DNA from: Glaciimonas sp. CA11.2 | GTDB taxonomy: Bacteria; Pseudomonadota; Gammaproteobacteria; Burkholderiales; Burkholderiaceae_D | DNA: 64,000 nucleotides | Direction: 5' to 3' | NCBI RefSeq assembly: GCF_034314045.1 | Contig: NZ_JAVIWL010000001.1 | Coordinates: 2,976,001 to 3,040,000, forward strand | Shown here: positions 1 through 64,000 of the stretch, piece after piece | Position numbering within the stretch: the first letter of the stretch is position 1 | Layout of the letters: each line of letters opens with the position of its first letter | Translations under genes and position numbers: made by a program | The notes under the pieces: generated by a model | The model's input: the letters and a program-made list of their open reading frames with translations, nothing else | The model's database searches: none | Told to the model about the DNA's origin: nothing

Positions 1-396
1 CAACTTTACGACCAACACGTTCATGATCAGGGTGAACGGCGGTTTATCTTAGAGAGCGATGCGGGAGAGATGGTCGGTTTAGTGGAGCTGGTTGAAATCA
101 ATTATATTCACCGACGCGCAGAGTTTCAGATTATCGTCGCTCCCGCAGCGCAGGGAAAGGGGTATGCAGAACTCGCTTGTCGGTTGGCGATTGAGTACGC
201 GTTTTGCGTACTCAATTTATACAAACTTTATCTATACGTCGACAAAGAAAACCTTAAGGCTATCCACATCTACGACAAATGTGATTTTACTTTAGAGAGC
301 GAATTGCGGAGCGAATTTTTCGTCAATGGCGAATACCGCGATGCGATCAGAATGTGTATGTTTCAGGTGGAGTATTTGGAGAAGCGACAGCGTTGA
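1..396 (+). CDS. speG: Spermidine N1-acetyltransferase-like GNAT protein, 5' end cut off
   Basis: The reading frame is open from base 1, so the gene starts upstream of the window; 131 residues are visible, out of about 170-185 usual for SpeG. SpeG proteins acetylate spermidine or spermine with acetyl-CoA in the cytoplasm and so relieve polyamine toxicity. The visible part carries the SpeG-like run [19 protein letters not shown], a GNAT acetyl-CoA loop (QGKGYAE) and the conserved stretch [19 protein letters not shown], then ends with [17 protein letters not shown]. These are direct observations; the substrate is inferred from family resemblance. It converges on sbcB downstream. The loop reads QGKGYAELA where other members tend to have a small hydrophobic residue before A, which is a minor difference. 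Confidence 0.8.
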
Positions 397-479
397 GCTA
401 TTTGCTGTGGGTAGCGATTAGCGATTAAATGAGCAACCCAATCGCCAATTATCTTTGAGGTTTTAAATCAAATATGATG

Positions 480-505
480 TGGTCATCGTGGGTTAACGAT
501 GACCA
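480..505. terminator. Hairpin between convergent speG-like and sbcB genes
   Basis: TGGTCATCGT and ACGATGACCA form a perfect 10-bp stem around a 6-base loop. The place between two convergent genes fits a terminator, but neither strand has a proper T-run after the stem, so it may only be an mRNA 3' end stabiliser. Confidence 0.35.
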
Positions 506-569
506 AAACTAAACAGATGTGTACTTTACTTAATTAGAATTTAATTTTAGCTTGATCGGCAGTAAATCC

Positions 570-2003
570 TCAGTCCCGCTCCGGCGCAATCATCTCCACA
601 TAATCGTAAAGCTCACCCAAAATCTCCTCGCCGCGCTCGTCGGCGGTTTCTGACAGGGCATCGATAGACGCAAAAAAGTCATCGATGTTGCGTGCGCCGC
701 CTTTGCCGTCAAACAGGCGTGCGGCGCGGTGATCCTGCCATCGCTGACTTTCCTGTTCCGACAAGGTTTGTGGAAAGTTGCGGGCACGATAGCGGAACAC
801 CAGTTCTTCCAGTCGCTGATCGTCAAAATGGGGCACTGTGGCACTCAGCTTTTGTGGAGACATCGCACGCAAGTCGTTTAGCGTGCGGCGATCGTTGTTG
901 CCGATAAAACCGCCATACAAATCTTCATCTACATCGACAGGAGCGTCGGCCGGGCGCTGGAATACTTGCCTCCACAATGTCATTAGATCCGGTGCTCTTG
1001 CTGCTATATCAGCGTGTGTGAGCACCAAGTCACGATCTATGCCCCATTTGGCGGTCATTTCCGGTGATAAAGTCTTTAGGTTGCTGATGACCATCGGCGA
1101 CTTGTTGATATGGATCGACTTTAATGGTAAACGTGTCATTCCCTCCGGCAAATCGGCAGTTTTACTAAACAGACGCGTGCGAACGATTTCCGGATCAAGA
1201 TCGAATAACTCGCTTGGATCAAAGGCCAGATTCCATGCCAATATCTCGTTTTTATTCGTCGGATGCACGCCAAGCGGCCACATCACGGCAATACAACCTT
1301 GCTCTGCTGGGAACATGCCAGAAATATGCAAGAACGGTTTTTTTGTCGTCAAACCTAGCTCCGCTGCAACCCGATCTTTTTTATGTAATCCCAGACAAAA
1401 GTCGAATAACTTAGGCTGATGTTGACGAATTAATCGGGCCAAAGCGATGGTGGCGCGCACGTCTGAAAGCGCATCATGTGCGGCCTCGTGACTTAGCCCG
1501 TTGGCGGCGGTTAAATGCTCCAGACGAAAACTCGGCCGGCCTTCGTCATTGATGGGCCACTGTATGCCTTCCGGGCGCAGCGCATACGCGGTACGCACGA
1601 CGTCCAGAATGTCCCATCGCCCGCAATTATTTTGCCACTCACGTGCATAAGGATCAATCAGATTGCGCCAAAACATGAACCGCGTAATTTCATCATCGAA
1701 GCGAATCGTGTTGTAACCCACACCAATCGTGCCTTCTTGTGAAAAGGCGCGTTCAATCTCAGCTGCAAACTGGAACTCAGGGACGCCACGTTCCAGACAT
1801 TGCTGCGGCGTGATATGCGTAATCAGGCACGACTGCGGATCGGGCAGAAAATCTGGGGCGGGTTTGCAATAAAGCATGATCGGATCGCCGATTTCATTCA
1901 ACTCGGCATCAGTGCGAATTGCCGCAAACTGGGCCGGGCGGTCTCGTCGCGGCTGCGCGCCAAAAGTTTCGTAGTCGTGCCAGAGAAAGGTGTGATTGGA
2001 CAT
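570..2003 (-). CDS. sbcB: Exodeoxyribonuclease I
   Basis: A 477-residue homologue of exonuclease I (SbcB/XonA), which degrades single-stranded DNA 3' to 5' in recombination and mismatch repair; the length matches the family. The N-terminal DEDDh nuclease core is visible: the HDYETFG motif with D10 and E12, then GYNTIRFDDEITR, then HDALSDVRATIALA with the catalytic His and Asp. The SH3-like and helical C-terminal regions follow; EDLYGGFI and RYRARNFPQTL are typical of the family. The ATG at 2001-2003 is preferred over an in-frame TTG one codon upstream. The gene stands alone, convergent with speG and divergent from the small DUF3563 gene. Nothing unusual is seen in the active site. Confidence 0.93.
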   Translation of the reverse strand: MSNHTFLWHDYETFGAQPRRDRPAQFAAIRTDAELNEIGDPIMLYCKPAPDFLPDPQSCLITHITPQQCLERGVPEFQFAAEIERAFSQEGTIGVGYNTIRFDDEITRFMFWRNLIDPYAREWQNNCGRWDILDVVRTAYALRPEGIQWPINDEGRPSFRLEHLTAANGLSHEAAHDALSDVRATIALARLIRQHQPKLFDFCLGLHKKDRVAAELGLTTKKPFLHISGMFPAEQGCIAVMWPLGVHPTNKNEILAWNLAFDPSELFDLDPEIVRTRLFSKTADLPEGMTRLPLKSIHINKSPMVISNLKTLSPEMTAKWGIDRDLVLTHADIAARAPDLMTLWRQVFQRPADAPVDVDEDLYGGFIGNNDRRTLNDLRAMSPQKLSATVPHFDDQRLEELVFRYRARNFPQTLSEQESQRWQDHRAARLFDGKGGARNIDDFFASIDALSETADERGEEILGELYDYVEMIAPERD

Positions 2004-2273
2004 CAATATTGGATTTTGTAGGGAAAGATTGAGCGGGAATGGTTAGTAAATGTTGCATGCTGCACAGTTCTTTTATAACAACTAGCCTCTTTTTACAACA
2101 ATTGAAGCGTTCTACTAAAAAGCCGAAAGTCGAGGTGTTAGCCCCTGGAATTCACAAAGCTGATAACTGCTATCGGGATTCGAAATTGGTACTTTTCCCT
2201 GTAAACGCTATTGTGATGGTGCGCCGCAACAATTGTAAGCCGTTTGCGGTAATTATTGAAATAGGAAAATATC

Positions 2274-2498
2274 ATGTCTACGATGACCATTAGCACCACC
2301 CGCGCAGCACAATCAAGCAGTTTTTTCGGCAGCATTGCATCTTTCTTCAAGCGCATCGGTAACGCGTACGAACTGTCGGAAGCCGCACGTAAAGAAGCGT
2401 ATTTATCAGAAGCAGCCGATTTGTACGATTTGGAATATCGCATTCGTCAATTGGATCGCGAGACCGTACAGTCAGCAGCATGGATGAAGGGTTACTAA
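2274..2498 (+). CDS. Small DUF3563-family protein
   Basis: A 74-residue protein matching the DUF3563 family of short proteins common in Burkholderiales, whose function is unknown. Visible traits are a Ser/Thr/Ala-rich N-terminus, an amphipathic basic stretch (FFKRIGNAYELSEAARKEAYLSEAADL) broken here as FFKRIGNAYEL then SEAARKEAYLSEAADLYDLE, and a C-terminal RQLDRE segment. It has no signal peptide or membrane helix, so it is probably cytoplasmic. AGGA lies just before the ATG. About 270 bp separates it from the divergent sbcB start, enough for its own promoter. Family assignment is from recognition of the pattern, not from a search. Confidence 0.7.
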   Translation: MSTMTISTTRAAQSSSFFGSIASFFKRIGNAYELSEAARKEAYLSEAADLYDLEYRIRQLDRETVQSAAWMKGY

Positions 2499-2744
2499 CT
2501 CTTCGTCATTTTAAGACGTATCCGGGAAGTCTTTCCTGAAAGTAGTGCGTCAGTAAATAGTTGTCCATGTTGAAAAGCTGATTTGACGCGCCGCAATGGC
2601 GAATGCATCAGTTGGTTCCTCCACCCATGATTGCGACACGCATTGCGTGTAGCGCGCACCTATTGTCACATTAGGGCACGCCCAACGTTGATCATCGCTG
2701 CGAACCTGTAATATCGTAATGCGCGTGACGCTACCGTTACGTCG

Positions 2745-3047
2745 TTAGTTTGACTTTGCCAACAGCGAGAAATGCTCGACTGTTGGCGGTACGGCAAATA
2801 ACGGTCCCACAATCCCCCGCCATTCGGCAAATGCGGCAGACTCCCGAAAATCCACTGTGTGGTTTTCTAATGTCTCCCAATAAATCATCAATACATAACG
2901 TTCTGGTGACTCTATCCCTTTGTGTATTTTAAAGCCTGAAAAGCCCTTGGCTTTGCTGATGGCTTCTGCTACGCCACGTTGAATCGCTATGTCAAATTCG
3001 GCTTGTTTGCCAGGTTGAATGCGGATGTCTGCGAGTTCAAGAATCAT
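2745..3047 (-). CDS. Antibiotic biosynthesis monooxygenase (ABM) family protein
   Basis: A 100-residue single ABM ferredoxin-like domain, the usual size. Members dimerise to form small cofactor-free monooxygenases or heme-degrading and quinol-oxidising enzymes; many have no known substrate. The strand ILELADIRIQPGKQAEFD, the helix QRGVAEAISKAKGFSGFKIH and the segment PERYVLMIYWETLENHT follow the family pattern, with a final FRESAAFAEWR helix. The ATG at 3047 is preceded by CGGAG at good spacing. It stands alone between two intergenic gaps, so the context gives no hint of the substrate. The fold is fairly certain; the activity is not. Confidence 0.75.
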   Translation of the reverse strand: MILELADIRIQPGKQAEFDIAIQRGVAEAISKAKGFSGFKIHKGIESPERYVLMIYWETLENHTVDFRESAAFAEWRGIVGPLFAVPPTVEHFSLLAKSN

Positions 3048-3364
3048 GTTGGCTCCGTTTATTTTGTGTGATTGAATACAAGGCCTAATTGTCGCATTTT
3101 TGGAGGGCGGCCGAGGAATGGCTTTAAATTTTGTATTTGATAGTACTGAAGGTTGACCTATCTATAATAGTCAGCGGTTATAGTTGCCGGGAACTAAGCG
3201 ATATGGTTGTATTGCTACCAGGAAATTAAACCAGATGGCGTGAATAGGCATAGATTAGGCATAGATATTGCTAAAGGTAGTTGGTCAGGATAGTGCTTAA
3301 AATAGTTCACACAATGACATCTGTATTACATTCTTTTCCTTCACATCATTCACCGGGATCCACA
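3048..3364. other. Intergenic region before the substrate-binding protein gene
   Basis: No gene is seen in these 317 bp. A TATAAT hexamer lies at 3163-3168, but the nearest -35-like boxes (TTGACC at 3153, TTGATA at 3137) are 4 and 20 bp away, so the promoter is not convincing. Confidence 0.4.
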
Positions 3365-4162
3365 ATGAAATTCAAAAAAATATTGTTGCTGTCATCTGTT
3401 TATGTCATGGCGCTGGCCGCTCAAAGCGCGCATGCGGATGCGCTGGCAGATATTCAGAAGTCAGGTGTTCTCCGTATCGCTGTACCGCAGGATTTTCCGC
3501 CTTATGGCTCGGTTACCTCGGATATGCAGTTGCAAGGATTAGATATTGATGTCGCAAAACTACTAGCTAAAGGTCTCGGTGTGAAGGCCGAGCTTATTCC
3601 GGTGGGCAGTGCTAATCGCATGGCTTATTTGCAAACGCGTAAAGCGGATTTAGTTGTTTCTTCTCTGGGTAAAAATGCAGAGCGCGAGAAGGTCATCAGT
3701 TTTTCGCAACCCTACGCACCATTCAACAATAGCCTTTATGGTGCAGCGGACATTAAAGTGACGAATGCGGCCGAATTAGCCAATCAGACTGTGGGCGTTG
3801 CACGCGGTACTTTTGAGGATACATTGTTATCGGACAGCGTTCCAAAAAGCACTGTGATGAAGCGCTACGAAGACAACAATACGCTGATTTCGGCCTATAT
3901 CTCGGGACAAGTGCGGTTGATCGGTACCGGTGACTTTGTAGCTATCACAATCGGCGAAAAAGATCCCAAGCACAAACCGGTCATGAAATATATTATTCAG
4001 GAATCCAAGTGCTTGGTCGGTATGAATAAGGACGAACCAGCTCTTATGGCCAAGGTTAACGACGTTTTGACCAAGTCTAAAAAATCAGGTGAATTGAATG
4101 CCATTGTTAAAAAATGGCTGAACGTTCCTTTGCCTGATAAATTGGCGAACGCTTACGAGTAA
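3365..4162 (+). CDS. Periplasmic amino-acid-type ABC transporter substrate-binding protein
   Basis: A 265-residue member of SBP family 3 (PBPb domain), which captures polar amino acids or similar solutes in the periplasm for an ABC importer. The ATG at 3365 begins a clear signal peptide (MKFKKILLLSSVYVMALAA, cleavage near AHA-DA). The mature domain shows SGVLRIAVPQDFPPYG, the LQGLDIDVAKLLAKGLG ligand-lobe signature, ADLVVSSLGKNAEREKVISFS and the final NAIVKKWL helix. An upstream in-frame TTG at 3281 would put 28 polar residues before the signal peptide and is rejected. No permease or ATPase gene lies beside it, so it is an orphan and must share a transporter encoded elsewhere. The ligand cannot be told from sequence. 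Confidence 0.85.
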   Translation: MKFKKILLLSSVYVMALAAQSAHADALADIQKSGVLRIAVPQDFPPYGSVTSDMQLQGLDIDVAKLLAKGLGVKAELIPVGSANRMAYLQTRKADLVVSSLGKNAEREKVISFSQPYAPFNNSLYGAADIKVTNAAELANQTVGVARGTFEDTLLSDSVPKSTVMKRYEDNNTLISAYISGQVRLIGTGDFVAITIGEKDPKHKPVMKYIIQESKCLVGMNKDEPALMAKVNDVLTKSKKSGELNAIVKKWLNVPLPDKLANAYE

Positions 4163-4243
4163 GCAGACAGGCTGCTTAAGTCCCATGCAGCCAGTTCGAT
4201 ATCCAGCCATCTGATCGGTATTTTGCGTTTAATGTTCCTCTGT

Positions 4244-4270
4244 GTACCGGCGACCTGTCTTAGCCGGTAC
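4244..4270. terminator. GC-rich hairpin after the substrate-binding protein gene
   Basis: GTACCGGC and GCCGGTAC form a perfect 8-bp stem with an 11-base loop, 80 bp past the stop. There is no T-run, so a Rho-independent terminator is doubtful. Confidence 0.3.
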
Positions 4271-4358
4271 AGTGGACAAGCTGGTTGCTGAGACACTATG
4301 GTAAGTCATACGGGTACTTAGGTTGTGCGGATATTGAGCTGAACCAGATTTTTTAAAA

Positions 4359-5063
4359 TCACGTTCGCTTGGGGATCGCAAGACCTTTAATAACCGCCGG
4401 ACGCGTAACGAAAGTATTAAGCGCGCGTGTCACGTGGGGGAAGTCAGTGATGCCGACCAGATCAGCGGCCTCATAAAAACCAATCAAATTGCGTATCCAC
4501 GGAAAGATCGCGATGTCAGCGATGGTATAAGACTCACCCATAATCCAGGTGCGGTCTGCGAGTCGCCGATTTAATACATCCAGCAGACGTTTGGATTCTG
4601 CAACATAGCGGTCACGTGGACGCTTGTCTTCATACTCTTTGCCAGCGAATTTATTAAAGAAGCCGAGTTGCCCAAACATCGGCCCAATTCCACCAATCTG
4701 GAACATTAACCATTGAATGGTTTCATAGCGTCCAGCAGTATCCTGCGGCATAAACTGCCCACTCTTTTCCGCGAGATAGATCAGAATGGCGCCAGATTCA
4801 AATAGCGCGAGTGGTTTGCCATCTGGACCGTTGGGATCTAGTATCGCTGGAATTTTGTTATTCGGATTGAGCGATAAAAACTCAGGTGACAGTTGATCAT
4901 TGGTCTCGAAATTGACGAGGTGTGGCTCGTAAGCCAGACCAGTCTCTTCCAGCATGATCGAGGCCTTGACGCCGTTTGGCGTTGGCAGAGAATAGAGTTG
5001 AATTCGATTAGGATGCCTGGCTGGCCATTTTTGCGTTATCGGGTAAGGTGAAAGATCAGCCAT
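4359..5063 (-). CDS. Glutathione S-transferase, YfcG/YghU type
   Basis: A 234-residue Nu-class glutathione S-transferase-like protein. Enzymes of this group act mainly as glutathione disulfide-bond oxidoreductases and peroxide reductases in the cytoplasm. The N-terminal thioredoxin-like domain holds IQLYSLPTPNGVKASIMLEE, with the TPNG motif typical of the group in place of a catalytic Tyr or Cys, then NPNNKIPAILDP and FESGAILIYLAEK, which bind glutathione. The C-terminal helical domain includes IGGIGPMFGQLGFFNKFA and the folding motif SYTIADIAIFPWI. AAGGA precedes the ATG. It is divergent from the IS30 element and monocistronic. The subgroup call rests on the TPNG and GPMFGQ motifs. Confidence 0.88.
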   Translation of the reverse strand: MADLSPYPITQKWPARHPNRIQLYSLPTPNGVKASIMLEETGLAYEPHLVNFETNDQLSPEFLSLNPNNKIPAILDPNGPDGKPLALFESGAILIYLAEKSGQFMPQDTAGRYETIQWLMFQIGGIGPMFGQLGFFNKFAGKEYEDKRPRDRYVAESKRLLDVLNRRLADRTWIMGESYTIADIAIFPWIRNLIGFYEAADLVGITDFPHVTRALNTFVTRPAVIKGLAIPKRT

Positions 5064-5235
5064 GATGGGTCCTTTAGAGTGTTATTGGGAGGTTTGTATA
5101 TGCTAAAAATCGAAGTCAGAAAGACCATCGACTTAACGACAGCCCTATAGAATATCGGAAATAGCTTTCATCTGAGAAATTTGGGCTGAATTGAACGATT
5201 CAGGCACAATAACGATACCAATCCTTTTAAGTGAT

Positions 5236-5262
5236 GGCGTTCTCAAAGACCAAGTGCAACAC
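5236..5262. repeat. Left terminal inverted repeat of the IS30 element
   Basis: Begins GGCGTTCTCAAAGACC and ends GTGCAACAC. Compared with the reverse complement of the right end there are 4 mismatches in 27 bp. The base just outside completes the GAT duplication. Confidence 0.9.
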
Positions 5263-5283
5263 CTTCTGCTGTAAGGTGCCGCC

Positions 5284-6300
5284 ATGGCGAAAATTTACAA
5301 ACATTTAACTACTCAGGAACGCGCCGTCGTCATGACCATGCGCGACGACCTGTGCTCCACCCGATCCATTGCTAAACGCCTTTGCCGTTCAGCCAGCACG
5401 ATTAGCCGCGAACTCAAACGCACCAGCGGTGCCGGCGTCTACGATGCCAATCTGGCCCACGCACAATGCCAGGCGCGTCGTGTCCTGCCGCGACGTCTTC
5501 CCAAACTGCACGCGGACGGGGCCTTGTTCCAGGTCGTCCGGCATCAGCTAAAACTCCTCTGGTCGCCGCAGCAAATAGCGCGCAAACTCAGGGCCCTTTG
5601 GCCCGACAATTCTGAGAAATCTGTGTCCCACGAGACCATCTACAACGCCATCTACTTGCACCCACGCGGCGAACTCAAGCGTGAGCTGATTGCCTGCCTG
5701 CGTCACCACAACCAGGTCCGTAAGCCACGCAGCCGTGGCACCGATCGCCGGGGTCAGATCCCAGATATGCAGAGCATCCACATCCGGCCTCCAGAGGTCG
5801 AGGACCGCCTCATTCCCGGCCATTGGGAAGGGGACTTGATCAAGGGTGCCGGCAACCGCTCATCGGTGGGCACGCTGGTCGAGCGCACGACCGGCTTTGT
5901 GGTGCTCGCCAAGATGGACAACGCAACCACCAAAGCGGTCGTCGACAGCTTCTCGGCGGTGCTCAACCGCGAGCCGGCAGCGATGCGCAAGACCATGACT
6001 TACGACCAAGGGCGCGAGATGCACGGCCACAAAATCCTCACCGAGCGCACCGGTGTTCAGATCTATTTCGCCGACCCGCACAGCCCTTGGCAGCGCGGGT
6101 CAAATGAAAATACCAACGGCTTGTTGCGCCAATACATGCCCAAGGGTTCGGACCTGTCGATCTACTCTCAGGACGAACTCGACGCCATCGCCTTGTCGCT
6201 CAATACGCGTCCAAGAGCAAGGCTCGATTATGAGTCGCCACTCGTCGTTTATACTCAGCACATCGCGTTGCTACAACATCCGACTGACACTGTTAATTAA
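5284..6300 (+). CDS. IS30-family transposase
   Basis: A 338-residue DDE transposase of normal IS30 length. The N-terminus has a helix-turn-helix (about residues 8-50, with STRSIAKRLCRSASTISREL) that binds the terminal repeats. The catalytic core shows D184 in HWEGDLIKG, D241 in MTYDQGREM and E275 in RGSNENTNGLLRQYMPKG; 33 residues separate the last two, as in IS30 transposases. No frameshift or stop is seen, so the enzyme should be functional. The ATG at 5284 lies 21 bp inside the left repeat. Its base composition looks more GC-rich than the neighbouring chromosome, which fits an imported element. Confidence 0.95.
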   Translation: MAKIYKHLTTQERAVVMTMRDDLCSTRSIAKRLCRSASTISRELKRTSGAGVYDANLAHAQCQARRVLPRRLPKLHADGALFQVVRHQLKLLWSPQQIARKLRALWPDNSEKSVSHETIYNAIYLHPRGELKRELIACLRHHNQVRKPRSRGTDRRGQIPDMQSIHIRPPEVEDRLIPGHWEGDLIKGAGNRSSVGTLVERTTGFVVLAKMDNATTKAVVDSFSAVLNREPAAMRKTMTYDQGREMHGHKILTERTGVQIYFADPHSPWQRGSNENTNGLLRQYMPKGSDLSIYSQDELDAIALSLNTRPRARLDYESPLVVYTQHIALLQHPTDTVN

Positions 6301-6304
6301 CCCA

Positions 6305-6331
6305 GTGTTGCGCTTGGTATTTGAAACCGCC
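6305..6331. repeat. Right terminal inverted repeat of the IS30 element
   Basis: Runs GTGTTGCGCTTGG to GAAACCGCC; reverse complement matches the left end at 23 of 27 bases. It is followed at once by the GAT target duplication (6332-6334). Confidence 0.9.
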
Positions 6332-6339
6332 GATTCTTT

Positions 6340-6981
6340 ATGTATCTCCCCAAACATTTTGCAGAACCTAGCGTGGAAGTGATGCACGATCTCATTCGCG
6401 CTCATCCTTTATCCACGCTGATTACGATGACCGCAGATGGGATTGAGGCAAACCATATTCCATTGTTGCTATCGGCGCAGCCGGGTCCTTTCGGTACATT
6501 GTATGGACATGTGGCACGGGCGAATCCGCTTTGGCAGATATATCAAAAAGAATGTGAAATACTGGCAGTTTTCAGTGGCCCGAATGCGTATATTTCGCCA
6601 ACGTGGTACGCGACCAAAAAAGAGCACGGTAAAGTTGTCCCGACCTGGAATTATGCGGTTACCCATGCTTATGGCACATTGCGTGTAATTGATGATGCCG
6701 TGTGGCTGCGCAGTCATCTTACGGCACTTACCGCTAATAACGAGGCCAATTTGCCTACGCCGTGGGCGGTTGAAGATGCGCCTCATGATTACACTGAAAA
6801 GATGATTTCGGCCGTTGTTGGCATTGAAATTACTATTACGCGTTTAATTGGCAAGTGGAAAGTAAGCCAGAATCAGTCCACACAAAATCGTGCAACTGTC
6901 ATTGAGGCGCTGAATGCCAGCGGCGGGGCGCAAGCAGTTTCTATGGCGATGCTTATCCGTGATGCCGCTAAAAAAAATTGA
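6340..6981 (+). CDS. PaiB-like FMN-binding protein
   Basis: A 213-residue protein of the PaiB family (FMN-binding split-barrel fold), first known as a negative regulator of sporulation and degradative enzymes in Bacillus; in proteobacteria it probably binds FMN and its role is unclear. The family hallmarks are the opening MYLPKHFAE, then HPLSTLITM, EANHIPLLL, GHVARANPLW, FSGPNAYISPTWYATK, VPTWNYAVTHAYG and, near the end, GIEITITRLIGKWKVSQNQ. The ATG at 6340 is the canonical family start. The IS30 element ends 8 bp upstream, so the native promoter and ribosome binding region now lie on the far side of the element, and no Shine-Dalgarno sequence is visible in the new junction. Expression may therefore be reduced or driven from the IS. 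Confidence 0.88.
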   Translation: MYLPKHFAEPSVEVMHDLIRAHPLSTLITMTADGIEANHIPLLLSAQPGPFGTLYGHVARANPLWQIYQKECEILAVFSGPNAYISPTWYATKKEHGKVVPTWNYAVTHAYGTLRVIDDAVWLRSHLTALTANNEANLPTPWAVEDAPHDYTEKMISAVVGIEITITRLIGKWKVSQNQSTQNRATVIEALNASGGAQAVSMAMLIRDAAKKN

Positions 6982-7135
6982 TGCCAGTTATCGCGTCGCC
7001 GTTATTTATAATGGGCATTGTGTGACTTGCCCCGTTACGAATCATTGATATTAATGTTCGACAACATATAAACTTTGTCTATTCGTCTTTGATTGCCTAT
7101 GCTGTAAATATCACTTATAGGTGAAGGAGATTGTT

Positions 7136-7654
7136 ATGTTAGCCCGACAAAGACTCTATTTCATGTTGCCTGACGTGTTGAGTGCGCGTGGCATGTTGGA
7201 TGAACTGCTGTTAGCGCGTATCGAAATTCGGCACATGCATTTCTGGGCAGCCGAGGGAACCCTGCCGGATGACATGCCCGACGCAAATATCTGGCATAAA
7301 ACGGATCTGACACATGGTGCGCAAAACGGCATGATTATGGGCGGCGTTATGGGGTTTTTAGGCGGGATATGGCTGGTCTATTTTCCTCCAGACTGGGTTC
7401 ATCTCAACATGCTCGCGATAGTCGTCTCAACAATTGCCGGTATCATACTCGGCGGTTGGATGTCAGGAATGGCGGCAGCGGCGTTACCCAATTCGCGGTT
7501 AGAAAATTTTCAGGGTGATATCGCTAGCGGTAAGGTATTGTTGCTAGTGGATGTTCCGTTCAAAAAAGTACACGCTATTGAGGATTTAATCCAAAAAAGG
7601 CATCCGGAAGCAAAATTTGGTGGTGTCGAATCACATATTCCAGTATTTCCTTAA
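7136..7654 (+). CDS. DUF1269-like membrane protein of unknown function
   Basis: A 172-residue protein that resembles the small DUF1269-type inner-membrane proteins; no function is known. The N-terminal soluble part starts RQRLYFMLPDVLSARGMLDELLLA and contains an alpha/beta segment with RIEIRHMHFWA. Two hydrophobic segments follow (GGVMGFLGGIWLVYF and MLAIVVSTIAGIILGGWMSG), then a C-terminal soluble part with GKVLLLVDVPFKKVHAIEDL and HPEAKFGGVESHIPVFP. The ATG at 7136 is chosen because GAAGGAGA sits 7 bp before it; a GTG at 7121 falls on the binding site itself. A good terminator follows directly, so it is monocistronic. Confidence 0.7.
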   Translation: MLARQRLYFMLPDVLSARGMLDELLLARIEIRHMHFWAAEGTLPDDMPDANIWHKTDLTHGAQNGMIMGGVMGFLGGIWLVYFPPDWVHLNMLAIVVSTIAGIILGGWMSGMAAAALPNSRLENFQGDIASGKVLLLVDVPFKKVHAIEDLIQKRHPEAKFGGVESHIPVFP

Positions 7655-7677
7655 AGCATAGAAGTGGCAGAGGGAAC

Positions 7678-7712
7678 TAAAAACCTCGAATGGTTTGTTC
7701 GGGGTTTTTTTT
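7678..7712 (+). terminator. Rho-independent terminator after the DUF1269-like gene
   Basis: AACCTCGAA pairs with TTCGGGGTT (9 bp with one G-T pair) around TGGTTTG and is followed by a run of eight T. An A-run precedes the stem, so it may act in both directions. Confidence 0.85.
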
Positions 7713-7897
7713 CCAATTTTTTTGTCTTAAGCGATCAATCTTTGTTTCTCTCAAGACTTACGCAATGAGAGCCTGAAATTTTTTTATTCAAGAGACTAGC
7801 AATGGTGAATCTACGCATTTGGTTCGCTGGCGGCGACTTAACCTCGTCAATGACAAAACGCAAGCAATGTTGCTTACTTTTGTGGGCATGTCGAATC

Positions 7898-7918
7898 AGC
7901 GCCGTGATGCACGGCGCT
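7898..7918. terminator. GC-rich hairpin after the PAP2 gene
   Basis: AGCGCCGTG and CACGGCGCT form a perfect 9-bp stem with a 3-base loop, 6 bp beyond the PAP2 stop codon on the minus strand. The T-run of a classical terminator is absent. Confidence 0.4.
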
Positions 7919-7924
7919 TGCAAT

Positions 7925-8635
7925 TCAATGGAGGTACTTCGATAGTCCATGAAAAAGCAGCCGTACGTCATAAAACAGCAAACAAATTTCGGTGCAACTT
8001 ACAAAAATAATTGCTTGAATGGCTGCCGGATAGCGCCGCGACAATGCGTTAAATTGATTGTCGTAAAGACGAATGAAGCGCGCTCGGTTGCACAATAATA
8101 CAAGACCCGTTCCCATAATTGCGCCAGCAATAATGTCGGTCGTGTAGTGCAAACCCAGATAAATCCGGGGTAGGGCTATAAAAAGCAGAACATAAATGTA
8201 AGTGTAGATTCCAAATATTCTTGAAATCAAAAATATGCCTGTGGCGAAGCCAAAAAATAGCGCCGCATGATCGCTAGGAAAAGAGTTCCAAATATACAAA
8301 TCCTGACTTTCCGGCGGTGGCAACCCAACATAATCGTAATGAGTGAGTAGCAGGTTTGCGATCGGACGCGGTTGAAATTGGCCGAGATTGTTGACGCCTC
8401 GAGCAATGCCAGCAGCGATGATGCAGCCTATAAGCGTTGCAATAATAATTCTGCGAGTATTTAATTTTGAGTCATTTTCTCTTAACCAAAAAAACCAAAT
8501 CACTCCCATAAAAGGAAAGCCTTTCACCAGGTCCGAACCAGCCATGTAGTGAAGGATTTGGTTGAAGGCTGCTGAAGCGGTTGTGTATTGTCCTAGCCAG
8601 TTGAACACCGCCAGATTTAAAGAATTGTTCCACAT
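7925..8635 (-). CDS. PAP2-family membrane phosphatase
   Basis: A 236-residue multi-pass protein of the PAP2/PgpB superfamily, which removes phosphate from lipid phosphates such as undecaprenyl pyrophosphate or phosphatidylglycerol phosphate at the outer face of the inner membrane. All three catalytic motifs are visible: ARGVNNLGQFQPRP (KX6RP-like, with the Lys replaced by Arg), FPSDHAALFFG (PSGH-like) and RIYLGLHYTTDIIAGA (SRX5HX3D-like). About five hydrophobic segments can be seen. The gene points away from the exopolysaccharide locus across a 1.28-kb spacer; recycling the undecaprenyl carrier for that locus would be a sensible role but is inference. A GC-rich hairpin follows the stop. Confidence 0.85.
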   Translation of the reverse strand: MWNNSLNLAVFNWLGQYTTASAAFNQILHYMAGSDLVKGFPFMGVIWFFWLRENDSKLNTRRIIIATLIGCIIAAGIARGVNNLGQFQPRPIANLLLTHYDYVGLPPPESQDLYIWNSFPSDHAALFFGFATGIFLISRIFGIYTYIYVLLFIALPRIYLGLHYTTDIIAGAIMGTGLVLLCNRARFIRLYDNQFNALSRRYPAAIQAIIFVSCTEICLLFYDVRLLFHGLSKYLH

Positions 8636-9917
8636 TTTCCCCTTCCTTCCCTTAACAATTTAGTTAAACGATCAGGTTAAATTTACCAATTTTTATTTTT
8701 TTGGGCAAGATACTGGATGCAAGCTCCCTGCAGCCCGTATTTTTTCTTAAACGGTGAACAGCGCTTTTGTACATTGTGGTTTTTACAGCATTCTAGCTTG
8801 CTATAACGGTAACAATTATTCGTAAAGCATCAAGCGGCAGACCTATTTTGTTAAGCCATGGTGCGCGCCCTCTTATGCAAATAAAAATAAGGTAACGAAA
8901 TTATTTCGATAGCCTCGCAGAAAGGTTTCTATACAGAATATTTTATTACTCATTTGCAATGCAGGGCCTTGCAGAGGCTAGCGCCAATGCGTTTTCTTTA
9001 CTTCAATTGCTGAAAATAAGGATACGCCGATAGCGGGAAATTTTCAAAAAAATATTGCATTGCAACAAAGAAACATTTAATAAAATGAGAGCTGGAGTTA
9101 TGACCGGCGCATCGGACCAGCCCACGAGAATTTCATTGTCGTAGTATTTAATATAACGAGTTTTCAAGCCTAATTGAACGCCAAAGAAATCGAACCAGCA
9201 ACTATTTTATTTCATCAAAATCTACTTTTTTGTTTTTTTGACTGCGACATAATTGCCTAAATTTAATAATACAAGGGCTAATTGATTGCACCTAAGGATT
9301 CAGGCTCTATTACTCCACTTATTCGCGAATATTATTTTGATTGTTTTTACATAAAAATAAAAATTCTTGTTTTTTTACTATTTTGAATATATCCTACATT
9401 CATTAGATGCTTAATTGATAATTAAAAATTAATATTCAACCTTGTTTTTAGTAGAAGAAATGCCTCAAGAAGGATTATTTTGCGGCCTCGCACCATAGCA
9501 GAATTTTATGATGCTGACCTTTCGATCATGCGCTTTTAAAAAATAGTAGCAAAAATGACAAAAGAATTTGATGGTTTAGCAAACAATAATTTTTATGCTG
9601 CAATCATGGCAGTGTAGTCATGTATTTTGTATAAAAATTTAAGCGATGGCAGGGTAACTAATTGCTATCATCCCTCACTGGGCAATTGAACATATCCAGC
9701 ATTCTTCATTTAAAGTAATTCGCTTCAATTTGCAATTTTCTTAATTTCGAGTAGTTCGCACCGCCTCAACGTTCCAACAATTACGCATAAATCTCAATGG
9801 TTTCTTTTGCCACCTATTTTAGGTAGGAGAGGTGCTTATTTAACAATTCCAAAGCGCTAATTTTGTATTTATTTTCGTTTTTCTTGATGCAACCGGTCGG
9901 TTTACAAGGGTAAGAAA
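8636..9917. other. 1.28-kb AT-rich non-coding leader of the exopolysaccharide locus
   Basis: No open frame with a credible start, length or codon pattern is found here on either strand. The region is clearly richer in A and T than the genes around it, with many A/T runs. It must hold the promoters of the PAP2 gene and of the exopolysaccharide genes and could carry a long 5' UTR or a small RNA. I looked for, and did not find, a JUMPstart/ops element (GGCGGTAG) or a sigma-54 -24/-12 pair. A purine-rich AAGGGTAAG stretch precedes the epsL start. Confidence 0.6.
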
Positions 9918-11204
9918 ATGAACAGATGTTTTAAGCAACTCCCACGTGCTAAACGCTTGTCATGGAAAGTCATTTTCCTGATGCCGGTATATTCCTGCAT
10001 GACGGCTTCTGCCGCCACTAACGATCTGGTTCCAACCGACGTCATACCACTGCCCGAAATTATGATATTGCCGCCTGACACTATTACTCCATATGCCGGG
10101 GTTGGGGTGACTTACGATAACAATGTATTGCGCTTGCCAAATGCGGCAGCGGGACAGGCCCTCGGGATCGGAAGCGGTCTGTCGGACGTGACGCGCCGGG
10201 CTGAAGTTGGCGTTGGTCTTGATGAAAAAATCGGGCAGCAACATGTAACTGCAAATGCAGATATCGCAAAAGTCAATTACAACCGCTTTACCGAACTTGA
10301 TCACCTCGACAAGAATGCATCCGGCAACTTGAACTGGCATGTAGGTAATCACGTTGAAGGAAATGTTGGGGCAAGCTACTCACAGGGACTTACCCCTTTT
10401 GTCGATTTTCATCAACTGGCACAGAATATCCGGACGCAGGTAAATGAGTATGCGGATGCAGCTTGGCTATTCCACCCAAGTTGGCGGGTCAACGCCGGTC
10501 TCGTGCATACCGACTTATCCTATGACCTTGCATCGCAGAACGCGCTGAACAACAAGCAGAATCAAGAGCTTATCGGGCTTGATTATCTGGCCGCCAGCGG
10601 CAGCACCTTCGGACTTCAATTGCGTCATACGCGCGCCAATTTTCCGAATCCGCAGCAGGATGGAAATTTTTTCATTAACAACAGCTACGATCAAAATGAG
10701 GTCAAAGCGAAGATCGATTGGCTGGCTACGGGCATCACCCGCGTGCATTTTTTAGGGGGATGGGTGAGCCGTAAGCAGGACGCATTTTCGGTCCGGAATT
10801 TCAGCGGAATTAATTCCCGGCTTTCTGTCGACTGGTCGCCGACCTCAAAAGTCGATGTTACTGTTTCTGCCTGGCGAGAGATCGGGGCCGTAGATGATCT
10901 TACCTCTGTCTACTCTCTGAATCGTGGCGCAAGCGCCGCTGCCAGTTGGCATTATTCCGAAAAAATCCGACTCGTAGCGCAGTACAAATACGAAAAAAGA
11001 GACTTCAGCCAATCGACTGACTCGGGTGCACTCGGTGTTGACCCCAATGACGCATTGCGCAATCTGGCGCTGACTTTGGTGTATAAGCCGACGCTACGTT
11101 GGGAGATTCAGTTATCAGCCACCCGCAGTACGCAGACTGTATCAAATTTTAACGGCGGTTATTCAAGCAATGCAGTAGTACTCAATACGCGTTATATCTT
11201 TTAG
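9918..11204 (+). CDS. epsL: Outer-membrane beta-barrel exopolysaccharide protein EpsL
   Basis: A 428-residue protein matching EpsL of XrtB-type exopolysaccharide operons, a predicted outer-membrane barrel thought to help the polymer leave the cell. It starts with a signal peptide (hydrophobic KVIFLMPVYSCMTASAA, cleavage near ASA-A). The mature start TPYAGVGVTYDNNVLRLP and the repeated amphipathic strands with aromatic residues to the terminal NAVVLNTRYIF, ending in phenylalanine, are typical of barrel proteins. It is the first gene of the locus, with the long AT-rich leader upstream and only 12 bp before the next gene. The role is known only by association within the family. Confidence 0.85.
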   Translation: MNRCFKQLPRAKRLSWKVIFLMPVYSCMTASAATNDLVPTDVIPLPEIMILPPDTITPYAGVGVTYDNNVLRLPNAAAGQALGIGSGLSDVTRRAEVGVGLDEKIGQQHVTANADIAKVNYNRFTELDHLDKNASGNLNWHVGNHVEGNVGASYSQGLTPFVDFHQLAQNIRTQVNEYADAAWLFHPSWRVNAGLVHTDLSYDLASQNALNNKQNQELIGLDYLAASGSTFGLQLRHTRANFPNPQQDGNFFINNSYDQNEVKAKIDWLATGITRVHFLGGWVSRKQDAFSVRNFSGINSRLSVDWSPTSKVDVTVSAWREIGAVDDLTSVYSLNRGASAAASWHYSEKIRLVAQYKYEKRDFSQSTDSGALGVDPNDALRNLALTLVYKPTLRWEIQLSATRSTQTVSNFNGGYSSNAVVLNTRYIF

Positions 11205-11216
11205 AGGGGCGACAAA

Positions 11217-12599
11217 ATGACTGAGAACGACATCCCACTAGTCACATTCTTCAAGCGGATGCTTGATCCGATGATTATTCTTGGTTTGTTGTATTTGATC
11301 ATTGTGTATGAAGGTGAGTTATTCACCGGGAGTTATCTGCTCCTGATGATTCTCACTTTCTTTATCTCCTCTTACGTCTATGACCAGATTGAACTTTACC
11401 GCACGCAGTACGCAGGAAATCGCCTTGCTTATGTCGGAGATATTTTGTTTGGTTGGGCAATTATCGTCGTTATTTTGATGTTGATTGGGCAGGCTAGCGG
11501 ACTGCGGTATGAATTTTCTGATCGTATCATATTACTTTGGGCTACTCTTGCGCCGCTCGCGCTGTTACTCAGTCGCATTACCGCTTATGGCTTGGTATTC
11601 AATACCCGAAAAGCTGATGTAATACGGTCAGCTGTCATCATCGGTTCGAATGACCCGGGTGGTGCTTTGCTCCAACGAATACAATCTCATCGAAATCCCG
11701 CTGTGGAGATGCTTGGATTTTTTGACGACCGTGATCAATCAGTTCGCCCCGCTGGACTCGATTGCGCCTATTTGGGAGCGTTTGGAGAGGTGGGTCCATA
11801 TCTCAGCTCGCACAAGATCAAGACAATTTTTATTTGTTTGCCAATGTCGGCGACCCCTCGCACTTTGACGTTACTCGATGTGATTCGCGATAGCACGGCA
11901 TCGGTGTACTTTATTCCTGATATTTATACTTTTGATTTGATGCAGGCGCGTTTGGATCATGTCGGTGGAATACCGGTCATCGGTGTTTGCGAGACGCCAT
12001 TTATGGGTTTCAGTAGTGTGGTCAAACGCGGTAGCGATATTATTCTCGCGCTAATTATCCAGATTATTTTGCTGCCGCTGATGCTAATGATTGCCATAGG
12101 CATCAAATTATCATCACCCGGACCGGTCATTTTTTCCCAGCGCCGCTATGGGTTGAACGGTGAAGAGATTATCGTTTATAAATTTCGTTCCATGACAGTT
12201 TGCGAAGATGGCCCCGTGGTCGCGCAGGCTAAAAAAAATGATGTCCGGATCACGCGATTTGGTGCGTTTTTACGTCGAACTTCGCTAGATGAATTGCCGC
12301 AGTTCATTAATGTATTGCAAGGGCGAATGAGTATCGTAGGCCCGCGTCCACATGCAGTCGCACACAATGAAATGTATCGCAAGTTGATTAAAGGATACAT
12401 GTTGCGACACAAGGTAAAGCCTGGCATCACAGGATGGGCTCAGGTCAATGGATTTCGCGGGGAGACCGATACAGTCGAAAAAATGCGTTCGCGCATTAAG
12501 TTTGATCTGGAGTATTTGCAGAACTGGTCTTTTGCACTCGATCTGATGATCATCCTGCGGACCGTAAAGGAAGTATTGAAAAAAGATAGCGCCTATTAA
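11217..12599 (+). CDS. Undecaprenyl-phosphate glucose phosphotransferase (WcaJ/GumD type)
   Basis: A 460-residue polyisoprenyl-phosphate hexose-1-phosphate transferase. It starts the repeat unit by moving a sugar phosphate, usually glucose-1-P from UDP-glucose, onto undecaprenyl phosphate. The N-terminal half has four hydrophobic segments (residues about 14-125), then a nucleotide-binding-like domain (RSAVIIGSNDPGG), then the C-terminal catalytic domain with KRGSDIILALIIQ, SSPGPVIFSQRRYG, YKFRSMTV, RRTSLDELPQFINVLQG, MSIVGPRPHAVAHNE and KPGITGWAQVNGFRGET. These are all family signatures and the length is normal for GumD/WcaJ. It follows epsL by 12 bp. Glucose is the likeliest first sugar by family; the sequence alone does not prove it. 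Confidence 0.92.
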   Translation: MTENDIPLVTFFKRMLDPMIILGLLYLIIVYEGELFTGSYLLLMILTFFISSYVYDQIELYRTQYAGNRLAYVGDILFGWAIIVVILMLIGQASGLRYEFSDRIILLWATLAPLALLLSRITAYGLVFNTRKADVIRSAVIIGSNDPGGALLQRIQSHRNPAVEMLGFFDDRDQSVRPAGLDCAYLGAFGEVGPYLSSHKIKTIFICLPMSATPRTLTLLDVIRDSTASVYFIPDIYTFDLMQARLDHVGGIPVIGVCETPFMGFSSVVKRGSDIILALIIQIILLPLMLMIAIGIKLSSPGPVIFSQRRYGLNGEEIIVYKFRSMTVCEDGPVVAQAKKNDVRITRFGAFLRRTSLDELPQFINVLQGRMSIVGPRPHAVAHNEMYRKLIKGYMLRHKVKPGITGWAQVNGFRGETDTVEKMRSRIKFDLEYLQNWSFALDLMIILRTVKEVLKKDSAY

Positions 12600-12734
12600 G
12601 TGGAAAAAATTTACGTTAGTGAAATTTGCATAATATTTGCAGAAAAAGGTTTAAATTTTTTTTGAAATAGTTATGTCTCTTTCGTTGTAGCCTCAAAGTG
12701 GCGGTGTGATGTGGATCTTCTTAGGAGCAAGATC

Positions 12735-13280
12735 ATGCAAAAACTGTTATTGGTGGTGATTCTAGCGCTCTTAGCATATAGCGGTTGCTTGCTTGCAGCG
12801 ACACCTACTTTTCAACTGACGCCTATCCCAGTCAGGCTGCCGCGGCTTATGGAGTTGGATAGCGATGTGATGATTAATGTCGCTGAAGACGTCGATAACG
12901 CGATTCAGATAGATGGTGATGTGTTGGCCGACACTGCCGCTGCTCGCGTTTTTGGGCCGCGTGAAAAATTAGTTGATTTCGCCGTGATGGAAGAGGCCGT
13001 TTTATCTGATCGCACTGAAAGTTTTCACAACGTGAATTTTATGCGCAGTTCCAATGGCGAGCATGCCCTAAAAAATATTTTCACCAACAAAAGATACTGG
13101 AGTGGATCGCTCTATATATTCCTGAAAGATTTGAGGATGCGATCAGATCAAAAATCGAAGAGCTGGTCCGTGCTTTTGATTGTGCTGTTTTTCGTTCTAT
13201 ATTGGGGCCGTCGCAGGCCAGCGCGCACATACCTCCGTCTACATTCAGAATCTAAAGGCGGACAAGCGCACAGTATTTAA
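12735..13280 (+). CDS. Unrecognised exported protein with C-terminal membrane anchor
   Basis: A 181-residue protein I do not recognise. It has a hydrophobic N-terminus (KLLLVVILALLAYSGCLLAA) with a possible lipobox-like YSGC, an acidic middle part, and a second hydrophobic segment (SWSVLLIVLFFVLYWG) followed by RRR and a 22-residue polar tail. The arrangement, signal peptide plus C-terminal helix with basic stop, looks like a membrane-anchored periplasmic protein. No PEP motif precedes the helix, so it is not a clear exosortase substrate. The ATG at 12735 is chosen for the AGGAG at 12723; a GTG at 12711 is also in frame. It sits between the initiating transferase and epsD, where the function is probably tied to polymer export. 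Confidence 0.6.
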   Translation: MQKLLLVVILALLAYSGCLLAATPTFQLTPIPVRLPRLMELDSDVMINVAEDVDNAIQIDGDVLADTAAARVFGPREKLVDFAVMEEAVLSDRTESFHNVNFMRSSNGEHALKNIFTNKRYWSGSLYIFLKDLRMRSDQKSKSWSVLLIVLFFVLYWGRRRPARTYLRLHSESKGGQAHSI

Positions 13281-13321
13281 AGACATTGCAGCTAATTTTC
13301 GCGTAGCGAAAAACTGCAAAC

Positions 13322-14230
13322 ATGAGAAACAATAGTGACACCTTGCGGGAGCAGGACGTGAACTTCGCTAACCTGGTCAACTTTTTACGCGGCAACTATT
13401 TTCAGCTCGTGATAGCGCCGCTTTCATTGCGAACCGCGAGATGGCTGGCGCTGTTGGTTACTATGTCTGTAATGAACCTGGCCGCTTGTAATGACCGTAA
13501 AGAGATGATGAGCAAGACATTGGTAACAGTTAATGGCGATGCGATTACGGCGCGACAACTAGACGCCGAGGTGCGGTTCCAAAATCCGATTGTGCGTAAT
13601 CAGGCTTTGGAAATATTAATCAATCGTAAGTTATTACTAACAGAGGCGTTGCGGCAAAAAACTGATCGCAATCCGGAGGTCATTGATTTTATTGAACGCT
13701 TGAAAACACAAGTAATTGTGCAGACTTATCTAGATTTTATAGGAGTCAAAGCGGCCAAACCTTCTAACTCAGAAATCGATACTTATTTTAAGTTGCATCC
13801 GGAATTATTTGCGCACAGGAAGATCCTTGAGATTCAGCAATTAAGTATCGCTGCGCAAGATTATTCTGTGTCGATCAAGCAGATGATGGACAACGAGAGT
13901 TCGCTAAGTAAGATAGCGCTTTTGCTGGATACGCAAAAAATTGCGTACATAAAATCTACCCATTCGTACACCAGTGGCGACATGCCCACGGAGACTATCA
14001 AGAATCTCATCGAGATGGGTAGTAACCATTTATTTATCTTGGAAAATGGAACTCAGTCATTGCTTTGCGCGTTGAGTGCCATACGGGACAGTCCGTTGAC
14101 GATTCAAGATGCCGCACCACAGATTGAATACCATTTATTTATTGAAAAGATGCGGAAGGTAGCGGCGATTCAAATTGCAAAATTACGGTCGTCATCAAAA
14201 ATTGATTACGCCTCCGATTCAGCACAATAA
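13322..14230 (+). CDS. epsD: EpsD-family peptidyl-prolyl isomerase-like lipoprotein
   Basis: A 302-residue protein of the EpsD family, found only in EpsDEFG-type exopolysaccharide operons and related to SurA/parvulin isomerases. A hydrophobic segment ends in the lipobox MNLAAC, so it is probably a periplasmic lipoprotein. After it come KTLVTVNGDAITARQLDAEV and ALEILINRKLLLTEA, the SurA-like N-domain, then a degenerate parvulin-like part (HRKILEIQQLSI). The N-terminus before the Cys is unusually long (about 56 residues); a GTG at 13358 preceded by GGGAGCAGGAC is a plausible alternative start. It is followed by epsE after 72 bp. It may chaperone the export complex, but this is unproven for the family. 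Confidence 0.8.
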   Translation: MRNNSDTLREQDVNFANLVNFLRGNYFQLVIAPLSLRTARWLALLVTMSVMNLAACNDRKEMMSKTLVTVNGDAITARQLDAEVRFQNPIVRNQALEILINRKLLLTEALRQKTDRNPEVIDFIERLKTQVIVQTYLDFIGVKAAKPSNSEIDTYFKLHPELFAHRKILEIQQLSIAAQDYSVSIKQMMDNESSLSKIALLLDTQKIAYIKSTHSYTSGDMPTETIKNLIEMGSNHLFILENGTQSLLCALSAIRDSPLTIQDAAPQIEYHLFIEKMRKVAAIQIAKLRSSSKIDYASDSAQ

Positions 14231-14302
14231 GACACCATATTTAGAGTAACAGTTTTTGGGAAGATTTTTTATCAAGAAAAAACTAACTGGATGAGGATAA
14301 TA

Positions 14303-15091
14303 ATGAACCGATTCTACGCAAGCATGCTGGCACTATTGTTAGCAATTTTCACCTTATCAGCCATGGCGGCCGATGTCCCTTTGGGCGCGGGTGATGCGCT
14401 GAAGATCTCCGTGTTTGGCAACCCTGATTTAAGCCTGGATACCAAAGTCAGCGAAGCCGGTAACATTACATTTCCGTTGATCGGCGATGTCAGTATAAGC
14501 GGTCTGTCGACAGCAGAAGCTGAGAAAAAAATCTCTGGGTTGTTGACAAGCGGTGGGTTTCTGCGCAAGGCAGAAGTAAATATTATGGTCACGGAATTAC
14601 AGAGCCAGCAGGTCTCGATACTTGGGCAAGTGCTCCGTCCCGGACGATATCCGATTAATGGAACGCGTAGCGTCACGGACATGTTGGCAGTGGCAGGTGG
14701 TGTCGGGCCGGAAGGCGGGGATACCGCCACCGTGGTGCGCACCCGCGATGGGAAAACAAATAAGCAAGTCATCAATCTGGTTGAAATGATCCAGTCATCC
14801 GACATGCATAGCAATCTGGAACTGATCAATGGCGACATGGTGTACGTCGACCGCGCTCCCAAATTTTATATTTATGGTGAAGTACAGCATCCCGGAGGCT
14901 ATCGGCTGGAACGCAATATGACCATTACACAGGCTTTGTCCATTGGTGGCGGTCTAACTCCTCGCGGAACTGAGCGTGGCTTGCGGATCAAACGGCGCGA
15001 TACAAGCGGTTCTGTACAGATGATTGACGTTAAAGGTGGCGTGGAACTCCTTCCAGATGACGTCGTATATGTGAAAGAGAGCCTGTTTTGA
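14303..15091 (+). CDS. epsE: Polysaccharide export protein EpsE (Wza-like)
   Basis: A 262-residue Wza-type polysaccharide export protein, forming the periplasmic and outer-membrane channel for the polymer. It has a signal peptide (hydrophobic MLALLLAIFTLSAMA, then AD), the PES domain (VPLGAGDALKISVFGNPDLS, EAGNITFPLIGDVSISG) and two SLBB repeats (QVSILGQVLRPGRYPING and FYIYGEVQHPGGYRLE). The ending DDVVYVKESLF is typical of the EpsE subgroup, which lacks the C-terminal amphipathic helix of E. coli Wza, so how it crosses the outer membrane is unclear; EpsL may provide the pore. The ATG at 14303 is chosen for AGGA 5 bp before it. Gene order epsD-E-F-G is canonical. Confidence 0.92.
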   Translation: MNRFYASMLALLLAIFTLSAMAADVPLGAGDALKISVFGNPDLSLDTKVSEAGNITFPLIGDVSISGLSTAEAEKKISGLLTSGGFLRKAEVNIMVTELQSQQVSILGQVLRPGRYPINGTRSVTDMLAVAGGVGPEGGDTATVVRTRDGKTNKQVINLVEMIQSSDMHSNLELINGDMVYVDRAPKFYIYGEVQHPGGYRLERNMTITQALSIGGGLTPRGTERGLRIKRRDTSGSVQMIDVKGGVELLPDDVVYVKESLF

Positions 15092-15215
15092 TTGCCGCCT
15101 TTAATGCTTCTACGGCGTTTGGTGCTTAATTTGTAGGTGGCAACGCTGGCGATCGTCGCAACGACACACGCTAGGTTGCCGTGAAGTCTCATGTTTGGAT
15201 GCGAGAGAGATTTTT

Positions 15216-16631
15216 ATGACTTTTCCTCAGCTTTTAATTATTCTGCGCGCCCGTTACAAGATCATTTTATTGACCTTGTTCATTACGGTGGCGCTGACCG
15301 TTGCGGTCAGCTTGGTGTTACCTAAGACGTATAAAACGTCAACCACTTTGCTGCTGAATTTCAAAGGAACCGATCCGGTGTCAGGCCAGGTGCTGCCAAC
15401 ACAGTTGGCGTCCGGTTATATGGCAACGCAGGTCGATCTGATCACTAGCAGAAGCGTGGCACTGAAAGTTGCCGACAACATGAGGCTGGCCAACAATCCA
15501 GTTGTCTTGCAGCGCTTCAAAAAAGTCAATAAAGGCGAAGGCTCGATCCGCGAATATCTGGCGGATTATCTCCTGAAAATGGTCGAGGTAGCGCCAACAC
15601 GAGAAAGCAGCATGCTGGAAATTATTGGTAAAGGCAGCGATCCGATTTTGGCGGCGTCCGTCGCCAATGGCTTTGCCGCTGCCTATCAGCAACTCAATCT
15701 TCAGATAAAAATTACACCTTTGCAACAGGCATCGAAATATTTCGAGATACAGGTAAAAAACTTGCGAACCGAACTGGAAGTGTCACGTAATAAACTTTCT
15801 CAATACCAACAACAGCATGGCCTGGTAAGTACCGACAACCATCTTGATGTGGAATCGAACCGCTTGAATGAACTGTCTACCCAATTAGTGTTGGCGCAGG
15901 CGCAAGCGATTGAGGCCTCGTCGCGCGGCAATCAGGCAATGGGTAGCGCTGGAAGAGATTCTCCTGATGTGATCGGCAATTCACTGATTCAAAATCTGAA
16001 AGCGTCGGTGGCCCAGGCGGAAGGAAAATTTGCGCTGTTATCGCAAAATCTTGATCGCAATCATCCTCAATATCAGGCAGCCAAAGCGGAGGTAGACCGA
16101 CTTCGGGCTGAGCTCAATAGTAATATCAGCGCAACGAACAATGGGACTGCCAATAACGGTCGGATTTTACGTCAGCGAGAAGCGGAAGTCCGTGCTGCGA
16201 TGAAAGCACAAACTGCTAAAGTGCTGCAACTTAACCGTACTCGCGACGAGATGATGGTCCTGGTGAAGGATTCCGACAATGCACAGCGCGCCTACGACGC
16301 AGCTAATCTACGATTGACACAAACTGAACTTGAAGGCAAATCGAACCAGTCTGACGTCACCGTCCTTAATCCAGCGGCAGTCCCGGTGCTGCCTGTCAGT
16401 CCAAATATAGTACTTAACACGGTGCTGTCGGTACTAATGGGCACCATGCTGGGGTTGGCGCTGGCGGTGTTGGCAGAAATGTCCAATCGCCGTATTAGAA
16501 CTGCGGATGAGTTATCCAACTTGCTTAATGCACCAATGCTCGGAACGATAATTGCGGAGAAACCTAGGCGTAGCTATGACGTTAAAAGCATCGGCTTCTC
16601 TCAGCGCTTACTTCTCAGTTGGAAGGGTTAA
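15216..16631 (+). CDS. epsF: Chain-length determinant protein EpsF
   Basis: A 471-residue polysaccharide co-polymerase (Wzz/PCP-2 type) that sets polymer length and links Wzy to the export channel. The Wzz domain begins right at the N-terminus (FPQLLIILRARYKIILL, first membrane helix about residues 18-39), followed by PKTYKTSTTLLLNFKG, a long coiled-coil periplasmic region (residues about 170-360), and the second membrane helix (IVLNTVLSVLMGTMLGLALAV) after the Pro-rich AAVPVLPVSPN. The kinase domain is missing from this chain and is supplied by epsG, 5 bp downstream. ATG 15216 is preceded by GAGAGAGA; a TTG at 15195 also lies in frame. Confidence 0.92.
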   Translation: MTFPQLLIILRARYKIILLTLFITVALTVAVSLVLPKTYKTSTTLLLNFKGTDPVSGQVLPTQLASGYMATQVDLITSRSVALKVADNMRLANNPVVLQRFKKVNKGEGSIREYLADYLLKMVEVAPTRESSMLEIIGKGSDPILAASVANGFAAAYQQLNLQIKITPLQQASKYFEIQVKNLRTELEVSRNKLSQYQQQHGLVSTDNHLDVESNRLNELSTQLVLAQAQAIEASSRGNQAMGSAGRDSPDVIGNSLIQNLKASVAQAEGKFALLSQNLDRNHPQYQAAKAEVDRLRAELNSNISATNNGTANNGRILRQREAEVRAAMKAQTAKVLQLNRTRDEMMVLVKDSDNAQRAYDAANLRLTQTELEGKSNQSDVTVLNPAAVPVLPVSPNIVLNTVLSVLMGTMLGLALAVLAEMSNRRIRTADELSNLLNAPMLGTIIAEKPRRSYDVKSIGFSQRLLLSWKG

Positions 16632-16636
16632 TCACA

Positions 16637-17512
16637 ATGAACAATCCGGTTACTTCGATCGTCAATCCCTCAATGGCGATTACCAAGGATGCAAGTATCG
16701 GGCGCATGCTTGTGGAGCAAGGAAAAATCACCCTTGAGCAAGCTGAATGCGTGAACCGTTTGCAAGAAGAGGAAGGTCTGCGCTTCGGCGATGCGGCAAT
16801 ACGCCTTGGACTAGTCTGCGAGTCAGACATACAGAAAATTCGCGAACACCAAATTGTTTATCCCTATCAAACGGTCGGTACGGGTATTTTTTCAGAATCG
16901 CTAACGGCTGCGTATCAACCGTTTAGTGCAGAAGTCGAAATGCTTCGAAATGTACGTAGCCAATTGATGTTGCAATGGTTCGCTGCCGGCAATAAGAAGC
17001 TGGCAATTGCCAGTGTCAATCCGGGCGATGGTAACAGTTTGTTTGCAGCCAATCTGAGCGTGGTGTTCTCGCAATTGGGCAATCCCACGCTGTTGGTCGA
17101 TGCCAATCTGCGGCGTCCGCGTCAGCACGAAATATTTAGTCTCAATCGTGGCCATGGTTTATCTGATCTTTTAGCGGGGAAAATGGGCCTCGAAATGCTG
17201 GTCAGAGCAGAGACATTTTTGGATCTCTCTATTCTGCCTGCTGGCTCAAGTGTGCCTAATCCGCAAGAGCTGATTAATCGTTCAGCTTTTGGTGTAATGA
17301 ATGAAAAATTATGCGATCTTTACGACATCATTTTATATGACACACCAGCATTTACGAGCGCAGCAGACTGTCTAACCATCGCATCACGTGCTGGCGGCGT
17401 GCTGTTGGTGGTCCGAAAAAACCATACACGAGTGGCCGATATCACTGCTTTCAGCGATCAATTACGGCGCAGCGGTACTGAAATCGTGGGGTCCGTGATG
17501 GTGAGTTTCTGA
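16637..17512 (+). CDS. epsG: EpsG-type BY-kinase homologue with altered Walker motifs
   Basis: A 291-residue protein of the EpsG chain-length kinase family, which pairs with EpsF as a split bacterial tyrosine kinase. An N-terminal GspE-N-like domain (ASIGRMLVEQGKITLEQAE) precedes the ParA/MinD-like kinase fold. The motifs are unusual: the Walker A loop reads NPGDGNSL, with Asn133 where Lys or Arg binds phosphate; Walker A' reads LLVDANLRR, with Asn157 for the second Asp; Walker B is IILYDTPAF, with Ala for the second Pro. No Tyr-rich tail is present. Kinase activity may thus be weak or lost, leaving a structural role. ATG 16637 follows GGAAGGG; an in-frame TTG upstream overlaps epsF and is rejected. 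Confidence 0.85.
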   Translation: MNNPVTSIVNPSMAITKDASIGRMLVEQGKITLEQAECVNRLQEEEGLRFGDAAIRLGLVCESDIQKIREHQIVYPYQTVGTGIFSESLTAAYQPFSAEVEMLRNVRSQLMLQWFAAGNKKLAIASVNPGDGNSLFAANLSVVFSQLGNPTLLVDANLRRPRQHEIFSLNRGHGLSDLLAGKMGLEMLVRAETFLDLSILPAGSSVPNPQELINRSAFGVMNEKLCDLYDIILYDTPAFTSAADCLTIASRAGGVLLVVRKNHTRVADITAFSDQLRRSGTEIVGSVMVSF

Positions 17513-17677
17513 TGGATTGAACGACGTCATCGGCATGGCGCCGATATAGGTTTTGTATTCCGCAAAAAAATGTTGCAGCTACGCGGCTTTTATCTTGACT
17601 CGCGGGAATACCTGCATCATCTGAGCGGATATAGCACCGTTTTATTACCTGATTAAAGACTATAGGCTAGTTACTGT

Positions 17678-19012
17678 ATGCGCTCTCTTCTCCGAATCAG
17701 AAACTATTTTTTTCCTCCGCGTGTTATCGATTCACCGGCAGGGCAGAGTCTGGTCTTCTGGATTTTGATCGTTGCCCTGACGTATCAGGCGTTGCTATGT
17801 GCGATGCATACCAGTGTGCATCCCATTTCGATGCTGGGTGTTGCTTTGACCGAAGCAGTCGTCTACTTTGCCTGCCTGGTAGTCTTGATAAAACACATCC
17901 GATTGGAATTTTTTGCTGTGGCATTGCTCGTGGCAGCATACCTGTTTCTGATCGCCATTTTTCGAAATCAGTTAGATCCAAAGGGATTTCGTGATGTCAT
18001 GATTCCTATCCTTTTTTACGGATTGGGCAGACATATTGGGGACGTTCATTATGCTGATCGTGTCCTGAAAGTGATGGCCGTTCTGGTGTTGGTATTTGGA
18101 TTTTTTGAATTGTGGTTTTTGGAAGCCTTTTCTCGCGTGTTCAATATCTTCTCCTATTACGTTAGTCAGGGTGGATTGACGGCGGGGACCAACTGGGCTA
18201 AAGACAGCGTATTAGGTTTGAACGGTATGCGCCCGGAGGGAATCGGTCGGACTATCTTGCCGTCTTTGTTGGGTAATCACCGTGTTTCATCATTATTTTT
18301 AGAGCCGGTATCGCTAGGAAATTTCGCCGTCATCATTGCTGCGTGGGGTTTATCCAAACGACGTGAGGAGGCTAAAGATATGGTTTTTTTCCTTGTAGCG
18401 TCGGCCGTGATGATTGCGTTAAGTGACTCGCGCTACGGCATGATTACTGTAGGGGCGTTAATACTGATGCGCTGTTTACCGTTTGGTCGGACTAATGCGT
18501 GGATGATGTCTTTGCCATTGCTGAGTGTCGTCCTGTTAGTGGTTATCGGATTATTTTTTGATGGACATTATGGCGATAATATTCTCGGACGGCTGTATGT
18601 CAGTGGACAGATGTTGTTGACGTTTGATGTGGGAATGATATTCGGAATCGAAGGATTCAATATCGGTTTTGGCGACATGGGTTATTCCGCATTATTGACG
18701 CGGTTAGGTGTGCTCCTATGTCTCTTTTTATGGATCACGTTCTGGATGCTGAAGATGGAGAATGAGAGGGGAAACCGTTTCAGGGCCTACATCACGCTTT
18801 ACATGTCACTCATTTTATGTGTAAGCGGTACTTCATTGTTTGCTCTGAAAACCGCTGGTATTTTATGGTTTTTGGTTGGCTGTTGCGTGGGACGCAAAAA
18901 AGAAACCTCGATGCGGCCTGTAGAGTACGCGCCATCCGCGTTACATACAAACTTGCACGCTGCGCCATCGGCACTCGCTGAAGCACGTAAGGGGACGCAA
19001 AATGCCTATTAA
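17678..19012 (+). CDS. Wzy-type polysaccharide polymerase (putative)
   Basis: A 444-residue integral membrane protein with about ten hydrophobic segments and one larger periplasmic loop (residues about 150-215, with GLNGMRPEGIGR and GNHRVSSLFLEPVSLGNFA). This loop pattern, SSLFLEP followed by a helix, occurs in Wzy and O-antigen ligase-like polymerases, which join lipid-linked repeat units outside the inner membrane. DSRYGMITV in a cytoplasmic-side segment also fits. No other candidate polymerase is in the locus. The C-terminal 40 residues are polar. Its end overlaps the next gene by 11 bp, which implies co-translation. The family is poorly conserved, so the call rests on topology and context. 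Confidence 0.75.
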   Translation: MRSLLRIRNYFFPPRVIDSPAGQSLVFWILIVALTYQALLCAMHTSVHPISMLGVALTEAVVYFACLVVLIKHIRLEFFAVALLVAAYLFLIAIFRNQLDPKGFRDVMIPILFYGLGRHIGDVHYADRVLKVMAVLVLVFGFFELWFLEAFSRVFNIFSYYVSQGGLTAGTNWAKDSVLGLNGMRPEGIGRTILPSLLGNHRVSSLFLEPVSLGNFAVIIAAWGLSKRREEAKDMVFFLVASAVMIALSDSRYGMITVGALILMRCLPFGRTNAWMMSLPLLSVVLLVVIGLFFDGHYGDNILGRLYVSGQMLLTFDVGMIFGIEGFNIGFGDMGYSALLTRLGVLLCLFLWITFWMLKMENERGNRFRAYITLYMSLILCVSGTSLFALKTAGILWFLVGCCVGRKKETSMRPVEYAPSALHTNLHAAPSALAEARKGTQNAY

Positions 19013-20159
19013 CGTTGTGCACATCGTGCGTCAGTATTCCCCTTCTGTCGGCGGGATGGAAGACGTAGTGCAAAACATTGCAAGACAGCAGCGTGAACAC
19101 CACGACCAGCGACCTAAAATTGTTACGTTGAATCGCTTGTTCAAAAATTCTACGGAACTGCTGGCCCGCGAAGCAGAAGTGAATGGCGTGGACGTGGTCC
19201 GGTTGCCGTTTCACGGTACAAGTAGATATCCATTTTGTCCGCAAGTGTTGCGGCAGGTGACCGATGCCGACGTGATTCATGTGCACGGTATCGATTTCTT
19301 TTTCGACTATATGGCGCTCACGAAGCCATTTCACCACCGACCACTTGTTGCGTCGACCCATGGCGGATTTTTTCACACGACGTTTGCATCAACACTAAAA
19401 AAAATTTACTTCAACTCAGTCACGCGCGCGTCGTCTTTGAATTATGACCAGATCATTGCTACGAGCGAGAATGATGGTCAAATTTTCAAAAAAATCGTAA
19501 AGCCGTCCACTTTGACGGTCATCGAAAATGGGGTCAATGTTGAAAAATACAGCAACCTGTCTTCTGCCACACCAACCCAGACGATGATCTATTTTGGAAG
19601 GTGGTCGGCCAATAAAGGCTTGCTTGAAACACTTGCATTATTTAAGGAGTTGTCGGATGGCCAGGCCGGATGGAAGCTCATCATTGCAGGACGAGAATAT
19701 GATCACACCGCCGCGGAGTTGCAGCATTGGGTGACGCAACACAATCTAACCGATTTGGTGCAAATAGTACCGAACCCATCTGAGTCTGAGTTAGCGGATT
19801 TAATTGGACAAGCAAGTTATTTCATTTGTTTGTCGCGACATGAAGGTTTTGGCATTGCTCCGATTGAAGCAATGAGCGCCGGATTGACGCCGTTGTTAAG
19901 CGATATTCCCCCGTTTCGCCATCTGGTCATGCAGTCAGAAATGGGCATTATTTTGTCTGCAGAAAACATTCACGATAGTGTCGAAGCGCTGTTGAAATTA
20001 CATTCAACAGGTCACCCCGATCATGCTCGAAGACGCATGCAGGCTCAGTATTTCGCCGAGCGCTACAACTGGCGACATATTGCAAATAGATATGCAGATA
20101 TATATACGCAGTTGGCAGCAAGGACTTCTCCTAAGATCCACATTGGAATGAGTAAGTAG
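19002..20159 (+). CDS. GT4 glycosyltransferase (GumH-like position)
   Basis: A 385-residue retaining glycosyltransferase of family GT4, GT-B fold, acting on the cytoplasmic face. The N-terminal acceptor domain starts INVVHIVRQYSPSVGGMEDVVQN; the donor domain shows ENGVNVEKYS, MIYFGRWSANKGLLETLALF and the EX7E motif in RHEGFGIAPIEAMSAGLTPLL. GumH, the alpha-mannosyltransferase of xanthan synthesis, belongs to this family, and ManC in the same locus makes GDP-mannose, so transfer of mannose is a reasonable but unproven guess. The gene overlaps the polymerase gene by 11 bp. No signal peptide or membrane helix is seen. Confidence 0.88.
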   Translation: MPINVVHIVRQYSPSVGGMEDVVQNIARQQREHHDQRPKIVTLNRLFKNSTELLAREAEVNGVDVVRLPFHGTSRYPFCPQVLRQVTDADVIHVHGIDFFFDYMALTKPFHHRPLVASTHGGFFHTTFASTLKKIYFNSVTRASSLNYDQIIATSENDGQIFKKIVKPSTLTVIENGVNVEKYSNLSSATPTQTMIYFGRWSANKGLLETLALFKELSDGQAGWKLIIAGREYDHTAAELQHWVTQHNLTDLVQIVPNPSESELADLIGQASYFICLSRHEGFGIAPIEAMSAGLTPLLSDIPPFRHLVMQSEMGIILSAENIHDSVEALLKLHSTGHPDHARRRMQAQYFAERYNWRHIANRYADIYTQLAARTSPKIHIGMSK

Positions 20160-20209
20160 ATTGGAACAACGGAAAATTTTCTAACTACATTAAATTTACG
20201 GCGCAAACC

Positions 20210-21301
20210 ATGAGAACAACAAGAGTGAATGCGACGGCAGCATTGGTGCGATCAACCATCCCCATATCGATTAAAGATCGGTGGTGGCGTATTTTAAAAA
20301 TCGTGCTAACGATAGCCGTGGTGGCCGGATGTGTGCTGGTTTCGCCCATCACGTCCGCTAATTGCATTGATGGAAAGCAGATGGCAGGAGTCAATTTAAG
20401 CGGTGCCGAATTTGCTTCAGAAAAATTACCGGGCACCCTTTTTAAGGACTATGTCTATCCTGATCTCGCAGATATGCGCTATTTTAAAACGTTGGGGATG
20501 AACACCTTTCGCCTGCCATTTCTGTGGGAGCGGATACAACCCCAGTTATTCGGAGCACTGGATCAAGCAGAGTTACAAAGAATAGTGGATACCGTTTCGG
20601 CAGGTCGGTCAATTGGCGCGTGCGTAATACTCGACGTGCATAATTATGGCGAATATCGTGGGCAGCCTATCGGTTCGGTTCAGGTGCCGCGGGCCGCATT
20701 GAGCGATTTATGGGTGCGCTTGTTACCGTCGTTCAAAGATCCAACGAACGTCGCGTTTGACCTGATGAACGAACCCAGCAAAATTTCGATTGGCAGTTGG
20801 GTAATCACGGCACAGGAAACAGTTAATGCCCTGCGTCGAAGTGGTGCAAAAAATATGATTCTAGTTGCAGGCGGAGGGTGGAGCGGCGCGCACTCGTGGT
20901 TCTCGAAAGAGGGCGGCATTTCAAACGCCGAAGGTTTTAAAACCTTTCATGATCCTGCCAATAATTACATGATCGAGGCGCATCAATATGCAGATTCAAA
21001 TTTCTCCGGCACCCATACAAATTGTATTGAACCAGAGCGTCTGACAAAGATCATGGTTGATTTGACCCAATGGGGTGTTTTGACCAGGCAGCGTTTGTTT
21101 CTGGGTGAGTTCGGCGTATCGGCCAACGCGCAATGTCTCGATGCATTGACGGCGATGGTAGAAAAAATGAAAGGTAGTCTGGTGTGGGGCGGATGGACTT
21201 ACTGGTCGGCTGGTAAATGGCTTGGGTCATATCCATTGAGTATCCATCCCGACAGTAATGGAGACAAACCGCAAATCGCAATTTTAAAAAACGGTATGTG
21301 A
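20210..21301 (+). CDS. Exported GH5-family endoglucanase-like enzyme
   Basis: A 363-residue glycoside hydrolase of family 5 (cellulase fold). A hydrophobic segment at residues about 28-46 (RILKIVLTIAVVAGCVLV) is either an uncleaved anchor or a long signal peptide, placing the enzyme in the periplasm or outside. The catalytic acid/base is E188 in AFDLMNEPSK and the nucleophile E300 in RLFLGEFGVSA; other GH5 motifs are TFRLPFLWERIQP, VILDVHNYGEYRG and MIEAHQYAD. Glycanases encoded inside exopolysaccharide operons trim or clear polymer stuck in the periplasm; a beta-glucan backbone as substrate is inferred. Active-site residues are complete. Confidence 0.9.
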   Translation: MRTTRVNATAALVRSTIPISIKDRWWRILKIVLTIAVVAGCVLVSPITSANCIDGKQMAGVNLSGAEFASEKLPGTLFKDYVYPDLADMRYFKTLGMNTFRLPFLWERIQPQLFGALDQAELQRIVDTVSAGRSIGACVILDVHNYGEYRGQPIGSVQVPRAALSDLWVRLLPSFKDPTNVAFDLMNEPSKISIGSWVITAQETVNALRRSGAKNMILVAGGGWSGAHSWFSKEGGISNAEGFKTFHDPANNYMIEAHQYADSNFSGTHTNCIEPERLTKIMVDLTQWGVLTRQRLFLGEFGVSANAQCLDALTAMVEKMKGSLVWGGWTYWSAGKWLGSYPLSIHPDSNGDKPQIAILKNGM

Positions 21302-21414
21302 GTTAGTAACGTGCAATGCCAGTGAGATTTAAAGGGGCTAGGGGTGTATGCGCACGACGAAATTTGTTGATCTTTACCGTCCTTTACGCGCAATTGAACT
21401 AGGAAAATAAAACT

Positions 21415-22896
21415 ATGGAGCAGATTAATAGCCACGGCAACGTCATATCCGGATCAACCTGGTCGATCATGGACAACCTTGCACAACAGGTACTCTCGTT
21501 CGCTATTTTCGCGGTCCTGGCGCGCTTTCTGGAACCTGATGCATTCGGCTTATTAACGGTGGCACATCTCTTTATTTTGTTCACTCGATTAGTGGTATTT
21601 GACGCGATTGCCATGCCCGTGGTGCGAGCCGCGGATCCCGACGACAAACTTTATTCTTGGGTATTTACCTATTGCACGGTTATTGGTTTTTTGTTGGCTT
21701 GTTTAATGTTTTGTTCTGCTGGCGTCGTTTCAACATTATTTGGCGCACCCGAGCTTAAGTCGGTTTGGCAGGGTATGAGTATCTCGATTCTATTTTTTGG
21801 TGTGGTGCGTGCGTTTGAGGCCCGGCTAGTGCGTAACATGATGTTTCGTCAGCTGGCGATCAGATCGATTTTTTCAGTCACGCTAGGCGGTATCGTTGGG
21901 ATATCGCTAGCGGTTAGTGGTGTCGGTGGGATGTCGTTAGTGGGGCAGCAGGTAACGGCTTCGGGTTTGGCGTTGTTGCTTGTGATGTTACAGAGCCGTT
22001 GGTTACCACGCATCGTTTTTGATCGTGCATTAACTCAGCGATTTTGGATAGATTCGCGGCAGGTATCCATTGCGGGATTTTTAGACTTTGTCAGTACCAA
22101 CGGCGACGCATTATTGGTCAGCGTTTGTTTGGGGCCCTATGCGACTGGTCTTTACAATATGGCAAAACGGATGACTTCCTCGGTCTATCTGTTGATATCC
22201 AGTTCAATGCACAAAGTAGCTTTGCCTGTATTTTCAAATTCACAGTCGAATGCAGTGGCCTTACAACTCGGTTACTTAAAGATTCTCGGCATTACCTTGT
22301 TTTGTGCGGCACCGTTACTGTGCTTCCAAGCTGAGTTGGCGCGGCCTTTGATCGCGGTTGTATTCGGGCAGAAGTGGTTGCCAGCAGCACCCACCGTCGG
22401 TGCTTTGGCAATTCTCTATTTGATCGCATCGATTCTCGATTTAAATGATTACTTGTTTTTTGCGATTGGAAAAAATCGTGTTCCGGTAGTTCTCGGAATC
22501 GCAAAATTGACTCTCGCCGGCGGCCTTTCAGCTTTTTTTTATCGATTTGGTTTGCTTGGTATGAGCCTGTCGTTTTGCGCCGCTCATCTTATTTTGTTTC
22601 CGCTATCGCAAACGTTGATTAGCCGAGCAATTGGCCTAAATACACGCATAACTTTATATGCGCTGGCGCCGCCGGTAGTGGGAAGTATTATTTTATGGGT
22701 CGGATTAGCCTGCTATGTACTAGTAATGTCCAATCGCTTTAACGATGTGACGTTAATCGTGGGGGGCACTCTGCTTGCGAGTTTGTTGTATCCAGGTATG
22801 GTTGCCATTACTGGGTGGCGTGTCAGAGACGTGAATGGTTCGTGGCAAGAAGTGCTGTTACTAACACTCCGGATACGCCGATTTTTTACGCGTTGA
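21415..22896 (+). CDS. Wzx-type polysaccharide flippase
   Basis: A 493-residue multi-pass protein of the MOP superfamily (PST/WzxC-like), which flips lipid-linked repeat units across the inner membrane. The N-terminal pattern ISGSTWSIMDNLAQQVLSFAIFAVLARFLEP and the segment LEPDAFGLLTVAHLFI are characteristic when taken piece by piece, as are FLDFVSTNGDALLVSVCLGPYATGLYNMAKR (second repeat) and PVFSNSQSNAVALQLGYLK. About 12-14 hydrophobic segments are visible. It lies among the transferase genes after the GH5 gene, and a GumJ-like role is expected. No frameshift is seen. Confidence 0.9.
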   Translation: MEQINSHGNVISGSTWSIMDNLAQQVLSFAIFAVLARFLEPDAFGLLTVAHLFILFTRLVVFDAIAMPVVRAADPDDKLYSWVFTYCTVIGFLLACLMFCSAGVVSTLFGAPELKSVWQGMSISILFFGVVRAFEARLVRNMMFRQLAIRSIFSVTLGGIVGISLAVSGVGGMSLVGQQVTASGLALLLVMLQSRWLPRIVFDRALTQRFWIDSRQVSIAGFLDFVSTNGDALLVSVCLGPYATGLYNMAKRMTSSVYLLISSSMHKVALPVFSNSQSNAVALQLGYLKILGITLFCAAPLLCFQAELARPLIAVVFGQKWLPAAPTVGALAILYLIASILDLNDYLFFAIGKNRVPVVLGIAKLTLAGGLSAFFYRFGLLGMSLSFCAAHLILFPLSQTLISRAIGLNTRITLYALAPPVVGSIILWVGLACYVLVMSNRFNDVTLIVGGTLLASLLYPGMVAITGWRVRDVNGSWQEVLLLTLRIRRFFTR

Positions 22897-23002
22897 TGGT
22901 GGAAATTTTGTTTTATCTTTCAGAGGCAAAAGATTGCTAGAGAAATTTTTTTTCTTCCTTCTTTTGCGGTCGCAGTATTTTGCGGTTTTGTGGGAGTTAT
23001 CC

Positions 23003-23740
23003 ATGAGCTTAGAGAAAATGAATCCAATCGCTGGTTATCCGGTGCGTAAAACAACTTCCCGGGTATTGGCAGGTGCGTTGCGTCGCACCCTCAGAAGAAA
23101 TAAAAAAACGACGCTATTTTTTGCTAATACGAATTTTATCGTTCAGTGTCGTTATCTGCTGGACAGGATGAGATCCGATTCAGTGCTGATTGTGAACGAC
23201 GGCGTAGGAATGGATATTGCAGCATTCTTATTTTCCAGTCAAAAGTTTGATGAAAATCTTAATGGCACTGATTTTATTCCTTATTTTTTTTCCGAATCGG
23301 CGCAGTCAATGCGCGTTTTTATGCTCGGTAGCAAACCTGAAACGCTGACTAAAGCAGCTCATCATCTGCGCGACGTGTTGGGTCAGACCGTGGTGGGTGC
23401 CTGCGACGGATATGGTGGGTTTAAGGAGAATTCTGGCAGTTTGATCGAAGCCATTAACTTTACTGAGGCCGAGGTACTTTTGGTGGCGCTAGGCAATCCG
23501 ATTCAGGAGGAGTGGATCCTCGCGAATCGCGACATGCTAAATGCAAACCTGGTGATTGGCGTCGGTGCTTTATTCGATTTCTGGAGTGGTGACAAACAGC
23601 GTGCACCTCTTTTTGTGCAACGGACCAGGCTCGAATGGCTTTATCGGCTCTGTCTGGAACCACGACGATTGTTGTTTCGCTACACGGTCGACATCTTGCG
23701 ATTTTTGTTGTTGTGTCGTAAGCATCGCTGGGATATTTGA
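23003..23740 (+). CDS. WecG/TagA/CpsF-family glycosyltransferase (GumM-like)
   Basis: A 245-residue GT26 transferase. Members include GumM, which adds the second glucose in xanthan synthesis, and WecG. Motifs visible are TLFFANTNFIVQCRYLLDRM, the catalytic NDGVGMDIAAFLF with its Asp, FDENLNGTDFIPYFF, VFMLGSKPETLTKAA, VGACDGYGGF, LLVALGNPIQEEWI and GVGALFDFWSGDKQRAP, all characteristic. The C-terminal Arg-rich LEWLYRLCLEPRRL associates with the membrane. ATG 23003 is preferred because of GGGAG 8 bp before it; a TTG at 22934 would add 23 mostly hydrophobic residues. The sugar donor is inferred from the Gum comparison. Confidence 0.9.
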   Translation: MSLEKMNPIAGYPVRKTTSRVLAGALRRTLRRNKKTTLFFANTNFIVQCRYLLDRMRSDSVLIVNDGVGMDIAAFLFSSQKFDENLNGTDFIPYFFSESAQSMRVFMLGSKPETLTKAAHHLRDVLGQTVVGACDGYGGFKENSGSLIEAINFTEAEVLLVALGNPIQEEWILANRDMLNANLVIGVGALFDFWSGDKQRAPLFVQRTRLEWLYRLCLEPRRLLFRYTVDILRFLLLCRKHRWDI

Positions 23741-23816
23741 AGGGATTAGAGTCAAGTGCGATTCACTGTTAAAGCGTCTGTATCATTTTCGATTACCTTT
23801 TGTAGGGAGTATAAAA

Positions 23817-25031
23817 ATGAAAGCGATGATATTAGCTGCAGGTAGGGGCACGCGAGTTCGTCCTCTGACTTATGACCTTCCCAAACCGATGATACCAATT
23901 TTGGGCAAACCAGTGATGGCTTATCTGATCGAGTTTCTTGCCAGTTATGGCGTACGCGACATTATGGTAAATGTTAGCTATTTACACCACAAAATTGAAG
24001 AGTATTTCTGTAACGGAAGCCAGTTCGGGGTACAGATTGGTTATTCGTTTGAAGGCTATATAAACGATAACGGCGAGTTAATCCCAGAACCGTTGGGTTC
24101 GGCGGGCGGCATTAAGAAGATTCAGGAATTTGCTCACTTTTTTGATGACACGACCATTGTGATTTGTGGCGACGCGTTAATCGATCTGGATCTGACTTCC
24201 GCGCTGTTTGAGCACAAACAAAAAGGTGCAATGGTGAGTGTTGTCACTAAGAAAGTACCGTGGGAGAAGGTCGATAGTTACGGTGTGGTAGTAACCGATC
24301 TCGATGGACGGATCAAGTCGTTTCAGGAGAAGCCAAAACAGGAAAATGCATTATCCAACTTTGCTAGCACGGGGATTTATATCTTTGAGCCCGAAGTCAT
24401 TGATCTCATACCGGTTGGGACATCGTTTGACATCGGCTCCGACCTGTTCCCCTTGTTAGTTGAAAAAGGCTTGCCATTTTATGCGCAACAGCGATTCTTC
24501 AACTGGATCGACATAGGCACTGTGACCGACTATTGGAGCGTGCTGCAAAGTGTTTTATTAGGTGAGGTCGCGCAAATGGAAGTTCCCGGAACACTGATTG
24601 CCGACGGCGTGTGGATTGGTCTTAACACCAGCATTGACTGGAATGGAACGACGATTCAAGGTCCGGTTTATATTGGTGCCGGTTGTCTGATTGAATCTGG
24701 TTGCACTATCATTGGCCCGACCTGGATTGGACATGGCTGCCACATATGTTCTGGTTCCACACTGGTGCGCAGCGTCTTGTTTGAGTACACGCGGATATTC
24801 CCCGAGGCTTCGTTGGAAGAAATGGTGATCGTAAAGGAATATGGCGTTACCCGTGGTGGGGAAATGTCGTTATCGTCAACGACCGGCAAGCGCTCATGGT
24901 GTGATGCACGCCATCAGCTACATAAAACAATATTCTTGCCTAAAAATAAGGCTGCATCAACAAATTCACAGAATGGTGACGATACGATTTCTGACGCGAA
25001 TTTGATAGACGACTCGGTGAGCAGGGTATGA
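23817..25031 (+). CDS. Sugar-1-phosphate nucleotidyltransferase (GDP-mannose pyrophosphorylase-like)
   Basis: A 404-residue nucleotidyltransferase of the GMPP/RmlA superfamily, joining a sugar-1-phosphate to a nucleotide. The N-terminus has the loop MILAAGRGTRVRPLTYDLPKP, split here as AAGRGTRVRPLT and PKPMIPILGKP, then GSAGGIKKI, VICGDALIDLDL (metal-binding Asp), FQEKPKQENALSNFASTGIY and FNWIDIGTVTDYW. The C-terminal third is a left-handed beta-helix of hexapeptide repeats (VWIGLNTSIDWNGTTIQGPV), followed by about 60 polar residues with no clear homology. ATG 23817 follows AGGGAG at 7 bp. Its stop overlaps manC by 4 bp. The sugar could be mannose or glucose; ManC next door makes one of two redundant, so the split of roles is open. 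Confidence 0.85.
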   Translation: MKAMILAAGRGTRVRPLTYDLPKPMIPILGKPVMAYLIEFLASYGVRDIMVNVSYLHHKIEEYFCNGSQFGVQIGYSFEGYINDNGELIPEPLGSAGGIKKIQEFAHFFDDTTIVICGDALIDLDLTSALFEHKQKGAMVSVVTKKVPWEKVDSYGVVVTDLDGRIKSFQEKPKQENALSNFASTGIYIFEPEVIDLIPVGTSFDIGSDLFPLLVEKGLPFYAQQRFFNWIDIGTVTDYWSVLQSVLLGEVAQMEVPGTLIADGVWIGLNTSIDWNGTTIQGPVYIGAGCLIESGCTIIGPTWIGHGCHICSGSTLVRSVLFEYTRIFPEASLEEMVIVKEYGVTRGGEMSLSSTTGKRSWCDARHQLHKTIFLPKNKAASTNSQNGDDTISDANLIDDSVSRV

Positions 25032-26446
25032 AAATCTATCCTGTGATCTTAGCCGGCGGTGCCGGTACGCGCTTGTGGCCATTGTCGCGCGAAGCGTTAC
25101 CCAAACAGCTGTTGCCGTTGTGTTCTGACCTCACGATGCTGCAAGAGACGTTAATGCGTATAGCGGAGTGGCCCGAATTGATGCCGCCACTGGTGGCTTG
25201 CGGCAACGATCATCGGTTTTTGGTGGCAGAACAATTACGTGCCATTGGCATTACTCCTTGCGGAATATTGTTGGAACCAGTAGGAAGGAATACTGCCCCG
25301 TCGGTCGCGGCGGCAGCGCATTTTCTGTTGAAACGGGATGCGCAAGCCATCATGCTGGTGCTACCCGCCGACCATGTGATTACTGATGTGGCGGCGTTCC
25401 ATGCCGCTGTGCAGCGGGCGTTAGAACCAGTTGTGCGTGGCGCATTAGCGACCTTCGGAATTGTGCCGTCTGGGCCAGAGACGGGCTATGGTTATATCCG
25501 TCAGGGCAAGCCTGTTGAGGCTGCCGACGGTTGTTTTGCGGTTGAGCGCTTTGTCGAAAAACCGGTTCGCGAGACCGCTGAGATATTTGTTGCCGATCCT
25601 GCCTACAGTTGGAATAGCGGAATGTTTCTATTTCAGGCCGCACGCTATCTCGCCGAATTAAGCACCTATCGGCCAGCGATTGCTGATAGCTGTGAGTTGG
25701 CATTTCATGATGCGTACCACGATCTGGATTTTTGCCGCCTTGGCGAAGCCGCCTTTGCGGCCTGTCCTTCGGAGTCAATCGACTATGCCGTTATGGAACA
25801 TACCCGGCATGCGGTGGTGGTACCAGCGCAATTCGGTTGGAACGACGTTGGCTCTTGGGCCGCGCTGTGCGACGTTCTGGAGTCCGATATCGACGGCAAC
25901 GTACTGCGCGGTGATGTCTATGCCGACAACGTTCGCAATGCGATGGTGCGCGCAGAGAGCCGTTTCGTTGCTGTCATCGGTGTGGAAAATCTGGTCGTCG
26001 TCGAAACCAAGGACGCCGTCCTGGTAGTCCACAAAGATCAGGTGCAAGGGGTCAAACATATCGTGGAATCGCTTAAGAAAAAAGGTCGAACCGAGCATAT
26101 GAGCCATGCCCATGTATACAGGCCTTGGGGAAGCTATGAAGGCATTGATATCGGTGAGCGTTATCAGGTAAAGCGGATTACCGTCAAACCAGGCGGAAAA
26201 CTATCGCTTCAAATGCACCATCACCGTGCTGAACATTGGGTGGTCGTTAGCGGTACCGCGCTGATTACCTGCGGCAGCGAGGAAAAACTTCTATCAGAAA
26301 ATGAATCCACTTATATTCCAATCGGCGTCAAGCACCGTTTAGAAAATCCAGGAAAAATGCCGCTGCATTTGATCGAAGTCCAGTCAGGCGGATATCTAGG
26401 CGAGGATGACATTGTGCGGTTTGAGGATATGTATAAACGGAGTTGA
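25028..26446 (+). CDS. manC: Mannose-1-phosphate guanylyltransferase / mannose-6-phosphate isomerase
   Basis: A 472-residue bifunctional type II enzyme (ManC/AlgA/XanB type) that isomerises fructose-6-P to mannose-6-P and makes GDP-mannose from mannose-1-P. The N-terminal nucleotidyltransferase shows ILAGGAGTRLWPLSREALPKQ, FVEKPVRETAE and SWNSGMFLF; the C-terminal cupin has RPWGSYEGIDIG, YQVKRITVKPGGKLSLQMHH, HRAEHWVVVSGTA and IPIGVKHRLENP, with the metal-binding His and Glu residues. The length is usual. It begins inside the stop of the preceding gene (ATGA overlap). Phosphomannomutase, needed between the two steps, is not in the window. Confidence 0.95.
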   Translation: MKIYPVILAGGAGTRLWPLSREALPKQLLPLCSDLTMLQETLMRIAEWPELMPPLVACGNDHRFLVAEQLRAIGITPCGILLEPVGRNTAPSVAAAAHFLLKRDAQAIMLVLPADHVITDVAAFHAAVQRALEPVVRGALATFGIVPSGPETGYGYIRQGKPVEAADGCFAVERFVEKPVRETAEIFVADPAYSWNSGMFLFQAARYLAELSTYRPAIADSCELAFHDAYHDLDFCRLGEAAFAACPSESIDYAVMEHTRHAVVVPAQFGWNDVGSWAALCDVLESDIDGNVLRGDVYADNVRNAMVRAESRFVAVIGVENLVVVETKDAVLVVHKDQVQGVKHIVESLKKKGRTEHMSHAHVYRPWGSYEGIDIGERYQVKRITVKPGGKLSLQMHHHRAEHWVVVSGTALITCGSEEKLLSENESTYIPIGVKHRLENPGKMPLHLIEVQSGGYLGEDDIVRFEDMYKRS

Positions 26447-26570
26447 GAAAATTGATAATTGATCATTCGCATTCTTCATATGCGTATTTCTTATACGATT
26501 TTTTCGATTTAAATTGTAGAGAAGTTGGTAGTTGAAGTTAATTGTTAATGTTTTATTGGGAGATAAAATC

Positions 26571-27539
26571 ATGTCAATCAATTCAAAAATATCGTTTAAA
26601 TATCTATTTTTTACTACTTCCGTCATTACACGGAATATCGTAAAAAGGAGATCTATTTTAACCTTGCAAACTTGGCAAAGGGGGTTATTCCTGTTACTTA
26701 ATATCAGGCGTCATATAAAGCTTGTCAATACGCTTAGCCATCCTCAGGCGGCCAAATTAATTCTTGATATACCTGAAATATCATATAAGTACTTGCGGAA
26801 CTACATCTCTTTTGATATCTCAAAGAAGAATAGCCTTGCGATATTGACAGGACATTATTTATACTTGCAAAAACATTTTAAAACCAATTTTTTGGAGGTT
26901 ATTTATAATGTGCCAGCACGGCTATGGGCAAAACAGATCGATGATATTGTATGTGAGATCGTGATTGGATTTCCTCACACGATCGATTATGAGGGCGATC
27001 TATGTTTAATTTTCAAAATAGATAAAGTAAGTATTTATCGCATAATTTTTGTCATCTCCGATGGAGCTCCCTTTGGACTTGGAGACAAAAATGTGTTATT
27101 TATTTCTAGTGTTCAGGGAATGCATGATTTTGAAAATGTGAAGTTGGCGACTAAACTTTGTCATGATATTCAACCCGCGCAATTATTGATGGCGGCGATG
27201 AGCGGCGTAACGACTGCACTTGGTTTTAAGACGTTGGTAGGGATTGGCAATAAAAATCAGATATCGCAAGGTAAGAAATTTTATTTTTCATATAACAATT
27301 TTTTTGAAAAATATGGTGCTCTGGTGTCAGACACAAATTTTTATGAAATTCCTGTTCCATTCGTCGAAAAACCCCTTGAACTGATTGAAATGAAACATCG
27401 GAAACGGACGCAAAAAAAGCGCGCTTTCAAAAATGAAATTAGCGATCACGTGGCACGCGCAATGGAACATTTTTTTGTGAAAGAAGCACAAGAAGTCAGG
27501 AGGAGTATTGACTCCAGAAAAGATGTCGTGACGTCGTAA
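26571..27539 (+). CDS. VirK/YbjX-family (DUF535) protein
   Basis: A 322-residue protein of the DUF535 family (VirK of Shigella, YbjX/SomA relatives), of unclear biochemical role but linked with envelope properties and virulence in enterobacteria. Seen traits are HPQAAKLILDIPEISYKYLR, HYLYLQKHF, the family stretch LFISSVQGMHDFENVKLATKLCH (here FISSVQGMHDFENVKLATKL) and ALVSDTNFYEIPVP near the end. No signal peptide is evident. ATG 26571 follows GGGAG at 8 bp. The gene and its upstream spacer are visibly AT-richer and use more AAA, AAT and ATA codons than the genes on both sides, which suggests separate acquisition. Its link with polysaccharide synthesis is only positional. Confidence 0.8.
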   Translation: MSINSKISFKYLFFTTSVITRNIVKRRSILTLQTWQRGLFLLLNIRRHIKLVNTLSHPQAAKLILDIPEISYKYLRNYISFDISKKNSLAILTGHYLYLQKHFKTNFLEVIYNVPARLWAKQIDDIVCEIVIGFPHTIDYEGDLCLIFKIDKVSIYRIIFVISDGAPFGLGDKNVLFISSVQGMHDFENVKLATKLCHDIQPAQLLMAAMSGVTTALGFKTLVGIGNKNQISQGKKFYFSYNNFFEKYGALVSDTNFYEIPVPFVEKPLELIEMKHRKRTQKKRAFKNEISDHVARAMEHFFVKEAQEVRRSIDSRKDVVTS

Positions 27540-27667
27540 AACATCGCTTTCATTCAATATAACAATTTTGTGTCTTACATTTTTTTACGACCCTACGATC
27601 AGACGTACGTTTTCAATAGTAAATCGAATCTCTGTTTTGCAGATGTGCCTCAACAGGAGCTAACACG

Positions 27668-28789
27668 ATGAGATCATTAGTGATTACCGCACATGATTAC
27701 AGATCGCGGCGGAAGGTGAACATGCATTTCATCGCTGCAGAATTGGCGAAATATGGTCCGACCAGTTTTTTTTCATGCCAATACAGTTTTCTTTCCCAAT
27801 TAAAATCGGATCCTCGGAGTTCTTTGGATAGGCTCGCCAATAAAGTGGAGATGTACGAAGGTGTTAATTGCTACCTTTGGAAAACAATTATCCATCCAAT
27901 CAACTTGCGCAAGGGTGCTTTTTATCCTATCGAAAAATTTCTATTTAAACGTTACATCGACCATCCCAGTCCGGTGCTGGTGGAGTGGATACAAAATGCC
28001 GATGTAGTGGTATTTGAAAGTGGCATAGCACCAATTTTCTTTGATTTAGTGCGACGCCTCAATCCGCAGGCAAAAACTATTTATCTCGCCTCGGATGATC
28101 TCGATACCATTAACGTCGCATCTTATGTAAAAGATACGTTCGCCCGAGTCGGGCCGAAAATGGATGCGCTTTGCCTAACGTCGCGCATGCTGGCTGATCG
28201 GATGCCAAGTCTGGAAAACTGTTATGTGATCCCGCACGGTTTCGATTATTCGGTGGAAGATCATGCCGATCCCTCGCCGTATGGGCCGGGTCTGCATGCG
28301 GTATCGGTTGGGTCTATGCTATTCGATCCCAGTTTTTTTGTCATCGCATCGGCAATGTTCCCGGAAGTCACATTTCATATTATTGGGTCGGGCACGGGAG
28401 CCGAGCCGGGGTACGGAAAGAATGTAGTGGTCCATGAAGAAATGCCACATCAGGCTACGTTACCCTATATCAAGCACGCGACGATGGGCATCGCACCTTA
28501 TCGTTCGAGCGAGGTGCCACGCTATCTTTCCGATACGTCCATGAAGCTAATGCAATATGATTTTTTTCGGTTGCCAGCGGTATGCCCGGTGGGGATTGCT
28601 GGTGACTATCCATCGCGCTTTGGGTATATTCCGAGCGATGCCGACTCGATCGGGCAGGCTATTCGTGCAGCACTGGTGGCACCGCGTATAGCGCCGAAAA
28701 GAACGCCTTTGCGTTGGTCTGAAGTGATGGAGCGGTTACTGGCGCCCGATACGTTTGCAGACACGAAATTGACCGACTTCACCGTGTGA
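27668..28789 (+). CDS. GumK-like glucuronosyltransferase
   Basis: A 373-residue GT-B glycosyltransferase resembling GumK (GT70), the inverting enzyme that adds glucuronic acid from UDP-GlcA to the lipid-linked Glc-Glc-Man unit at the membrane. GumK-like stretches include VITAHDYRSRRKVNMHFIA, ADVVVFESGIAPIFFD, TIYLASDDLDTINV, VIPHGFDYSVEDHADPSPY and MGIAPYRSSEVPRYLSDTSMK; the Asp near the start of the protein matches the place of the catalytic Asp of GumK. AGGAG stands 8 bp before the ATG. It is the last gene of the locus, 128 bp after the AT-rich DUF535 gene. UDP-glucose dehydrogenase, which would make the donor, is not in the window. Confidence 0.75.
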   Translation: MRSLVITAHDYRSRRKVNMHFIAAELAKYGPTSFFSCQYSFLSQLKSDPRSSLDRLANKVEMYEGVNCYLWKTIIHPINLRKGAFYPIEKFLFKRYIDHPSPVLVEWIQNADVVVFESGIAPIFFDLVRRLNPQAKTIYLASDDLDTINVASYVKDTFARVGPKMDALCLTSRMLADRMPSLENCYVIPHGFDYSVEDHADPSPYGPGLHAVSVGSMLFDPSFFVIASAMFPEVTFHIIGSGTGAEPGYGKNVVVHEEMPHQATLPYIKHATMGIAPYRSSEVPRYLSDTSMKLMQYDFFRLPAVCPVGIAGDYPSRFGYIPSDADSIGQAIRAALVAPRIAPKRTPLRWSEVMERLLAPDTFADTKLTDFTV

Positions 28790-28840
28790 TCCCTGCGTTG
28801 GAGAATGGAAAGCGGGAAGCCCGTAATGTGGGTCGAAAGG

Positions 28841-28864
28841 GTGCGAGATTTTAACGTCTCGCAC
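28841..28864. terminator. Hairpin after the exopolysaccharide locus
   Basis: GTGCGAGA and TCTCGCAC form a perfect 8-bp stem with an 8-base loop, 51 bp past the GumK-like stop. No clear T-run follows on either strand, so it is a candidate only. Confidence 0.4.
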
Positions 28865-28910
28865 ACGGGATTATCGTTCTACTTAGCAGAGCAGGGTGAA
28901 GTCTATCGTT

Positions 28911-29251
28911 TTATTGTCCCGAAAAGCGCCGTCTCACGCTAAAACTATAAGCGATCTGGCGCGCCAACAGGATTGGATCTGCCGAAGGCGCAATGCCATC
29001 TACCAACAGTAATGGATTGAACGTCAGCGTTTTTTCGATTGCGGCGCTATCAGGGGCCATCGTGGTCAGCGACAAAATACCTAACGCGATTTGAGGCCGA
29101 TCATTCGGCCAGACCGCCGTGCCATCGTTGATACGGGGTGGGGCGCTTGATCCGCGGCCATGGCTTGCGAAGCGAGTGTCAAAACCATTGCGCTGAACAG
29201 ATTATGCAGAACGAATGAGATTGCGAGAGGACGGACAGTGAATTGTTTCAA
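28911..29251 (-). pseudogene. Remnant of a catalase-family (SrpA-like) peroxidase
   Basis: Two pieces of one gene in different frames can be read on the minus strand. From a TTG at 29251, with GGAGA just before it, comes a signal-peptide-like start (MKQFTVRPLAISFVLHNLFS, then ASQAMAAD). In another frame, ending at the stop at 28911, a stretch reads RINDGTAVWPNDRPQIALG, then TLTFNPLLLVDGIAPSADP and ILLARQIAYSFSVRRR; this matches, from memory, the C-terminal end of periplasmic catalase-related peroxidases. About 230 residues of the heme-binding core are missing, so the gene is dead through an internal deletion with a frame change. The family assignment rests on about 85 residues and has moderate certainty. 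Confidence 0.55.
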
Positions 29252-29592
29252 AAAATCTCCGGAAATGATGCGTGTTAGTGGTAATTAAGGCAATGAATTG
29301 TCATTGTTTGATTAACTGGTCTGCGTGCTTATTTATTGTGGTTTCGAGTACGAAATGATGCCAAGTTAAGTCCGATAATGATGAAATTGATAATATTTAT
29401 GTAGTCCCTTGAGTTCCATCATGACCTTTAGCGCTTTAACAATGCACTGAAAAAGTATCAAATATATAACTTCGCCGTCATCGTCACACAAACACCTTAA
29501 ACAGGTATTTCTCCGTGCAATTGCTGAATGTCGATTGTCATTTTGGCTTGGTCTTCGTACACTACTCCCCAATCAAAATTCAAATAAATCAT
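29252..29592. other. Intergenic region before the permease leader hairpin
   Basis: No gene is seen. The stretch must hold the permease promoter, but no convincing -35/-10 pair was found. Confidence 0.4.
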
Positions 29593-29648
29593 CCGACTGG
29601 CGGTGGTTGTTTTGCGTCGATAGACTAAAAACAGCAATCGCCAGTCGG
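29593..29648 (+). promoter_or_regulatory. Strong leader hairpin before the NCS2 permease gene
   Basis: A 21-bp stem pairs 29593-29613 with 29628-29648 around a 14-base loop. Ten outer pairs (CCGACTGGCG with CGCCAGTCGG) are perfect; the inner part has one mismatch and two G-U pairs. The right arm ends 6 bp before the AGGAAG ribosome binding site at 29655. No T-run follows, so it is not a plain terminator; it may be a protein-binding or translation-control element, or the trace of a palindromic repeat. Confidence 0.6.
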
Positions 29649-29666
29649 GCTTTCAGGAAGAAAACT

Positions 29667-30965
29667 ATGGCGAGTTCTTATTTTCCGAAGTGGCGCTTGC
29701 GCGCCGCTGTGGCAGGCGGGCAGGCACAAATCATCTCAACCGATGAGCGCCTGCCTTGGCCACAGACTTTTGCAATGGGTGTGCAGCACGTGGTCGCGAT
29801 GTTTGGTTCGACGGTTTTAGCGCCATTGCTGATGGGATTCGATCCAAATTTGGCGATTTTTATGTCCGGCATAGGAACGCTATTGTTTTTCGTCTTGGTA
29901 GGTGGGCGTATTCCAAGTTATTTGGGTTCCAGCTTTTCGTTCATCGGGCTAGTGATTGCCGTCAGCGGTTATAGCGGCAGCGGTGTCAATGTCAATCTTG
30001 GGGTCGCGCTCGGTGGCATTATCGCTTGCGGCGTGGTCTATACGGTGATCGGTTTCGTGGTGATGCTGGTCGGCACGCGCTGGATCGAAAAGCTGATGCC
30101 GCCCGTAGTGACCGGCGCGGTGGTCGCTGTGATCGGTTTGAATTTGGCACCCATTGCCGTTAAAGGGGTGATCGGTAACAATTTCGATGCCTGGATGGCG
30201 CTTGGCACGGTACTTTGCGTCGGCGGGGTTGCGGTGTTCGCACGCGGTATGTTGCAGCGTTTGCTGATTTTGGTCGGATTGATGCTCGCTTATGTGATTT
30301 ATGCGGTGCTGACCAACGGTGCAGGAATGGGAAAAGCAATCGATTTCTCAATCGTCGCTCATGCGGCCTGGTTTGGTATTCCCCATTTTTCCGCGCCCGT
30401 ATTCCAGCTCAATGCGATGGCGTTGCTCGCTCCGATTGCGGTGATTCTGGTCGCTGAAAATCTCGGTCACATTAAGGCAGTAAGTGCCATGACCGGACAA
30501 AATCTCGATAAATATATGGGACGTGCATTCGTAGGTGATGGTTTGGCAACCATACTCTCCGGTAGTGTTGGGGGAACGGGCGTTACAACCTACGCTGAAA
30601 ATATCGGCGTGATGGCCGTGACAAAAATTTACTCTACGTTGGTATTTGTGGTTGCCGCGCTAATTGCGCTGGTATTAGGTTTTTCACCGAAGTTCGGGGC
30701 CGTGATTCAGACTATTCCGGCGGCGGTATTGGGTGGTGTATCAATCGTCGTCTTTGGATTGATTGCGGTTTCTGGTGCGCGTATCTGGGTTGAGAATAAA
30801 GTCGATTTTTCTAATAACCGTAACCTTATCGTCGCTGCAGTGACGCTGGTATTGGGCGCTGGTGATTTTACGTTGAAGTTGGGTCAATTTTCGCTCGGTG
30901 GAATTGGTACCGCGACTTTTGGTGCAATTATTTTATACGCGTTGCTGGGTTTGAAGAAGACGTAA
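29667..30965 (+). CDS. NCS2-family uracil/xanthine permease
   Basis: A 432-residue nucleobase:cation symporter of the NCS2 (NAT) family, which imports uracil, thymine or xanthine with protons. Typical motifs are LPWPQTFAMGVQHVVAMFGSTV (here LPWPQTFAMGVQHVVAMFG), FSFIGLVIAVSGYSG, VILVAENLGHIKAVSAMTGQ with the substrate-binding Glu, and GSVGGTGVTTYAENIGVMAV with the second Glu; fourteen segments can be traced. The AENLGH and TTYAENIG forms point to the uracil/pyrimidine branch (UraA/RutG). ATG 29667 with AGGAAG 6 bp upstream is preferred over an upstream in-frame start at 29535, which would run through the leader hairpin. It is convergent with pilE. Confidence 0.9.
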   Translation: MASSYFPKWRLRAAVAGGQAQIISTDERLPWPQTFAMGVQHVVAMFGSTVLAPLLMGFDPNLAIFMSGIGTLLFFVLVGGRIPSYLGSSFSFIGLVIAVSGYSGSGVNVNLGVALGGIIACGVVYTVIGFVVMLVGTRWIEKLMPPVVTGAVVAVIGLNLAPIAVKGVIGNNFDAWMALGTVLCVGGVAVFARGMLQRLLILVGLMLAYVIYAVLTNGAGMGKAIDFSIVAHAAWFGIPHFSAPVFQLNAMALLAPIAVILVAENLGHIKAVSAMTGQNLDKYMGRAFVGDGLATILSGSVGGTGVTTYAENIGVMAVTKIYSTLVFVVAALIALVLGFSPKFGAVIQTIPAAVLGGVSIVVFGLIAVSGARIWVENKVDFSNNRNLIVAAVTLVLGAGDFTLKLGQFSLGGIGTATFGAIILYALLGLKKT

Positions 30966-31253
30966 AGTAAAGACATTAAAGCGGCAATGTGTTGATTGCG
31001 CAGATACTTTCAATGGGCCTTAGGAATAGTTTCTTTCTTGAGGCCCCATGATGTCGCTTCAGTCTCTGCGACAGTAAACGTCCTGAAAAAACAATGTGTG
31101 TAAACGTTGCGTATGACCGATTTATTAAAAGTCAGATGGGCGATAAAGTAGCTGGCCGAACTAACATTGGTCGGCCGATGCAATAACCAGCCAACGTAAA
31201 AACTAACGATGCAAATAACTAACTAGCGAATGTAATACAGAGCGAAGAGCGAA

Positions 31254-31739
31254 TTAGCCACCGCCCCAACATGTCGCCACCAGATTGACGTTGGCACCAA
31301 TCAGACCTCGCTGCCCCGATTGATCCAGAACATACGTACCGCATCTATCCCCTAATCTAGGAGCAGCCTGAAGCGTAAACGCACTGTCAGAACTCGCAGT
31401 AACCTTTAAACTGTATCTGATATTTCCTGATTCTGGTGAGCGGGCCAATTCCGGCGGCAAAATCGGACGTGTTCCATTGACCAGGTAGGTGTTATTCACC
31501 GTAAATTGTTGCTCAAGCCAGTTGCTGGCTCGTAGCAATGCCGTCATCGCTTGTGTCCTGTCACTGCGCCTTATATATTCGGCATAACTAGGTACGGAAA
31601 TAGCAGCTAAAATCCCAACGATCGCGACCACGATCATCAGCTCCATCAAAGTAAATCCGACTTGTTTTTGTATTTTTTTTCTGCTCACTGTGGCTTCCTG
31701 AATGGTGTCATCGCTGTTTATTGAGTCACTCTTCAACAT
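31254..31739 (-). CDS. pilE: Type IV pilin-like protein PilE
   Basis: A 161-residue type IV pilin-like protein at the end of the minor-pilin operon. A 27-residue charged leader precedes the prepilin peptidase site in [18 protein letters not shown]: cleavage after Gly, N-methylation of Phe, Glu at position +5. The hydrophobic helix and [16 protein letters not shown] follow. The C-terminal part has two Cys (in [10 protein letters not shown] and VATCWGGG) that can form the pilin D-loop. This fits the PilE minor pilin next to pilY1 in Pseudomonas and betaproteobacteria. ATG 31739 with GAAGAG upstream is chosen; an in-frame ATG at 31775 would lengthen the leader by 12 residues. An 79-bp gap separates it from pilY1. 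Confidence 0.88.
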
Positions 31740-31818
31740 GTGTTTCTCTTCACGCAGCGTACAAATAATAGGCATTAACGCTTCATGGCGTATCCCAATC
31801 AGCGCCGCTTAGATTTCT

Positions 31819-34800
31819 TTATTGGTCTGACACAACTATCTGGCGCCATCGCCGTATGACCTCCGACGACGTGACATAAGGTATGCATGTAGTTTTGCCA
31901 TCCAGTTGATTGATGGTAATGCAGTCGTTTGATGTACCGGGAATACTTACGCCTTCGGAAGAAGTGCCGCCAGTTCCAATTGCGCTAGCGTTGTTACCTT
32001 GGGCATCCTGTATTGGTTTGCCATCCTTATCGACAAAAACAAAATCTTTAGCGACGCTCCCGTTCAGGATATCGGTTGCCATCGTGTACGATGTACCGCC
32101 CCCGTCACAGGGATTTACGGTGGGGCCAAGCGTTGTCGACAGCAGCACAACATTTTCTATGACTTGTAGGCGCCCAACAAATCGTTCGCCGGGATCTAGC
32201 ATATCGATATACCACCCTCGCTTAGAGGACCAGTCGACAGCTCTATTGGTTAATATACGTCCTACCGTCACGCCGTTTTGCACCATTGGCGTGAGTCCTT
32301 GTTGTTGTAAATCTCCGCGGTCTTTTGTTGTGAATAGCCCAGGTTTATCCCATACGCCATATAAGGCTTGCTTATCCGTATTGGTTTTGTCGGCCGTTTC
32401 ATAATATTTTCCGGTGCCAAAGGTCACCATAAAGCCGGCCGTTGGGTGCGGTGTCAATAGCGGTTGTTGAACAATCGGCGCAATGCTTCCATTGGCGGTG
32501 GTGGCCGTGAACATTTTTTTTGATACCCAATTATAAGGAGAGGTGGATGACATATCGAATTTCCACAAATTTCCTTTTAAATCACCCGCGTACGCAGCGA
32601 TCAATTCACGCTTATGATTGAACAGCAAGCCCGGTGTGGATAATCCGTTTGGCGTCAATGTATCGCCAATCCTTGTGTCTATTTGATGAATCAGCTTACC
32701 GCTGGCAAGATCGACTACATATAAAATCGCTCTACCGCTCGCACTGTTATATCCGTTTCCGAAGATCGCCGCCCACCTTCCATTTGTCAAACGTACGGCC
32801 GCCAGCGTTCCTAATACATTGCCCAGATCTTTAAAGTCACCGCTGGCGCCAAGTTCCCATAAAATACTGCGTGCGCCGAGGCTCGCGGGACTAGTAACAT
32901 CAATCGCAAATACGCCGTGTGAACCCGCACCAGTACTGCCTAATAAAATATTTTTCCATTGCCCACCAAGATAGGCATCTCCTTGTGCCAATTGTCCATC
33001 GACGAAATAATGATGTTTATAAGCCGGATCGCTCAATGATTTCAAATGGGGATAAACGGAATTCGGTATAAATGCGAATTTTTCAATCCCGGTTTGAGCG
33101 TCGAAACCATGTAGCATTCCATCGTTCGCACCGACATAAACCATCGCGGCGCGATTGCTTTCTTTTTTATTGAGAAACGCGGCATACGTTTCGCCGCCGT
33201 TTCCATCAGAGGCTGATGTTGCATAACCGAAATTGGCCTTTCCGACATGTAACGGTGATGAGTTGATGATGTCGCCGAGCAAGTTTTCACGATATCGAAA
33301 AGTGCCACCGCTACTGTTTACCGTCTGCTCGGATGCTTTATTACCGCGCAAATATTCCGATATCGATTCCGATCCCAGATCAATTTTTTGAAAGGGGTCT
33401 AAGTTACTCCATGAAAATTTTATTCCGCCTGTGCCTGTATTCCAGGTCACAATATTTCGCGAGTCCCAGGGCGGAAATAGTGTTGCGGCGTCCCATTGCA
33501 GCTCTTTTTGTACCCCATTTTTTATGCTGTAAGCCTTTAAATGTCCAGTCCATTTTGTGGATTGAAAGCTTGGAGCATAAGAGAATCCAGCCGCACCGAC
33601 CGTAGCGCCGGCATAGGCAATACTCGACCCCGCACCCTGTATGTCGCTGAGGGATTTCAGCATCTCAATCAAACCATTTTTTAAGATCGTGGGATTTTGT
33701 GCATTGAGATAACTACCACGACCGTTTACCGCAGCATGCCAAAGGTCGTCGATGGTATTTGATTTATCACTTACGGGCACTGGCCAGCTTCGATAGCCGC
33801 CTTTAATTCCGGCGTAATCACCTGATAGTGAGGTTTGGTAATCCGGCTGATATTTTAATACGCCACTTGCACCGAGGCTGACGGTATACGTCACCATATG
33901 TTGCCAGGTTGCCGGATCTTTGTTATTGGCAGTGATATGTCCGACTGTTCCACCTTGTCCTGGTCGGGATCCTATATCCGTCAACCAATACTTCATCGCC
34001 GTATCGGCCAGGGTGCCGGATGTCGGGGTAGCACCTTCATAGAAAGGTGGAGGAAAAGGTTGGCCTGGGATGAAAGGCTTTCCGGACACCGGGTCAAGCG
34101 GCACCGGAGCAGGTAAATCGTACGGCACGCTTTTATCGAAATTATCAACTTTTGAATTCGACAGATTCCAAAAGCCATCGGTCGATAAAATGGCGTAGTT
34201 TGACTGACATTTTAATTGAATCGGATCAGGCGGTGCGGGTGAGATGCCAGGCATGCCAAGTCCTTGGTAGTACTTTCCGACATTATCAAGTGCTATCGCA
34301 AGCGGCGTGCCTCCATTCGACTCGCTGGTGTATAACTTTTCGTACCATAGTGATTTTTGTGCGCTAGTAAAACTGGCAATTGGAACAAACCGTGTCTTAT
34401 TTTGATTAATCGTTGAAAAGCCAATGCGGAAGCGATCGCTCAACCCCGAGAAGGCGATACCAAGCATAGTTTTCATCGCCAGATGGCGGGAGCGATGATA
34501 GGAAAACCAGTTGGCAAAATTTTGAATTTCTTCGTTATATGTACATTTGGTGGCATTTTTTGTGCAATCGCTACGCGTCGATGCGCGTGGATAAAAAGCG
34601 GTGGAGGGCAGAATGTCTGTTCGTACGTAGAATTGATCTTGGTACTGCGATCCATTTGTTTTTCCTTGACCGTGCCATGTGTAATAGTACGCATATTGCG
34701 CCTTGATAATGGGGCCGGACTTCGTACAAGTTTTATTTGTAGCAAATGTCTGTGGGTGGAAGAGGGGAAGTTTAAATGTTTTAGTGACGTGGCAAATTGC

Positions 34801-35325
34801 CGTGAGGGGAATTTTTTGACCGGTCTTAGCGTACCCATCCAATAATGTCGAGGTGGCATTTGCGTTCGCCATAGATCGACCGCTAGCCAACAGTCCCGGG
34901 GTATAGGTGAGTGCTGGGTTGTAATAAATTGGATTCCAATCGCTTGAGAAAAAAGCGGCCTGATTTTTGTCTGGTTGCTGAAAGCAAAAATTCTTGCAAA
35001 TCCATCCGTATTTGTCATGATTATATTGGGGGGATGTATACGCATTGGTTACATCGTCCCCCGTTAGAGTCTCGAAGTTCATGCTGCCCGAATTATCGTA
35101 GATAAACATGAGATTGGGCGGTGGTGGCTCCGCCAAAAATAAGGGAGACTGCGCAATTTCAGCCAACGCGCTGCTGCATAATCCCATCATGGTTAAGCCA
35201 GTGATGCTGACTGCTGTATCGCGTATTAACTTGAGTCCGCGACCATGTATTCTGCGCACGAATAATCGGGATGAGGCTAATCTGACGAATAGTGTTGTTG
35301 GTAACATGATTTGCGTATCTCTCAT
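31819..35325 (-). CDS. pilY1: Pilus tip adhesin and assembly factor PilY1/PilC
   Basis: A 1168-residue PilY1/PilC-type protein that primes pilus assembly together with minor pilins and serves as tip adhesin. After a signal peptide (about residues 33-56, ending SSALAE), the N-terminal half holds a von Willebrand A-like domain starting NLMFIYDNSGSMNFE with the metal-binding DxSGS motif, and a SNGGTPLAIALDNVGKYY segment. The C-terminal half is the beta-propeller (AMVYVGANDGMLHGFDAQ, GQWKNILLGSTGAG, YAGDLKGNLWKFD). Before the last of these, where related proteins carry an Asp-rich calcium loop, this one reads LLFNHKRELIAA without Asp, so that calcium site appears lost. The start overlaps the pilX stop (ATGA). 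Confidence 0.92.
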   Translation of the reverse strand: MRDTQIMLPTTLFVRLASSRLFVRRIHGRGLKLIRDTAVSITGLTMMGLCSSALAEIAQSPLFLAEPPPPNLMFIYDNSGSMNFETLTGDDVTNAYTSPQYNHDKYGWICKNFCFQQPDKNQAAFFSSDWNPIYYNPALTYTPGLLASGRSMANANATSTLLDGYAKTGQKIPLTAICHVTKTFKLPLFHPQTFATNKTCTKSGPIIKAQYAYYYTWHGQGKTNGSQYQDQFYVRTDILPSTAFYPRASTRSDCTKNATKCTYNEEIQNFANWFSYHRSRHLAMKTMLGIAFSGLSDRFRIGFSTINQNKTRFVPIASFTSAQKSLWYEKLYTSESNGGTPLAIALDNVGKYYQGLGMPGISPAPPDPIQLKCQSNYAILSTDGFWNLSNSKVDNFDKSVPYDLPAPVPLDPVSGKPFIPGQPFPPPFYEGATPTSGTLADTAMKYWLTDIGSRPGQGGTVGHITANNKDPATWQHMVTYTVSLGASGVLKYQPDYQTSLSGDYAGIKGGYRSWPVPVSDKSNTIDDLWHAAVNGRGSYLNAQNPTILKNGLIEMLKSLSDIQGAGSSIAYAGATVGAAGFSYAPSFQSTKWTGHLKAYSIKNGVQKELQWDAATLFPPWDSRNIVTWNTGTGGIKFSWSNLDPFQKIDLGSESISEYLRGNKASEQTVNSSGGTFRYRENLLGDIINSSPLHVGKANFGYATSASDGNGGETYAAFLNKKESNRAAMVYVGANDGMLHGFDAQTGIEKFAFIPNSVYPHLKSLSDPAYKHHYFVDGQLAQGDAYLGGQWKNILLGSTGAGSHGVFAIDVTSPASLGARSILWELGASGDFKDLGNVLGTLAAVRLTNGRWAAIFGNGYNSASGRAILYVVDLASGKLIHQIDTRIGDTLTPNGLSTPGLLFNHKRELIAAYAGDLKGNLWKFDMSSTSPYNWVSKKMFTATTANGSIAPIVQQPLLTPHPTAGFMVTFGTGKYYETADKTNTDKQALYGVWDKPGLFTTKDRGDLQQQGLTPMVQNGVTVGRILTNRAVDWSSKRGWYIDMLDPGERFVGRLQVIENVVLLSTTLGPTVNPCDGGGTSYTMATDILNGSVAKDFVFVDKDGKPIQDAQGNNASAIGTGGTSSEGVSIPGTSNDCITINQLDGKTTCIPYVTSSEVIRRWRQIVVSDQ

Positions 35326-35960
35326 TTTTTAAACCTTAAAGAGCTCTGCAGCATTACAACCGCATTGTCGGAGGGACCAGTGCCGCGCGCTGTGATCTGG
35401 TAGACGAAGATGCTTTCATCTCTGCTGACTTCCGTTGGACCTAATTGCAAAGTGTCTGAAATGTCGGTGGCCCGACATTTTGGTGAGCTTTTTACGCCGT
35501 AAGGCTTGGGATAAATCGATTTTAATGTGAGACCCTCGTAGTCGCTTCTTGCGCCGTTTCTTATACTTTTTTGCAGATCGATTTCACAATGACGGAGTGC
35601 CTGCTCCGCGGCTTGAAACGCCATTTGCTGATTACGCGCATTGCCCGCCAAGCTTTCGCCCGAGGTAGCATTGCGAATTTCGGTCACTCCCAGTAGCGTC
35701 ATGACGACAAAAAAAATGAGTACCAAAGGCAAGGCAATCCCGGCTTGCCTTGTTATCGTCTTTGATATCGTCTTATTCCGCAGATTTATTTTTAGTTTTC
35801 TAGCCGGCTTAATCTTGGAAAAACTTGCGTTTTCATCTAATGAATGGTGGAAAAAGTGATGATCCGATTGGACACACCGATCACTGCTTCGTGGTGCGTG
35901 GTGGGAAACGTTCGCTGGGTCATGACGACTATCTGAATATATAGAATATTTTGCGTGCAT
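35322..35960 (-). CDS. pilX: Minor pilin PilX
   Basis: A 212-residue protein with a PilX N-terminal segment (RQAGIALPLVLIFFVVMTLLG) and EIRNATSGESLAGNARNQQ followed by AFQAAEQALRHCE, characteristic of PilX, a minor pilin in the pilus-initiating complex. The chosen ATG at 35960 follows the pilW stop without a gap, which suggests coupling, but it puts about 70 mostly polar, His-rich residues before the hydrophobic helix, far more than usual leaders of 10-20. A start nearer the helix with no visible ribosome site cannot be excluded. As in other PilX, position +5 after the Gly is not Glu. Its end overlaps pilY1. Confidence 0.82.
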   Translation of the reverse strand: MHAKYSIYSDSRHDPANVSHHAPRSSDRCVQSDHHFFHHSLDENASFSKIKPARKLKINLRNKTISKTITRQAGIALPLVLIFFVVMTLLGVTEIRNATSGESLAGNARNQQMAFQAAEQALRHCEIDLQKSIRNGARSDYEGLTLKSIYPKPYGVKSSPKCRATDISDTLQLGPTEVSRDESIFVYQITARGTGPSDNAVVMLQSSLRFKK

Positions 35961-36860
35961 TTATTGATCCAGCAACGTAGGTTGTACGTGATTACGTAAG
36001 GCAAAAGTGCGTGTTAACGTAGTATGCAATTTTTTATTAGGTGCAATTCTGGTCGTGTTATCGCAATCGCGATAAGATTGCGGGGTCGAAGTCACCTCGT
36101 TGTCGCTATGCAGCGCAATGCACACCTTTACACTGATGACCTGATCCCAATTAGTCTTGTTGGACCCTGAAATAGGAAGGGCTTCTACGTCATCGGCATT
36201 GCTGAAAAAAGTCGAGGGAGAATAGACACCTTTGGTATCCACGCCATAGGTCAATATCATTTTGTCGACATTACTTAACATTGACTGAGCCGGTTCTTGA
36301 GCGTTAACAATTTTTCCGTTACCCTCGCAAAATAACGAAGTCTCGCCATGTACCGTTTTTGTAAAATAGCGATTGATCACCGCGACTGACGTAGGCTCAG
36401 GAAGATCGGTATAGCCCGGTAGTGCGCCGTTACAATCAACGCTAGTTTGATCCCAATAGTTTGAGGAATTCCAACGGTCTATCTCCGTATTTACCATATA
36501 ACTCACAATGAATTCGGGCTGTTTGGCCGTCGTATTACATTGAAAGTCATCGGTCAACGGTAACTTAAAACCTCGCTGACAGGCTTTGAATCCGATCCCG
36601 CTAAAGTCTGTGGCAGTGGTTGTGCGCATATTGCCGTATCCGGCTTGCATCAAATTGCGACCTATCATGTTCATGGCAATGTAGCCATCTTCCTGAATGC
36701 GCGCGTTGTCGTCGTTTAAGCGAGCGCTAAAGTGGCTACTAAAAAAAAGACTGGTAACGAATACCATCAGCACTAAACCAATCGCTAATGAGATCATCAA
36801 TTCAATCAGGGAGAATCCACGATGCTTCTTTGTAGGAATCGTTAGCAGGATGGTCGTCAT
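35961..36860 (-). CDS. pilW: Minor pilin PilW
   Basis: A 299-residue minor pilin of the PilW family. The leader and cleavage site KHRGFSLIELMISLAIGLV has Gly before Phe and Glu at +5; then FFSSHFSARLNDDNARIQEDGYIAM shows the PilW pattern, here seen in parts ARLNDDNARIQEDG and NMIGRNLMQAGYGN. The rest is a large C-terminal globular domain with scattered Cys. PilW acts with PilV, PilX, PilE and PilY1 in starting pilus assembly. Its start overlaps the end of pilV by 4 bp (ATGA) and its stop touches the pilX start. Length is in the family range. Confidence 0.9.
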   Translation of the reverse strand: MTTILLTIPTKKHRGFSLIELMISLAIGLVLMVFVTSLFFSSHFSARLNDDNARIQEDGYIAMNMIGRNLMQAGYGNMRTTTATDFSGIGFKACQRGFKLPLTDDFQCNTTAKQPEFIVSYMVNTEIDRWNSSNYWDQTSVDCNGALPGYTDLPEPTSVAVINRYFTKTVHGETSLFCEGNGKIVNAQEPAQSMLSNVDKMILTYGVDTKGVYSPSTFFSNADDVEALPISGSNKTNWDQVISVKVCIALHSDNEVTSTPQSYRDCDNTTRIAPNKKLHTTLTRTFALRNHVQPTLLDQ

Positions 36861-37438
36861 GGCACAAATACCGTTTTAAAACACCGGATTGTGTTGATAT
36901 CCGTACCGCTAGGAAAGTTGGCGGCACAATTCGGATCGGGCTTGTCGCCATTAGCAGCTTTGGCTCTATTGGGTTCAGAAAAATATACAGTCAGAGTAAG
37001 GCCGTTGGTCGCGTCGCCAGTAACGTTTCCCCAGCCGCCGGCGATTGATCGCCTCAAATCGGTGCGCCAGTTGAAAAGATCCACTGCCGCGATTTGTCGG
37101 GGTGTGCACGAAGTGAATTTACAATGACTTGAGGGAGTTCTGTTGGTGAGATAGTCGTCGTGCGTCACGTAGTCGCCCGCTGCGGAGGACCTGGCATTGG
37201 CTCGTATGCGGTCGGCCATATCTGCACTGGTCTGGCTAGCCAATGAACGAAATTGTGCCACCTTTTGATATTTTAATGAGATGACCTGTAATCCTGCCAG
37301 ACCGAGTAAAGCGAACGCCGAAATCAGGAGTGCGACCAAAACCTCAATCATGCCGACTCCGCTTTGTCGGGACCGCTGGGCCGCAATTTTCAGGCGTTTC
37401 TTTTTTTGCCATTTCTGATTGTTGATGAAGCTCATCAT
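36857..37438 (-). CDS. pilV: Type IV pilus modification protein / minor pilin PilV
   Basis: A 193-residue PilV-family minor pilin. A basic leader (NQKWQKKKRLKIAAQRSRQS) precedes the cleavage site SGVGMIEVLVALLISAFALLG, with Glu at +5. FRSLASQTSADMADRIRANA follows, the usual PilV stretch. The ATG at 37438 (followed directly by a second ATG) is chosen because it starts 17 bp after the fimT stop and gives a normal length; an in-frame start at 37549 would overlap fimT by 95 bp. No strong ribosome site is visible, only AAGA about 10 bp before. The stop overlaps pilW. Confidence 0.85.
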   Translation of the reverse strand: MMSFINNQKWQKKKRLKIAAQRSRQSGVGMIEVLVALLISAFALLGLAGLQVISLKYQKVAQFRSLASQTSADMADRIRANARSSAAGDYVTHDDYLTNRTPSSHCKFTSCTPRQIAAVDLFNWRTDLRRSIAGGWGNVTGDATNGLTLTVYFSEPNRAKAANGDKPDPNCAANFPSGTDINTIRCFKTVFVP

Positions 37439-37454
37439 AGGATATATCTTATGT

Positions 37455-37982
37455 TCAACAAGCCGGAATAAACTCGCCATTTTGTCGATGTATTTGCACA
37501 TGTCCGTTGATTGAGATACATACTTTGTGAACAAATTTATGATCGACACTAAATAAGAAAAATGGACTTACCCCGGTTTTTGTTTCGATTCTTCCAGTAT
37601 CCTGATAGTGCAATGCAGTCACGGTCGCCTCAACCAGCAATTGTTTAGGGTACGCGCCGCGCCGGGCGGTTATTTCTCCGCCGCTTCCACCGCTGTCATT
37701 GGTCATCGTCAACCAGCCACTGGACCAATTGGTCTTCAAAGCGCAGACATTCGATCCGATATCTCCGTTGACGCTACTGCAAACGGTGACACGCTTACCG
37801 CGCTTGACCGCTTCGGATCTGGCTAGGCGATTGGCGGCAATAAACTCTTTTACGCTGGTAGAGACGCGTTGTTCATCTACAAAGTCACGCATTGATGGCA
37901 AAGCAATTGCCACCAGAATGCCGAATACAACGATGGTCATCATTAGCTCAACCAACGTAAAACCTTTGTTTGCAGCAGCCAT
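37455..37982 (-). CDS. fimT: FimT/GspH-family minor pseudopilin
   Basis: A 175-residue FimT/FimU-like protein, first gene of the minor-pilin operon. The short leader MAAANKG is followed by FTLVELMMTIVVFGILVAIALPS with Glu at +5, then the GspH/FimT domain (VSTSVKEFIAANRLARSEAVKRG, read as FIAANRLARSEAVKRGKRVTVC, and NWSSGWLTMTND). FimT has been linked with DNA binding in natural transformation in some gammaproteobacteria; whether this copy binds DNA is unknown. ATG 37982 is chosen for the normal leader length; an upstream in-frame start at 38027 adds 15 residues. The spacer upstream holds the operon promoter, which I could not pin down. Confidence 0.85.
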   Translation of the reverse strand: MAAANKGFTLVELMMTIVVFGILVAIALPSMRDFVDEQRVSTSVKEFIAANRLARSEAVKRGKRVTVCSSVNGDIGSNVCALKTNWSSGWLTMTNDSGGSGGEITARRGAYPKQLLVEATVTALHYQDTGRIETKTGVSPFFLFSVDHKFVHKVCISINGHVQIHRQNGEFIPAC

Positions 37983-38245
37983 GATGTCGGGTTCTTTACA
38001 AGTGTAAGAAGACAAAGATGAAGGCAAATCCGTACGAGAGCCATAAAAGGGCGCAATGCGAAATGCAGCGAAAGACGCACTAACGTTTTTCCCAAATAAA
38101 CATTGGACTATTATTTAAAAAGCGAAGGACCATTTTCAACTAAATAGCGTCGAGAAAAATCTGAAAATTTACGAGATTGGTCTATAAATAAAAGTCTTTG
38201 ATGGCAGAGTAATCTGTGTGAATGAACGGATTTTTCTATTCGCCA

Positions 38246-38401
38246 CTATATGAAGAAGATGGAGCTGAAGTCTCGTTTGTAGCGTAAGGTCGGCATGGCG
38301 GCGGAGGCGGTGGCGGGAGGAGGAGAATTGTTGGTCGGACTTGACCGTGCACCAGGTGCTTTGTGGTTTGGGGTTGTATTATCCGTGCGAAAAATAGACA
38401 T
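38246..38401 (-). CDS. Possible 51-residue small protein with paired ribosome site
   Basis: A 51-codon frame with an ATG at 38401 and GGAGG 6 bp before it. The product (MSIFRTDNTTPNHK, a Ser/Pro/Ala-rich middle with SPPPATASAAM, and the end RYKRDFSSIFFI) resembles nothing I know; it has no signal peptide or membrane helix. The GGAGG lies in the right arm of the hairpin at 38402-38435, so translation could be blocked by folding. It is downstream of the MATE gene on the same strand, 64 bp away, and may share its transcript. A chance frame near a terminator-like hairpin is a fair alternative. Confidence 0.3.
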   Translation of the reverse strand: MSIFRTDNTTPNHKAPGARSSPTNNSPPPATASAAMPTLRYKRDFSSIFFI

Positions 38402-38435
38402 GCATCGCCTCCACTTTGATAGATGGAGGTGATGC
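38402..38435 (-). promoter_or_regulatory. Hairpin pairing with the small gene's ribosome site, or MATE terminator
   Basis: On the minus strand, a 12-bp stem with one A-C mismatch and a 10-base loop places GGAGG in the right arm and the ATG directly after the stem. On the plus strand the mismatch is a G-T pair. No run of T follows at once on the minus strand, which weakens a pure terminator reading. Confidence 0.45.
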
Positions 38436-38465
38436 GTGGAGAATTTTATTCTGTCCTGATTTTTT

Positions 38466-39866
38466 TTAAGTAGCGCTTGCAGGAGAAACAGGAAGCATAT
38501 GCGCATTGCGCCATGGACCAAAACGGTAATAGCCCATAGACATCAGCATCGCCGATAACGAGCCAACGCCAAAACTCCACCAGAGTGCGTCTGCTCCCCA
38601 ACTTTCCATCAGCACGCTGGCAAATGGTAGACGTATGCACCATAACGCCAGGAATAGAATCACCAGCGGTGCCACTACGGCACCCGAAGCACGCATCACA
38701 CTCGATAATACAAAGGTCACGCCTAAGGCCACGAAAGACCATGCGACCATGGCGTTGATGTGTTGTGCGATAGGTAGGGCATCTACATGCGCCGGCAAAA
38801 AGAGCGAAAGCGCCGTCTGGTTAAAAAGGTAAATCAGGGTGACCAGACCACCCGTCATGAGAAAGTTAAACATAATCCCGACCATCGCAATGCGCTGGAC
38901 CCGGTCCAGTCGGCGTGCACCAATATTTTGCGCTGCCATGGAAGATACGGCCATGCCGACGGCGAGCGCTGGCATTTGTACATAATTCCAAAGTTGCAGG
39001 CAGGCGCCATAGGTAGCGGAGGTTTGAGTTCCAAAATGATTAACTAGCGAAATCATCATGATCATGGATAGAGAGATCACCACCATTTGCAATCCCATCG
39101 GAATGCCTTTAAGGATCATGGCTTTCAAAATCGCGCGGTCGGGGCGCAGATAATGTCCTTCGCCAGCATGCAGGCAAAGGAAGTGTTTTTTATAATATAA
39201 GAAGCTAACGAGGGCGGTCAGGCTGATACTTTGTGCGACTAGCGTGGCGACCGCCGAGCCCGCGATACCAAGTGGTGGAATGAGACCCCAACCGAAAATA
39301 AATAATGGATTTAACGCAATATCGAGTCCGACCGATAGCATCTGAAATTTTAACGGCGTCTTGGTATCGCCAGCGCCGCGCAAAATCATCGTGATGAAGA
39401 TGGTTGAAAACTGAAACGGCAACGCCAGGAAGATGATGCGCAAATAAGCAACAGCCAAGGGCAGGGCATCATGCGGCGTATGCATCCACTCCATCAACCG
39501 TCGGGAGAATAGAAATCCGCACATGGCAACTAGCAAAGACAAGCAGAGAAAAAAGGTGATGCTGGTGCCGACTACGCGTTTGGCCTGATCGGTATTTCTT
39601 GCACCAAGGCTTTGCCCGACCAGTATCGTGGCCGCCATCCCAAGTCCTAAAACGCTGGTGATGAGAAAAAATAGAATAGCGTTTGAATTGGCGGTCGCGG
39701 TCAATGCAGATTCGCCCAGATAATGGCCCACCCATACCGCATTGACCGATCCGTTTAACGATTGCAATACGTTGCCGAATAAAATCGGTAATGTAAAAAA
39801 GAACAAGGTTTTTGCTATCGGGCCTTCAATTAGGGCGGCGTGCGAGTGAGAGGAGGCTGGCTTCAT
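38466..39866 (-). CDS. MATE-family multidrug/cation exporter
   Basis: A 466-residue MATE transporter with 12 hydrophobic segments in two six-helix halves; members export drugs or organic cations in exchange for H+ or Na+. It starts with MKPASSHSHAALIEGPIAKT, then FFFTLPILFGNVLQSLNGSV and VGHYLGESALTA; ILVGQSLGARNTDQAKR marks the end of the second helix, and SSMAAQNIGARRLDRV the matching site in the second half. The repeat symmetry is clear. ATG 39866 gives a normal N-terminus; a GTG at 39896 is also in frame. It is monocistronic, between the pilin operon and the ars operon; substrate unknown. Confidence 0.9.
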   Translation of the reverse strand: MKPASSHSHAALIEGPIAKTLFFFTLPILFGNVLQSLNGSVNAVWVGHYLGESALTATANSNAILFFLITSVLGLGMAATILVGQSLGARNTDQAKRVVGTSITFFLCLSLLVAMCGFLFSRRLMEWMHTPHDALPLAVAYLRIIFLALPFQFSTIFITMILRGAGDTKTPLKFQMLSVGLDIALNPLFIFGWGLIPPLGIAGSAVATLVAQSISLTALVSFLYYKKHFLCLHAGEGHYLRPDRAILKAMILKGIPMGLQMVVISLSMIMMISLVNHFGTQTSATYGACLQLWNYVQMPALAVGMAVSSMAAQNIGARRLDRVQRIAMVGIMFNFLMTGGLVTLIYLFNQTALSLFLPAHVDALPIAQHINAMVAWSFVALGVTFVLSSVMRASGAVVAPLVILFLALWCIRLPFASVLMESWGADALWWSFGVGSLSAMLMSMGYYRFGPWRNAHMLPVSPASAT

Positions 39867-40116
39867 TGGAGGTCGATTATGCGTAAAATATCGCACTAGC
39901 TTACCAAGTATTCCGTTGATTTGTGTAGATTAAAGCATGGTTTGAATTGGCTTTAAGCTGAAGGTGTTGCGGTATTTTTTGATAGCGGTAACGTTAGGGA
40001 TTATCTTTGCTCAAAAGTATCTTTCGCTTTCTCCGCCGACGTTGCCCTTGATGATCCCGGAGCAAAAAAATGCACAGGGATCGGATCGCAGAATTTTTTT
40101 TTAATAAAAATAACCA

Positions 40117-40851
40117 TCAGATCGTGGCTTTATTCACCCGCTTGCTTAATTCTTCGGCACTTTCTTTGCGTTCGCTATAACGGTCCACCAGAAAGTCGGA
40201 AACATCACGGGTGAGCAAGGTGAATTTAAACAGCTCTTCCATAACGTCGACAACGCGGTCGTAGTAGGCGGAAGGTTTCATGCGGCCTGCGTCGTCGAAC
40301 TCCATAAAGGCTTTTGCAACGGAAGATTGATTCGGAATGGTGATCATCCGCATCCAGCGCCCCAGAATACGCATCTGATTGAGCGCGTTGAATGACTGTG
40401 ATCCACCGGATACCTCCATCACCGCCAAGGTTTTCCCTTGTGTTGGACGCACCGCACCGATCGATAACGGAATCCAGTCGATCTGCGCCTTCATGATGCC
40501 TGTCATCGCGCCGTGGCGCTCCGGTGAACACCAGACCATACCTTCGGCCCACTGGGCAAGTGCGCGCAGCTCTTGCACTTTTGGATGACTATCGGGCTCG
40601 CCATCAGGCAACGGTAAGTCACGCGGATCAAATATTTTGACTTCACCACCCATTGCATTGAGAAGTCTGGCAGCTTCTTCGGTAAGAAGGCGGCTATAAG
40701 ATTTCTCACGTAATGATCCATACAACAACAGGAAACGGGGCGCGTGGGACGAACGTGCGATGCCAGTAAAATCCGATATCAATGGCGTGTGAAACAGGTC
40801 GGCTTGAATGTTCGGCATTGCAGGATCGCATGGTAGAAGGCTTTCCATCAT
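40117..40851 (-). CDS. arsH: Arsenical resistance flavoprotein ArsH
   Basis: A 244-residue ArsH, an NADPH-dependent FMN reductase that oxidises trivalent organoarsenicals. The FMN loop is [20 protein letters not shown], then [35 protein letters not shown] (seen as [19 protein letters not shown]), and the family-specific [20 protein letters not shown] and [20 protein letters not shown] pieces. ATG 40851, 10 bp after the arsC stop, is chosen; longer in-frame starts up to 40989 overlap arsC. It is the last gene of arsR-acr3-arsC-arsH. Downstream, the minus strand is T-rich right after the stop and may end transcription. Confidence 0.93.
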
Positions 40852-40861
40852 GCGCTCAGTT

Positions 40862-41287
40862 TTATTTTGAGACACGTTGCCCCTCCGCATTGATGACAAC
40901 TTCACCGTCCTCTTTACTGAACGATGCCCGTTGTGGGATAGGTAGAATGTCGAGTAGCAACTCGGACGGACGGCACAAGCGCGTGCCATTTGGCGTGATC
41001 ACAAATGGCCGGTTTATCAGTATCGGATGCGCTATCATGGCTTCAAGTAATTGTGTATTTGTTAACTCGTCATTGTCCAGGCTGAGCTCCGAATACAACT
41101 TTTCTTTCTGTCGGATAGCCTCCCGTACCGTCAGGCCAGCATCGGAGATCATCTTTGTCAGTGTTGCAAGTGACGGCGGCTGCTTCAGGTATTCGATCAC
41201 TTCGGGTTCAATTCCGGCATTGCGTATTAAAGCCAATGTGTTGCGGGATGTTCCGCAAGCAGGATTATGATAAATCGTGATATTCAT
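40862..41287 (-). CDS. arsC: Arsenate reductase, glutaredoxin-dependent
   Basis: A 141-residue ArsC of the E. coli R773 class, which reduces arsenate to arsenite with glutathione and glutaredoxin. [19 protein letters not shown] carries the catalytic Cys and CGTSR loop; the anion-binding Arg residues lie in [22 protein letters not shown]. Length and motifs are fully typical. It lies 79 bp after acr3 and 10 bp before arsH, so it makes the arsenite that Acr3 exports. Confidence 0.96.
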
Positions 41288-41366
41288 GGAATAACTTTCT
41301 TAAAAGCGTGTAAATTTTCTGTTTATAGAAATGGGACTGGTAATCTGGCCCATTGCCCAGCCCAAC

Positions 41367-42434
41367 TCAACGTCTTTCGTACCAGCCTTGCGTCCGATTA
41401 ACGACGCTGACAACGACTAACATGGCCGGTACTTCAATGAGCACACCGACCACCGTTGCAAGCGCCGCGCCGGATTTAAAGCCAAACAGGCTGATCGCGG
41501 CTGCAACCGCCAATTCAAAGAAGTTGGACGCCCCGATTAATGCGGATGGACAGGCAATCGAATGCTTTTCGCCAACAATTTTGTTAAGCCAATAAGCCAT
41601 TGCGGAATTAAAAAAGACTTGTATCAGGATCGGAATAGCCAGCAATGCTATGACCAACGGTTGTTCAATGATCGCATTGCCTTGAAATGCGAAGAGCAAT
41701 ACCAGCGTGAGTAATAACGCCGAAATCGACCAAGGTTGGATCCGATCCATTACTTTATCGAAGCTGGATTGCCCGCGTCGTAGCAACAATTTGCGCCATA
41801 GCTGGGCGATGATCACCGGCACAACGATGTACAAACCCACTGAGGTCAGTAATGTCGCCCAAGGGACGGTGATACTCGATACGCCAAGAAGCAGGGCGAC
41901 CAAGGGCGCAAACGCAAACACCATGATCAAGTCGTTCATGGCAACTTGTGACAGCGTAAAGTAGGGATCGCCGCCGGTCAGACGGCTCCAGACAAATACC
42001 ATCGCGGTGCAAGGGGCGGCGGCCAGCAGGATCAATCCTGCCACGTAAGAATCCAACTGGTCAGCCGGCAAATACGGTGCAAACCAATGGCGGATAAATA
42101 CCCAGGCGAGTAAGGCCATCGAGAAAGGTTTGACTGCCCAGTTAATAAATAAGGTAACACCGATTCCGCGCACATGTCCTTTAACCTGATTCCACGCAGA
42201 AAAGTCGATTTTCAGCAGCATGGGAATAATCATCACCCAGATCAACAAGCCAACCGGCAAGTTAACGTTAGCGACTTCCAGCGCGCCGATAGTCTGTACT
42301 GCATGGGGAAATCCCTGGCCCAGAACAATCCCGATAATGATACATAACGCCACCCAAACCGTGAGGTAACGTTCAAACAAATTCATGGGCGCAGCAGTGT
42401 TTGATTTTGCGGGAGCTTCGCATTGGATCGTCAT
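41367..42434 (-). CDS. acr3: Arsenite efflux permease, Acr3 family
   Basis: A 355-residue Acr3-type arsenite exporter with ten hydrophobic segments. Key marks are FERYLTVWVALCIIIGIVLG, the substrate Cys in LLAAAPCTAMVFVWSRLTGGD, LSQVAMNDLIMVFAFAP and the late GASNFFELAVAAAISLFG with its conserved Glu. It uses the proton motive force at the inner membrane. GAGAAA precedes the ATG. The gap to arsR is 119 bp, larger than the other gaps in the operon. It is distinct from the ArsB antiporter family. Confidence 0.95.
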   Translation of the reverse strand: MTIQCEAPAKSNTAAPMNLFERYLTVWVALCIIIGIVLGQGFPHAVQTIGALEVANVNLPVGLLIWVMIIPMLLKIDFSAWNQVKGHVRGIGVTLFINWAVKPFSMALLAWVFIRHWFAPYLPADQLDSYVAGLILLAAAPCTAMVFVWSRLTGGDPYFTLSQVAMNDLIMVFAFAPLVALLLGVSSITVPWATLLTSVGLYIVVPVIIAQLWRKLLLRRGQSSFDKVMDRIQPWSISALLLTLVLLFAFQGNAIIEQPLVIALLAIPILIQVFFNSAMAYWLNKIVGEKHSIACPSALIGASNFFELAVAAAISLFGFKSGAALATVVGVLIEVPAMLVVVSVVNRTQGWYERR

Positions 42435-42553
42435 AGTATTTCTCGATAAGACGGAGGTAATTCACGCAAGCGGTCTTACCTGTCGTTGCGTAATCTCGAT
42501 GGTGTTTGGTTGGGTTTTTGATGTCTTTATTTAGTGTCGATGCATTGTCGGGT

Positions 42554-42886
42554 TTAAGTTTGGGTGGTTTCTGCGTTGCAGGTAGGGTTCGGGGTGCATG
42601 GATTGCCGCCGCAACAATTTTCAGTAAGGAATCCGACCAGGCCATTCATCGTGGTGAAATTGGCTGCATAAATAACGAAGCGTCCCTCTTGTTTTGAGGT
42701 GACCAGATTCGCATGGGTCAGTTCTTTTAGGTGGAATGATAGCGACGATGGTGGAATGCCAAGCTGCTCACCAATTTTGCTGGGCGGCATGCCGGATGGT
42801 CCGGTTTGCACTAATAAGCGATACACGGCAAGGCGTGAATCCTGTGCCAGTGCGGCTAGGGCGGCGATAGCAGTTTGAGTATTCAT
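42554..42886 (-). CDS. arsR: ArsR-family arsenite-responsive repressor
   Basis: A 110-residue winged-helix repressor of the ArsR/SmtB family. The helix-turn-helix is PPSKIGEQLGIPPSSLSFHLKE, seen as KIGEQLGIPPSSLSFHL, where other ArsR proteins often have a CVC metal site in the recognition region. No Cys is there; instead four Cys lie in the tail, C91, C92, C97 and C103 (ENCCGGNPC). This matches the Acidithiobacillus ferrooxidans-type ArsR, which binds As(III) with three C-terminal Cys. ATG 42886 gives the family length; an in-frame start at 42964 runs through the probable operator. It is the first gene of the ars operon. Confidence 0.92.
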   Translation of the reverse strand: MNTQTAIAALAALAQDSRLAVYRLLVQTGPSGMPPSKIGEQLGIPPSSLSFHLKELTHANLVTSKQEGRFVIYAANFTTMNGLVGFLTENCCGGNPCTPNPTCNAETTQT

Positions 42887-42903
42887 TATTGTAGTCCGAG
42901 TTA

Positions 42904-42937
42904 ATTCTATATTTCTATAATATTGGAATTGTAGAAT
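42904..42937. promoter_or_regulatory. Candidate ArsR operator
   Basis: ATTCTA at 42904 and TAGAAT at 42932 form an inverted repeat with 22 bases between, 17 bp upstream of the arsR start, in a very AT-rich stretch with further TTCTATA copies. Place and form suit autoregulation by ArsR and an overlapping promoter. Confidence 0.5.
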
Positions 42938-43145
42938 AGTTGCAAGGATAACGTACATTGCCATTCTTAGATGGCCTTATTTATGCCAATATGATTGGCA
43001 AGCCTGATTGTTCGTCTAGGTGAAATGGGTCTTCATCGGTTGTGGTTTATCTTGGGCAATGTAAATGCCTGATTGTTTCTCATCAATGAGAACGGCGTGC
43101 GCGACGCGCACTTACATTGTCCTCGTCAGCTAGGTTCCGTGCAAT

Positions 43146-44054
43146 TTAGCTAACGGATAAAGATACTGTCAACTGATCAAGGAGGGCACTGACCTTTGGT
43201 AGTAACTGTCGACTGCGTGGCCATACCAGCGACAGCGGAAGTCCTTCTGTTGCTAACTGCGGCAGTATTTCAACCAGCTTTGTGCTCGCCAATTCGTCTT
43301 TGATAAGCCAGGTTGCCAATTGTGCGATCCCGGCCCCCGCGCATACCGCGCTGACTTGGGCTTCACCCAAGCCGAGCACGATTCCACCTTCTATCGCCCG
43401 GTGCTCGATATGTCCGTTGCCGTGACTGATCCTCCAGGGACTGCTGGTGCCATCTGCCTTGTGGTAGAGGACGGCATCGTGGGCGTCCATATCTGCTTCA
43501 GTCTTTGGCATTCCGCGTCGCTTGATATAGGAAGGCGCTGCACAGAAAATCAACCGTTCGCTGCCGAGGTAGCGGTGGCCCAATGATGCCGGCCAACTAT
43601 CGGGGCCGCCAATACGCACACCGACATCAATTCCTTCTTCGATAAGGTCGACGAAGCGGTCGGTAAAAGAGACGTGCAGACGTACTTTGGTATGGAGCTG
43701 GGCAAACGCCAGCAGCACCGGCATGACTTGGGAGCGACCATACGATGAAGGTAAATCGACCCGCAGTCGCCCAGATGGTGCGATGGTTTGGGCGGCCAGA
43801 ATAGTTTCTGCCGCCTTGAGTTCTTCCAGTACGGCAGTGCAAGTGCGGTAATAGGTCTGACCAGCATCGGTTAACCTCAAGCGCCGCGTAGTACGTTCGA
43901 ACAGGCGCACGCCAAGCCGGGACTCAAGTCTTGCCACGCTTTTGCTGACGGCGGAACTGGTCAGATTCAAGCGAATGGCCGCCGCGGCAAAGCTTCCTGC
44001 GTCTGCCGTATAAACAAAGGTTTCGATACCCTTAAACTGTTCGGTCGGATGCAT
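43146..44054 (-). CDS. LysR-family transcriptional regulator
   Basis: A 302-residue LysR regulator. The N-terminal winged helix-turn-helix is GSFAAAAIRLNLTSSAVSKSVARLE with RLGVRLFERTTRRLRLTDAG after it; the effector domain follows, starting GRLRVDLPSSYGRSQVMPVL. The subgroup with VDLIEEGIDVGVRIG is common in Burkholderiales. It is divergent from the MFS gene with 123 bp between, so it most probably controls that exporter and itself. The effector is unknown. Confidence 0.9.
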   Translation of the reverse strand: MHPTEQFKGIETFVYTADAGSFAAAAIRLNLTSSAVSKSVARLESRLGVRLFERTTRRLRLTDAGQTYYRTCTAVLEELKAAETILAAQTIAPSGRLRVDLPSSYGRSQVMPVLLAFAQLHTKVRLHVSFTDRFVDLIEEGIDVGVRIGGPDSWPASLGHRYLGSERLIFCAAPSYIKRRGMPKTEADMDAHDAVLYHKADGTSSPWRISHGNGHIEHRAIEGGIVLGLGEAQVSAVCAGAGIAQLATWLIKDELASTKLVEILPQLATEGLPLSLVWPRSRQLLPKVSALLDQLTVSLSVS

Positions 44055-44177
44055 ATTTAGCCATTGAATAGGTCATTAAGGAATTTAATTCTTAGAAGTT
44101 GAGAAAAATCACCTTATATGAGAATTCTATTCTCGCATATCCTTGCCATACATTTCAATTAAGAAAGTTTTCTTATT

Positions 44178-45419
44178 ATGTCGTCCGCTGTCCCCGCATC
44201 ACCAGCCTCGCCGCCAATTTTATCTCCAGCCATTGACATCGCCTCGCACCCAGGTCAACAAGGTCTGTCCATTGCGATTCTCGCGTTTGCGGCATTTGTC
44301 ATCGTTACCACCGAATTCCTGATCGTCGGTTTGTTGCCCGCTTTGGCGCGTGACCTCGGTATATCGATTTCTACTGCCGGTCTGTTGGTCACACTTTTTG
44401 CGTTCACTGTCATGCTATTCGGCCCCGTGCTGACCGTTTTTTTGTCGCATTTTGAACGCAAGCGCCTGTTCATCGTCATCATGCTGGTTTTTGCCGTATC
44501 AAATGCATTAGCCGCTTTGGGGACGAATATATGGATACTTGCATTGGCACGCTTTATTGCTGCATTGGCATTGCCGGTTTTCTGGGGCACGGCGAGTGAA
44601 ACTGCCGGACAAATTGTCGGGCCTGAACGCGCGGGCCGCGCCGTGTCGCAAGTCTACTTTGGGATATCTGCGGCGCTGCTGTTCGGTATTCCCTTGGGAA
44701 CGCTGGCGGCGGATGCCGTTGGCTGGCGTGGGACGTTTTGGGGTTTGGCGGTATTGTGTTTGTTGATGGCGGGGTTGTTGGTCATGTTTATGCCGACCGT
44801 CGCGCGTCCGCAGCGCGTCAAAATTGCCGAGCAGACGCAGATTCTGAAGGATCCCCACTTTCTTGCTAACGTTGCTTTATCCATTGTGGTGTTTACAGCG
44901 ATGTTCACTTCCTATACTTATCTGGCCGATACGCTCGAACGTGTCGCGGGCGTCCCAACTTCGCAAGTCGGATGGTGGTTAATGGGGTTTGGTGCAATGG
45001 GCATGATGGGTAATTGGATCGGTGGTTATGTTGTTGATCGCAGTCCCCTCGGCGCGACGCTTGTATTTACACTTTTGCTGGCGATTGGGATGGCGGGTAG
45101 CGTGCCATTGGCAGGGTCGTATGGCTGGCTGGGATTGGACCTGTTGATATGGGGGATTGCTTATACGGCTTTATTTCCGATATGTCAGGTACGTGTCATG
45201 AAAGCGGCATCCAACGCACAAGCCCTGGCCGGTACGATCAACGTGTCGGCAGCAAATGCGGGCATCGGCGTTGGTGCAATGATTGGCGGCTTTGGTATTG
45301 AACGCTTTGGGATCGGAAGTATCGGTTATGTCGCAAGCGGCATCGCGGTTGTGGCGATTGTGATGGGACTAATGATGCAAAAAAAGGGGGGGGGAACGCG
45401 CAACAAATTGCATAAATAA
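44178..45419 (+). CDS. MFS drug/sugar efflux transporter
   Basis: A 413-residue major facilitator transporter of the AraJ/YdhP-like DHA1 group with 12 hydrophobic segments. FLIVGLLPALARDLGISISTAG is the group's first-helix pattern; the motif A loop appears as LSHFERKRLFIV, a weak form, and ALARFIAALALPVFWGTAS shows the motif in helix 4. AAANAGIGVGAMIGG and similar Gly-rich segments fill the second half. Near the 3' end lies a run of eight or more G after an A-run (around 45380), a possible site for slippage. It is likely controlled by the divergent LysR protein. Confidence 0.88.
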   Translation: MSSAVPASPASPPILSPAIDIASHPGQQGLSIAILAFAAFVIVTTEFLIVGLLPALARDLGISISTAGLLVTLFAFTVMLFGPVLTVFLSHFERKRLFIVIMLVFAVSNALAALGTNIWILALARFIAALALPVFWGTASETAGQIVGPERAGRAVSQVYFGISAALLFGIPLGTLAADAVGWRGTFWGLAVLCLLMAGLLVMFMPTVARPQRVKIAEQTQILKDPHFLANVALSIVVFTAMFTSYTYLADTLERVAGVPTSQVGWWLMGFGAMGMMGNWIGGYVVDRSPLGATLVFTLLLAIGMAGSVPLAGSYGWLGLDLLIWGIAYTALFPICQVRVMKAASNAQALAGTINVSAANAGIGVGAMIGGFGIERFGIGSIGYVASGIAVVAIVMGLMMQKKGGGTRNKLHK

Positions 45420-45544
45420 GGGTGGATTGCAGCGTTAGAATCTTGATATGTTTTGCTTGATGTCCTAGTCGGCTTACTATTTCTTGGCACTATAAGATGT
45501 GCCATTGCGACGCTATAGTAGAGGCTCAAGCGAAGAGGAATCTC

Positions 45545-45997
45545 ATGAACAGACCCACCGAATTCAGGCAGTTGGACGATCCGGCAACTATCCTGACTGC
45601 CTTCCCAGTCATGCAAGAGCTGCGCCCGCATTTGCAGGATGCGCAGTTATTCACGGCGCAGATAGAACGACAGCGTACGCAAGGCTATCGTCTGCTTGCC
45701 GCATACAAGCACAATGAAATACTCGGCTTAGCGGGATATCGCCTTCAAGAAAATCTGATTTATGGCGAGTTTATCTATGTTGATGACTTGGTAGTGACCG
45801 CTCGCTTGCAACGCTCTGGCGTGGGTGGCGAGTTGTTAGAGGCGGTTCGGCAAGAGGCGATAGAATCAGGGTGCGCGCATTTTGTATTGGATACCGGGCT
45901 GCATATGGCACTGGCTCAGCGGTTTTATTTCCGCCATGGTCTGTTGGCAAGAGGAATGCATTTTGTCGAAGCTTTGATGCCAAGAGGGGTAGCATGA
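45545..45997 (+). CDS. GNAT-family N-acetyltransferase
   Basis: A 150-residue GNAT protein. The central strand and acetyl-CoA loop read GEFIYVDDLVVTARLQRSGVGGELL, with the loop RLQRSGVGGEL matching Q/RxxGxG/A; the end FVLDTGLHMALAQRFYFRHGL is typical. ATG 45545 has GAGGAA 4 bp before it; an upstream in-frame GTG is rejected. Its stop overlaps the start of the azoreductase gene (ATGA), so the two are one transcript. The substrate is unknown. Confidence 0.88.
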   Translation: MNRPTEFRQLDDPATILTAFPVMQELRPHLQDAQLFTAQIERQRTQGYRLLAAYKHNEILGLAGYRLQENLIYGEFIYVDDLVVTARLQRSGVGGELLEAVRQEAIESGCAHFVLDTGLHMALAQRFYFRHGLLARGMHFVEALMPRGVA

Positions 45998-46626
45998 TGC
46001 ATGCACTCCTGTTGAACTGTAGCCCCCATGGCACAGCGAGTCACGGCTATCGTTTAGCCAAAGAGATGTTCGCCGCCCTCAAGCAATCACCCGAAGCGAA
46101 CATGCAAGATGTAAAGCTCATTGAGCGCGATTTGGTAGCAGAACCTTTGCCGATAATCGATCAGAAATATGCTGCCGCAATCACATCAAAAACGCCAATA
46201 GCAGATGCATTCGATTGGTCAGAGCGCTTGATCGGCGAGATTGAGCAAACCGATATGCTAGTGATCACTACGCCGATGCATAATTTTACTGTCCCGGCTT
46301 CACTCAAGCTGTGGATTGATCATGTGCTGCGGATTCACCGTACTTTTAGTCCCACGCCAGAAGGAAAGATTGGATTGATGCAAGATCGTCCAACGTTCGT
46401 GATCGTTGGTTCAGGCGGCTTCCATGCGGGTGAGCGGGCGCGTCAACCAGATTTTTTGACGCCTTATATGCGCTATGCGCTGGGCTCTATTGGGATTAAA
46501 AACGTCAAGTTCATCCTTCTGGAAGGTTTGGTATTTGGTGATGCGGCGGTGGAAGAGGCGGTTGCTGCGGCGCGGCGCGAGATGATGGTCGACATACCGT
46601 TCTGTGCGTTGCAAGTAGTCACATAG
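45994..46626 (+). CDS. FMN-dependent NADH-azoreductase-type flavodoxin-fold protein
   Basis: A 210-residue flavodoxin-fold quinone/azo reductase of the AzoR family, a cytoplasmic FMN dimer that reduces quinones and azo dyes. LLLNCSPHGTASHGYRLAKE is the phosphate loop, MLVITTPMHNFTVPASLKLWIDHVLR the FMN-binding core (TPMHNFTVPASLKLWID), and TFVIVGSGGFHAGE the second loop. The ATG at 45994 overlaps the preceding stop, with AGAGGGG upstream; a second ATG follows directly. Co-transcription with the acetyltransferase hints at xenobiotic handling, which is inference. Confidence 0.88.
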   Translation: MMHALLLNCSPHGTASHGYRLAKEMFAALKQSPEANMQDVKLIERDLVAEPLPIIDQKYAAAITSKTPIADAFDWSERLIGEIEQTDMLVITTPMHNFTVPASLKLWIDHVLRIHRTFSPTPEGKIGLMQDRPTFVIVGSGGFHAGERARQPDFLTPYMRYALGSIGIKNVKFILLEGLVFGDAAVEEAVAAARREMMVDIPFCALQVVT

Positions 46627-46733
46627 TGCCGTAGAAAATTCAGGTTATAAACGACAATGGGTGACAGCATGCTTGCCGCTTACGTCATTTGGAATACATT
46701 TAAAAAAATCGTTATATTTGTAGTGGCATTTTG

Positions 46734-48173
46734 TTAGGCATTCAGTGCTTGTTTTAGTCTTAAAGCAAGACTGATGGCGGTATCTGAATCGGGGATATTT
46801 GCAAAACCGATGACCAGCCCGGGTTGTGGCCGGGCGTCAATGTACCAACGCGACAGCGCGTGCAATCCAAAGCCAGCGGTGCGGGCGCGTTCGACTAACA
46901 CGACGTCATCCGTACCTTCTGGCAACTTTGCCACGATGTGTAGACCGCCCGGTTGGAGATCAATACGTAACCAGTTTCCGAACACTTGCTGGAACGCTTG
47001 TGCGGTGATCATGCGCCGTTCGGCATACAACAGGCGCATCTTTTTGAGATGACGTGAGAAATGACCATCAGCGATGAAGTCGGCCACACTGGCCTGAAAT
47101 AGAGACGGACAGCCTGCATTCAGATCGGCGCACACAGTCTGAAATCGTGCGGTGGCGCTAAGTGGTGCCACCACATAAGATAGGCGCAGACCGGGAAACA
47201 TTACTTTACTGAAGGTGCCGCTGTAAATGACCCGGTCGTCGCGATCAAGGCTTTTTAGGGCGGGTAGAGGGCGTCCCTGATAGCGGAACTCACTATCGTA
47301 ATCGTCTTCGATGATCCAGCTATGCGCCGAACTGGCCCATTCGAGCAAGGCCATTCGGCGTTCCAGCGACAGCGTGACGCCCAGCGGACTTTGATGCGAA
47401 GGCGTCACCACGGCAAACCGCGCGTCCGGACGCAGGCGCAATCCTTCCTCAACCATTAAGCCATGCTCATCTACAGGGATAGGAACCAACGTGGCGGCAG
47501 CGTTGCGCAGAAACAGTTGCGCCAATATATAGCCGGGATCCTCAAACCAGAAGGCATCACCAGGTGCGGCGAGACTGCGCAAAACGAGTTCTAACGTAGC
47601 GCGGTAACCCGCGGTGACGAAGATCTGCTCAGGCATGCAACTAACACCGCGCGACAGCCCCAGATAAGTCGCAATGCGTTCGCGCAACGGGCGATAGCCT
47701 AAGGGATCAGGATACGCTAATCCAATCGATTCAGAATCTCGCAGGCGATGCGCGGCAAGACGATTCCAGACCTTGCGAGGAAAAGCGTCAAGTGCAGGCA
47801 GACCAAGTTGCATCGGCTTAGGTACCAGTCCATCGTAATCGGTCATTGCCGGTGCCAATGGTCCAGCCGCAAGGCGGAGTGGCTTGTGTGCCACTGGAAC
47901 GGGCAGTGAGGGTGATACCACAGTGCCGGCTGCGCCCCGGACTTGTAAATACCCCTCATCCGTCAAAATCTGGTAGGCCATTTTCACCGTCCCTCTGGCT
48001 AAATTGAGCGCGGTCGCGAGCGCCCGCACGGCGGGTACACGATCGCCTGCGCGTAAGTGGCCTTGTGCAATGGCTGTCTTGAAGCGTTGGCAAATTTGCA
48101 AATAGATAGGCAGTTGCAGCGTGCGATCAACTTGCAGTTCCAGTGTGAGCGGGACAGGATGAAGTTTTTTCAT
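46734..48173 (-). CDS. MocR-family (GntR/aminotransferase) regulator
   Basis: A 479-residue MocR/PdxR-type regulator: an N-terminal GntR winged helix (LPIYLQICQRFKTAIAQGHL, GDRVPAVRALATALNLARGTVKMAYQ, seen as RALATALNLARGTVKMAYQIL) joined to a class I aminotransferase-like domain that binds PLP. The PLP Lys sits in YSGTFSKVMFPGLRLSYV and the Asp/Tyr pocket in WIIEDDYDSEFRY. Such proteins sense PLP or an amine and usually control a divergent gene; here the divergent neighbour is the AhpD-like gene, a common pairing. A MITE-like element lies in their shared spacer. Confidence 0.92.
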   Translation of the reverse strand: MKKLHPVPLTLELQVDRTLQLPIYLQICQRFKTAIAQGHLRAGDRVPAVRALATALNLARGTVKMAYQILTDEGYLQVRGAAGTVVSPSLPVPVAHKPLRLAAGPLAPAMTDYDGLVPKPMQLGLPALDAFPRKVWNRLAAHRLRDSESIGLAYPDPLGYRPLRERIATYLGLSRGVSCMPEQIFVTAGYRATLELVLRSLAAPGDAFWFEDPGYILAQLFLRNAAATLVPIPVDEHGLMVEEGLRLRPDARFAVVTPSHQSPLGVTLSLERRMALLEWASSAHSWIIEDDYDSEFRYQGRPLPALKSLDRDDRVIYSGTFSKVMFPGLRLSYVVAPLSATARFQTVCADLNAGCPSLFQASVADFIADGHFSRHLKKMRLLYAERRMITAQAFQQVFGNWLRIDLQPGGLHIVAKLPEGTDDVVLVERARTAGFGLHALSRWYIDARPQPGLVIGFANIPDSDTAISLALRLKQALNA

Positions 48174-48231
48174 GGACTAGTCATTTTGATGTTTCTTGGC
48201 TCTTTCGATACTGCCATGATATTCGCATACT

Positions 48232-48345
48232 GAGGACTGACGCAAATCGCCCCAACTGCGTTGTGCTCTCCTAGTCGGCTACGAGGCCCGATACTCAGGC
48301 ACTGTCTTCGGCAAGCCCTGTTGGGACGGTTTTGCGTGAGTCCTA
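48232..48345. mobile_element. MITE-like 114-bp non-autonomous element
   Basis: The element has imperfect terminal inverted repeats of about 25 bp: the left end reads AGGACTGACGCAAATCG, then CCCCAAC; the complement of the right end reads AGGACTCACGCAAAACC, then GTCCCAAC. It is flanked by a 5-bp direct repeat ATACT at 48227-48231 and 48346-48350, like a target duplication. It is too short to code. It lies in the spacer between the MocR gene and its AhpD-like neighbour. No related transposase was seen in the window. Confidence 0.6.
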
Positions 48346-48414
48346 ATACTAAATGTATTGAATTACCTAAAATATTTTTTATCCCTTATCACTCAACTTA
48401 GCAAAGACATCAAA

Positions 48415-48852
48415 ATGGAATCCCGCCTCGACTTTTACAAAAACAATCCCGACGTCATCAAAGCCTTAATGGCGGTTGAAAATCAGGTCAGCAAAGGAAC
48501 GCTGGATATCACCCTAAAAGAGTTAGTGCGTCTGCGCGCTTCGCAAATCAACGGCTGCGCTTTTTGCGTCGATATGCACGTCACGGAAGCGCGTAAGGCA
48601 GGCGAAACCGAGCGCCGGATGGCGACTGTTGTGGCATGGCGCGAGTCGCTATTTTTTACCGCCCGCGAACGCGCGGCACTGGAATGGACGGAGGCGCTGA
48701 CACTGGTATCACACGATCACGTGCCGGATGCGGTGTGGCATGCAGTCAGGCCGTTCTTTGATGATGCCGAGTTGATGGATTTAACCTTGTTGGTGACATC
48801 TATTAATAGTTGGAACCGCTTTGCGGTCGCGTTCCGAAAAATGCCGGTTTGA
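48415..48852 (+). CDS. AhpD-like carboxymuconolactone decarboxylase family protein
   Basis: A 145-residue protein of the CMD/AhpD fold. Members act as alkylhydroperoxidases or as decarboxylases; the redox motif CAFCVDMH with two Cys and a His (in INGCAFCVDMHVTEARKAGE, 20 residues) points to thiol peroxidase activity. LKELVRLRASQIN before it and LTLLVTSINSWNRFAVAF at the end are typical. ATG 48415 is taken; an in-frame start at 48358 would add 19 hydrophobic residues. Probable target of the divergent MocR regulator, from which it is separated by the MITE-like element. Confidence 0.9.
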   Translation: MESRLDFYKNNPDVIKALMAVENQVSKGTLDITLKELVRLRASQINGCAFCVDMHVTEARKAGETERRMATVVAWRESLFFTARERAALEWTEALTLVSHDHVPDAVWHAVRPFFDDAELMDLTLLVTSINSWNRFAVAFRKMPV

Positions 48853-49073
48853 GCGTAATTCTGGCATAAGGATCGGGGCAGTCGAAAGCAGATGATCGGC
48901 CATTTTTAGCTAATAGTTGCCCATAGCCCGCTACCGAACATTCGACAGCGGCTGTGGCACACAGTGTAATGATTGTATTATTAACCTGTAAGCGAGAAAG
49001 AGCGATGAAGGGAAATTAACCCCGAACTGAACTCAATGTAAATTAACGCAACGCAGCGAGGAATACACGCATC

Positions 49074-49856
49074 ATGGAAAACGAATTTTCAGGAAAAATT
49101 GTCGTTGTCGCCGGTGGCAGTGGTGGGATTGGGCGCGCAATTGCCGCCGCGTTCGCAGCCGAGGGCGCGCAAACGGTTCTCACCGCGCACGCAAATCAGG
49201 CGGCGGCGTCAGACCTTGGCGTGGGCGACGTTGCGTTGCGTCCCGACGTTTATGTTGCCGACCTGCGCCAAGAGGAGGGATGCAAGTCGGTGTTTGATTT
49301 TGTCTCCCAGCGTTATGGGCGTTGCGATATTTTGGTCAATGCAGCTGGCGCCACGCGCGCTGGTGCTTTTCTTTCGCAGTCCTCGGAAGACTGGCAGGAT
49401 GGGTTCGCGCTCAAGTTCTTTGGTTGCGTCGCCCTTTGCCGCTTATTCTGGCCTTTGCTAAAAGCAGCGAATGGACACGTGGTCAATATTATCGGCGGTG
49501 CTGCGCGTACGCCAGATTTCGGATTTTTGGTCGGTGGTTCAGTCAATGCCGCCATGCACAACTTTACCAAGGGACTTTCTGGCTTGGGTAAAATTGACGG
49601 CGTTAACGTCAACGCAATCCTGCCGGGTTTGATAGAAACCCCTCGTGTCGAACAACTGTTTAGTCAGCGGGCAGCAGCAAGCGGCTTGTCGGTAGAAGAA
49701 GTGCGCGCAGCACAGATCGCCAAGGACGGCATCGTCAGAATCGGGCAGCCTGAAGACGTCGCAGGACTTGCGTTGTTTTTATGTTCCGAGCGTGCGCGCC
49801 ACATTCAGGGAACGGCTATCGCGGTAGATGGTGGCGGCACGTCGGGTGTCTATTAA
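49074..49856 (+). CDS. SDR-fold protein lacking the catalytic triad
   Basis: A 260-residue classical-size short-chain dehydrogenase/reductase. The cofactor-binding parts are present: AGGSGGIGRAI (residues 13-23), VADLR with the Asp near 63, and NAAG at 89-92. The active site is not: where Ser is expected the sequence reads NIIGGAAR, and the YxxxK motif is replaced by GGSVN, putting Gly154 at the Tyr place and Asn158 at the Lys place. NAILPGLIETPR and the C-terminal IQGTAIAVDGGGTSG are normal. It may bind NAD(P) without normal SDR catalysis, or use another chemistry. It stands alone, with a strong hairpin after the stop. Confidence 0.85.
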   Translation: MENEFSGKIVVVAGGSGGIGRAIAAAFAAEGAQTVLTAHANQAAASDLGVGDVALRPDVYVADLRQEEGCKSVFDFVSQRYGRCDILVNAAGATRAGAFLSQSSEDWQDGFALKFFGCVALCRLFWPLLKAANGHVVNIIGGAARTPDFGFLVGGSVNAAMHNFTKGLSGLGKIDGVNVNAILPGLIETPRVEQLFSQRAAASGLSVEEVRAAQIAKDGIVRIGQPEDVAGLALFLCSERARHIQGTAIAVDGGGTSGVY

Positions 49857-49888
49857 AAGAGCAATAGTCCTCAAACCTCAATCTTCAG

Positions 49889-49928
49889 GAAGCTTGTCGC
49901 TTAAGCTTATTTTAAAGCGACAGCTTTT
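49889..49928. terminator. Bidirectional terminator between the SDR and ndvB genes
   Basis: GAAGCTTGTCGCTT pairs with AAGCGACAGCTT with one bulged T; four T follow on the plus strand. It lies between two convergent genes (33 bp after the SDR stop, 46 bp before the ndvB stop), so it can serve both. Confidence 0.7.
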
Positions 49929-49973
49929 CCTTGCCATCTTTGAGATGCGCAACGTAGCGTTATGTCTACGTTA

Positions 49974-52900
49974 CTAGGTGGCGACATCATCCGTAGTATT
50001 GCCATCGTTGTTGCTGAGAGCCGCAGCAGCTCTGACAATCCTGATGTCGACCACATGCTCTTTCTGATCGTCGGCTAACGTAAACGCGGAGCCCTGATGC
50101 AGCATGCCGTCAATGCTGACAGCGGCTTCTCCATCTTGGTGTTGGGTAATACTGATTTGGTAAGGCGTGCTGCCGTAACGATAACGCATCGAAAAGGTTG
50201 ACCATTCTGCGGGCATGCATGGATTGAATGAGAGTTGATCCTTTTCTAATTTCAGGCCGAGTAGCGACTCCGTGATGAGGCGATACATCCAGCCTGACGA
50301 ACCTGTGTACCAACTCCATCCACCGCGCCCGATATGCGGTGCCACGCCATATACATCGGCGGAAATAACATACGGTTCGACTTTATAAATCGCGATTTTT
50401 TCTGCACTTTGTCCGTGGTTAATTGGATTGATCAGGGCGAGCAGTTCCCATGCACGGCGGTGGTCGCCGAGCGTAGCAAAGGCCATGACGGTCCAGATCG
50501 CAGCGTGTGTGTATTGGCCGCCGTTTTCACGTACGCCAGGAGCATATCCGCGAATGTAGCCTGGATTGAGTGGTGATTTGTCGAATGGAGGATCAAGCAA
50601 CTGAATGAGGCCGGCATCGCGCCGCACCAAACGCTGATCGACCGCGTCCATGGCTTTTTGGGAACGTTCAGGATTGCCCGCGGCGGATATCACGGCCCAG
50701 CTTTGGGAGATGGCATCGATTTGACATTCGGGATTGCTGACGGAGCCGAGCGGCGTGCCATCATCGAAATAAGCGCGGCGATACCAGTTGCCATCCCAGG
50801 CGTTGGTTTCAATATTGGTTTGCAGTTTTTGGGCTTCCGATGTGCAGAGATCAGAAAAAGCTGTGTCACCATGTTGCATGGCGATGCCGGAAAAAACAGT
50901 TAATACGTCGTATAGAAACCATCCTAGCCAAACGCTTTCGCCGCGCCCATGTTCGCCCACTTTGTCCATTCCATCGTTCCAGTCGCATGATCCGATCAAA
51001 GGCAGTCCGTGGCTACCAAAGCGCAAACCGTGGGTGATCGCGCGCGTGCAATGCTGGTACAAACTGGCTGACTTGGAAGAGCGCGTAGGAAGATCGTAAT
51101 ACGAATCCTCGTTGTCGCCGACCAGACGGCCTTCGATAAAAGGTACTACTTCGTCCAGAATATTGGTATCGCCGGTCGCAATGATGTAGCGACACGTTGC
51201 GAGCGGCAGCCATAAAAAGTCATCGGAGCATTTGGTGCGTACGCCGCGATCAGACGGTGGATGCCACCAGTGTAAAACGTCGCCTTCGACAAATTGATGG
51301 GCTGCGCAAAGTAATAGATGGGCACGTAATAAATGGGGCTGCGTATGGACCAATGCCATAACGTCCTGTAATTGGTCGCGGAACCCAAAAGCGCCACCGG
51401 ACTGATAGTAGCCGCTGCGTGCCCAGAGTCGGCAGGCGATGGTTTGATATATGAGCCAGCCGTTAGTCAGTACATTGAGTGCAGGATCTGGCGTGTCAAT
51501 TTGTACCGCACCCAACGTTTGATCCCAATAACGATGCACGGCATCCAGAACGCTTTGGGCCGCCGCTGTTCCGCGCAGTTTGCGCACCAGAGCGCTGCCG
51601 TCGGCGCTGCCGTTTTTGGATAATCCAAGCATGAAGACCAGTTGCCGGTTCTCGCCATCGGCGAGCGTAAAGGGCACTTGTAAGGCAGCACACGGATCCA
51701 GTCCCGCGCCTACTTTTCCCGATAAATGCGTCCGTTCCAGCGCCTGTGGTTGTTGTAGAGAACCGTTGCGTCCTAAGAACTCAGTCCGATCACCAGTGAG
51801 TGTGCGATTAGGATCATCGACATCGAAGAAGGCGACACGCTGGTTGAACTCAGTGTTGTAGGCATTCTGTGCAAAAATAGCGCCACTGTTAGGGTCTACT
51901 TCGGTGACGACATGCATCATCGACTTTTCACGCAAATCACCTAACACCCATTCAACGTAACCGGTTGCCGATAATTTACGCGTGCGACCGGAATCGTTAC
52001 GTAATTTGAGGACCGAAAATTTGACCGAATCGTCTGTTGCAACGTACACCCAGAGCGCGGATGCGATGCCATTTTCTATGTGCTCAAATACGCTATATCC
52101 AAAACCGTGGCGGGTCACGTAAGGTGTAGAAAGTTGGTTGGCTGCACCATGCGAGGATGAATTAGTTGATAGGAGCGGCGTCGGCGACCAATATTCGGTT
52201 GTCTCCTCATCCCGAAGAAAAAATGCTTCACCGCTTGATGCGCTGACGGGATCGTTATGCCACGGCGTCAGGCGGAATTCGTGGGCGTTCTCGCCCCATG
52301 TATAAGCGATCCCATTTTCGGAAACGATGGTACCGAATTCAGCATTCGCCAGCACGTTAACCCATGGCGCTGGGGTTTGTTGTTTTTCGCCGGTGGTGAT
52401 CATATATTCCCGGCCATCCGGCGTGAAGCCACCATACGGATTGGTCAAAATAAGATCGCTACGTTGAATCAGCGGACTGACTGACTGATTGGTGTTGTCG
52501 CTTCGACTAACTGATTGTGCAGCTGGACTTCTGCTCGCAGTCAAGCGCGGAACCCGGCTTTCTATAACGCTGCGACGGTTGATCTGTTCGGCTAGCGTAC
52601 CGCCGCTATCGGTCAGCACAATACGCGCCACTGAATGCAGCAAGATGCGATCTTCATTAGCAATTTGATCGCCGGGCCGGACAAAAATACCGCCAGGCCG
52701 ATCTATCACATGGCCTTCGATACCGGCGGCAATCAAGCCCATAATTTGGTCTTGTAGCAATTGTCGATAACCAGCGTGGTCTTCATTCCAGATCACCAGA
52801 TCGACCGCTAGCCCTTTCAGTCGCCAGTAAGAGTGGGCTTGTACCAGTTGTCTTACCAGTTCGATGTTGGCGACATCTTTAATTTGTAGCAGGACGATCG

Positions 52901-55900
52901 GTAAATCCCCGGAAATGGCATAACTCCACAGTCCTGACTGACCACGCGTATTTTTGATCAATATGCTGGCATCAGCGCGCAGCGCGCTATTGGCATAGAT
53001 AATTGAGTTTGCCAATCGGCCATAAAGCTGGGCATCTGTTTCTGTTGCATTAATCTGGCGTAATATGACTTGGCTGTGGGTCCATGACAAATCAAACACC
53101 CGGTCGGCCAGATGTCGGTCCTGATATTTATCGATCAGCGTGAGACAAACGTCTCTTGTTTCACTGGCACCGGTGACCATATCGATGGTGACGGTTTGTT
53201 CTGCCGCCAGCGTAATCCGATAGCGGATCGCCACCACAGGATCGAGTACTGAACCTTGACTGCCTGACAGCGGATCCTGGTTGAGCATGGCTTGAGGGGC
53301 ATTAATGGAACGGCCGCGACCGATAAATTGCATACGATCTGTTTCGTAGGAAATGATATCGATTTTGGCACCGTGCGCTGCCATTAGATGAAACATCCAT
53401 GGCATTTTTTCATCAATGGAACGGGGCCGCCGGGTGCATAGAATGGCACGCTGATCAGGCAGAATTTCGGTCTGGACGAACAGATTGCTAAAGGCCGGAT
53501 GGGCGCTGTCGGCGGCGGCTGGTGCTAATACGACTTCAGAATAGCTGGTGATATCGATTGAGCGGCGATTACGCGAGCGATTGGTGATGCGGGTGCGCCG
53601 GAGTTCTATATCGTCTTCCGGAGAAACGACGATTTCGGTATGCATCTCGATATCATAGCCCTCGCCCGAATCGCGACGACGGAATTCAGCACGACCTTCG
53701 GAGAAGATGACTTCATAATCCTGTGCCAGTTTGCGGGTTGGTTGGAAAGTGCTAGACCAATAAGTACCACTTATCAGGTCACGGACATAACAGAAGGTTC
53801 CCCAATTGTCGCAGGTAGTATCTTCATGCCAGCGTGAAACGGCTAGATCGCGCCAACGGCTGGCGCCGCCACCGGCATTACTGACCATCACGTGATATCG
53901 ACCATTTGATAGTAACTGGACTTCTGGAATCAGTGTATTCGCACTGCCGAGTATACGAACCGGCATCTCTTGCGTGCTAGCCGCAACAGTGCGAATTTCC
54001 GCTAATTCATGACTGTTTGAGTAGAACGCACTGGCCTTTGGTACGCGCTCGTGCAGCAATAACATGGTGGCTTGAAATAACGGGTCTGAACCAAAGCGCT
54101 GCTGCATGGGCTGATCCAGCAACAGATAGGTTAGGGCCAGTAAACTCATCCCTTGGTGATGCGCCATGAACGACCGAATCAGTGCATGCGACTGACCGCG
54201 GGGAAGTCGTGAGCGTGTATAGTCGACGGCTTCGTACATGCCATATTTTCCCTGGAAGCCGTCCGCTGTCAGTCGTTGCAGGTTCACGCAAGCCTGTTCA
54301 GGTGCGACCATCAATGCCAATACGGATGCGTAAGGGGCAATAACCTGATCGTCCGCTAATCCACGTTTAAGGCCTAATCCGGGCACACCAAACGCACGGT
54401 ATTGGTAGTTCAGGTTGGCGTCGAAAGCGTTGTAACCGGATTCCGAAATTCCCCAAGGCATGCCAATCTGTGCGCCATAGTCGATCTGGCGTTTAACGGC
54501 AGAGCGATAAGTTTGGTCGAGTAGCGTGTTGGCAAACGTCGGCATTACTAACAGTGGCATCAAATATTCGAACATTGAGCCGCTCCATGACAGCAGGATC
54601 GGTGCGCCGCCAGCGGTCGTGAGTTGGCGCCCTAGCGAGAACCAGTTTTCCTGTGGAAGCTGACCCTGCGCAATAGCGACAAAACTGCAAAGACGCGCCT
54701 CCGACGCCAGCAAATCATAATAGCTTGCATCGCGGCGACGTTCACTGACGTTGTAACCAATTGCGAGTAAGTGACTGGCGCGATCGTATAGAAACTCGTA
54801 TTCCATCTGGGCCATTTCCCGCAGTTCGAGCGTCAGCCGTTCAATCGTTTTAATGTACTTGGAGGCACGTTGTGCAGCGACCGCTACGCTGGCATAAATA
54901 TCCGTTAACTGCGCATTTTTCTCTGCAGTACGTATCCCTGATGCGTTGGTTAAGGTCATTAAAACATCGTCGTTTTCAGTCAGTGCAGCAGATACTTTAT
55001 GCTCGGCTTCCTGTAATCGCGTTTCAAGGGATAGCAGATCGCGCAGAGTTGGAATGTGATTGAGGTGCGGCAACTCAGTCATCCTGTGTGCATGTTGCGG
55101 CAACATCATCCACGGCGTTAGCCATGCCAGCGTTGCGCTGGCTTCGCGGCAATGATGCACCAGCGTCCGTGACCACCAACTGATTTCGGAACTTTGGCCA
55201 GCGTGGAGTGCACTCTCGATTGCCAATGCCCCATCAGTTAATCGTTCAAGCATGCGCTGTAATGAATTGAGGCTGATCGGTGGCGATGCGCATGCGCTCG
55301 CTAACTCCAGATGAAACGCAATGCGTTCGTTCGCTGCTTTGTCTTTTGAATCTTCCGCAGCATCGATTGCTTCGCCCAAAATAGAGAGCGTATCCCACAG
55401 TCCCAGCAGCCATTGATGGCCGATGATCGGTTGATCGTTCAATGCATTCAGCCCGGCTTGCAATGTCAGTAGATGGCCAGCCAGATTGCCGCTATCGACC
55501 GTGGAGACATACATCGGTTGAAGTGGTTTGAGATATTGTGTGTCATACCAGTTATAGAAATGGCCCCGATAGCGTTCTAATGTGAGAAGTGTGCGCACGG
55601 TGTTATCGGTGCGTTCCAGCAATTGCGCGATCAGAATGTAGCCAAAATCATGGGCCGCAAGATTAGCCAGTAATGCCATCCCGATATTGGTCGGCGAGGT
55701 TCTGTGCGCAACCACTGCCACCGGCTGCTCCTGAACGTTGTCGGGCGGAAGCCAGTTGTCCTCAGGGCCGACATAGGTTTCAAAAAAAGCCCATGTTTTG
55801 CGCGTCAGGTTACGCAAAAACCGGTATTGCTCTCTCGTCAGTTGTGATTTTGTAGGTTGTTGCGGCAGGCTGATGCGCCACGCGATTGCCGGTCCGATGA

Positions 55901-58900
55901 TCCACAGCACCAGCAAAGGCGCTGCGGTAAATAATGCGCGCGGATAGGTCACGATCACGATGACCGCAATCGCCACGGCCAGCAGCGGTGCCATCCACAT
56001 AGCCCTGAAACTACTGAAGATGTCGTTGGCGCTGTGGCGGCTGATTTCGCTGGAAGGATTCCATTCCAGCATGCGGCGGTGCGATATCAGCATGCGCCAA
56101 ATAGTGCGGAGAATGGCATCAATGCTATAGCACGCTTCATAGGGAAGAAATGCAAGTGTCAGTAAGGCCTGGATCAGGTAATTCACCACGCTATCAAAGA
56201 CAGCTTTTAAGTGTTGCCGTAATAATACGTCTTTGGGTTTGCGCAAGAGATCGAGAATCGAACCAATGATGTACGGTAAAACGATAATCCCGATGACCGT
56301 GACAGTCCAGAAAAGTGGCGCATTGAAGATCGTCCAACCTAAAATAAGCAACAGAAATAGTGCACTCGGAATTAGGCTGCGGCGCAGATTATCGAATATT
56401 TTCCAGTGCGACAAAGTCGATAAAAAGTTGGGTTGGCGTGGTGTCGACTTGTCCGACGCTGGCACGCGTGGCCGTAACCAGCCAGCAATTTGCCAATCGC
56501 CACGGATCCATCGATGGCGACGGCTAACGTCGGTGCCATAGCGGTTGGGATATTCCTCATATAGTTGAATATCCGACAGTAAGCCCGAGCGCGCATAACA
56601 GCCTTCCAGCAAGTCATGACTAAGAATCTGATTCTCGGGAAGGCGGTCAGTCAGCGCATGTTCAAACGCATCGACATCGTAAATGCCTTTGCCGATGAAC
56701 GATCCTTCTTTAAATAAATCCTGGTACACATCGGAGACGGCGCGGGTATAAGGATCGATGCCGGATTCGCCTCCGTACAAACGCGCGTAATAAGAGGTAT
56801 TGCTGCCAGGTAAACTATTGGCGATACGCGGTTGTAAAATAGCATATCCCGCGGTAACCCGATGCAGCGCCGGATCATAAAACGGCGTGTTGAGCGGATG
56901 CGCCATTGCGCCGGAAAGTTGCCATGCAACATCACGCGGTAACAGTGTATCGGTATCCAGCGTGATGACGTATTTGATGTTGGATAGTACTTCGGGCTTG
57001 CCGACAATGCGCATAAAGGAAGAGCGTTCAGCGCCGCGCAGATAAGCGTTTAACTGCGCCAGCTTGCCGCGCTTGCGTTCGTAGCCCATCCAGATATTTT
57101 CTTGTGGATTCCAACGCCTTGGACGATGAAAGAGGAAGAAAGTATTGTGGGTTTGCGGGTTATATTTCTCGTTGAGTTCATTGATGCGTTGTTCGGCAAT
57201 TTGCAGCAGTAACGTATCTTCTGGCTGGCTTTCAGTAGATGCATCACGGAAATCAGTCAGCAGGCAAAAATGCAAATGTGGATCACGATTTGCCAAAAAA
57301 CGTACTTCTAATGCTTCACATAAATCGTCGACACCCTCAGCATGCATTAACATGCTGGGCACGGCGACTAAGGTTCTGGCTTCTCCCGGAATTCCCTCCG
57401 AAAAATCCATGCGAGGAAGCCTTTGTGGCTTGGCGAGTAAGGTCGCCAGCCAGTTCACTAAAGCCAACGCAAGATGGCTGGTGGCGATGAGCGCCAGTAC
57501 GGCGATGATTGGCAGCTCCCACTTTCTGGCGTGAAGCGGGTAAGCATAAATATAGACGTGGTACAACAAACCGGCGGTCAGGAGCGTCGTGAGGATGGCA
57601 ATTCCGCCAAGATACATGCGCAACGGCATGCGACTGGCCGATTTACGAAAGCGATCAAGGCCATGGCGGCGGACGGCAGCGATTTTTTCGATTTGCAGCA
57701 GACCTTCATCAATCAGGTAATAGCCGATGTGCGCTTTACGTGGGTCGATATTACCAACGTAATTGTTATTCTCTGTTCGATTTGAGCTTTCTGGACTATC
57801 TTCGCTACTGGACAAGCGGGCGGCCGCTTCCTGAGCCAGTGCCACCGCTTGTTGCGCCACTTCGAACTCGGTCAGATGTGAGTGTTTGGCAATATGTTCA
57901 ACGCTATGGCGGTATTGATCCCGGGTGCCGAAATCCATTTTTCCATACACTTCTAGTGGATCAGTTTGCAGGGTCTGTTCCACGATACTCATGGTCTCGA
58001 AAAATTCACGCCAGTTCATCGTAGCCAGAAAGCGTAGGCTGCCGATGCTGTTACTAATCGATACCTGATCGGCGGCTTGTTGCTGTATTTCGGTTAGCAC
58101 CAGTTGTTCGACGGTATCGCCGGATTGCAAAAGACGTTGTTCTATCCACGTTAGCGGCAATGCCAGCGCCGGTCCCTGACCTTGCAGGCGGCGCGCTAGT
58201 TCCGCCACAAACGATCCCACCATCGGGGGATCTGAGCGGGCCATGTCGGCGATCACCAGAATCAGGCTACTAGGATCGGTCTCGACTACTTCTGTCATTT
58301 GGTCGGCCCACGAATCAGCCAGATTACGGTGCTGGCTTCCGATGGCGAGGCGCGCCGCGACGCGCCGCAGATTATCAATGAGCGCCAATCGAAGCATGAT
58401 GGGAATCGCCCACAATTCGCCCATTTTAAGCGGCATGATTTTTTGATAGGCGGCGACAAAGCGACTTAAATTTTCAGGATCGACGCGGGCATCACCGTGA
58501 GAAATTGTTTCTAAGGCAATATCATAGACGCGCGGAAATCCTGCCGATGATCCTTTTAACAGGCGCGGCAATTCCATACTGTAGTTTTTGGGGAGATGGC
58601 GTTTGGCGGTGCGTATTTGTTCTTCGATTAAATAAAAATTATCCAGTAGCCATTCTGCTGCTGGCGTGATCTGGCGTTTGCTCTTAACGGATTCAATCAG
58701 CAGATTGCAGGCGTACATTAAAACGCGCTCGTTGTCGGCCAGACGCGGCAGCAGTTGATCGGGAGTCATCTGAAGATTGATCTGATGATCAGTGGCGAGT
58801 AGTTTGCCATGCTGTTCCATTTGTAACGCACTGAATAATTCCGCACGTAAAGGTCGTTCGTCGGCGGTTTTGGATAGGGTGGCGTTGGTGCCGAAGCGAT

Positions 58901-58961
58901 CCGTAAAATGACGGACATGCTGCTCCAGTCTATCTAGCAAGTTGTTGAAATATGCTTTCAA
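49974..58961 (-). CDS. ndvB: Cyclic beta-1,2-glucan synthase (NdvB/Cgs type)
   Basis: A 2995-residue inner-membrane enzyme, near the size of NdvB/Cgs of rhizobia and Brucella (about 2830-2870) or slightly longer. It builds beta-1,2-glucan on itself from UDP-glucose, trims it by phosphorolysis, closes the ring and releases it to the periplasm. Order: an N-terminal region with membrane helices near residues 440-500; a GT84 domain with the metal-binding TLDTDTLLPRDVAW, then EGSFIGKGIYDVDAF and RHRWIRGDWQI; more helices at about 870-1030; a glycoamylase-like domain (HHQGMSLLAL); and two carbohydrate-binding plus GH94 modules ending with QLQDVMALVH, GSCDWNDGMDKVG and GHGRGESVWLG-type phosphorylase motifs. 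The start is TTG, with AAGGA upstream. One gene, no frameshift. Confidence 0.95.
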   Translation of the reverse strand: MKAYFNNLLDRLEQHVRHFTDRFGTNATLSKTADERPLRAELFSALQMEQHGKLLATDHQINLQMTPDQLLPRLADNERVLMYACNLLIESVKSKRQITPAAEWLLDNFYLIEEQIRTAKRHLPKNYSMELPRLLKGSSAGFPRVYDIALETISHGDARVDPENLSRFVAAYQKIMPLKMGELWAIPIMLRLALIDNLRRVAARLAIGSQHRNLADSWADQMTEVVETDPSSLILVIADMARSDPPMVGSFVAELARRLQGQGPALALPLTWIEQRLLQSGDTVEQLVLTEIQQQAADQVSISNSIGSLRFLATMNWREFFETMSIVEQTLQTDPLEVYGKMDFGTRDQYRHSVEHIAKHSHLTEFEVAQQAVALAQEAAARLSSSEDSPESSNRTENNNYVGNIDPRKAHIGYYLIDEGLLQIEKIAAVRRHGLDRFRKSASRMPLRMYLGGIAILTTLLTAGLLYHVYIYAYPLHARKWELPIIAVLALIATSHLALALVNWLATLLAKPQRLPRMDFSEGIPGEARTLVAVPSMLMHAEGVDDLCEALEVRFLANRDPHLHFCLLTDFRDASTESQPEDTLLLQIAEQRINELNEKYNPQTHNTFFLFHRPRRWNPQENIWMGYERKRGKLAQLNAYLRGAERSSFMRIVGKPEVLSNIKYVITLDTDTLLPRDVAWQLSGAMAHPLNTPFYDPALHRVTAGYAILQPRIANSLPGSNTSYYARLYGGESGIDPYTRAVSDVYQDLFKEGSFIGKGIYDVDAFEHALTDRLPENQILSHDLLEGCYARSGLLSDIQLYEEYPNRYGTDVSRRHRWIRGDWQIAGWLRPRVPASDKSTPRQPNFLSTLSHWKIFDNLRRSLIPSALFLLLILGWTIFNAPLFWTVTVIGIIVLPYIIGSILDLLRKPKDVLLRQHLKAVFDSVVNYLIQALLTLAFLPYEACYSIDAILRTIWRMLISHRRMLEWNPSSEISRHSANDIFSSFRAMWMAPLLAVAIAVIVIVTYPRALFTAAPLLVLWIIGPAIAWRISLPQQPTKSQLTREQYRFLRNLTRKTWAFFETYVGPEDNWLPPDNVQEQPVAVVAHRTSPTNIGMALLANLAAHDFGYILIAQLLERTDNTVRTLLTLERYRGHFYNWYDTQYLKPLQPMYVSTVDSGNLAGHLLTLQAGLNALNDQPIIGHQWLLGLWDTLSILGEAIDAAEDSKDKAANERIAFHLELASACASPPISLNSLQRMLERLTDGALAIESALHAGQSSEISWWSRTLVHHCREASATLAWLTPWMMLPQHAHRMTELPHLNHIPTLRDLLSLETRLQEAEHKVSAALTENDDVLMTLTNASGIRTAEKNAQLTDIYASVAVAAQRASKYIKTIERLTLELREMAQMEYEFLYDRASHLLAIGYNVSERRRDASYYDLLASEARLCSFVAIAQGQLPQENWFSLGRQLTTAGGAPILLSWSGSMFEYLMPLLVMPTFANTLLDQTYRSAVKRQIDYGAQIGMPWGISESGYNAFDANLNYQYRAFGVPGLGLKRGLADDQVIAPYASVLALMVAPEQACVNLQRLTADGFQGKYGMYEAVDYTRSRLPRGQSHALIRSFMAHHQGMSLLALTYLLLDQPMQQRFGSDPLFQATMLLLHERVPKASAFYSNSHELAEIRTVAASTQEMPVRILGSANTLIPEVQLLSNGRYHVMVSNAGGGASRWRDLAVSRWHEDTTCDNWGTFCYVRDLISGTYWSSTFQPTRKLAQDYEVIFSEGRAEFRRRDSGEGYDIEMHTEIVVSPEDDIELRRTRITNRSRNRRSIDITSYSEVVLAPAAADSAHPAFSNLFVQTEILPDQRAILCTRRPRSIDEKMPWMFHLMAAHGAKIDIISYETDRMQFIGRGRSINAPQAMLNQDPLSGSQGSVLDPVVAIRYRITLAAEQTVTIDMVTGASETRDVCLTLIDKYQDRHLADRVFDLSWTHSQVILRQINATETDAQLYGRLANSIIYANSALRADASILIKNTRGQSGLWSYAISGDLPIVLLQIKDVANIELVRQLVQAHSYWRLKGLAVDLVIWNEDHAGYRQLLQDQIMGLIAAGIEGHVIDRPGGIFVRPGDQIANEDRILLHSVARIVLTDSGGTLAEQINRRSVIESRVPRLTASRSPAAQSVSRSDNTNQSVSPLIQRSDLILTNPYGGFTPDGREYMITTGEKQQTPAPWVNVLANAEFGTIVSENGIAYTWGENAHEFRLTPWHNDPVSASSGEAFFLRDEETTEYWSPTPLLSTNSSSHGAANQLSTPYVTRHGFGYSVFEHIENGIASALWVYVATDDSVKFSVLKLRNDSGRTRKLSATGYVEWVLGDLREKSMMHVVTEVDPNSGAIFAQNAYNTEFNQRVAFFDVDDPNRTLTGDRTEFLGRNGSLQQPQALERTHLSGKVGAGLDPCAALQVPFTLADGENRQLVFMLGLSKNGSADGSALVRKLRGTAAAQSVLDAVHRYWDQTLGAVQIDTPDPALNVLTNGWLIYQTIACRLWARSGYYQSGGAFGFRDQLQDVMALVHTQPHLLRAHLLLCAAHQFVEGDVLHWWHPPSDRGVRTKCSDDFLWLPLATCRYIIATGDTNILDEVVPFIEGRLVGDNEDSYYDLPTRSSKSASLYQHCTRAITHGLRFGSHGLPLIGSCDWNDGMDKVGEHGRGESVWLGWFLYDVLTVFSGIAMQHGDTAFSDLCTSEAQKLQTNIETNAWDGNWYRRAYFDDGTPLGSVSNPECQIDAISQSWAVISAAGNPERSQKAMDAVDQRLVRRDAGLIQLLDPPFDKSPLNPGYIRGYAPGVRENGGQYTHAAIWTVMAFATLGDHRRAWELLALINPINHGQSAEKIAIYKVEPYVISADVYGVAPHIGRGGWSWYTGSSGWMYRLITESLLGLKLEKDQLSFNPCMPAEWSTFSMRYRYGSTPYQISITQHQDGEAAVSIDGMLHQGSAFTLADDQKEHVVDIRIVRAAAALSNNDGNTTDDVAT

Positions 58962-59561
58962 TTCAGTGATCCTTTCTGAATATTCTGGATGCTACAAGGG
59001 ACTCTTTTGCCTCTGCTGTTGCGGCCACAGCGCTAGATTGTGCAGAGTAGTTATGGTACTTTGTTATTTTAAAAGCAACTAAAATGAAGGAATTTTATCA
59101 TCGCTGTTGCCTGATCTTGTACGTGGTTTAACGGATTTTGTTGTCTGAAGTAGTAGATGCCAGTAATGTGATTTTTTTAGCAGTTAATGAAAGTAATTGC
59201 TTAAATTGCACTAATAAGTATGGCGAATAATATATTGCGTATATAGCAAACAATCCCAAGAACTCGGGACATGATGAGATGCACGATCAAAATTGTCGGC
59301 TTATTGTGGTTACAAAAAGACCTTTAAAAGTGGTCTTAATGACCATAATCCTACAGGTATTAAAAAGTAAAGCAAGATGACATTTTGCTCAACAGGATGA
59401 AGAATGGCTAGACTTGACGCGAGAAGTTCGGGATATAACACGTTGAGTGACTGGTCAACGCTGATACGCTAGTTGCCTCGTGCGGAAATGTTTTGAAGGA
59501 TTGCCTGAATTACCGACGATCCACGACCAATGCCCGATGAGGCTTTAGTGGCAGTGTAATA
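58962..59561. other. Intergenic region upstream of ndvB
   Basis: About 600 bp with no credible gene on either strand. The part nearest ndvB is AT-rich and should hold its promoter; no clear -35/-10 pair stands out. A 12-bp word TTGCCTGAATTA at 59501 recurs at 59623. Confidence 0.4.
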
Positions 59562-59602
59562 TGAAAATAGGCGCTCAACCTGATGTTGAGCGCCTATTTT
59601 TT
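59562..59602 (-). terminator. Terminator after pepA
   Basis: AAAATAGGCGCTCAAC and GTTGAGCGCCTATTTT form a perfect 16-bp stem with a 5-base loop, flanked by A/T runs on both sides, 53 bp after the pepA stop. It can work in both directions. Confidence 0.85.
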
Positions 59603-59605
59603 CTT

Positions 59606-59627
59606 GGCAACATTTTTCAATGTTGCC
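59606..59627. terminator. Second hairpin after pepA
   Basis: GGCAACATT and AATGTTGCC form a perfect 9-bp stem with loop TTTC, between the pepA stop and the main terminator. It may add to 3'-end protection. Confidence 0.5.
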
Positions 59628-59654
59628 TGAATTAATTCCTTTCGGTAATTAACT

Positions 59655-61166
59655 TTATTTGGCTAACGCTGCCCGATTTATCAGGAAGTTGGTCAGCAGA
59701 GGCACCGGACGGCCGGTTGCGCCCTTAGCAGCGCCACCTTTCCATGCAGTTCCAGCGATATCCAAATGCGCCCAAGTGTACTTTTTGGTATAGCGCTCCA
59801 AAAAGCAAGCCGCCGTGATACTGCCACCAGCTGAGCCGCCGATATTTGCCATATCGGCAAAGTTCGACTTTAATTGCTCTTGGTAACTGTCTTCAATCGG
59901 CATACGCCACGCCGTGTCGCCGGTCGCTTTACCTGCGCTTAACAATTCATTTGCCAATATATCATGTGCATCGTCGTGGCGCGTGAACAAGCCGGAGTTA
60001 TGATGACCAAGTGCAGTCACGCAAGCGCCTGTCAAGGTGGCAATATCGACTACCGCGGCTGGTTTGAAACGTTCGACGTAGGTCAACGCATCGCATAAGA
60101 CCAGACGGCCTTCAGCATCGGTATTGAGTACTTCGATGGTTTGGCCGGACATTGACGTGACGACGTCGCCCGGTTTGGTCGCACTGCCAGAAGGCATGTT
60201 TTCGGTCGCGGCAATGACCCCGATCACGTTTAATTTGAGCTTCATCTCAGAAATGGCGCGCAATGTGCCCAATACCGTGGCTGCACCGCACATGTCGTAT
60301 TTCATTTCATCCATGCTCAAACCAGCTTTGAGTGAAATCCCGCCAGAGTCAAATGTCACGCCTTTACCAACCAAAACGACTGGTGCATCTTTAACCTTGC
60401 CGCCGAGATGTTTCAGCACAATGAACTTGGGTGGCTGATCACTCCCGCGTGCGACTGACAGAAAACTACCCATTTTGAGGGCTTCCAGCTGTTTACGGTC
60501 GAGTACTTCGACTTCAAGCTTGAACTCTTTTGCCAATTTCTTGGCAGTGTTAGCGAGATAGGTCGGTGTGCAAAAGTTGCCGGGCAGGTTGCCCAGGTCT
60601 TTGGTCAGATCAGTGCCGTTAGCAAGCGCGACAGCTTGGGCTAGTGCCTCTTTAGCGGCTGTTAGTTGGACAGCGGTCGCAAGAAACGCGAATTTCTTCA
60701 CGCCCGTTGGGGTGGACTCTTTCTTACTTTTCAATCCGTCACAACGATAGTCGTTGTCGCGTAGCGCTTGAACCGTGGTGCGAATACCCCACGCTTGATT
60801 ACGCTCTTTAATACTTGTGTAAGGCAACGCAATGACCGCATCGTTCGCACCGAGAGTTGATGCTACCCGTGCAACGCATAGCGCAGCCATGGAAATAACT
60901 TTGTCGGAGATATCGCCTTCAGGTCCTAATCCGATGAGTAAAACGCGCTCGGTAGCGGTGCCATTGATTTTACGTAAAAGTAACGTTGAGCCGGGTTTGC
61001 CGGAAATATCGCCAGACTTTAGCGCAGCAGTAATTTCTCCACTTTTGTCAAGTGCTTGTGCTTGTGGTGTTAGTTTTTTGTTTTCGAAGACCCCGACTAC
61101 GATACAGCCGGATTTGAGTGTGGCAATTGAGGTTTTTGCGTCGTGTGTTTTTATGCTAAAGTCCAT
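59655..61166 (-). CDS. pepA: Leucyl aminopeptidase PepA
   Basis: A 503-residue M17 leucyl aminopeptidase, a hexameric two-metal enzyme that removes N-terminal residues; in E. coli it also binds DNA in Xer recombination and carAB control. The catalytic domain has [32 protein letters not shown] and the signature [14 protein letters not shown], with the metal ligands Lys, Asp and Glu. AAGGAG precedes the ATG, and a TATAAT box reads toward it from 61195. It is divergent from lptF with 37 bp between, a layout that is conserved in many betaproteobacteria and gammaproteobacteria. Confidence 0.97.
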
Positions 61167-61189
61167 CAGTTACTCCTTATCGATCCTCA

Positions 61190-61197
61190 ATTATAGT
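61190..61197. promoter_or_regulatory. Overlapping divergent -10 boxes of pepA and lptF
   Basis: The 8 bp ATTATAGT reads TATAAT (61195 to 61190) toward pepA and TATAGT (61192-61197) toward lptF. The lptF box ends 6 bp before its ATG, so the transcript could begin at or next to the start codon. The -35 regions are weak on both sides. Confidence 0.45.
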
Positions 61198-61203
61198 CCC
61201 CCC

Positions 61204-62337
61204 ATGATTTTTCAGCGCGCTCTTCGACGCGAATTGTTGAGTACGGCAGGCGCCGTGTTCACCACGCTCTTCACAATAACCATCACCGTCATGTTGATCA
61301 AGATTCTTGGACAAGCGGCTGGTGGCCAAATCGCATCCGCAGATGTCATTGCTCTGATCGGCTTTCAGGCGCTAAATTATTTGCCGATCATATTGATTTT
61401 AACTGGCTATATTTCTGTGCTTCTCGTGGTTACCCGCAGTTATCAGGACTCAGAAATGGTGGTCTGGTTTGCATCTGGCCTCAGTTTAACGCGCTGGATT
61501 AAGCCGGTATTGCTGTTTGGCTTGCCGATTGTCGTCTTGACGGCTCTTCTCAGTTTCGTCGCGACACCGTGGGCTAACACGCAAAGCGCAGAGTATCGGG
61601 AGCGCTTCGAGAAACGCGAGGACTTATCGAAAGTCTCTCCCGGCAAGTTTCAGGAGTCATCGACCGGCAATCGTATTTTCTTCGTTGAGGGATTTTCCGG
61701 AGATAGTAATAAAGTTAAAAACGTTTTTATTAACACCCAGACTGAGGGCAAGAACAGTATCGTCATTGCTAAAGAGGGCACGATTGAGCAAGATAAAAAG
61801 GGCGATAAATTTCTGACTTTGTCTCAGGGTCGTCGGTATGACAGCGTCAGTACGCAGAGCGATTTCCGTATTATGGAGTTTGAGCGCTACGGGACGCTGG
61901 TCGCCAGTGAATCGCAGGCATTAAGTGGTGATAAGTCGTCACGCGCTTTGCCGACCATAGCGCTACTGAAAACCCCGAATAATTTTAATATGGGTGAATT
62001 GCTTTGGCGGATGTCGTTGCCGATGATGGCTTTGTGCTTGATGTTACTAGCGATTCCATTGAGTTTTGTGAATCCCCGCGTCGGCCGTTCTGCCAGCCTG
62101 ATCATCGCACTCTTACTATTTGTAACGTACAGCAATATGGTAAGTTTTTTCCAGGCCACCGTAGTACAAGGGCGATTATCGTTCCTGACGGCCTTATGGC
62201 CGGTGCATGTGGTGGTTTTAGGGCTGATTTTGTTCCTGTTCTCGTGGCGCCTCAAGGTGAATAGTCGCTACCATCCTTTAGTTGTCTGGTCGGCGATCAA
62301 GCACGCTCGTATCCTTAAGAAATCGGCGGCGTCATGA
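61204..62337 (+). CDS. lptF: LPS export permease LptF
   Basis: A 377-residue LptF, one of the two inner-membrane subunits of the LptB2FG exporter that lifts LPS from the inner membrane to LptC and the periplasmic bridge. MIFQRALRRELLSTAGAVFT is the family start; six helices in two groups of three flank the periplasmic beta-jellyroll (KVKNVFINTQTEGKNS region), and the late PLSFVNPRVGRSASLII is typical. No Shine-Dalgarno sequence precedes the ATG: the bases are CCCCCC. Its end overlaps lptG by 4 bp (ATGA). It is essential in most Gram-negative bacteria. Confidence 0.95.
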   Translation: MIFQRALRRELLSTAGAVFTTLFTITITVMLIKILGQAAGGQIASADVIALIGFQALNYLPIILILTGYISVLLVVTRSYQDSEMVVWFASGLSLTRWIKPVLLFGLPIVVLTALLSFVATPWANTQSAEYRERFEKREDLSKVSPGKFQESSTGNRIFFVEGFSGDSNKVKNVFINTQTEGKNSIVIAKEGTIEQDKKGDKFLTLSQGRRYDSVSTQSDFRIMEFERYGTLVASESQALSGDKSSRALPTIALLKTPNNFNMGELLWRMSLPMMALCLMLLAIPLSFVNPRVGRSASLIIALLLFVTYSNMVSFFQATVVQGRLSFLTALWPVHVVVLGLILFLFSWRLKVNSRYHPLVVWSAIKHARILKKSAAS

Positions 62338-63473
62338 AAGTCTTACAACGCTATTTCACCACAGAGATTGTGCGCTCGGTATTGTTTGCACTGGCCGCGT
62401 TTCTGGCGCTGTTTGCCTTTTTCGATTTGATGGGTGAACTGCAATCGGTCGGTCGCGGTGGATATAAGTTACAACACGCGTTCGGTTTTGTTTTGCTGGG
62501 ATTGCCGAGCTACGCCTACGAATTAATGCCGATTGCTGTTTTGATCGGCACGATTTATACACTTTCGCAATTCGCCGCTCATTCTGAATTCACGATCATG
62601 CGGGTTTCCAGCATGTCGACCAAGATGACCGCGTGGATGTTATTTAAAATTGGCATTCTGTTTGTGGTCGCAACGGTATTGATTGGTGAGTTCGTTGCGC
62701 CGAAAAGTGCTGAATTTGCCGAAAAGCTGAAGCTAGGCGCCAAAGGCGCATCGGTTTCGCAAGAGTTTAAGTCGGGGTTGTGGAGTAAGGACGTGATTAA
62801 GTCAGGTGGACTCACCGGTGAGATTATCGGATCGCGTTTTATTAATATTCACGACATCCTGCCAAATGGTGAGCTACGAGGCGTTAAAGTCTATGAATTT
62901 GACCATAATTTCCACCTCACTTCGATTATCCTGGCGGATCATAGCGTGTACGCCGGTTCGCACCTATGGCGGTTGAGTGATGTTGTGCAGACCGATTTTG
63001 CGAACGGTGCAGGGACATTGGCCGATACGATCAACACAGCGATTGCGACGAAGAAAGTCGCATCGAAAGAAATGATATCCGAAATCACTCCCGAAATTCT
63101 GGCGGTGCTCTTTGCCGACCCGGACCGGATGTCTGCTTTTGATTTGCATGCCTATATCAAGCATCTGGCTGAAAACAATCAGCATACTGAGCGCTATGAA
63201 ATTGCATTCTGGAAGAAGGTCATCTATCCGTTATCGATATTTGTCATGATGGCGCTCGCGTTGCCGTTTGCTTATCTGCATTTCCGTGCGGGTGGCGTTA
63301 GTCTGAAGATTTTTACCGGTATTATGATTGGTCTCAGCTTCCAGCTGGTGAACAGTTTGTTCTCGCATCTGGGTTTGCTCAATACCTGGCCGCCGTTGAT
63401 TACCGCGGCCGTGCCAAGCATATTGTTCTTGATGGCGGCGATAGGGGCCTTGTCGCGGGTTGAGCGACATTAG
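62334..63473 (+). CDS. lptG: LPS export permease LptG
   Basis: A 379-residue LptG, partner of LptF in the LPS exporter. MKVLQRYFTTEIVRSVLFAL is the usual start; FFDLMGELQSVGRGGYKL, the two groups of three helices, the periplasmic domain and LPFAYLHFRAGGVSLKIFTG, here seen in parts FAYLHFRAGGVSLK and GIMIGLSFQLVNSLFSHLG, fit the family. The beginning overlaps lptF, which implies coupled translation in equal amounts. LptA, B, C, D and E are not in the window. Confidence 0.95.
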   Translation: MKVLQRYFTTEIVRSVLFALAAFLALFAFFDLMGELQSVGRGGYKLQHAFGFVLLGLPSYAYELMPIAVLIGTIYTLSQFAAHSEFTIMRVSSMSTKMTAWMLFKIGILFVVATVLIGEFVAPKSAEFAEKLKLGAKGASVSQEFKSGLWSKDVIKSGGLTGEIIGSRFINIHDILPNGELRGVKVYEFDHNFHLTSIILADHSVYAGSHLWRLSDVVQTDFANGAGTLADTINTAIATKKVASKEMISEITPEILAVLFADPDRMSAFDLHAYIKHLAENNQHTERYEIAFWKKVIYPLSIFVMMALALPFAYLHFRAGGVSLKIFTGIMIGLSFQLVNSLFSHLGLLNTWPPLITAAVPSILFLMAAIGALSRVERH

Positions 63474-63480
63474 CTTTATG

Positions 63481-63513
63481 AATTGATTGCCTTAATCAAT
63501 TATTTTAGTTATT
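63481..63513 (+). terminator. AT-rich terminator after lptG
   Basis: AATTGATT and AATCAATT form a perfect 8-bp stem with loop GCCTT, 8 bp past the lptG stop, followed by a T-rich stretch (ATTTTAGTTATTT). The stem is weak in GC. Confidence 0.4.
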
Positions 63514-63614
63514 TGGCTGTTTTTTGAACTTAAATATTTGCCTTAATGGCAAGTATTCACAACATTCTTTCGCAACACTAGTCACACAAATATTGGCCGG
63601 GAGGCGACATATAT

Positions 63615-63983
63615 ATGAAAAAACAAGCATTAATTTTGTTCGCGCACGGCGCGCGCGCGGCAAGTTGGGTGGAGCCGTTTGAACGTCTGCAAAAAATCAC
63701 GCAGCAACAATTACCGGATGTAAGAGTCGTGTTGGCTTTTCTGGAGTTGATGACACCACGCTTGCCCGAGGTATTGGCAGAATGTGCTGCGGATGGCATA
63801 ACTGAAATTAGTATTGTGCCGGTGTTTTTGGGGCAGGGCGGCCATGTAAAGCGTGACTTGCCGTTGTTGGTTGTTGAGGCTCAGGCCCAATATCCGGGGA
63901 CGATGATCACGGTGGCGGAAGCCGTTGGTGAGCAGCCAGAAGTGTTGGATGCGATTGCGCGCTATTGTGTGGGGAGCTTGTAG
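63615..63983 (+). CDS. cbiX: Short CbiX-type sirohydrochlorin chelatase
   Basis: A 122-residue single-domain CbiX-small protein, which inserts cobalt, nickel or iron into sirohydrochlorin on the way to cobalamin, F430 or siroheme. The two metal-binding His are H11 in LILFAHGARAASW and H77 in FLGQGGHVKRDLP; VLAFLELMTPRLPEVL supplies the conserved Glu. The length equals the short, homodimeric ancestral form. The ATG at 63615 lies in a TATATATG stretch with GGGAGGCGAC upstream. The metal and pathway cannot be told without neighbours; the window ends 17 bp later. Confidence 0.88.
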   Translation: MKKQALILFAHGARAASWVEPFERLQKITQQQLPDVRVVLAFLELMTPRLPEVLAECAADGITEISIVPVFLGQGGHVKRDLPLLVVEAQAQYPGTMITVAEAVGEQPEVLDAIARYCVGSL

Positions 63984-64000
63984 ATTTTTAGGATGAGTTT

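What the first reader, a model, noticed from the sequence alone, without database searches (positions are those of the whole stretch)
9918..28789. Hybrid exopolysaccharide locus: Eps-type export module with xanthan-like sugar transferases
Seen: epsL, epsD, epsE, epsF, epsG and, in the same direction, GumD-like, GumH-like (GT4), GumM-like (GT26) and GumK-like (GT70) transferases with ManC, Wzy, Wzx and a GH5 glycanase. Known: xanthan, acetan and cepacian-type polymers share a Glc-Glc-Man-GlcA start. Inference: this locus makes a polymer with that start but sends it out through the EpsDEFGL apparatus. GumI, GumL, ugd and phosphomannomutase were not seen, so the side chain may be shorter than in xanthan.
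Basis: partly seen in the sequence, partly recalled or inferred. Interest (0 to 1): 0.7.

Follow-up and report, generated by a model that had tools for sequence, protein, structure and literature searches.

The report
Xanthan-like sugar locus, methanolan-type exporter
A Glaciimonas-like bacterium carries a gene set that should build a short-branched cousin of the food thickener xanthan and send it out through another family's export machine; this pairing recurs in many beta- and gammaproteobacteria, and the part labelled as the exporter's kinase looks inactive and carries a possible second-messenger sensor.

Summary
Window 9918-28789 holds a one-directional locus: EpsL, GumD, EpsD-G, Wzy, GumH, GH5, Wzx, GumM, NTP-transferase, ManC, DUF535, GumK. 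Against a Pseudoxanthomonas gum locus, GumH, GumM and GumK are 48-53% identical, but export, flippase and polymerase proteins only 25-34%. All nine GumK residues checked are kept. Best reading: a xanthan-type tetrasaccharide repeat (Glc-Glc-Man-GlcA). UDP-sugar dehydrogenases lie elsewhere in the genome, a phosphomannomutase in a second copy of the locus.

It is no one-off hybrid. Of 80 named loci, 55 are Eps-type; 46 of 48 with enough flank carry the GH5, against 0 of 16 Xanthomonas-type gum loci. GumK and a GT2 replace each other in close kin. The genome holds two whole copies and one decayed copy. The cepacian comparison does not hold.

Unexpected: the EpsG 'tyrosine kinase' lacks the Walker A lysine, as do 62 of 64 homologues and 29 of 30 further family members. 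Its N-terminus resembles a MshEN c-di-GMP domain (weak by E-value): a probable pseudokinase with a possible second-messenger sensor.

The parts
9918..11204 (+). EpsL, outer-membrane beta-barrel of the XrtB/methanolan Eps group
   Evidence: TIGR03014 383 bits against cut-off 275; Pfam BBP2_2
11217..12599 (+). GumD/WcaJ-like undecaprenyl-phosphate glucose-1-phosphate transferase (step 1)
   Evidence: TIGR03023 514 bits against 411; 43% to gum-locus GumD
12711..13280 (+). unassigned 189-aa protein, signal-like start and hydrophobic C-terminal segment (by eye); fast-evolving but kept in position
   Evidence: no family; about 23-52% to copies in kin
13322..14230 (+). EpsD, peptidyl-prolyl isomerase family
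   Evidence: TIGR02925 110.3 bits against 108.9
14291..15091 (+). EpsE, outer-membrane polysaccharide export protein (OPX)
   Evidence: TIGR03028 326 against 263 bits; 34% to GumB
15195..16631 (+). EpsF, chain-length co-polymerase (PCP-2) without its own kinase domain
   Evidence: TIGR03017 544 against 423 bits; 25% to GumC
16637..17512 (+). EpsG: MshEN-like N-terminal domain plus a BY-kinase fold lacking the Walker A lysine (probable pseudokinase); the ORF can also start at 16619
17678..19012 (+). Wzy-type polymerase, GumE homologue
   Evidence: 27% to GumE, E 7e-25; no family model
19002..20159 (+). GumH-like GT4 (expected alpha-1,3-mannosyltransferase, step 3)
   Evidence: 50.5%, 380 bits to gum-locus GumH; tree
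20210..21301 (+). GH5 endoglucanase with a signal-like start; expected to cut the beta-1,4-glucan backbone in the periplasm
   Evidence: 314 bits to cellulase 5HPC; the two Glu taken as catalytic (motifs recalled) in 64 of 64 homologues
21415..22896 (+). Wzx flippase
   Evidence: Pfam Polysacc_synt_3 189 bits; 25% to GumJ
22934..23740 (+). GumM-like GT26 (expected beta-1,4-glucosyltransferase, step 2); likely start 23003
   Evidence: 48%, 229 bits to gum-locus GumM, against 89 bits to TagA-type 7MPK
23811..25031 (+). sugar-1-phosphate nucleotidyltransferase with hexapeptide tail, best model a mannose-1-P guanylyltransferase (below cut-off)
   Evidence: NF052502 176 bits against cut-off 440; Pfam NTP_transferase 182 bits
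25028..26446 (+). ManC, mannose-1-P guanylyltransferase / mannose-6-P isomerase (GDP-mannose supply)
   Evidence: TIGR01479 694 against 373 bits
26532..27539 (+). DUF535 (VirK/YbjX family) protein, low G+C (0.36); possible polymer-modifying acyltransferase
   Evidence: Pfam PF04393 124 bits; G+C; GNAT-like fold reported for the family in PMC12562796 (passages)
27668..28789 (+). GumK, GT70 glucuronosyltransferase (step 4)
   Evidence: 436 bits to GumK 2HY7; D157, M231, L232, D234, Y292, L301, S305, K307, Q310 all kept

Best explanation
This is a complete Wzx/Wzy-dependent exopolysaccharide locus of the xanthan family. GumD puts glucose-1-phosphate on undecaprenyl phosphate, GumM adds beta-1,4-glucose, GumH alpha-1,3-mannose (GDP-mannose from ManC) and GumK beta-1,2-glucuronic acid (UDP-GlcA from an unlinked dehydrogenase). 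The lipid-linked tetrasaccharide is flipped by Wzx and polymerised by the GumE-like Wzy through the cellobiose part, giving a cellulose-like backbone with Man-GlcA branches: a natural counterpart of the 'polytetramer' xanthan of gumI mutants. Chain length and export run through the methanolan-type module EpsE (outer-membrane channel), EpsF (co-polymerase) and EpsG, with EpsL and EpsD assisting. EpsG most likely works as a BY pseudokinase whose N-terminal MshEN-like domain senses c-di-GMP, so it would steer EpsF without tyrosine phosphorylation. The exported GH5 trims or clears backbone in the periplasm. Shown: gene content, homology, kept catalytic residues, loss of the EpsG P-loop lysine, MshEN-like model of its N-terminus, recurrence across taxa. 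Inferred: sugar order and linkages, the end of the side chain, GH5 substrate, c-di-GMP binding.
For: Transferase identities 48-53% (GumD 43%) against 25-34% for export, flippase and polymerase proteins; GumK residues (Asp157 and six donor-site residues are named in PMC12768416, passages; D234 and Q310 added from recall); TIGR03023 above cut-off; Eps-type export with GumH in 55 of 80 sampled loci; two UDP-sugar dehydrogenases above cut-off in the genome and an Ugd-like gene (labelled by eye) inside 7 of 48 Eps-type loci; PMM-like gene in the second copy (Pfam run on a Collimonas homologue); GH5 in 46 of 48 Eps-type loci, two Glu 64 of 64; EpsG Lys loss in 62 of 64 and 29 of 30, MshEN motif 18 of 22 positions, 0 of 2000 shuffles as good, 5HTL top match.
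Confidence: 0.7

Rival explanations
1. The repeat is longer than four sugars: an unlinked transferase adds a terminal sugar, as GumI does in xanthan.
For: GumI-like genes sit in 7 of 48 Eps-type loci with enough flank, so a fifth sugar is compatible with this type; the genome's XrtA- and XrtB-type loci hold further transferase-like genes (by eye and weak GumH similarity).
Against: No GumI or GumL homologue in the window locus or the second copy; the only pyruvyl-transferase match in the genome is in an XrtA-type locus. GumI was not searched genome-wide.
Confidence: 0.2
2. The transferases have drifted and the polymer is not xanthan-like in sugar order (for example galactose in place of one residue).
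For: 48-53% identity does not fix specificity; Kozakia with GumD, H, K, M homologues went with a Glc/Gal/Man product by HPLC (PMC5050591, passages).
Against: GumK donor-site residues identical in 53 of 53 sequences, Asp157 in 52 of 53; a cellulase-family hydrolase is co-located in 46 of 48 loci, which fits a beta-1,4-glucan backbone.
Confidence: 0.12
3. EpsG is an active tyrosine kinase that uses an unusual P-loop, and EpsF is controlled by phosphorylation as in Wzc.
Against: Walker A Lys kept in 2 of 64 and 1 of 30; the CapAB K55M mutant entry 2VED has its Met at the aligned site; no Tyr among the last 14 residues of the window protein.
Confidence: 0.15
4. The GH5 is a plant-cell-wall cellulase that merely lies in the locus (the reading given for the endoglucanase in the Kozakia gum-like cluster).
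For: The solved relatives are cellulases or endoglucanases in name (nearly all of the 52 listed); PMC5050591 proposes plant cell wall degradation (passage).
Against: It is kept next to the transferases in Thiobacillus, Marinobacter and Halorhodospira too (not plant-associated, recalled), 46 of 48 loci.
Confidence: 0.2

Closest known systems
Xanthan gum locus (gumBCDEFGHIJKLM), Xanthomonas and other Lysobacterales
   Same: GumD, GumM, GumH, GumK with 43-53% identity; Wzy homologous to GumE, Wzx to GumJ; Wzx/Wzy route
   Different: GumB/GumC replaced by EpsE/EpsF/EpsG plus EpsL and EpsD; GH5 inside the locus; no GumI, GumL or GumF-like gene; ManC and a second nucleotidyltransferase inside the locus
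Methanolan-type eps locus (Methylobacillus sp. 12S; also Herbaspirillum seropedicae, Herminiimonas)
   Same: EpsD, E, F, G, L export set; the genome's own XrtB-type locus has EpsE/F/G 54-56% identical
   Different: methanolan is reported as Glc, Gal and Man (PMC4195743, passages); no exosortase XrtB or EpsI in the window locus, while Janthinobacterium and one Oxalicibacterium version keep XrtB
Acetan and gum-like clusters of acetic acid bacteria (Komagataeibacter, Gluconacetobacter, Kozakia)
   Same: gumD, H, K, M, E homologues; the Kozakia cluster also holds an endoglucanase and ugd (PMC5050591, passages)
   Different: the Kozakia co-polymerase is one 722-aa GumC (PMC5050591, passages) instead of EpsF plus EpsG; acetan holds rhamnose too; a gene-by-gene comparison was not made
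EcpK/EpsV of Myxococcus xanthus (BY pseudokinase with PCP-2)
   Same: separate kinase-fold protein without Walker A lysine or Tyr-rich tail, partner of a PCP-2 lacking a kinase domain (PMC12004946, passages)
   Different: EpsG keeps part of the Walker motifs and carries an added MshEN-like domain, where EcpK is described with an unstructured N-terminus

Membership tests
Xanthan-family (GumD-M-H-K) repeat-unit assembly | glucose-priming transferase of the GumD/WcaJ type | tested here: met
   TIGR03023 514 bits against cut-off 411
Xanthan-family (GumD-M-H-K) repeat-unit assembly | GT26, GT4 and GT70 proteins that are nearer to Gum enzymes than to other members | tested here: met
   GumM 229 bits against 89 to TagA-type 7MPK; GumH 380 bits; GumK 391 bits and 436 to 2HY7. 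Only a few non-Gum members were compared
Xanthan-family (GumD-M-H-K) repeat-unit assembly | GumK catalytic Asp157 and donor-site residues | tested here: met
   all nine positions kept in window and second copy
Xanthan-family (GumD-M-H-K) repeat-unit assembly | polymer contains Glc, Man, GlcA with a cellulosic backbone | not testable with these tools
   needs chemistry
Xanthan sensu stricto (pentasaccharide, pyruvylated) | GumI and GumL in the locus | tested here: not met
   no homologue in window or second copy; one PS_pyruv_trans match in the genome, in an XrtA-type locus
Xanthan gum export (GumB/GumC) | GumB/GumC-type export pair | tested here: not met
   best matches are EpsE/EpsF/EpsG; 34% and 25% to GumB and GumC; co-polymerase tree splits the three Gum rows from 42 others at 100*
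Methanolan/XrtB Eps export module | EpsD, E, F, G, L above curated cut-offs | tested here: met
Methanolan/XrtB Eps export module | exosortase XrtB and EpsI beside EpsG | tested here: not met
   none among the locus ORFs; they lie in a separate locus at C1:3.87 Mb
BY tyrosine kinase | Walker A lysine | tested here: not met
   Asn in window; Lys in 2 of 64 and 1 of 30 homologues; Lys in CapB reference
BY pseudokinase partner of a PCP-2 (EcpK-like) | kinase fold, lost Walker A lysine, no Tyr-rich tail, separate PCP-2 partner | tested here: met
   EpsF adjacent. Lack of activity itself was not testable
MshEN c-di-GMP receptor domain | tandem 24+5+24 motif and four-helix fold | tested here: inconclusive
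MshEN c-di-GMP receptor domain | binds c-di-GMP | not testable with these tools
   needs a binding assay
Cepacian locus | heptasaccharide with Rha and Gal | not tested
   bce genes were not compared; composition from PMC7378592 (passages)

The most novel reading that the evidence does not exclude
The EpsG family (TIGR03029), annotated as chain-length tyrosine kinases in methanolan-type and xanthan-like loci, is a family of c-di-GMP-sensing pseudokinases: c-di-GMP bound by the MshEN domain, not tyrosine phosphorylation, sets the assembly cycle of the EpsF co-polymerase. This would answer how a BY pseudokinase can drive a PCP-2, and in these loci it would couple biofilm second-messenger levels directly to export of a natural short-branch xanthan whose fourth sugar is exchanged (GumK or GT2) between close relatives.
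Probability: 0.4. Interest if true: 0.72.

Novelty: new variant of a known kind. Interest (0 to 1): 0.5.

Why it matters
If right, nature already makes xanthan-like polymers with two or three side-chain sugars (perhaps one, where neither GumK nor GT2 was found) through one exchangeable step, outside Xanthomonas and its kin and with an in-locus backbone hydrolase; short-branch xanthans made by mutants differ in viscosity (polytetramer and polytrimer, PMC4443731, passages). GT70 has a single well-characterised member (PMC12768416, abstract), so the 53 GumK sequences aligned here, 38 of them from outside the classic gum loci, are useful. The pseudokinase-plus-MshEN reading of EpsG would turn an open question on PCP-2 control (PMC12004946, passages) into a simple binding test.

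Tried and rejected
Considered and dropped: (1) Collimonas and Janthinobacterium loci as natural 'polytrimer' makers because no GumK was found in their genomes. Reading the gaps showed a GT2 between GH5 and Wzx in Collimonas, Herbaspirillum and CAVE-383, so I now read GT2 as a substitute for GumK; only loci with neither (8 of 48, three Janthinobacterium among them) remain candidates, and an unread 1.3 kb gap there may hold another transferase. (2) A first survey with six-frame longest ORFs failed in high-G+C loci and was replaced by tblastn. (3) The first genome search used an unrelated family (PF06059) and told only where the window lies. (4) The 189-aa protein: a sub-threshold Peptidase_C93 hit (E 0.044) was not followed. 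(5) DUF535 was not folded; its GNAT-like fold is from PMC12562796 (passages). (6) In the whole-protein structural comparison only residues 80-291 were covered, so the N-terminal domain was modelled alone.

Sampling limits: one search kept the best 80 of 186 relatives of the GumH-like query, so the survey favours near kin. 'Eps-type' means hits to both EpsF and EpsG as best queries; one Eps row (L105, Acetobacter) comes from a different kind of cluster. Three of the 19 'Gum' rows (L058, L108, L110) are not Xanthomonas-type and do carry GH5, so over all Gum-labelled rows with flank it is 3 of 18. The other 16 are 15 rows labelled Lysobacterales plus [Pseudomonas] boreopolis (placed there from recall); one of the 16 (L085) has under 2 kb downstream. 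The 64 EpsG rows are 59 from GumH-bearing loci and 5 from other Eps-like loci; rows under 75% coverage and duplicate loci were dropped. Two dropped rows (L058, L110) carry a canonical GEGKT, so 4 of all rows seen there carry the lysine. The 30 rows are the loci handed out, out of 37 listed hits above cut-off. Trees are 'quick' ones without bootstraps and with long branches.

Literature: in the listings (each capped) of the ten searches, and the passages seen, I found no paper describing this gene combination or an EpsG pseudokinase with MshEN. The methanolan paper itself did not appear in the listing.

Full report
What is there. The window lies at C1:2976001-3040000 of a 5.5 Mb genome whose GumK-like protein is 71-86% identical to proteins named as Glaciimonas, so the host is a Glaciimonas or near kin (Oxalobacteraceae). 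Between 9918 and 28789 sixteen genes run in one direction with gaps of -11 to 165 bp. Their families are given under 'parts'. Upstream lies a PAP2 phosphatase on the other strand and downstream a nucleobase permease.

Repeat-unit assembly. The priming enzyme passes the curated cut-off for undecaprenyl-phosphate glucose phosphotransferase. Compared directly with the gum locus of Pseudoxanthomonas spadix (L089), the window proteins give GumK 53%/391 bits, GumH 51%/380 bits, GumM 48%/229 bits, GumD 43%/261 bits, but EpsE-GumB 34%, Wzy-GumE 27%, EpsF-GumC 25%, Wzx-GumJ 25%. GumK matches the crystallised GumK over 365 residues. Nine GumK positions were checked on 53 sequences: Asp157 in 52, the other eight in 53. 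Asp157 and Tyr292, Ser305, Lys307, Met231, Leu232, Leu301 are named in PMC12768416 (passages); Asp234 and Gln310 were added from recall. The roles of GumD, M, H, K and I in order are as summarised in PMC4443731 (passages).

Precursors and missing genes. The genome has two UDP-sugar dehydrogenases above cut-off (which of them makes UDP-GlcA was not tested), one pyruvyl-transferase-domain match, in an XrtA-type locus, and phosphomannomutase-like genes in the second copy, the decayed copy and near the XrtB locus (Pfam run on a Collimonas homologue). Hence absence of ugd and PMM from the window locus does not limit the product; absence of GumI and GumL does, as far as linked genes go.

Copies. A second whole copy lies at about C1:5.164-5.186 Mb on the minus strand: EpsL, GumD, the 189-aa protein, EpsD-G, Wzy, GumH, acyltransferase, GH5, Wzx, GumM, NTPt, ManC, PMM, GumK, acyltransferase; shared proteins are 49-82% identical to the window's, the 189-aa protein about 26%, EpsL 62%. 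It has two Acyl_transf_3 genes and PMM, and lacks DUF535. A third copy at about C1:1.93-1.95 Mb is decayed: GumH is a remnant (coverage 0.2), EpsG and GumK are missing, EpsD is split and EpsL is a remnant. The genome also has an XrtB locus (EpsL, D, E, F, G, XrtB, EpsI).

Is it a hybrid? A scan of the genome collection (84,980 species) with the GumH-like alignment gave 186 relatives, of which the best 80 were kept. By best tblastn hits, 55 are Eps-type, 19 Gum-type and 6 neither (mostly short). Of 48 Eps-type loci with at least 6 kb on both sides of GumH, 47 have GumM, 46 GH5, 26 GumK, 15 the GT2 (one has both, eight neither), 7 GumI, 8 GumL, 7 an Ugd-like gene, 9 XrtB. The Eps-type rows come from Collimonas, Herbaspirillum, Janthinobacterium, Oxalicibacterium, Thiobacillus, Aromatoleum, Rhodoferax, Sphaerotilus, Marinobacter, Cellvibrio, Aeromonas, Halorhodospira and others. 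Of the 16 Xanthomonas-type gum loci (15 with that flank) none has GH5; three further Gum-labelled rows from other groups do. In the GumK tree the 15 Xanthomonas-type rows form one starred group, and on the drawn midpoint root it lies among Eps-type rows. So the Eps-exported form is the more widespread one in this sample; root and direction are not established. Within the family of the window's genome 10 of 294 sampled genomes have a GumK_N match, 9 over the cut-off, so GumK itself is patchy there.

The fourth sugar is exchanged. Thirteen of 13 Collimonas-like, Herbaspirillum and Janthinobacterium genomes tested have no GumK_N match, whereas three comparison genomes (L074, L080, L105) do (of all 25, 21 had none and one a weak match). 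Yet their loci are otherwise similar, with Wzx and Wzy 53-73% identical. Collimonas, Herbaspirillum and CAVE-383 carry instead a GT2 of about 278 aa between GH5 and Wzx; no such hit was found in the window or the second copy. In the GumH tree the eight Glaciimonas GumK loci and seven GT2 loci form one 98* set, and Thiobacillus shows the same split within one clade. I infer that GumK and GT2 are alternatives for the residue after mannose; the sugar added by GT2 is unknown.

Export module. The co-polymerase tree places the genome's own XrtB-locus EpsF inside a 97* set of 20 rows with the Oxalobacteraceae xanthan-like EpsF, and splits off the three GumC rows at 100*. XrtB is still inside the xanthan-like locus in three of three Janthinobacterium and one of two Oxalicibacterium loci (model run on one), so its absence from the window locus looks like a loss or separation; this is inference.

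GH5. It has an N-terminal hydrophobic segment (by eye), its best solved relative is a cellulase, and the two Glu taken as catalytic are kept in 64 of 64 homologues. The Kozakia gum-like cluster also has an endoglucanase, read there as plant-directed (PMC5050591, passages). Its constancy in genera not tied to plants makes a role in backbone trimming or clearance more likely.

Verdict. It is a new variant of a known kind. The EpsG reading is the most interesting by-product.

Noticed in passing
G000:C1:1925000-1955000 (L167, L168): A third, decayed copy of the locus: GumH and EpsL are remnants, EpsD is split, EpsG and GumK are missing.
   Followed up: partly
G000:C1:5148000-5190000 (L015, L016, L123): A second whole copy with two acyltransferases and a phosphomannomutase-like gene, and without DUF535; two paralogous polymers may be made by one strain.
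   Followed up: yes
window 26532-27539: DUF535 gene at G+C 0.36, well below the other locus genes (0.43-0.53); homologues sit near the same place in Collimonas loci (L126, L127).
   Followed up: partly
window 12711-13280: A 189-aa protein with a signal-like start and a hydrophobic C-terminus, conserved in position but only about 23-52% identical between copies; weak Peptidase_C93 similarity.
   Followed up: no
window 31254-38027, minus strand: Type IV pilus minor pilin cluster with PilY1, PilX, PilW and a pilin with the ComP DNA-uptake-receptor domain.
   Followed up: partly
window 49974-58961, minus strand: A 2995-aa protein with GH94 and glucoamylase-like domains, of the cyclic beta-1,2-glucan synthase type (name recalled).
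   Followed up: partly
window 5284-6300: A transposase-like gene (HTH_38 plus rve; IS30-like from recall) about 3.6 kb upstream of the locus.
   Followed up: no
window 7925-8635, minus strand: A PAP2-family protein resembling undecaprenyl-diphosphate phosphatase (below cut-off), kept in front of the locus in Glaciimonas immobilis too (L021).
   Followed up: no
L045, L046, L049 (Thiobacillus and kin); L064, L066, L068, L071 (Cellvibrio and other gammaproteobacteria): Eps-type loci with GumI-like genes and, in all but L046, GumL-like genes: a near-complete xanthan transferase set with an Eps exporter outside Lysobacterales.
   Followed up: partly
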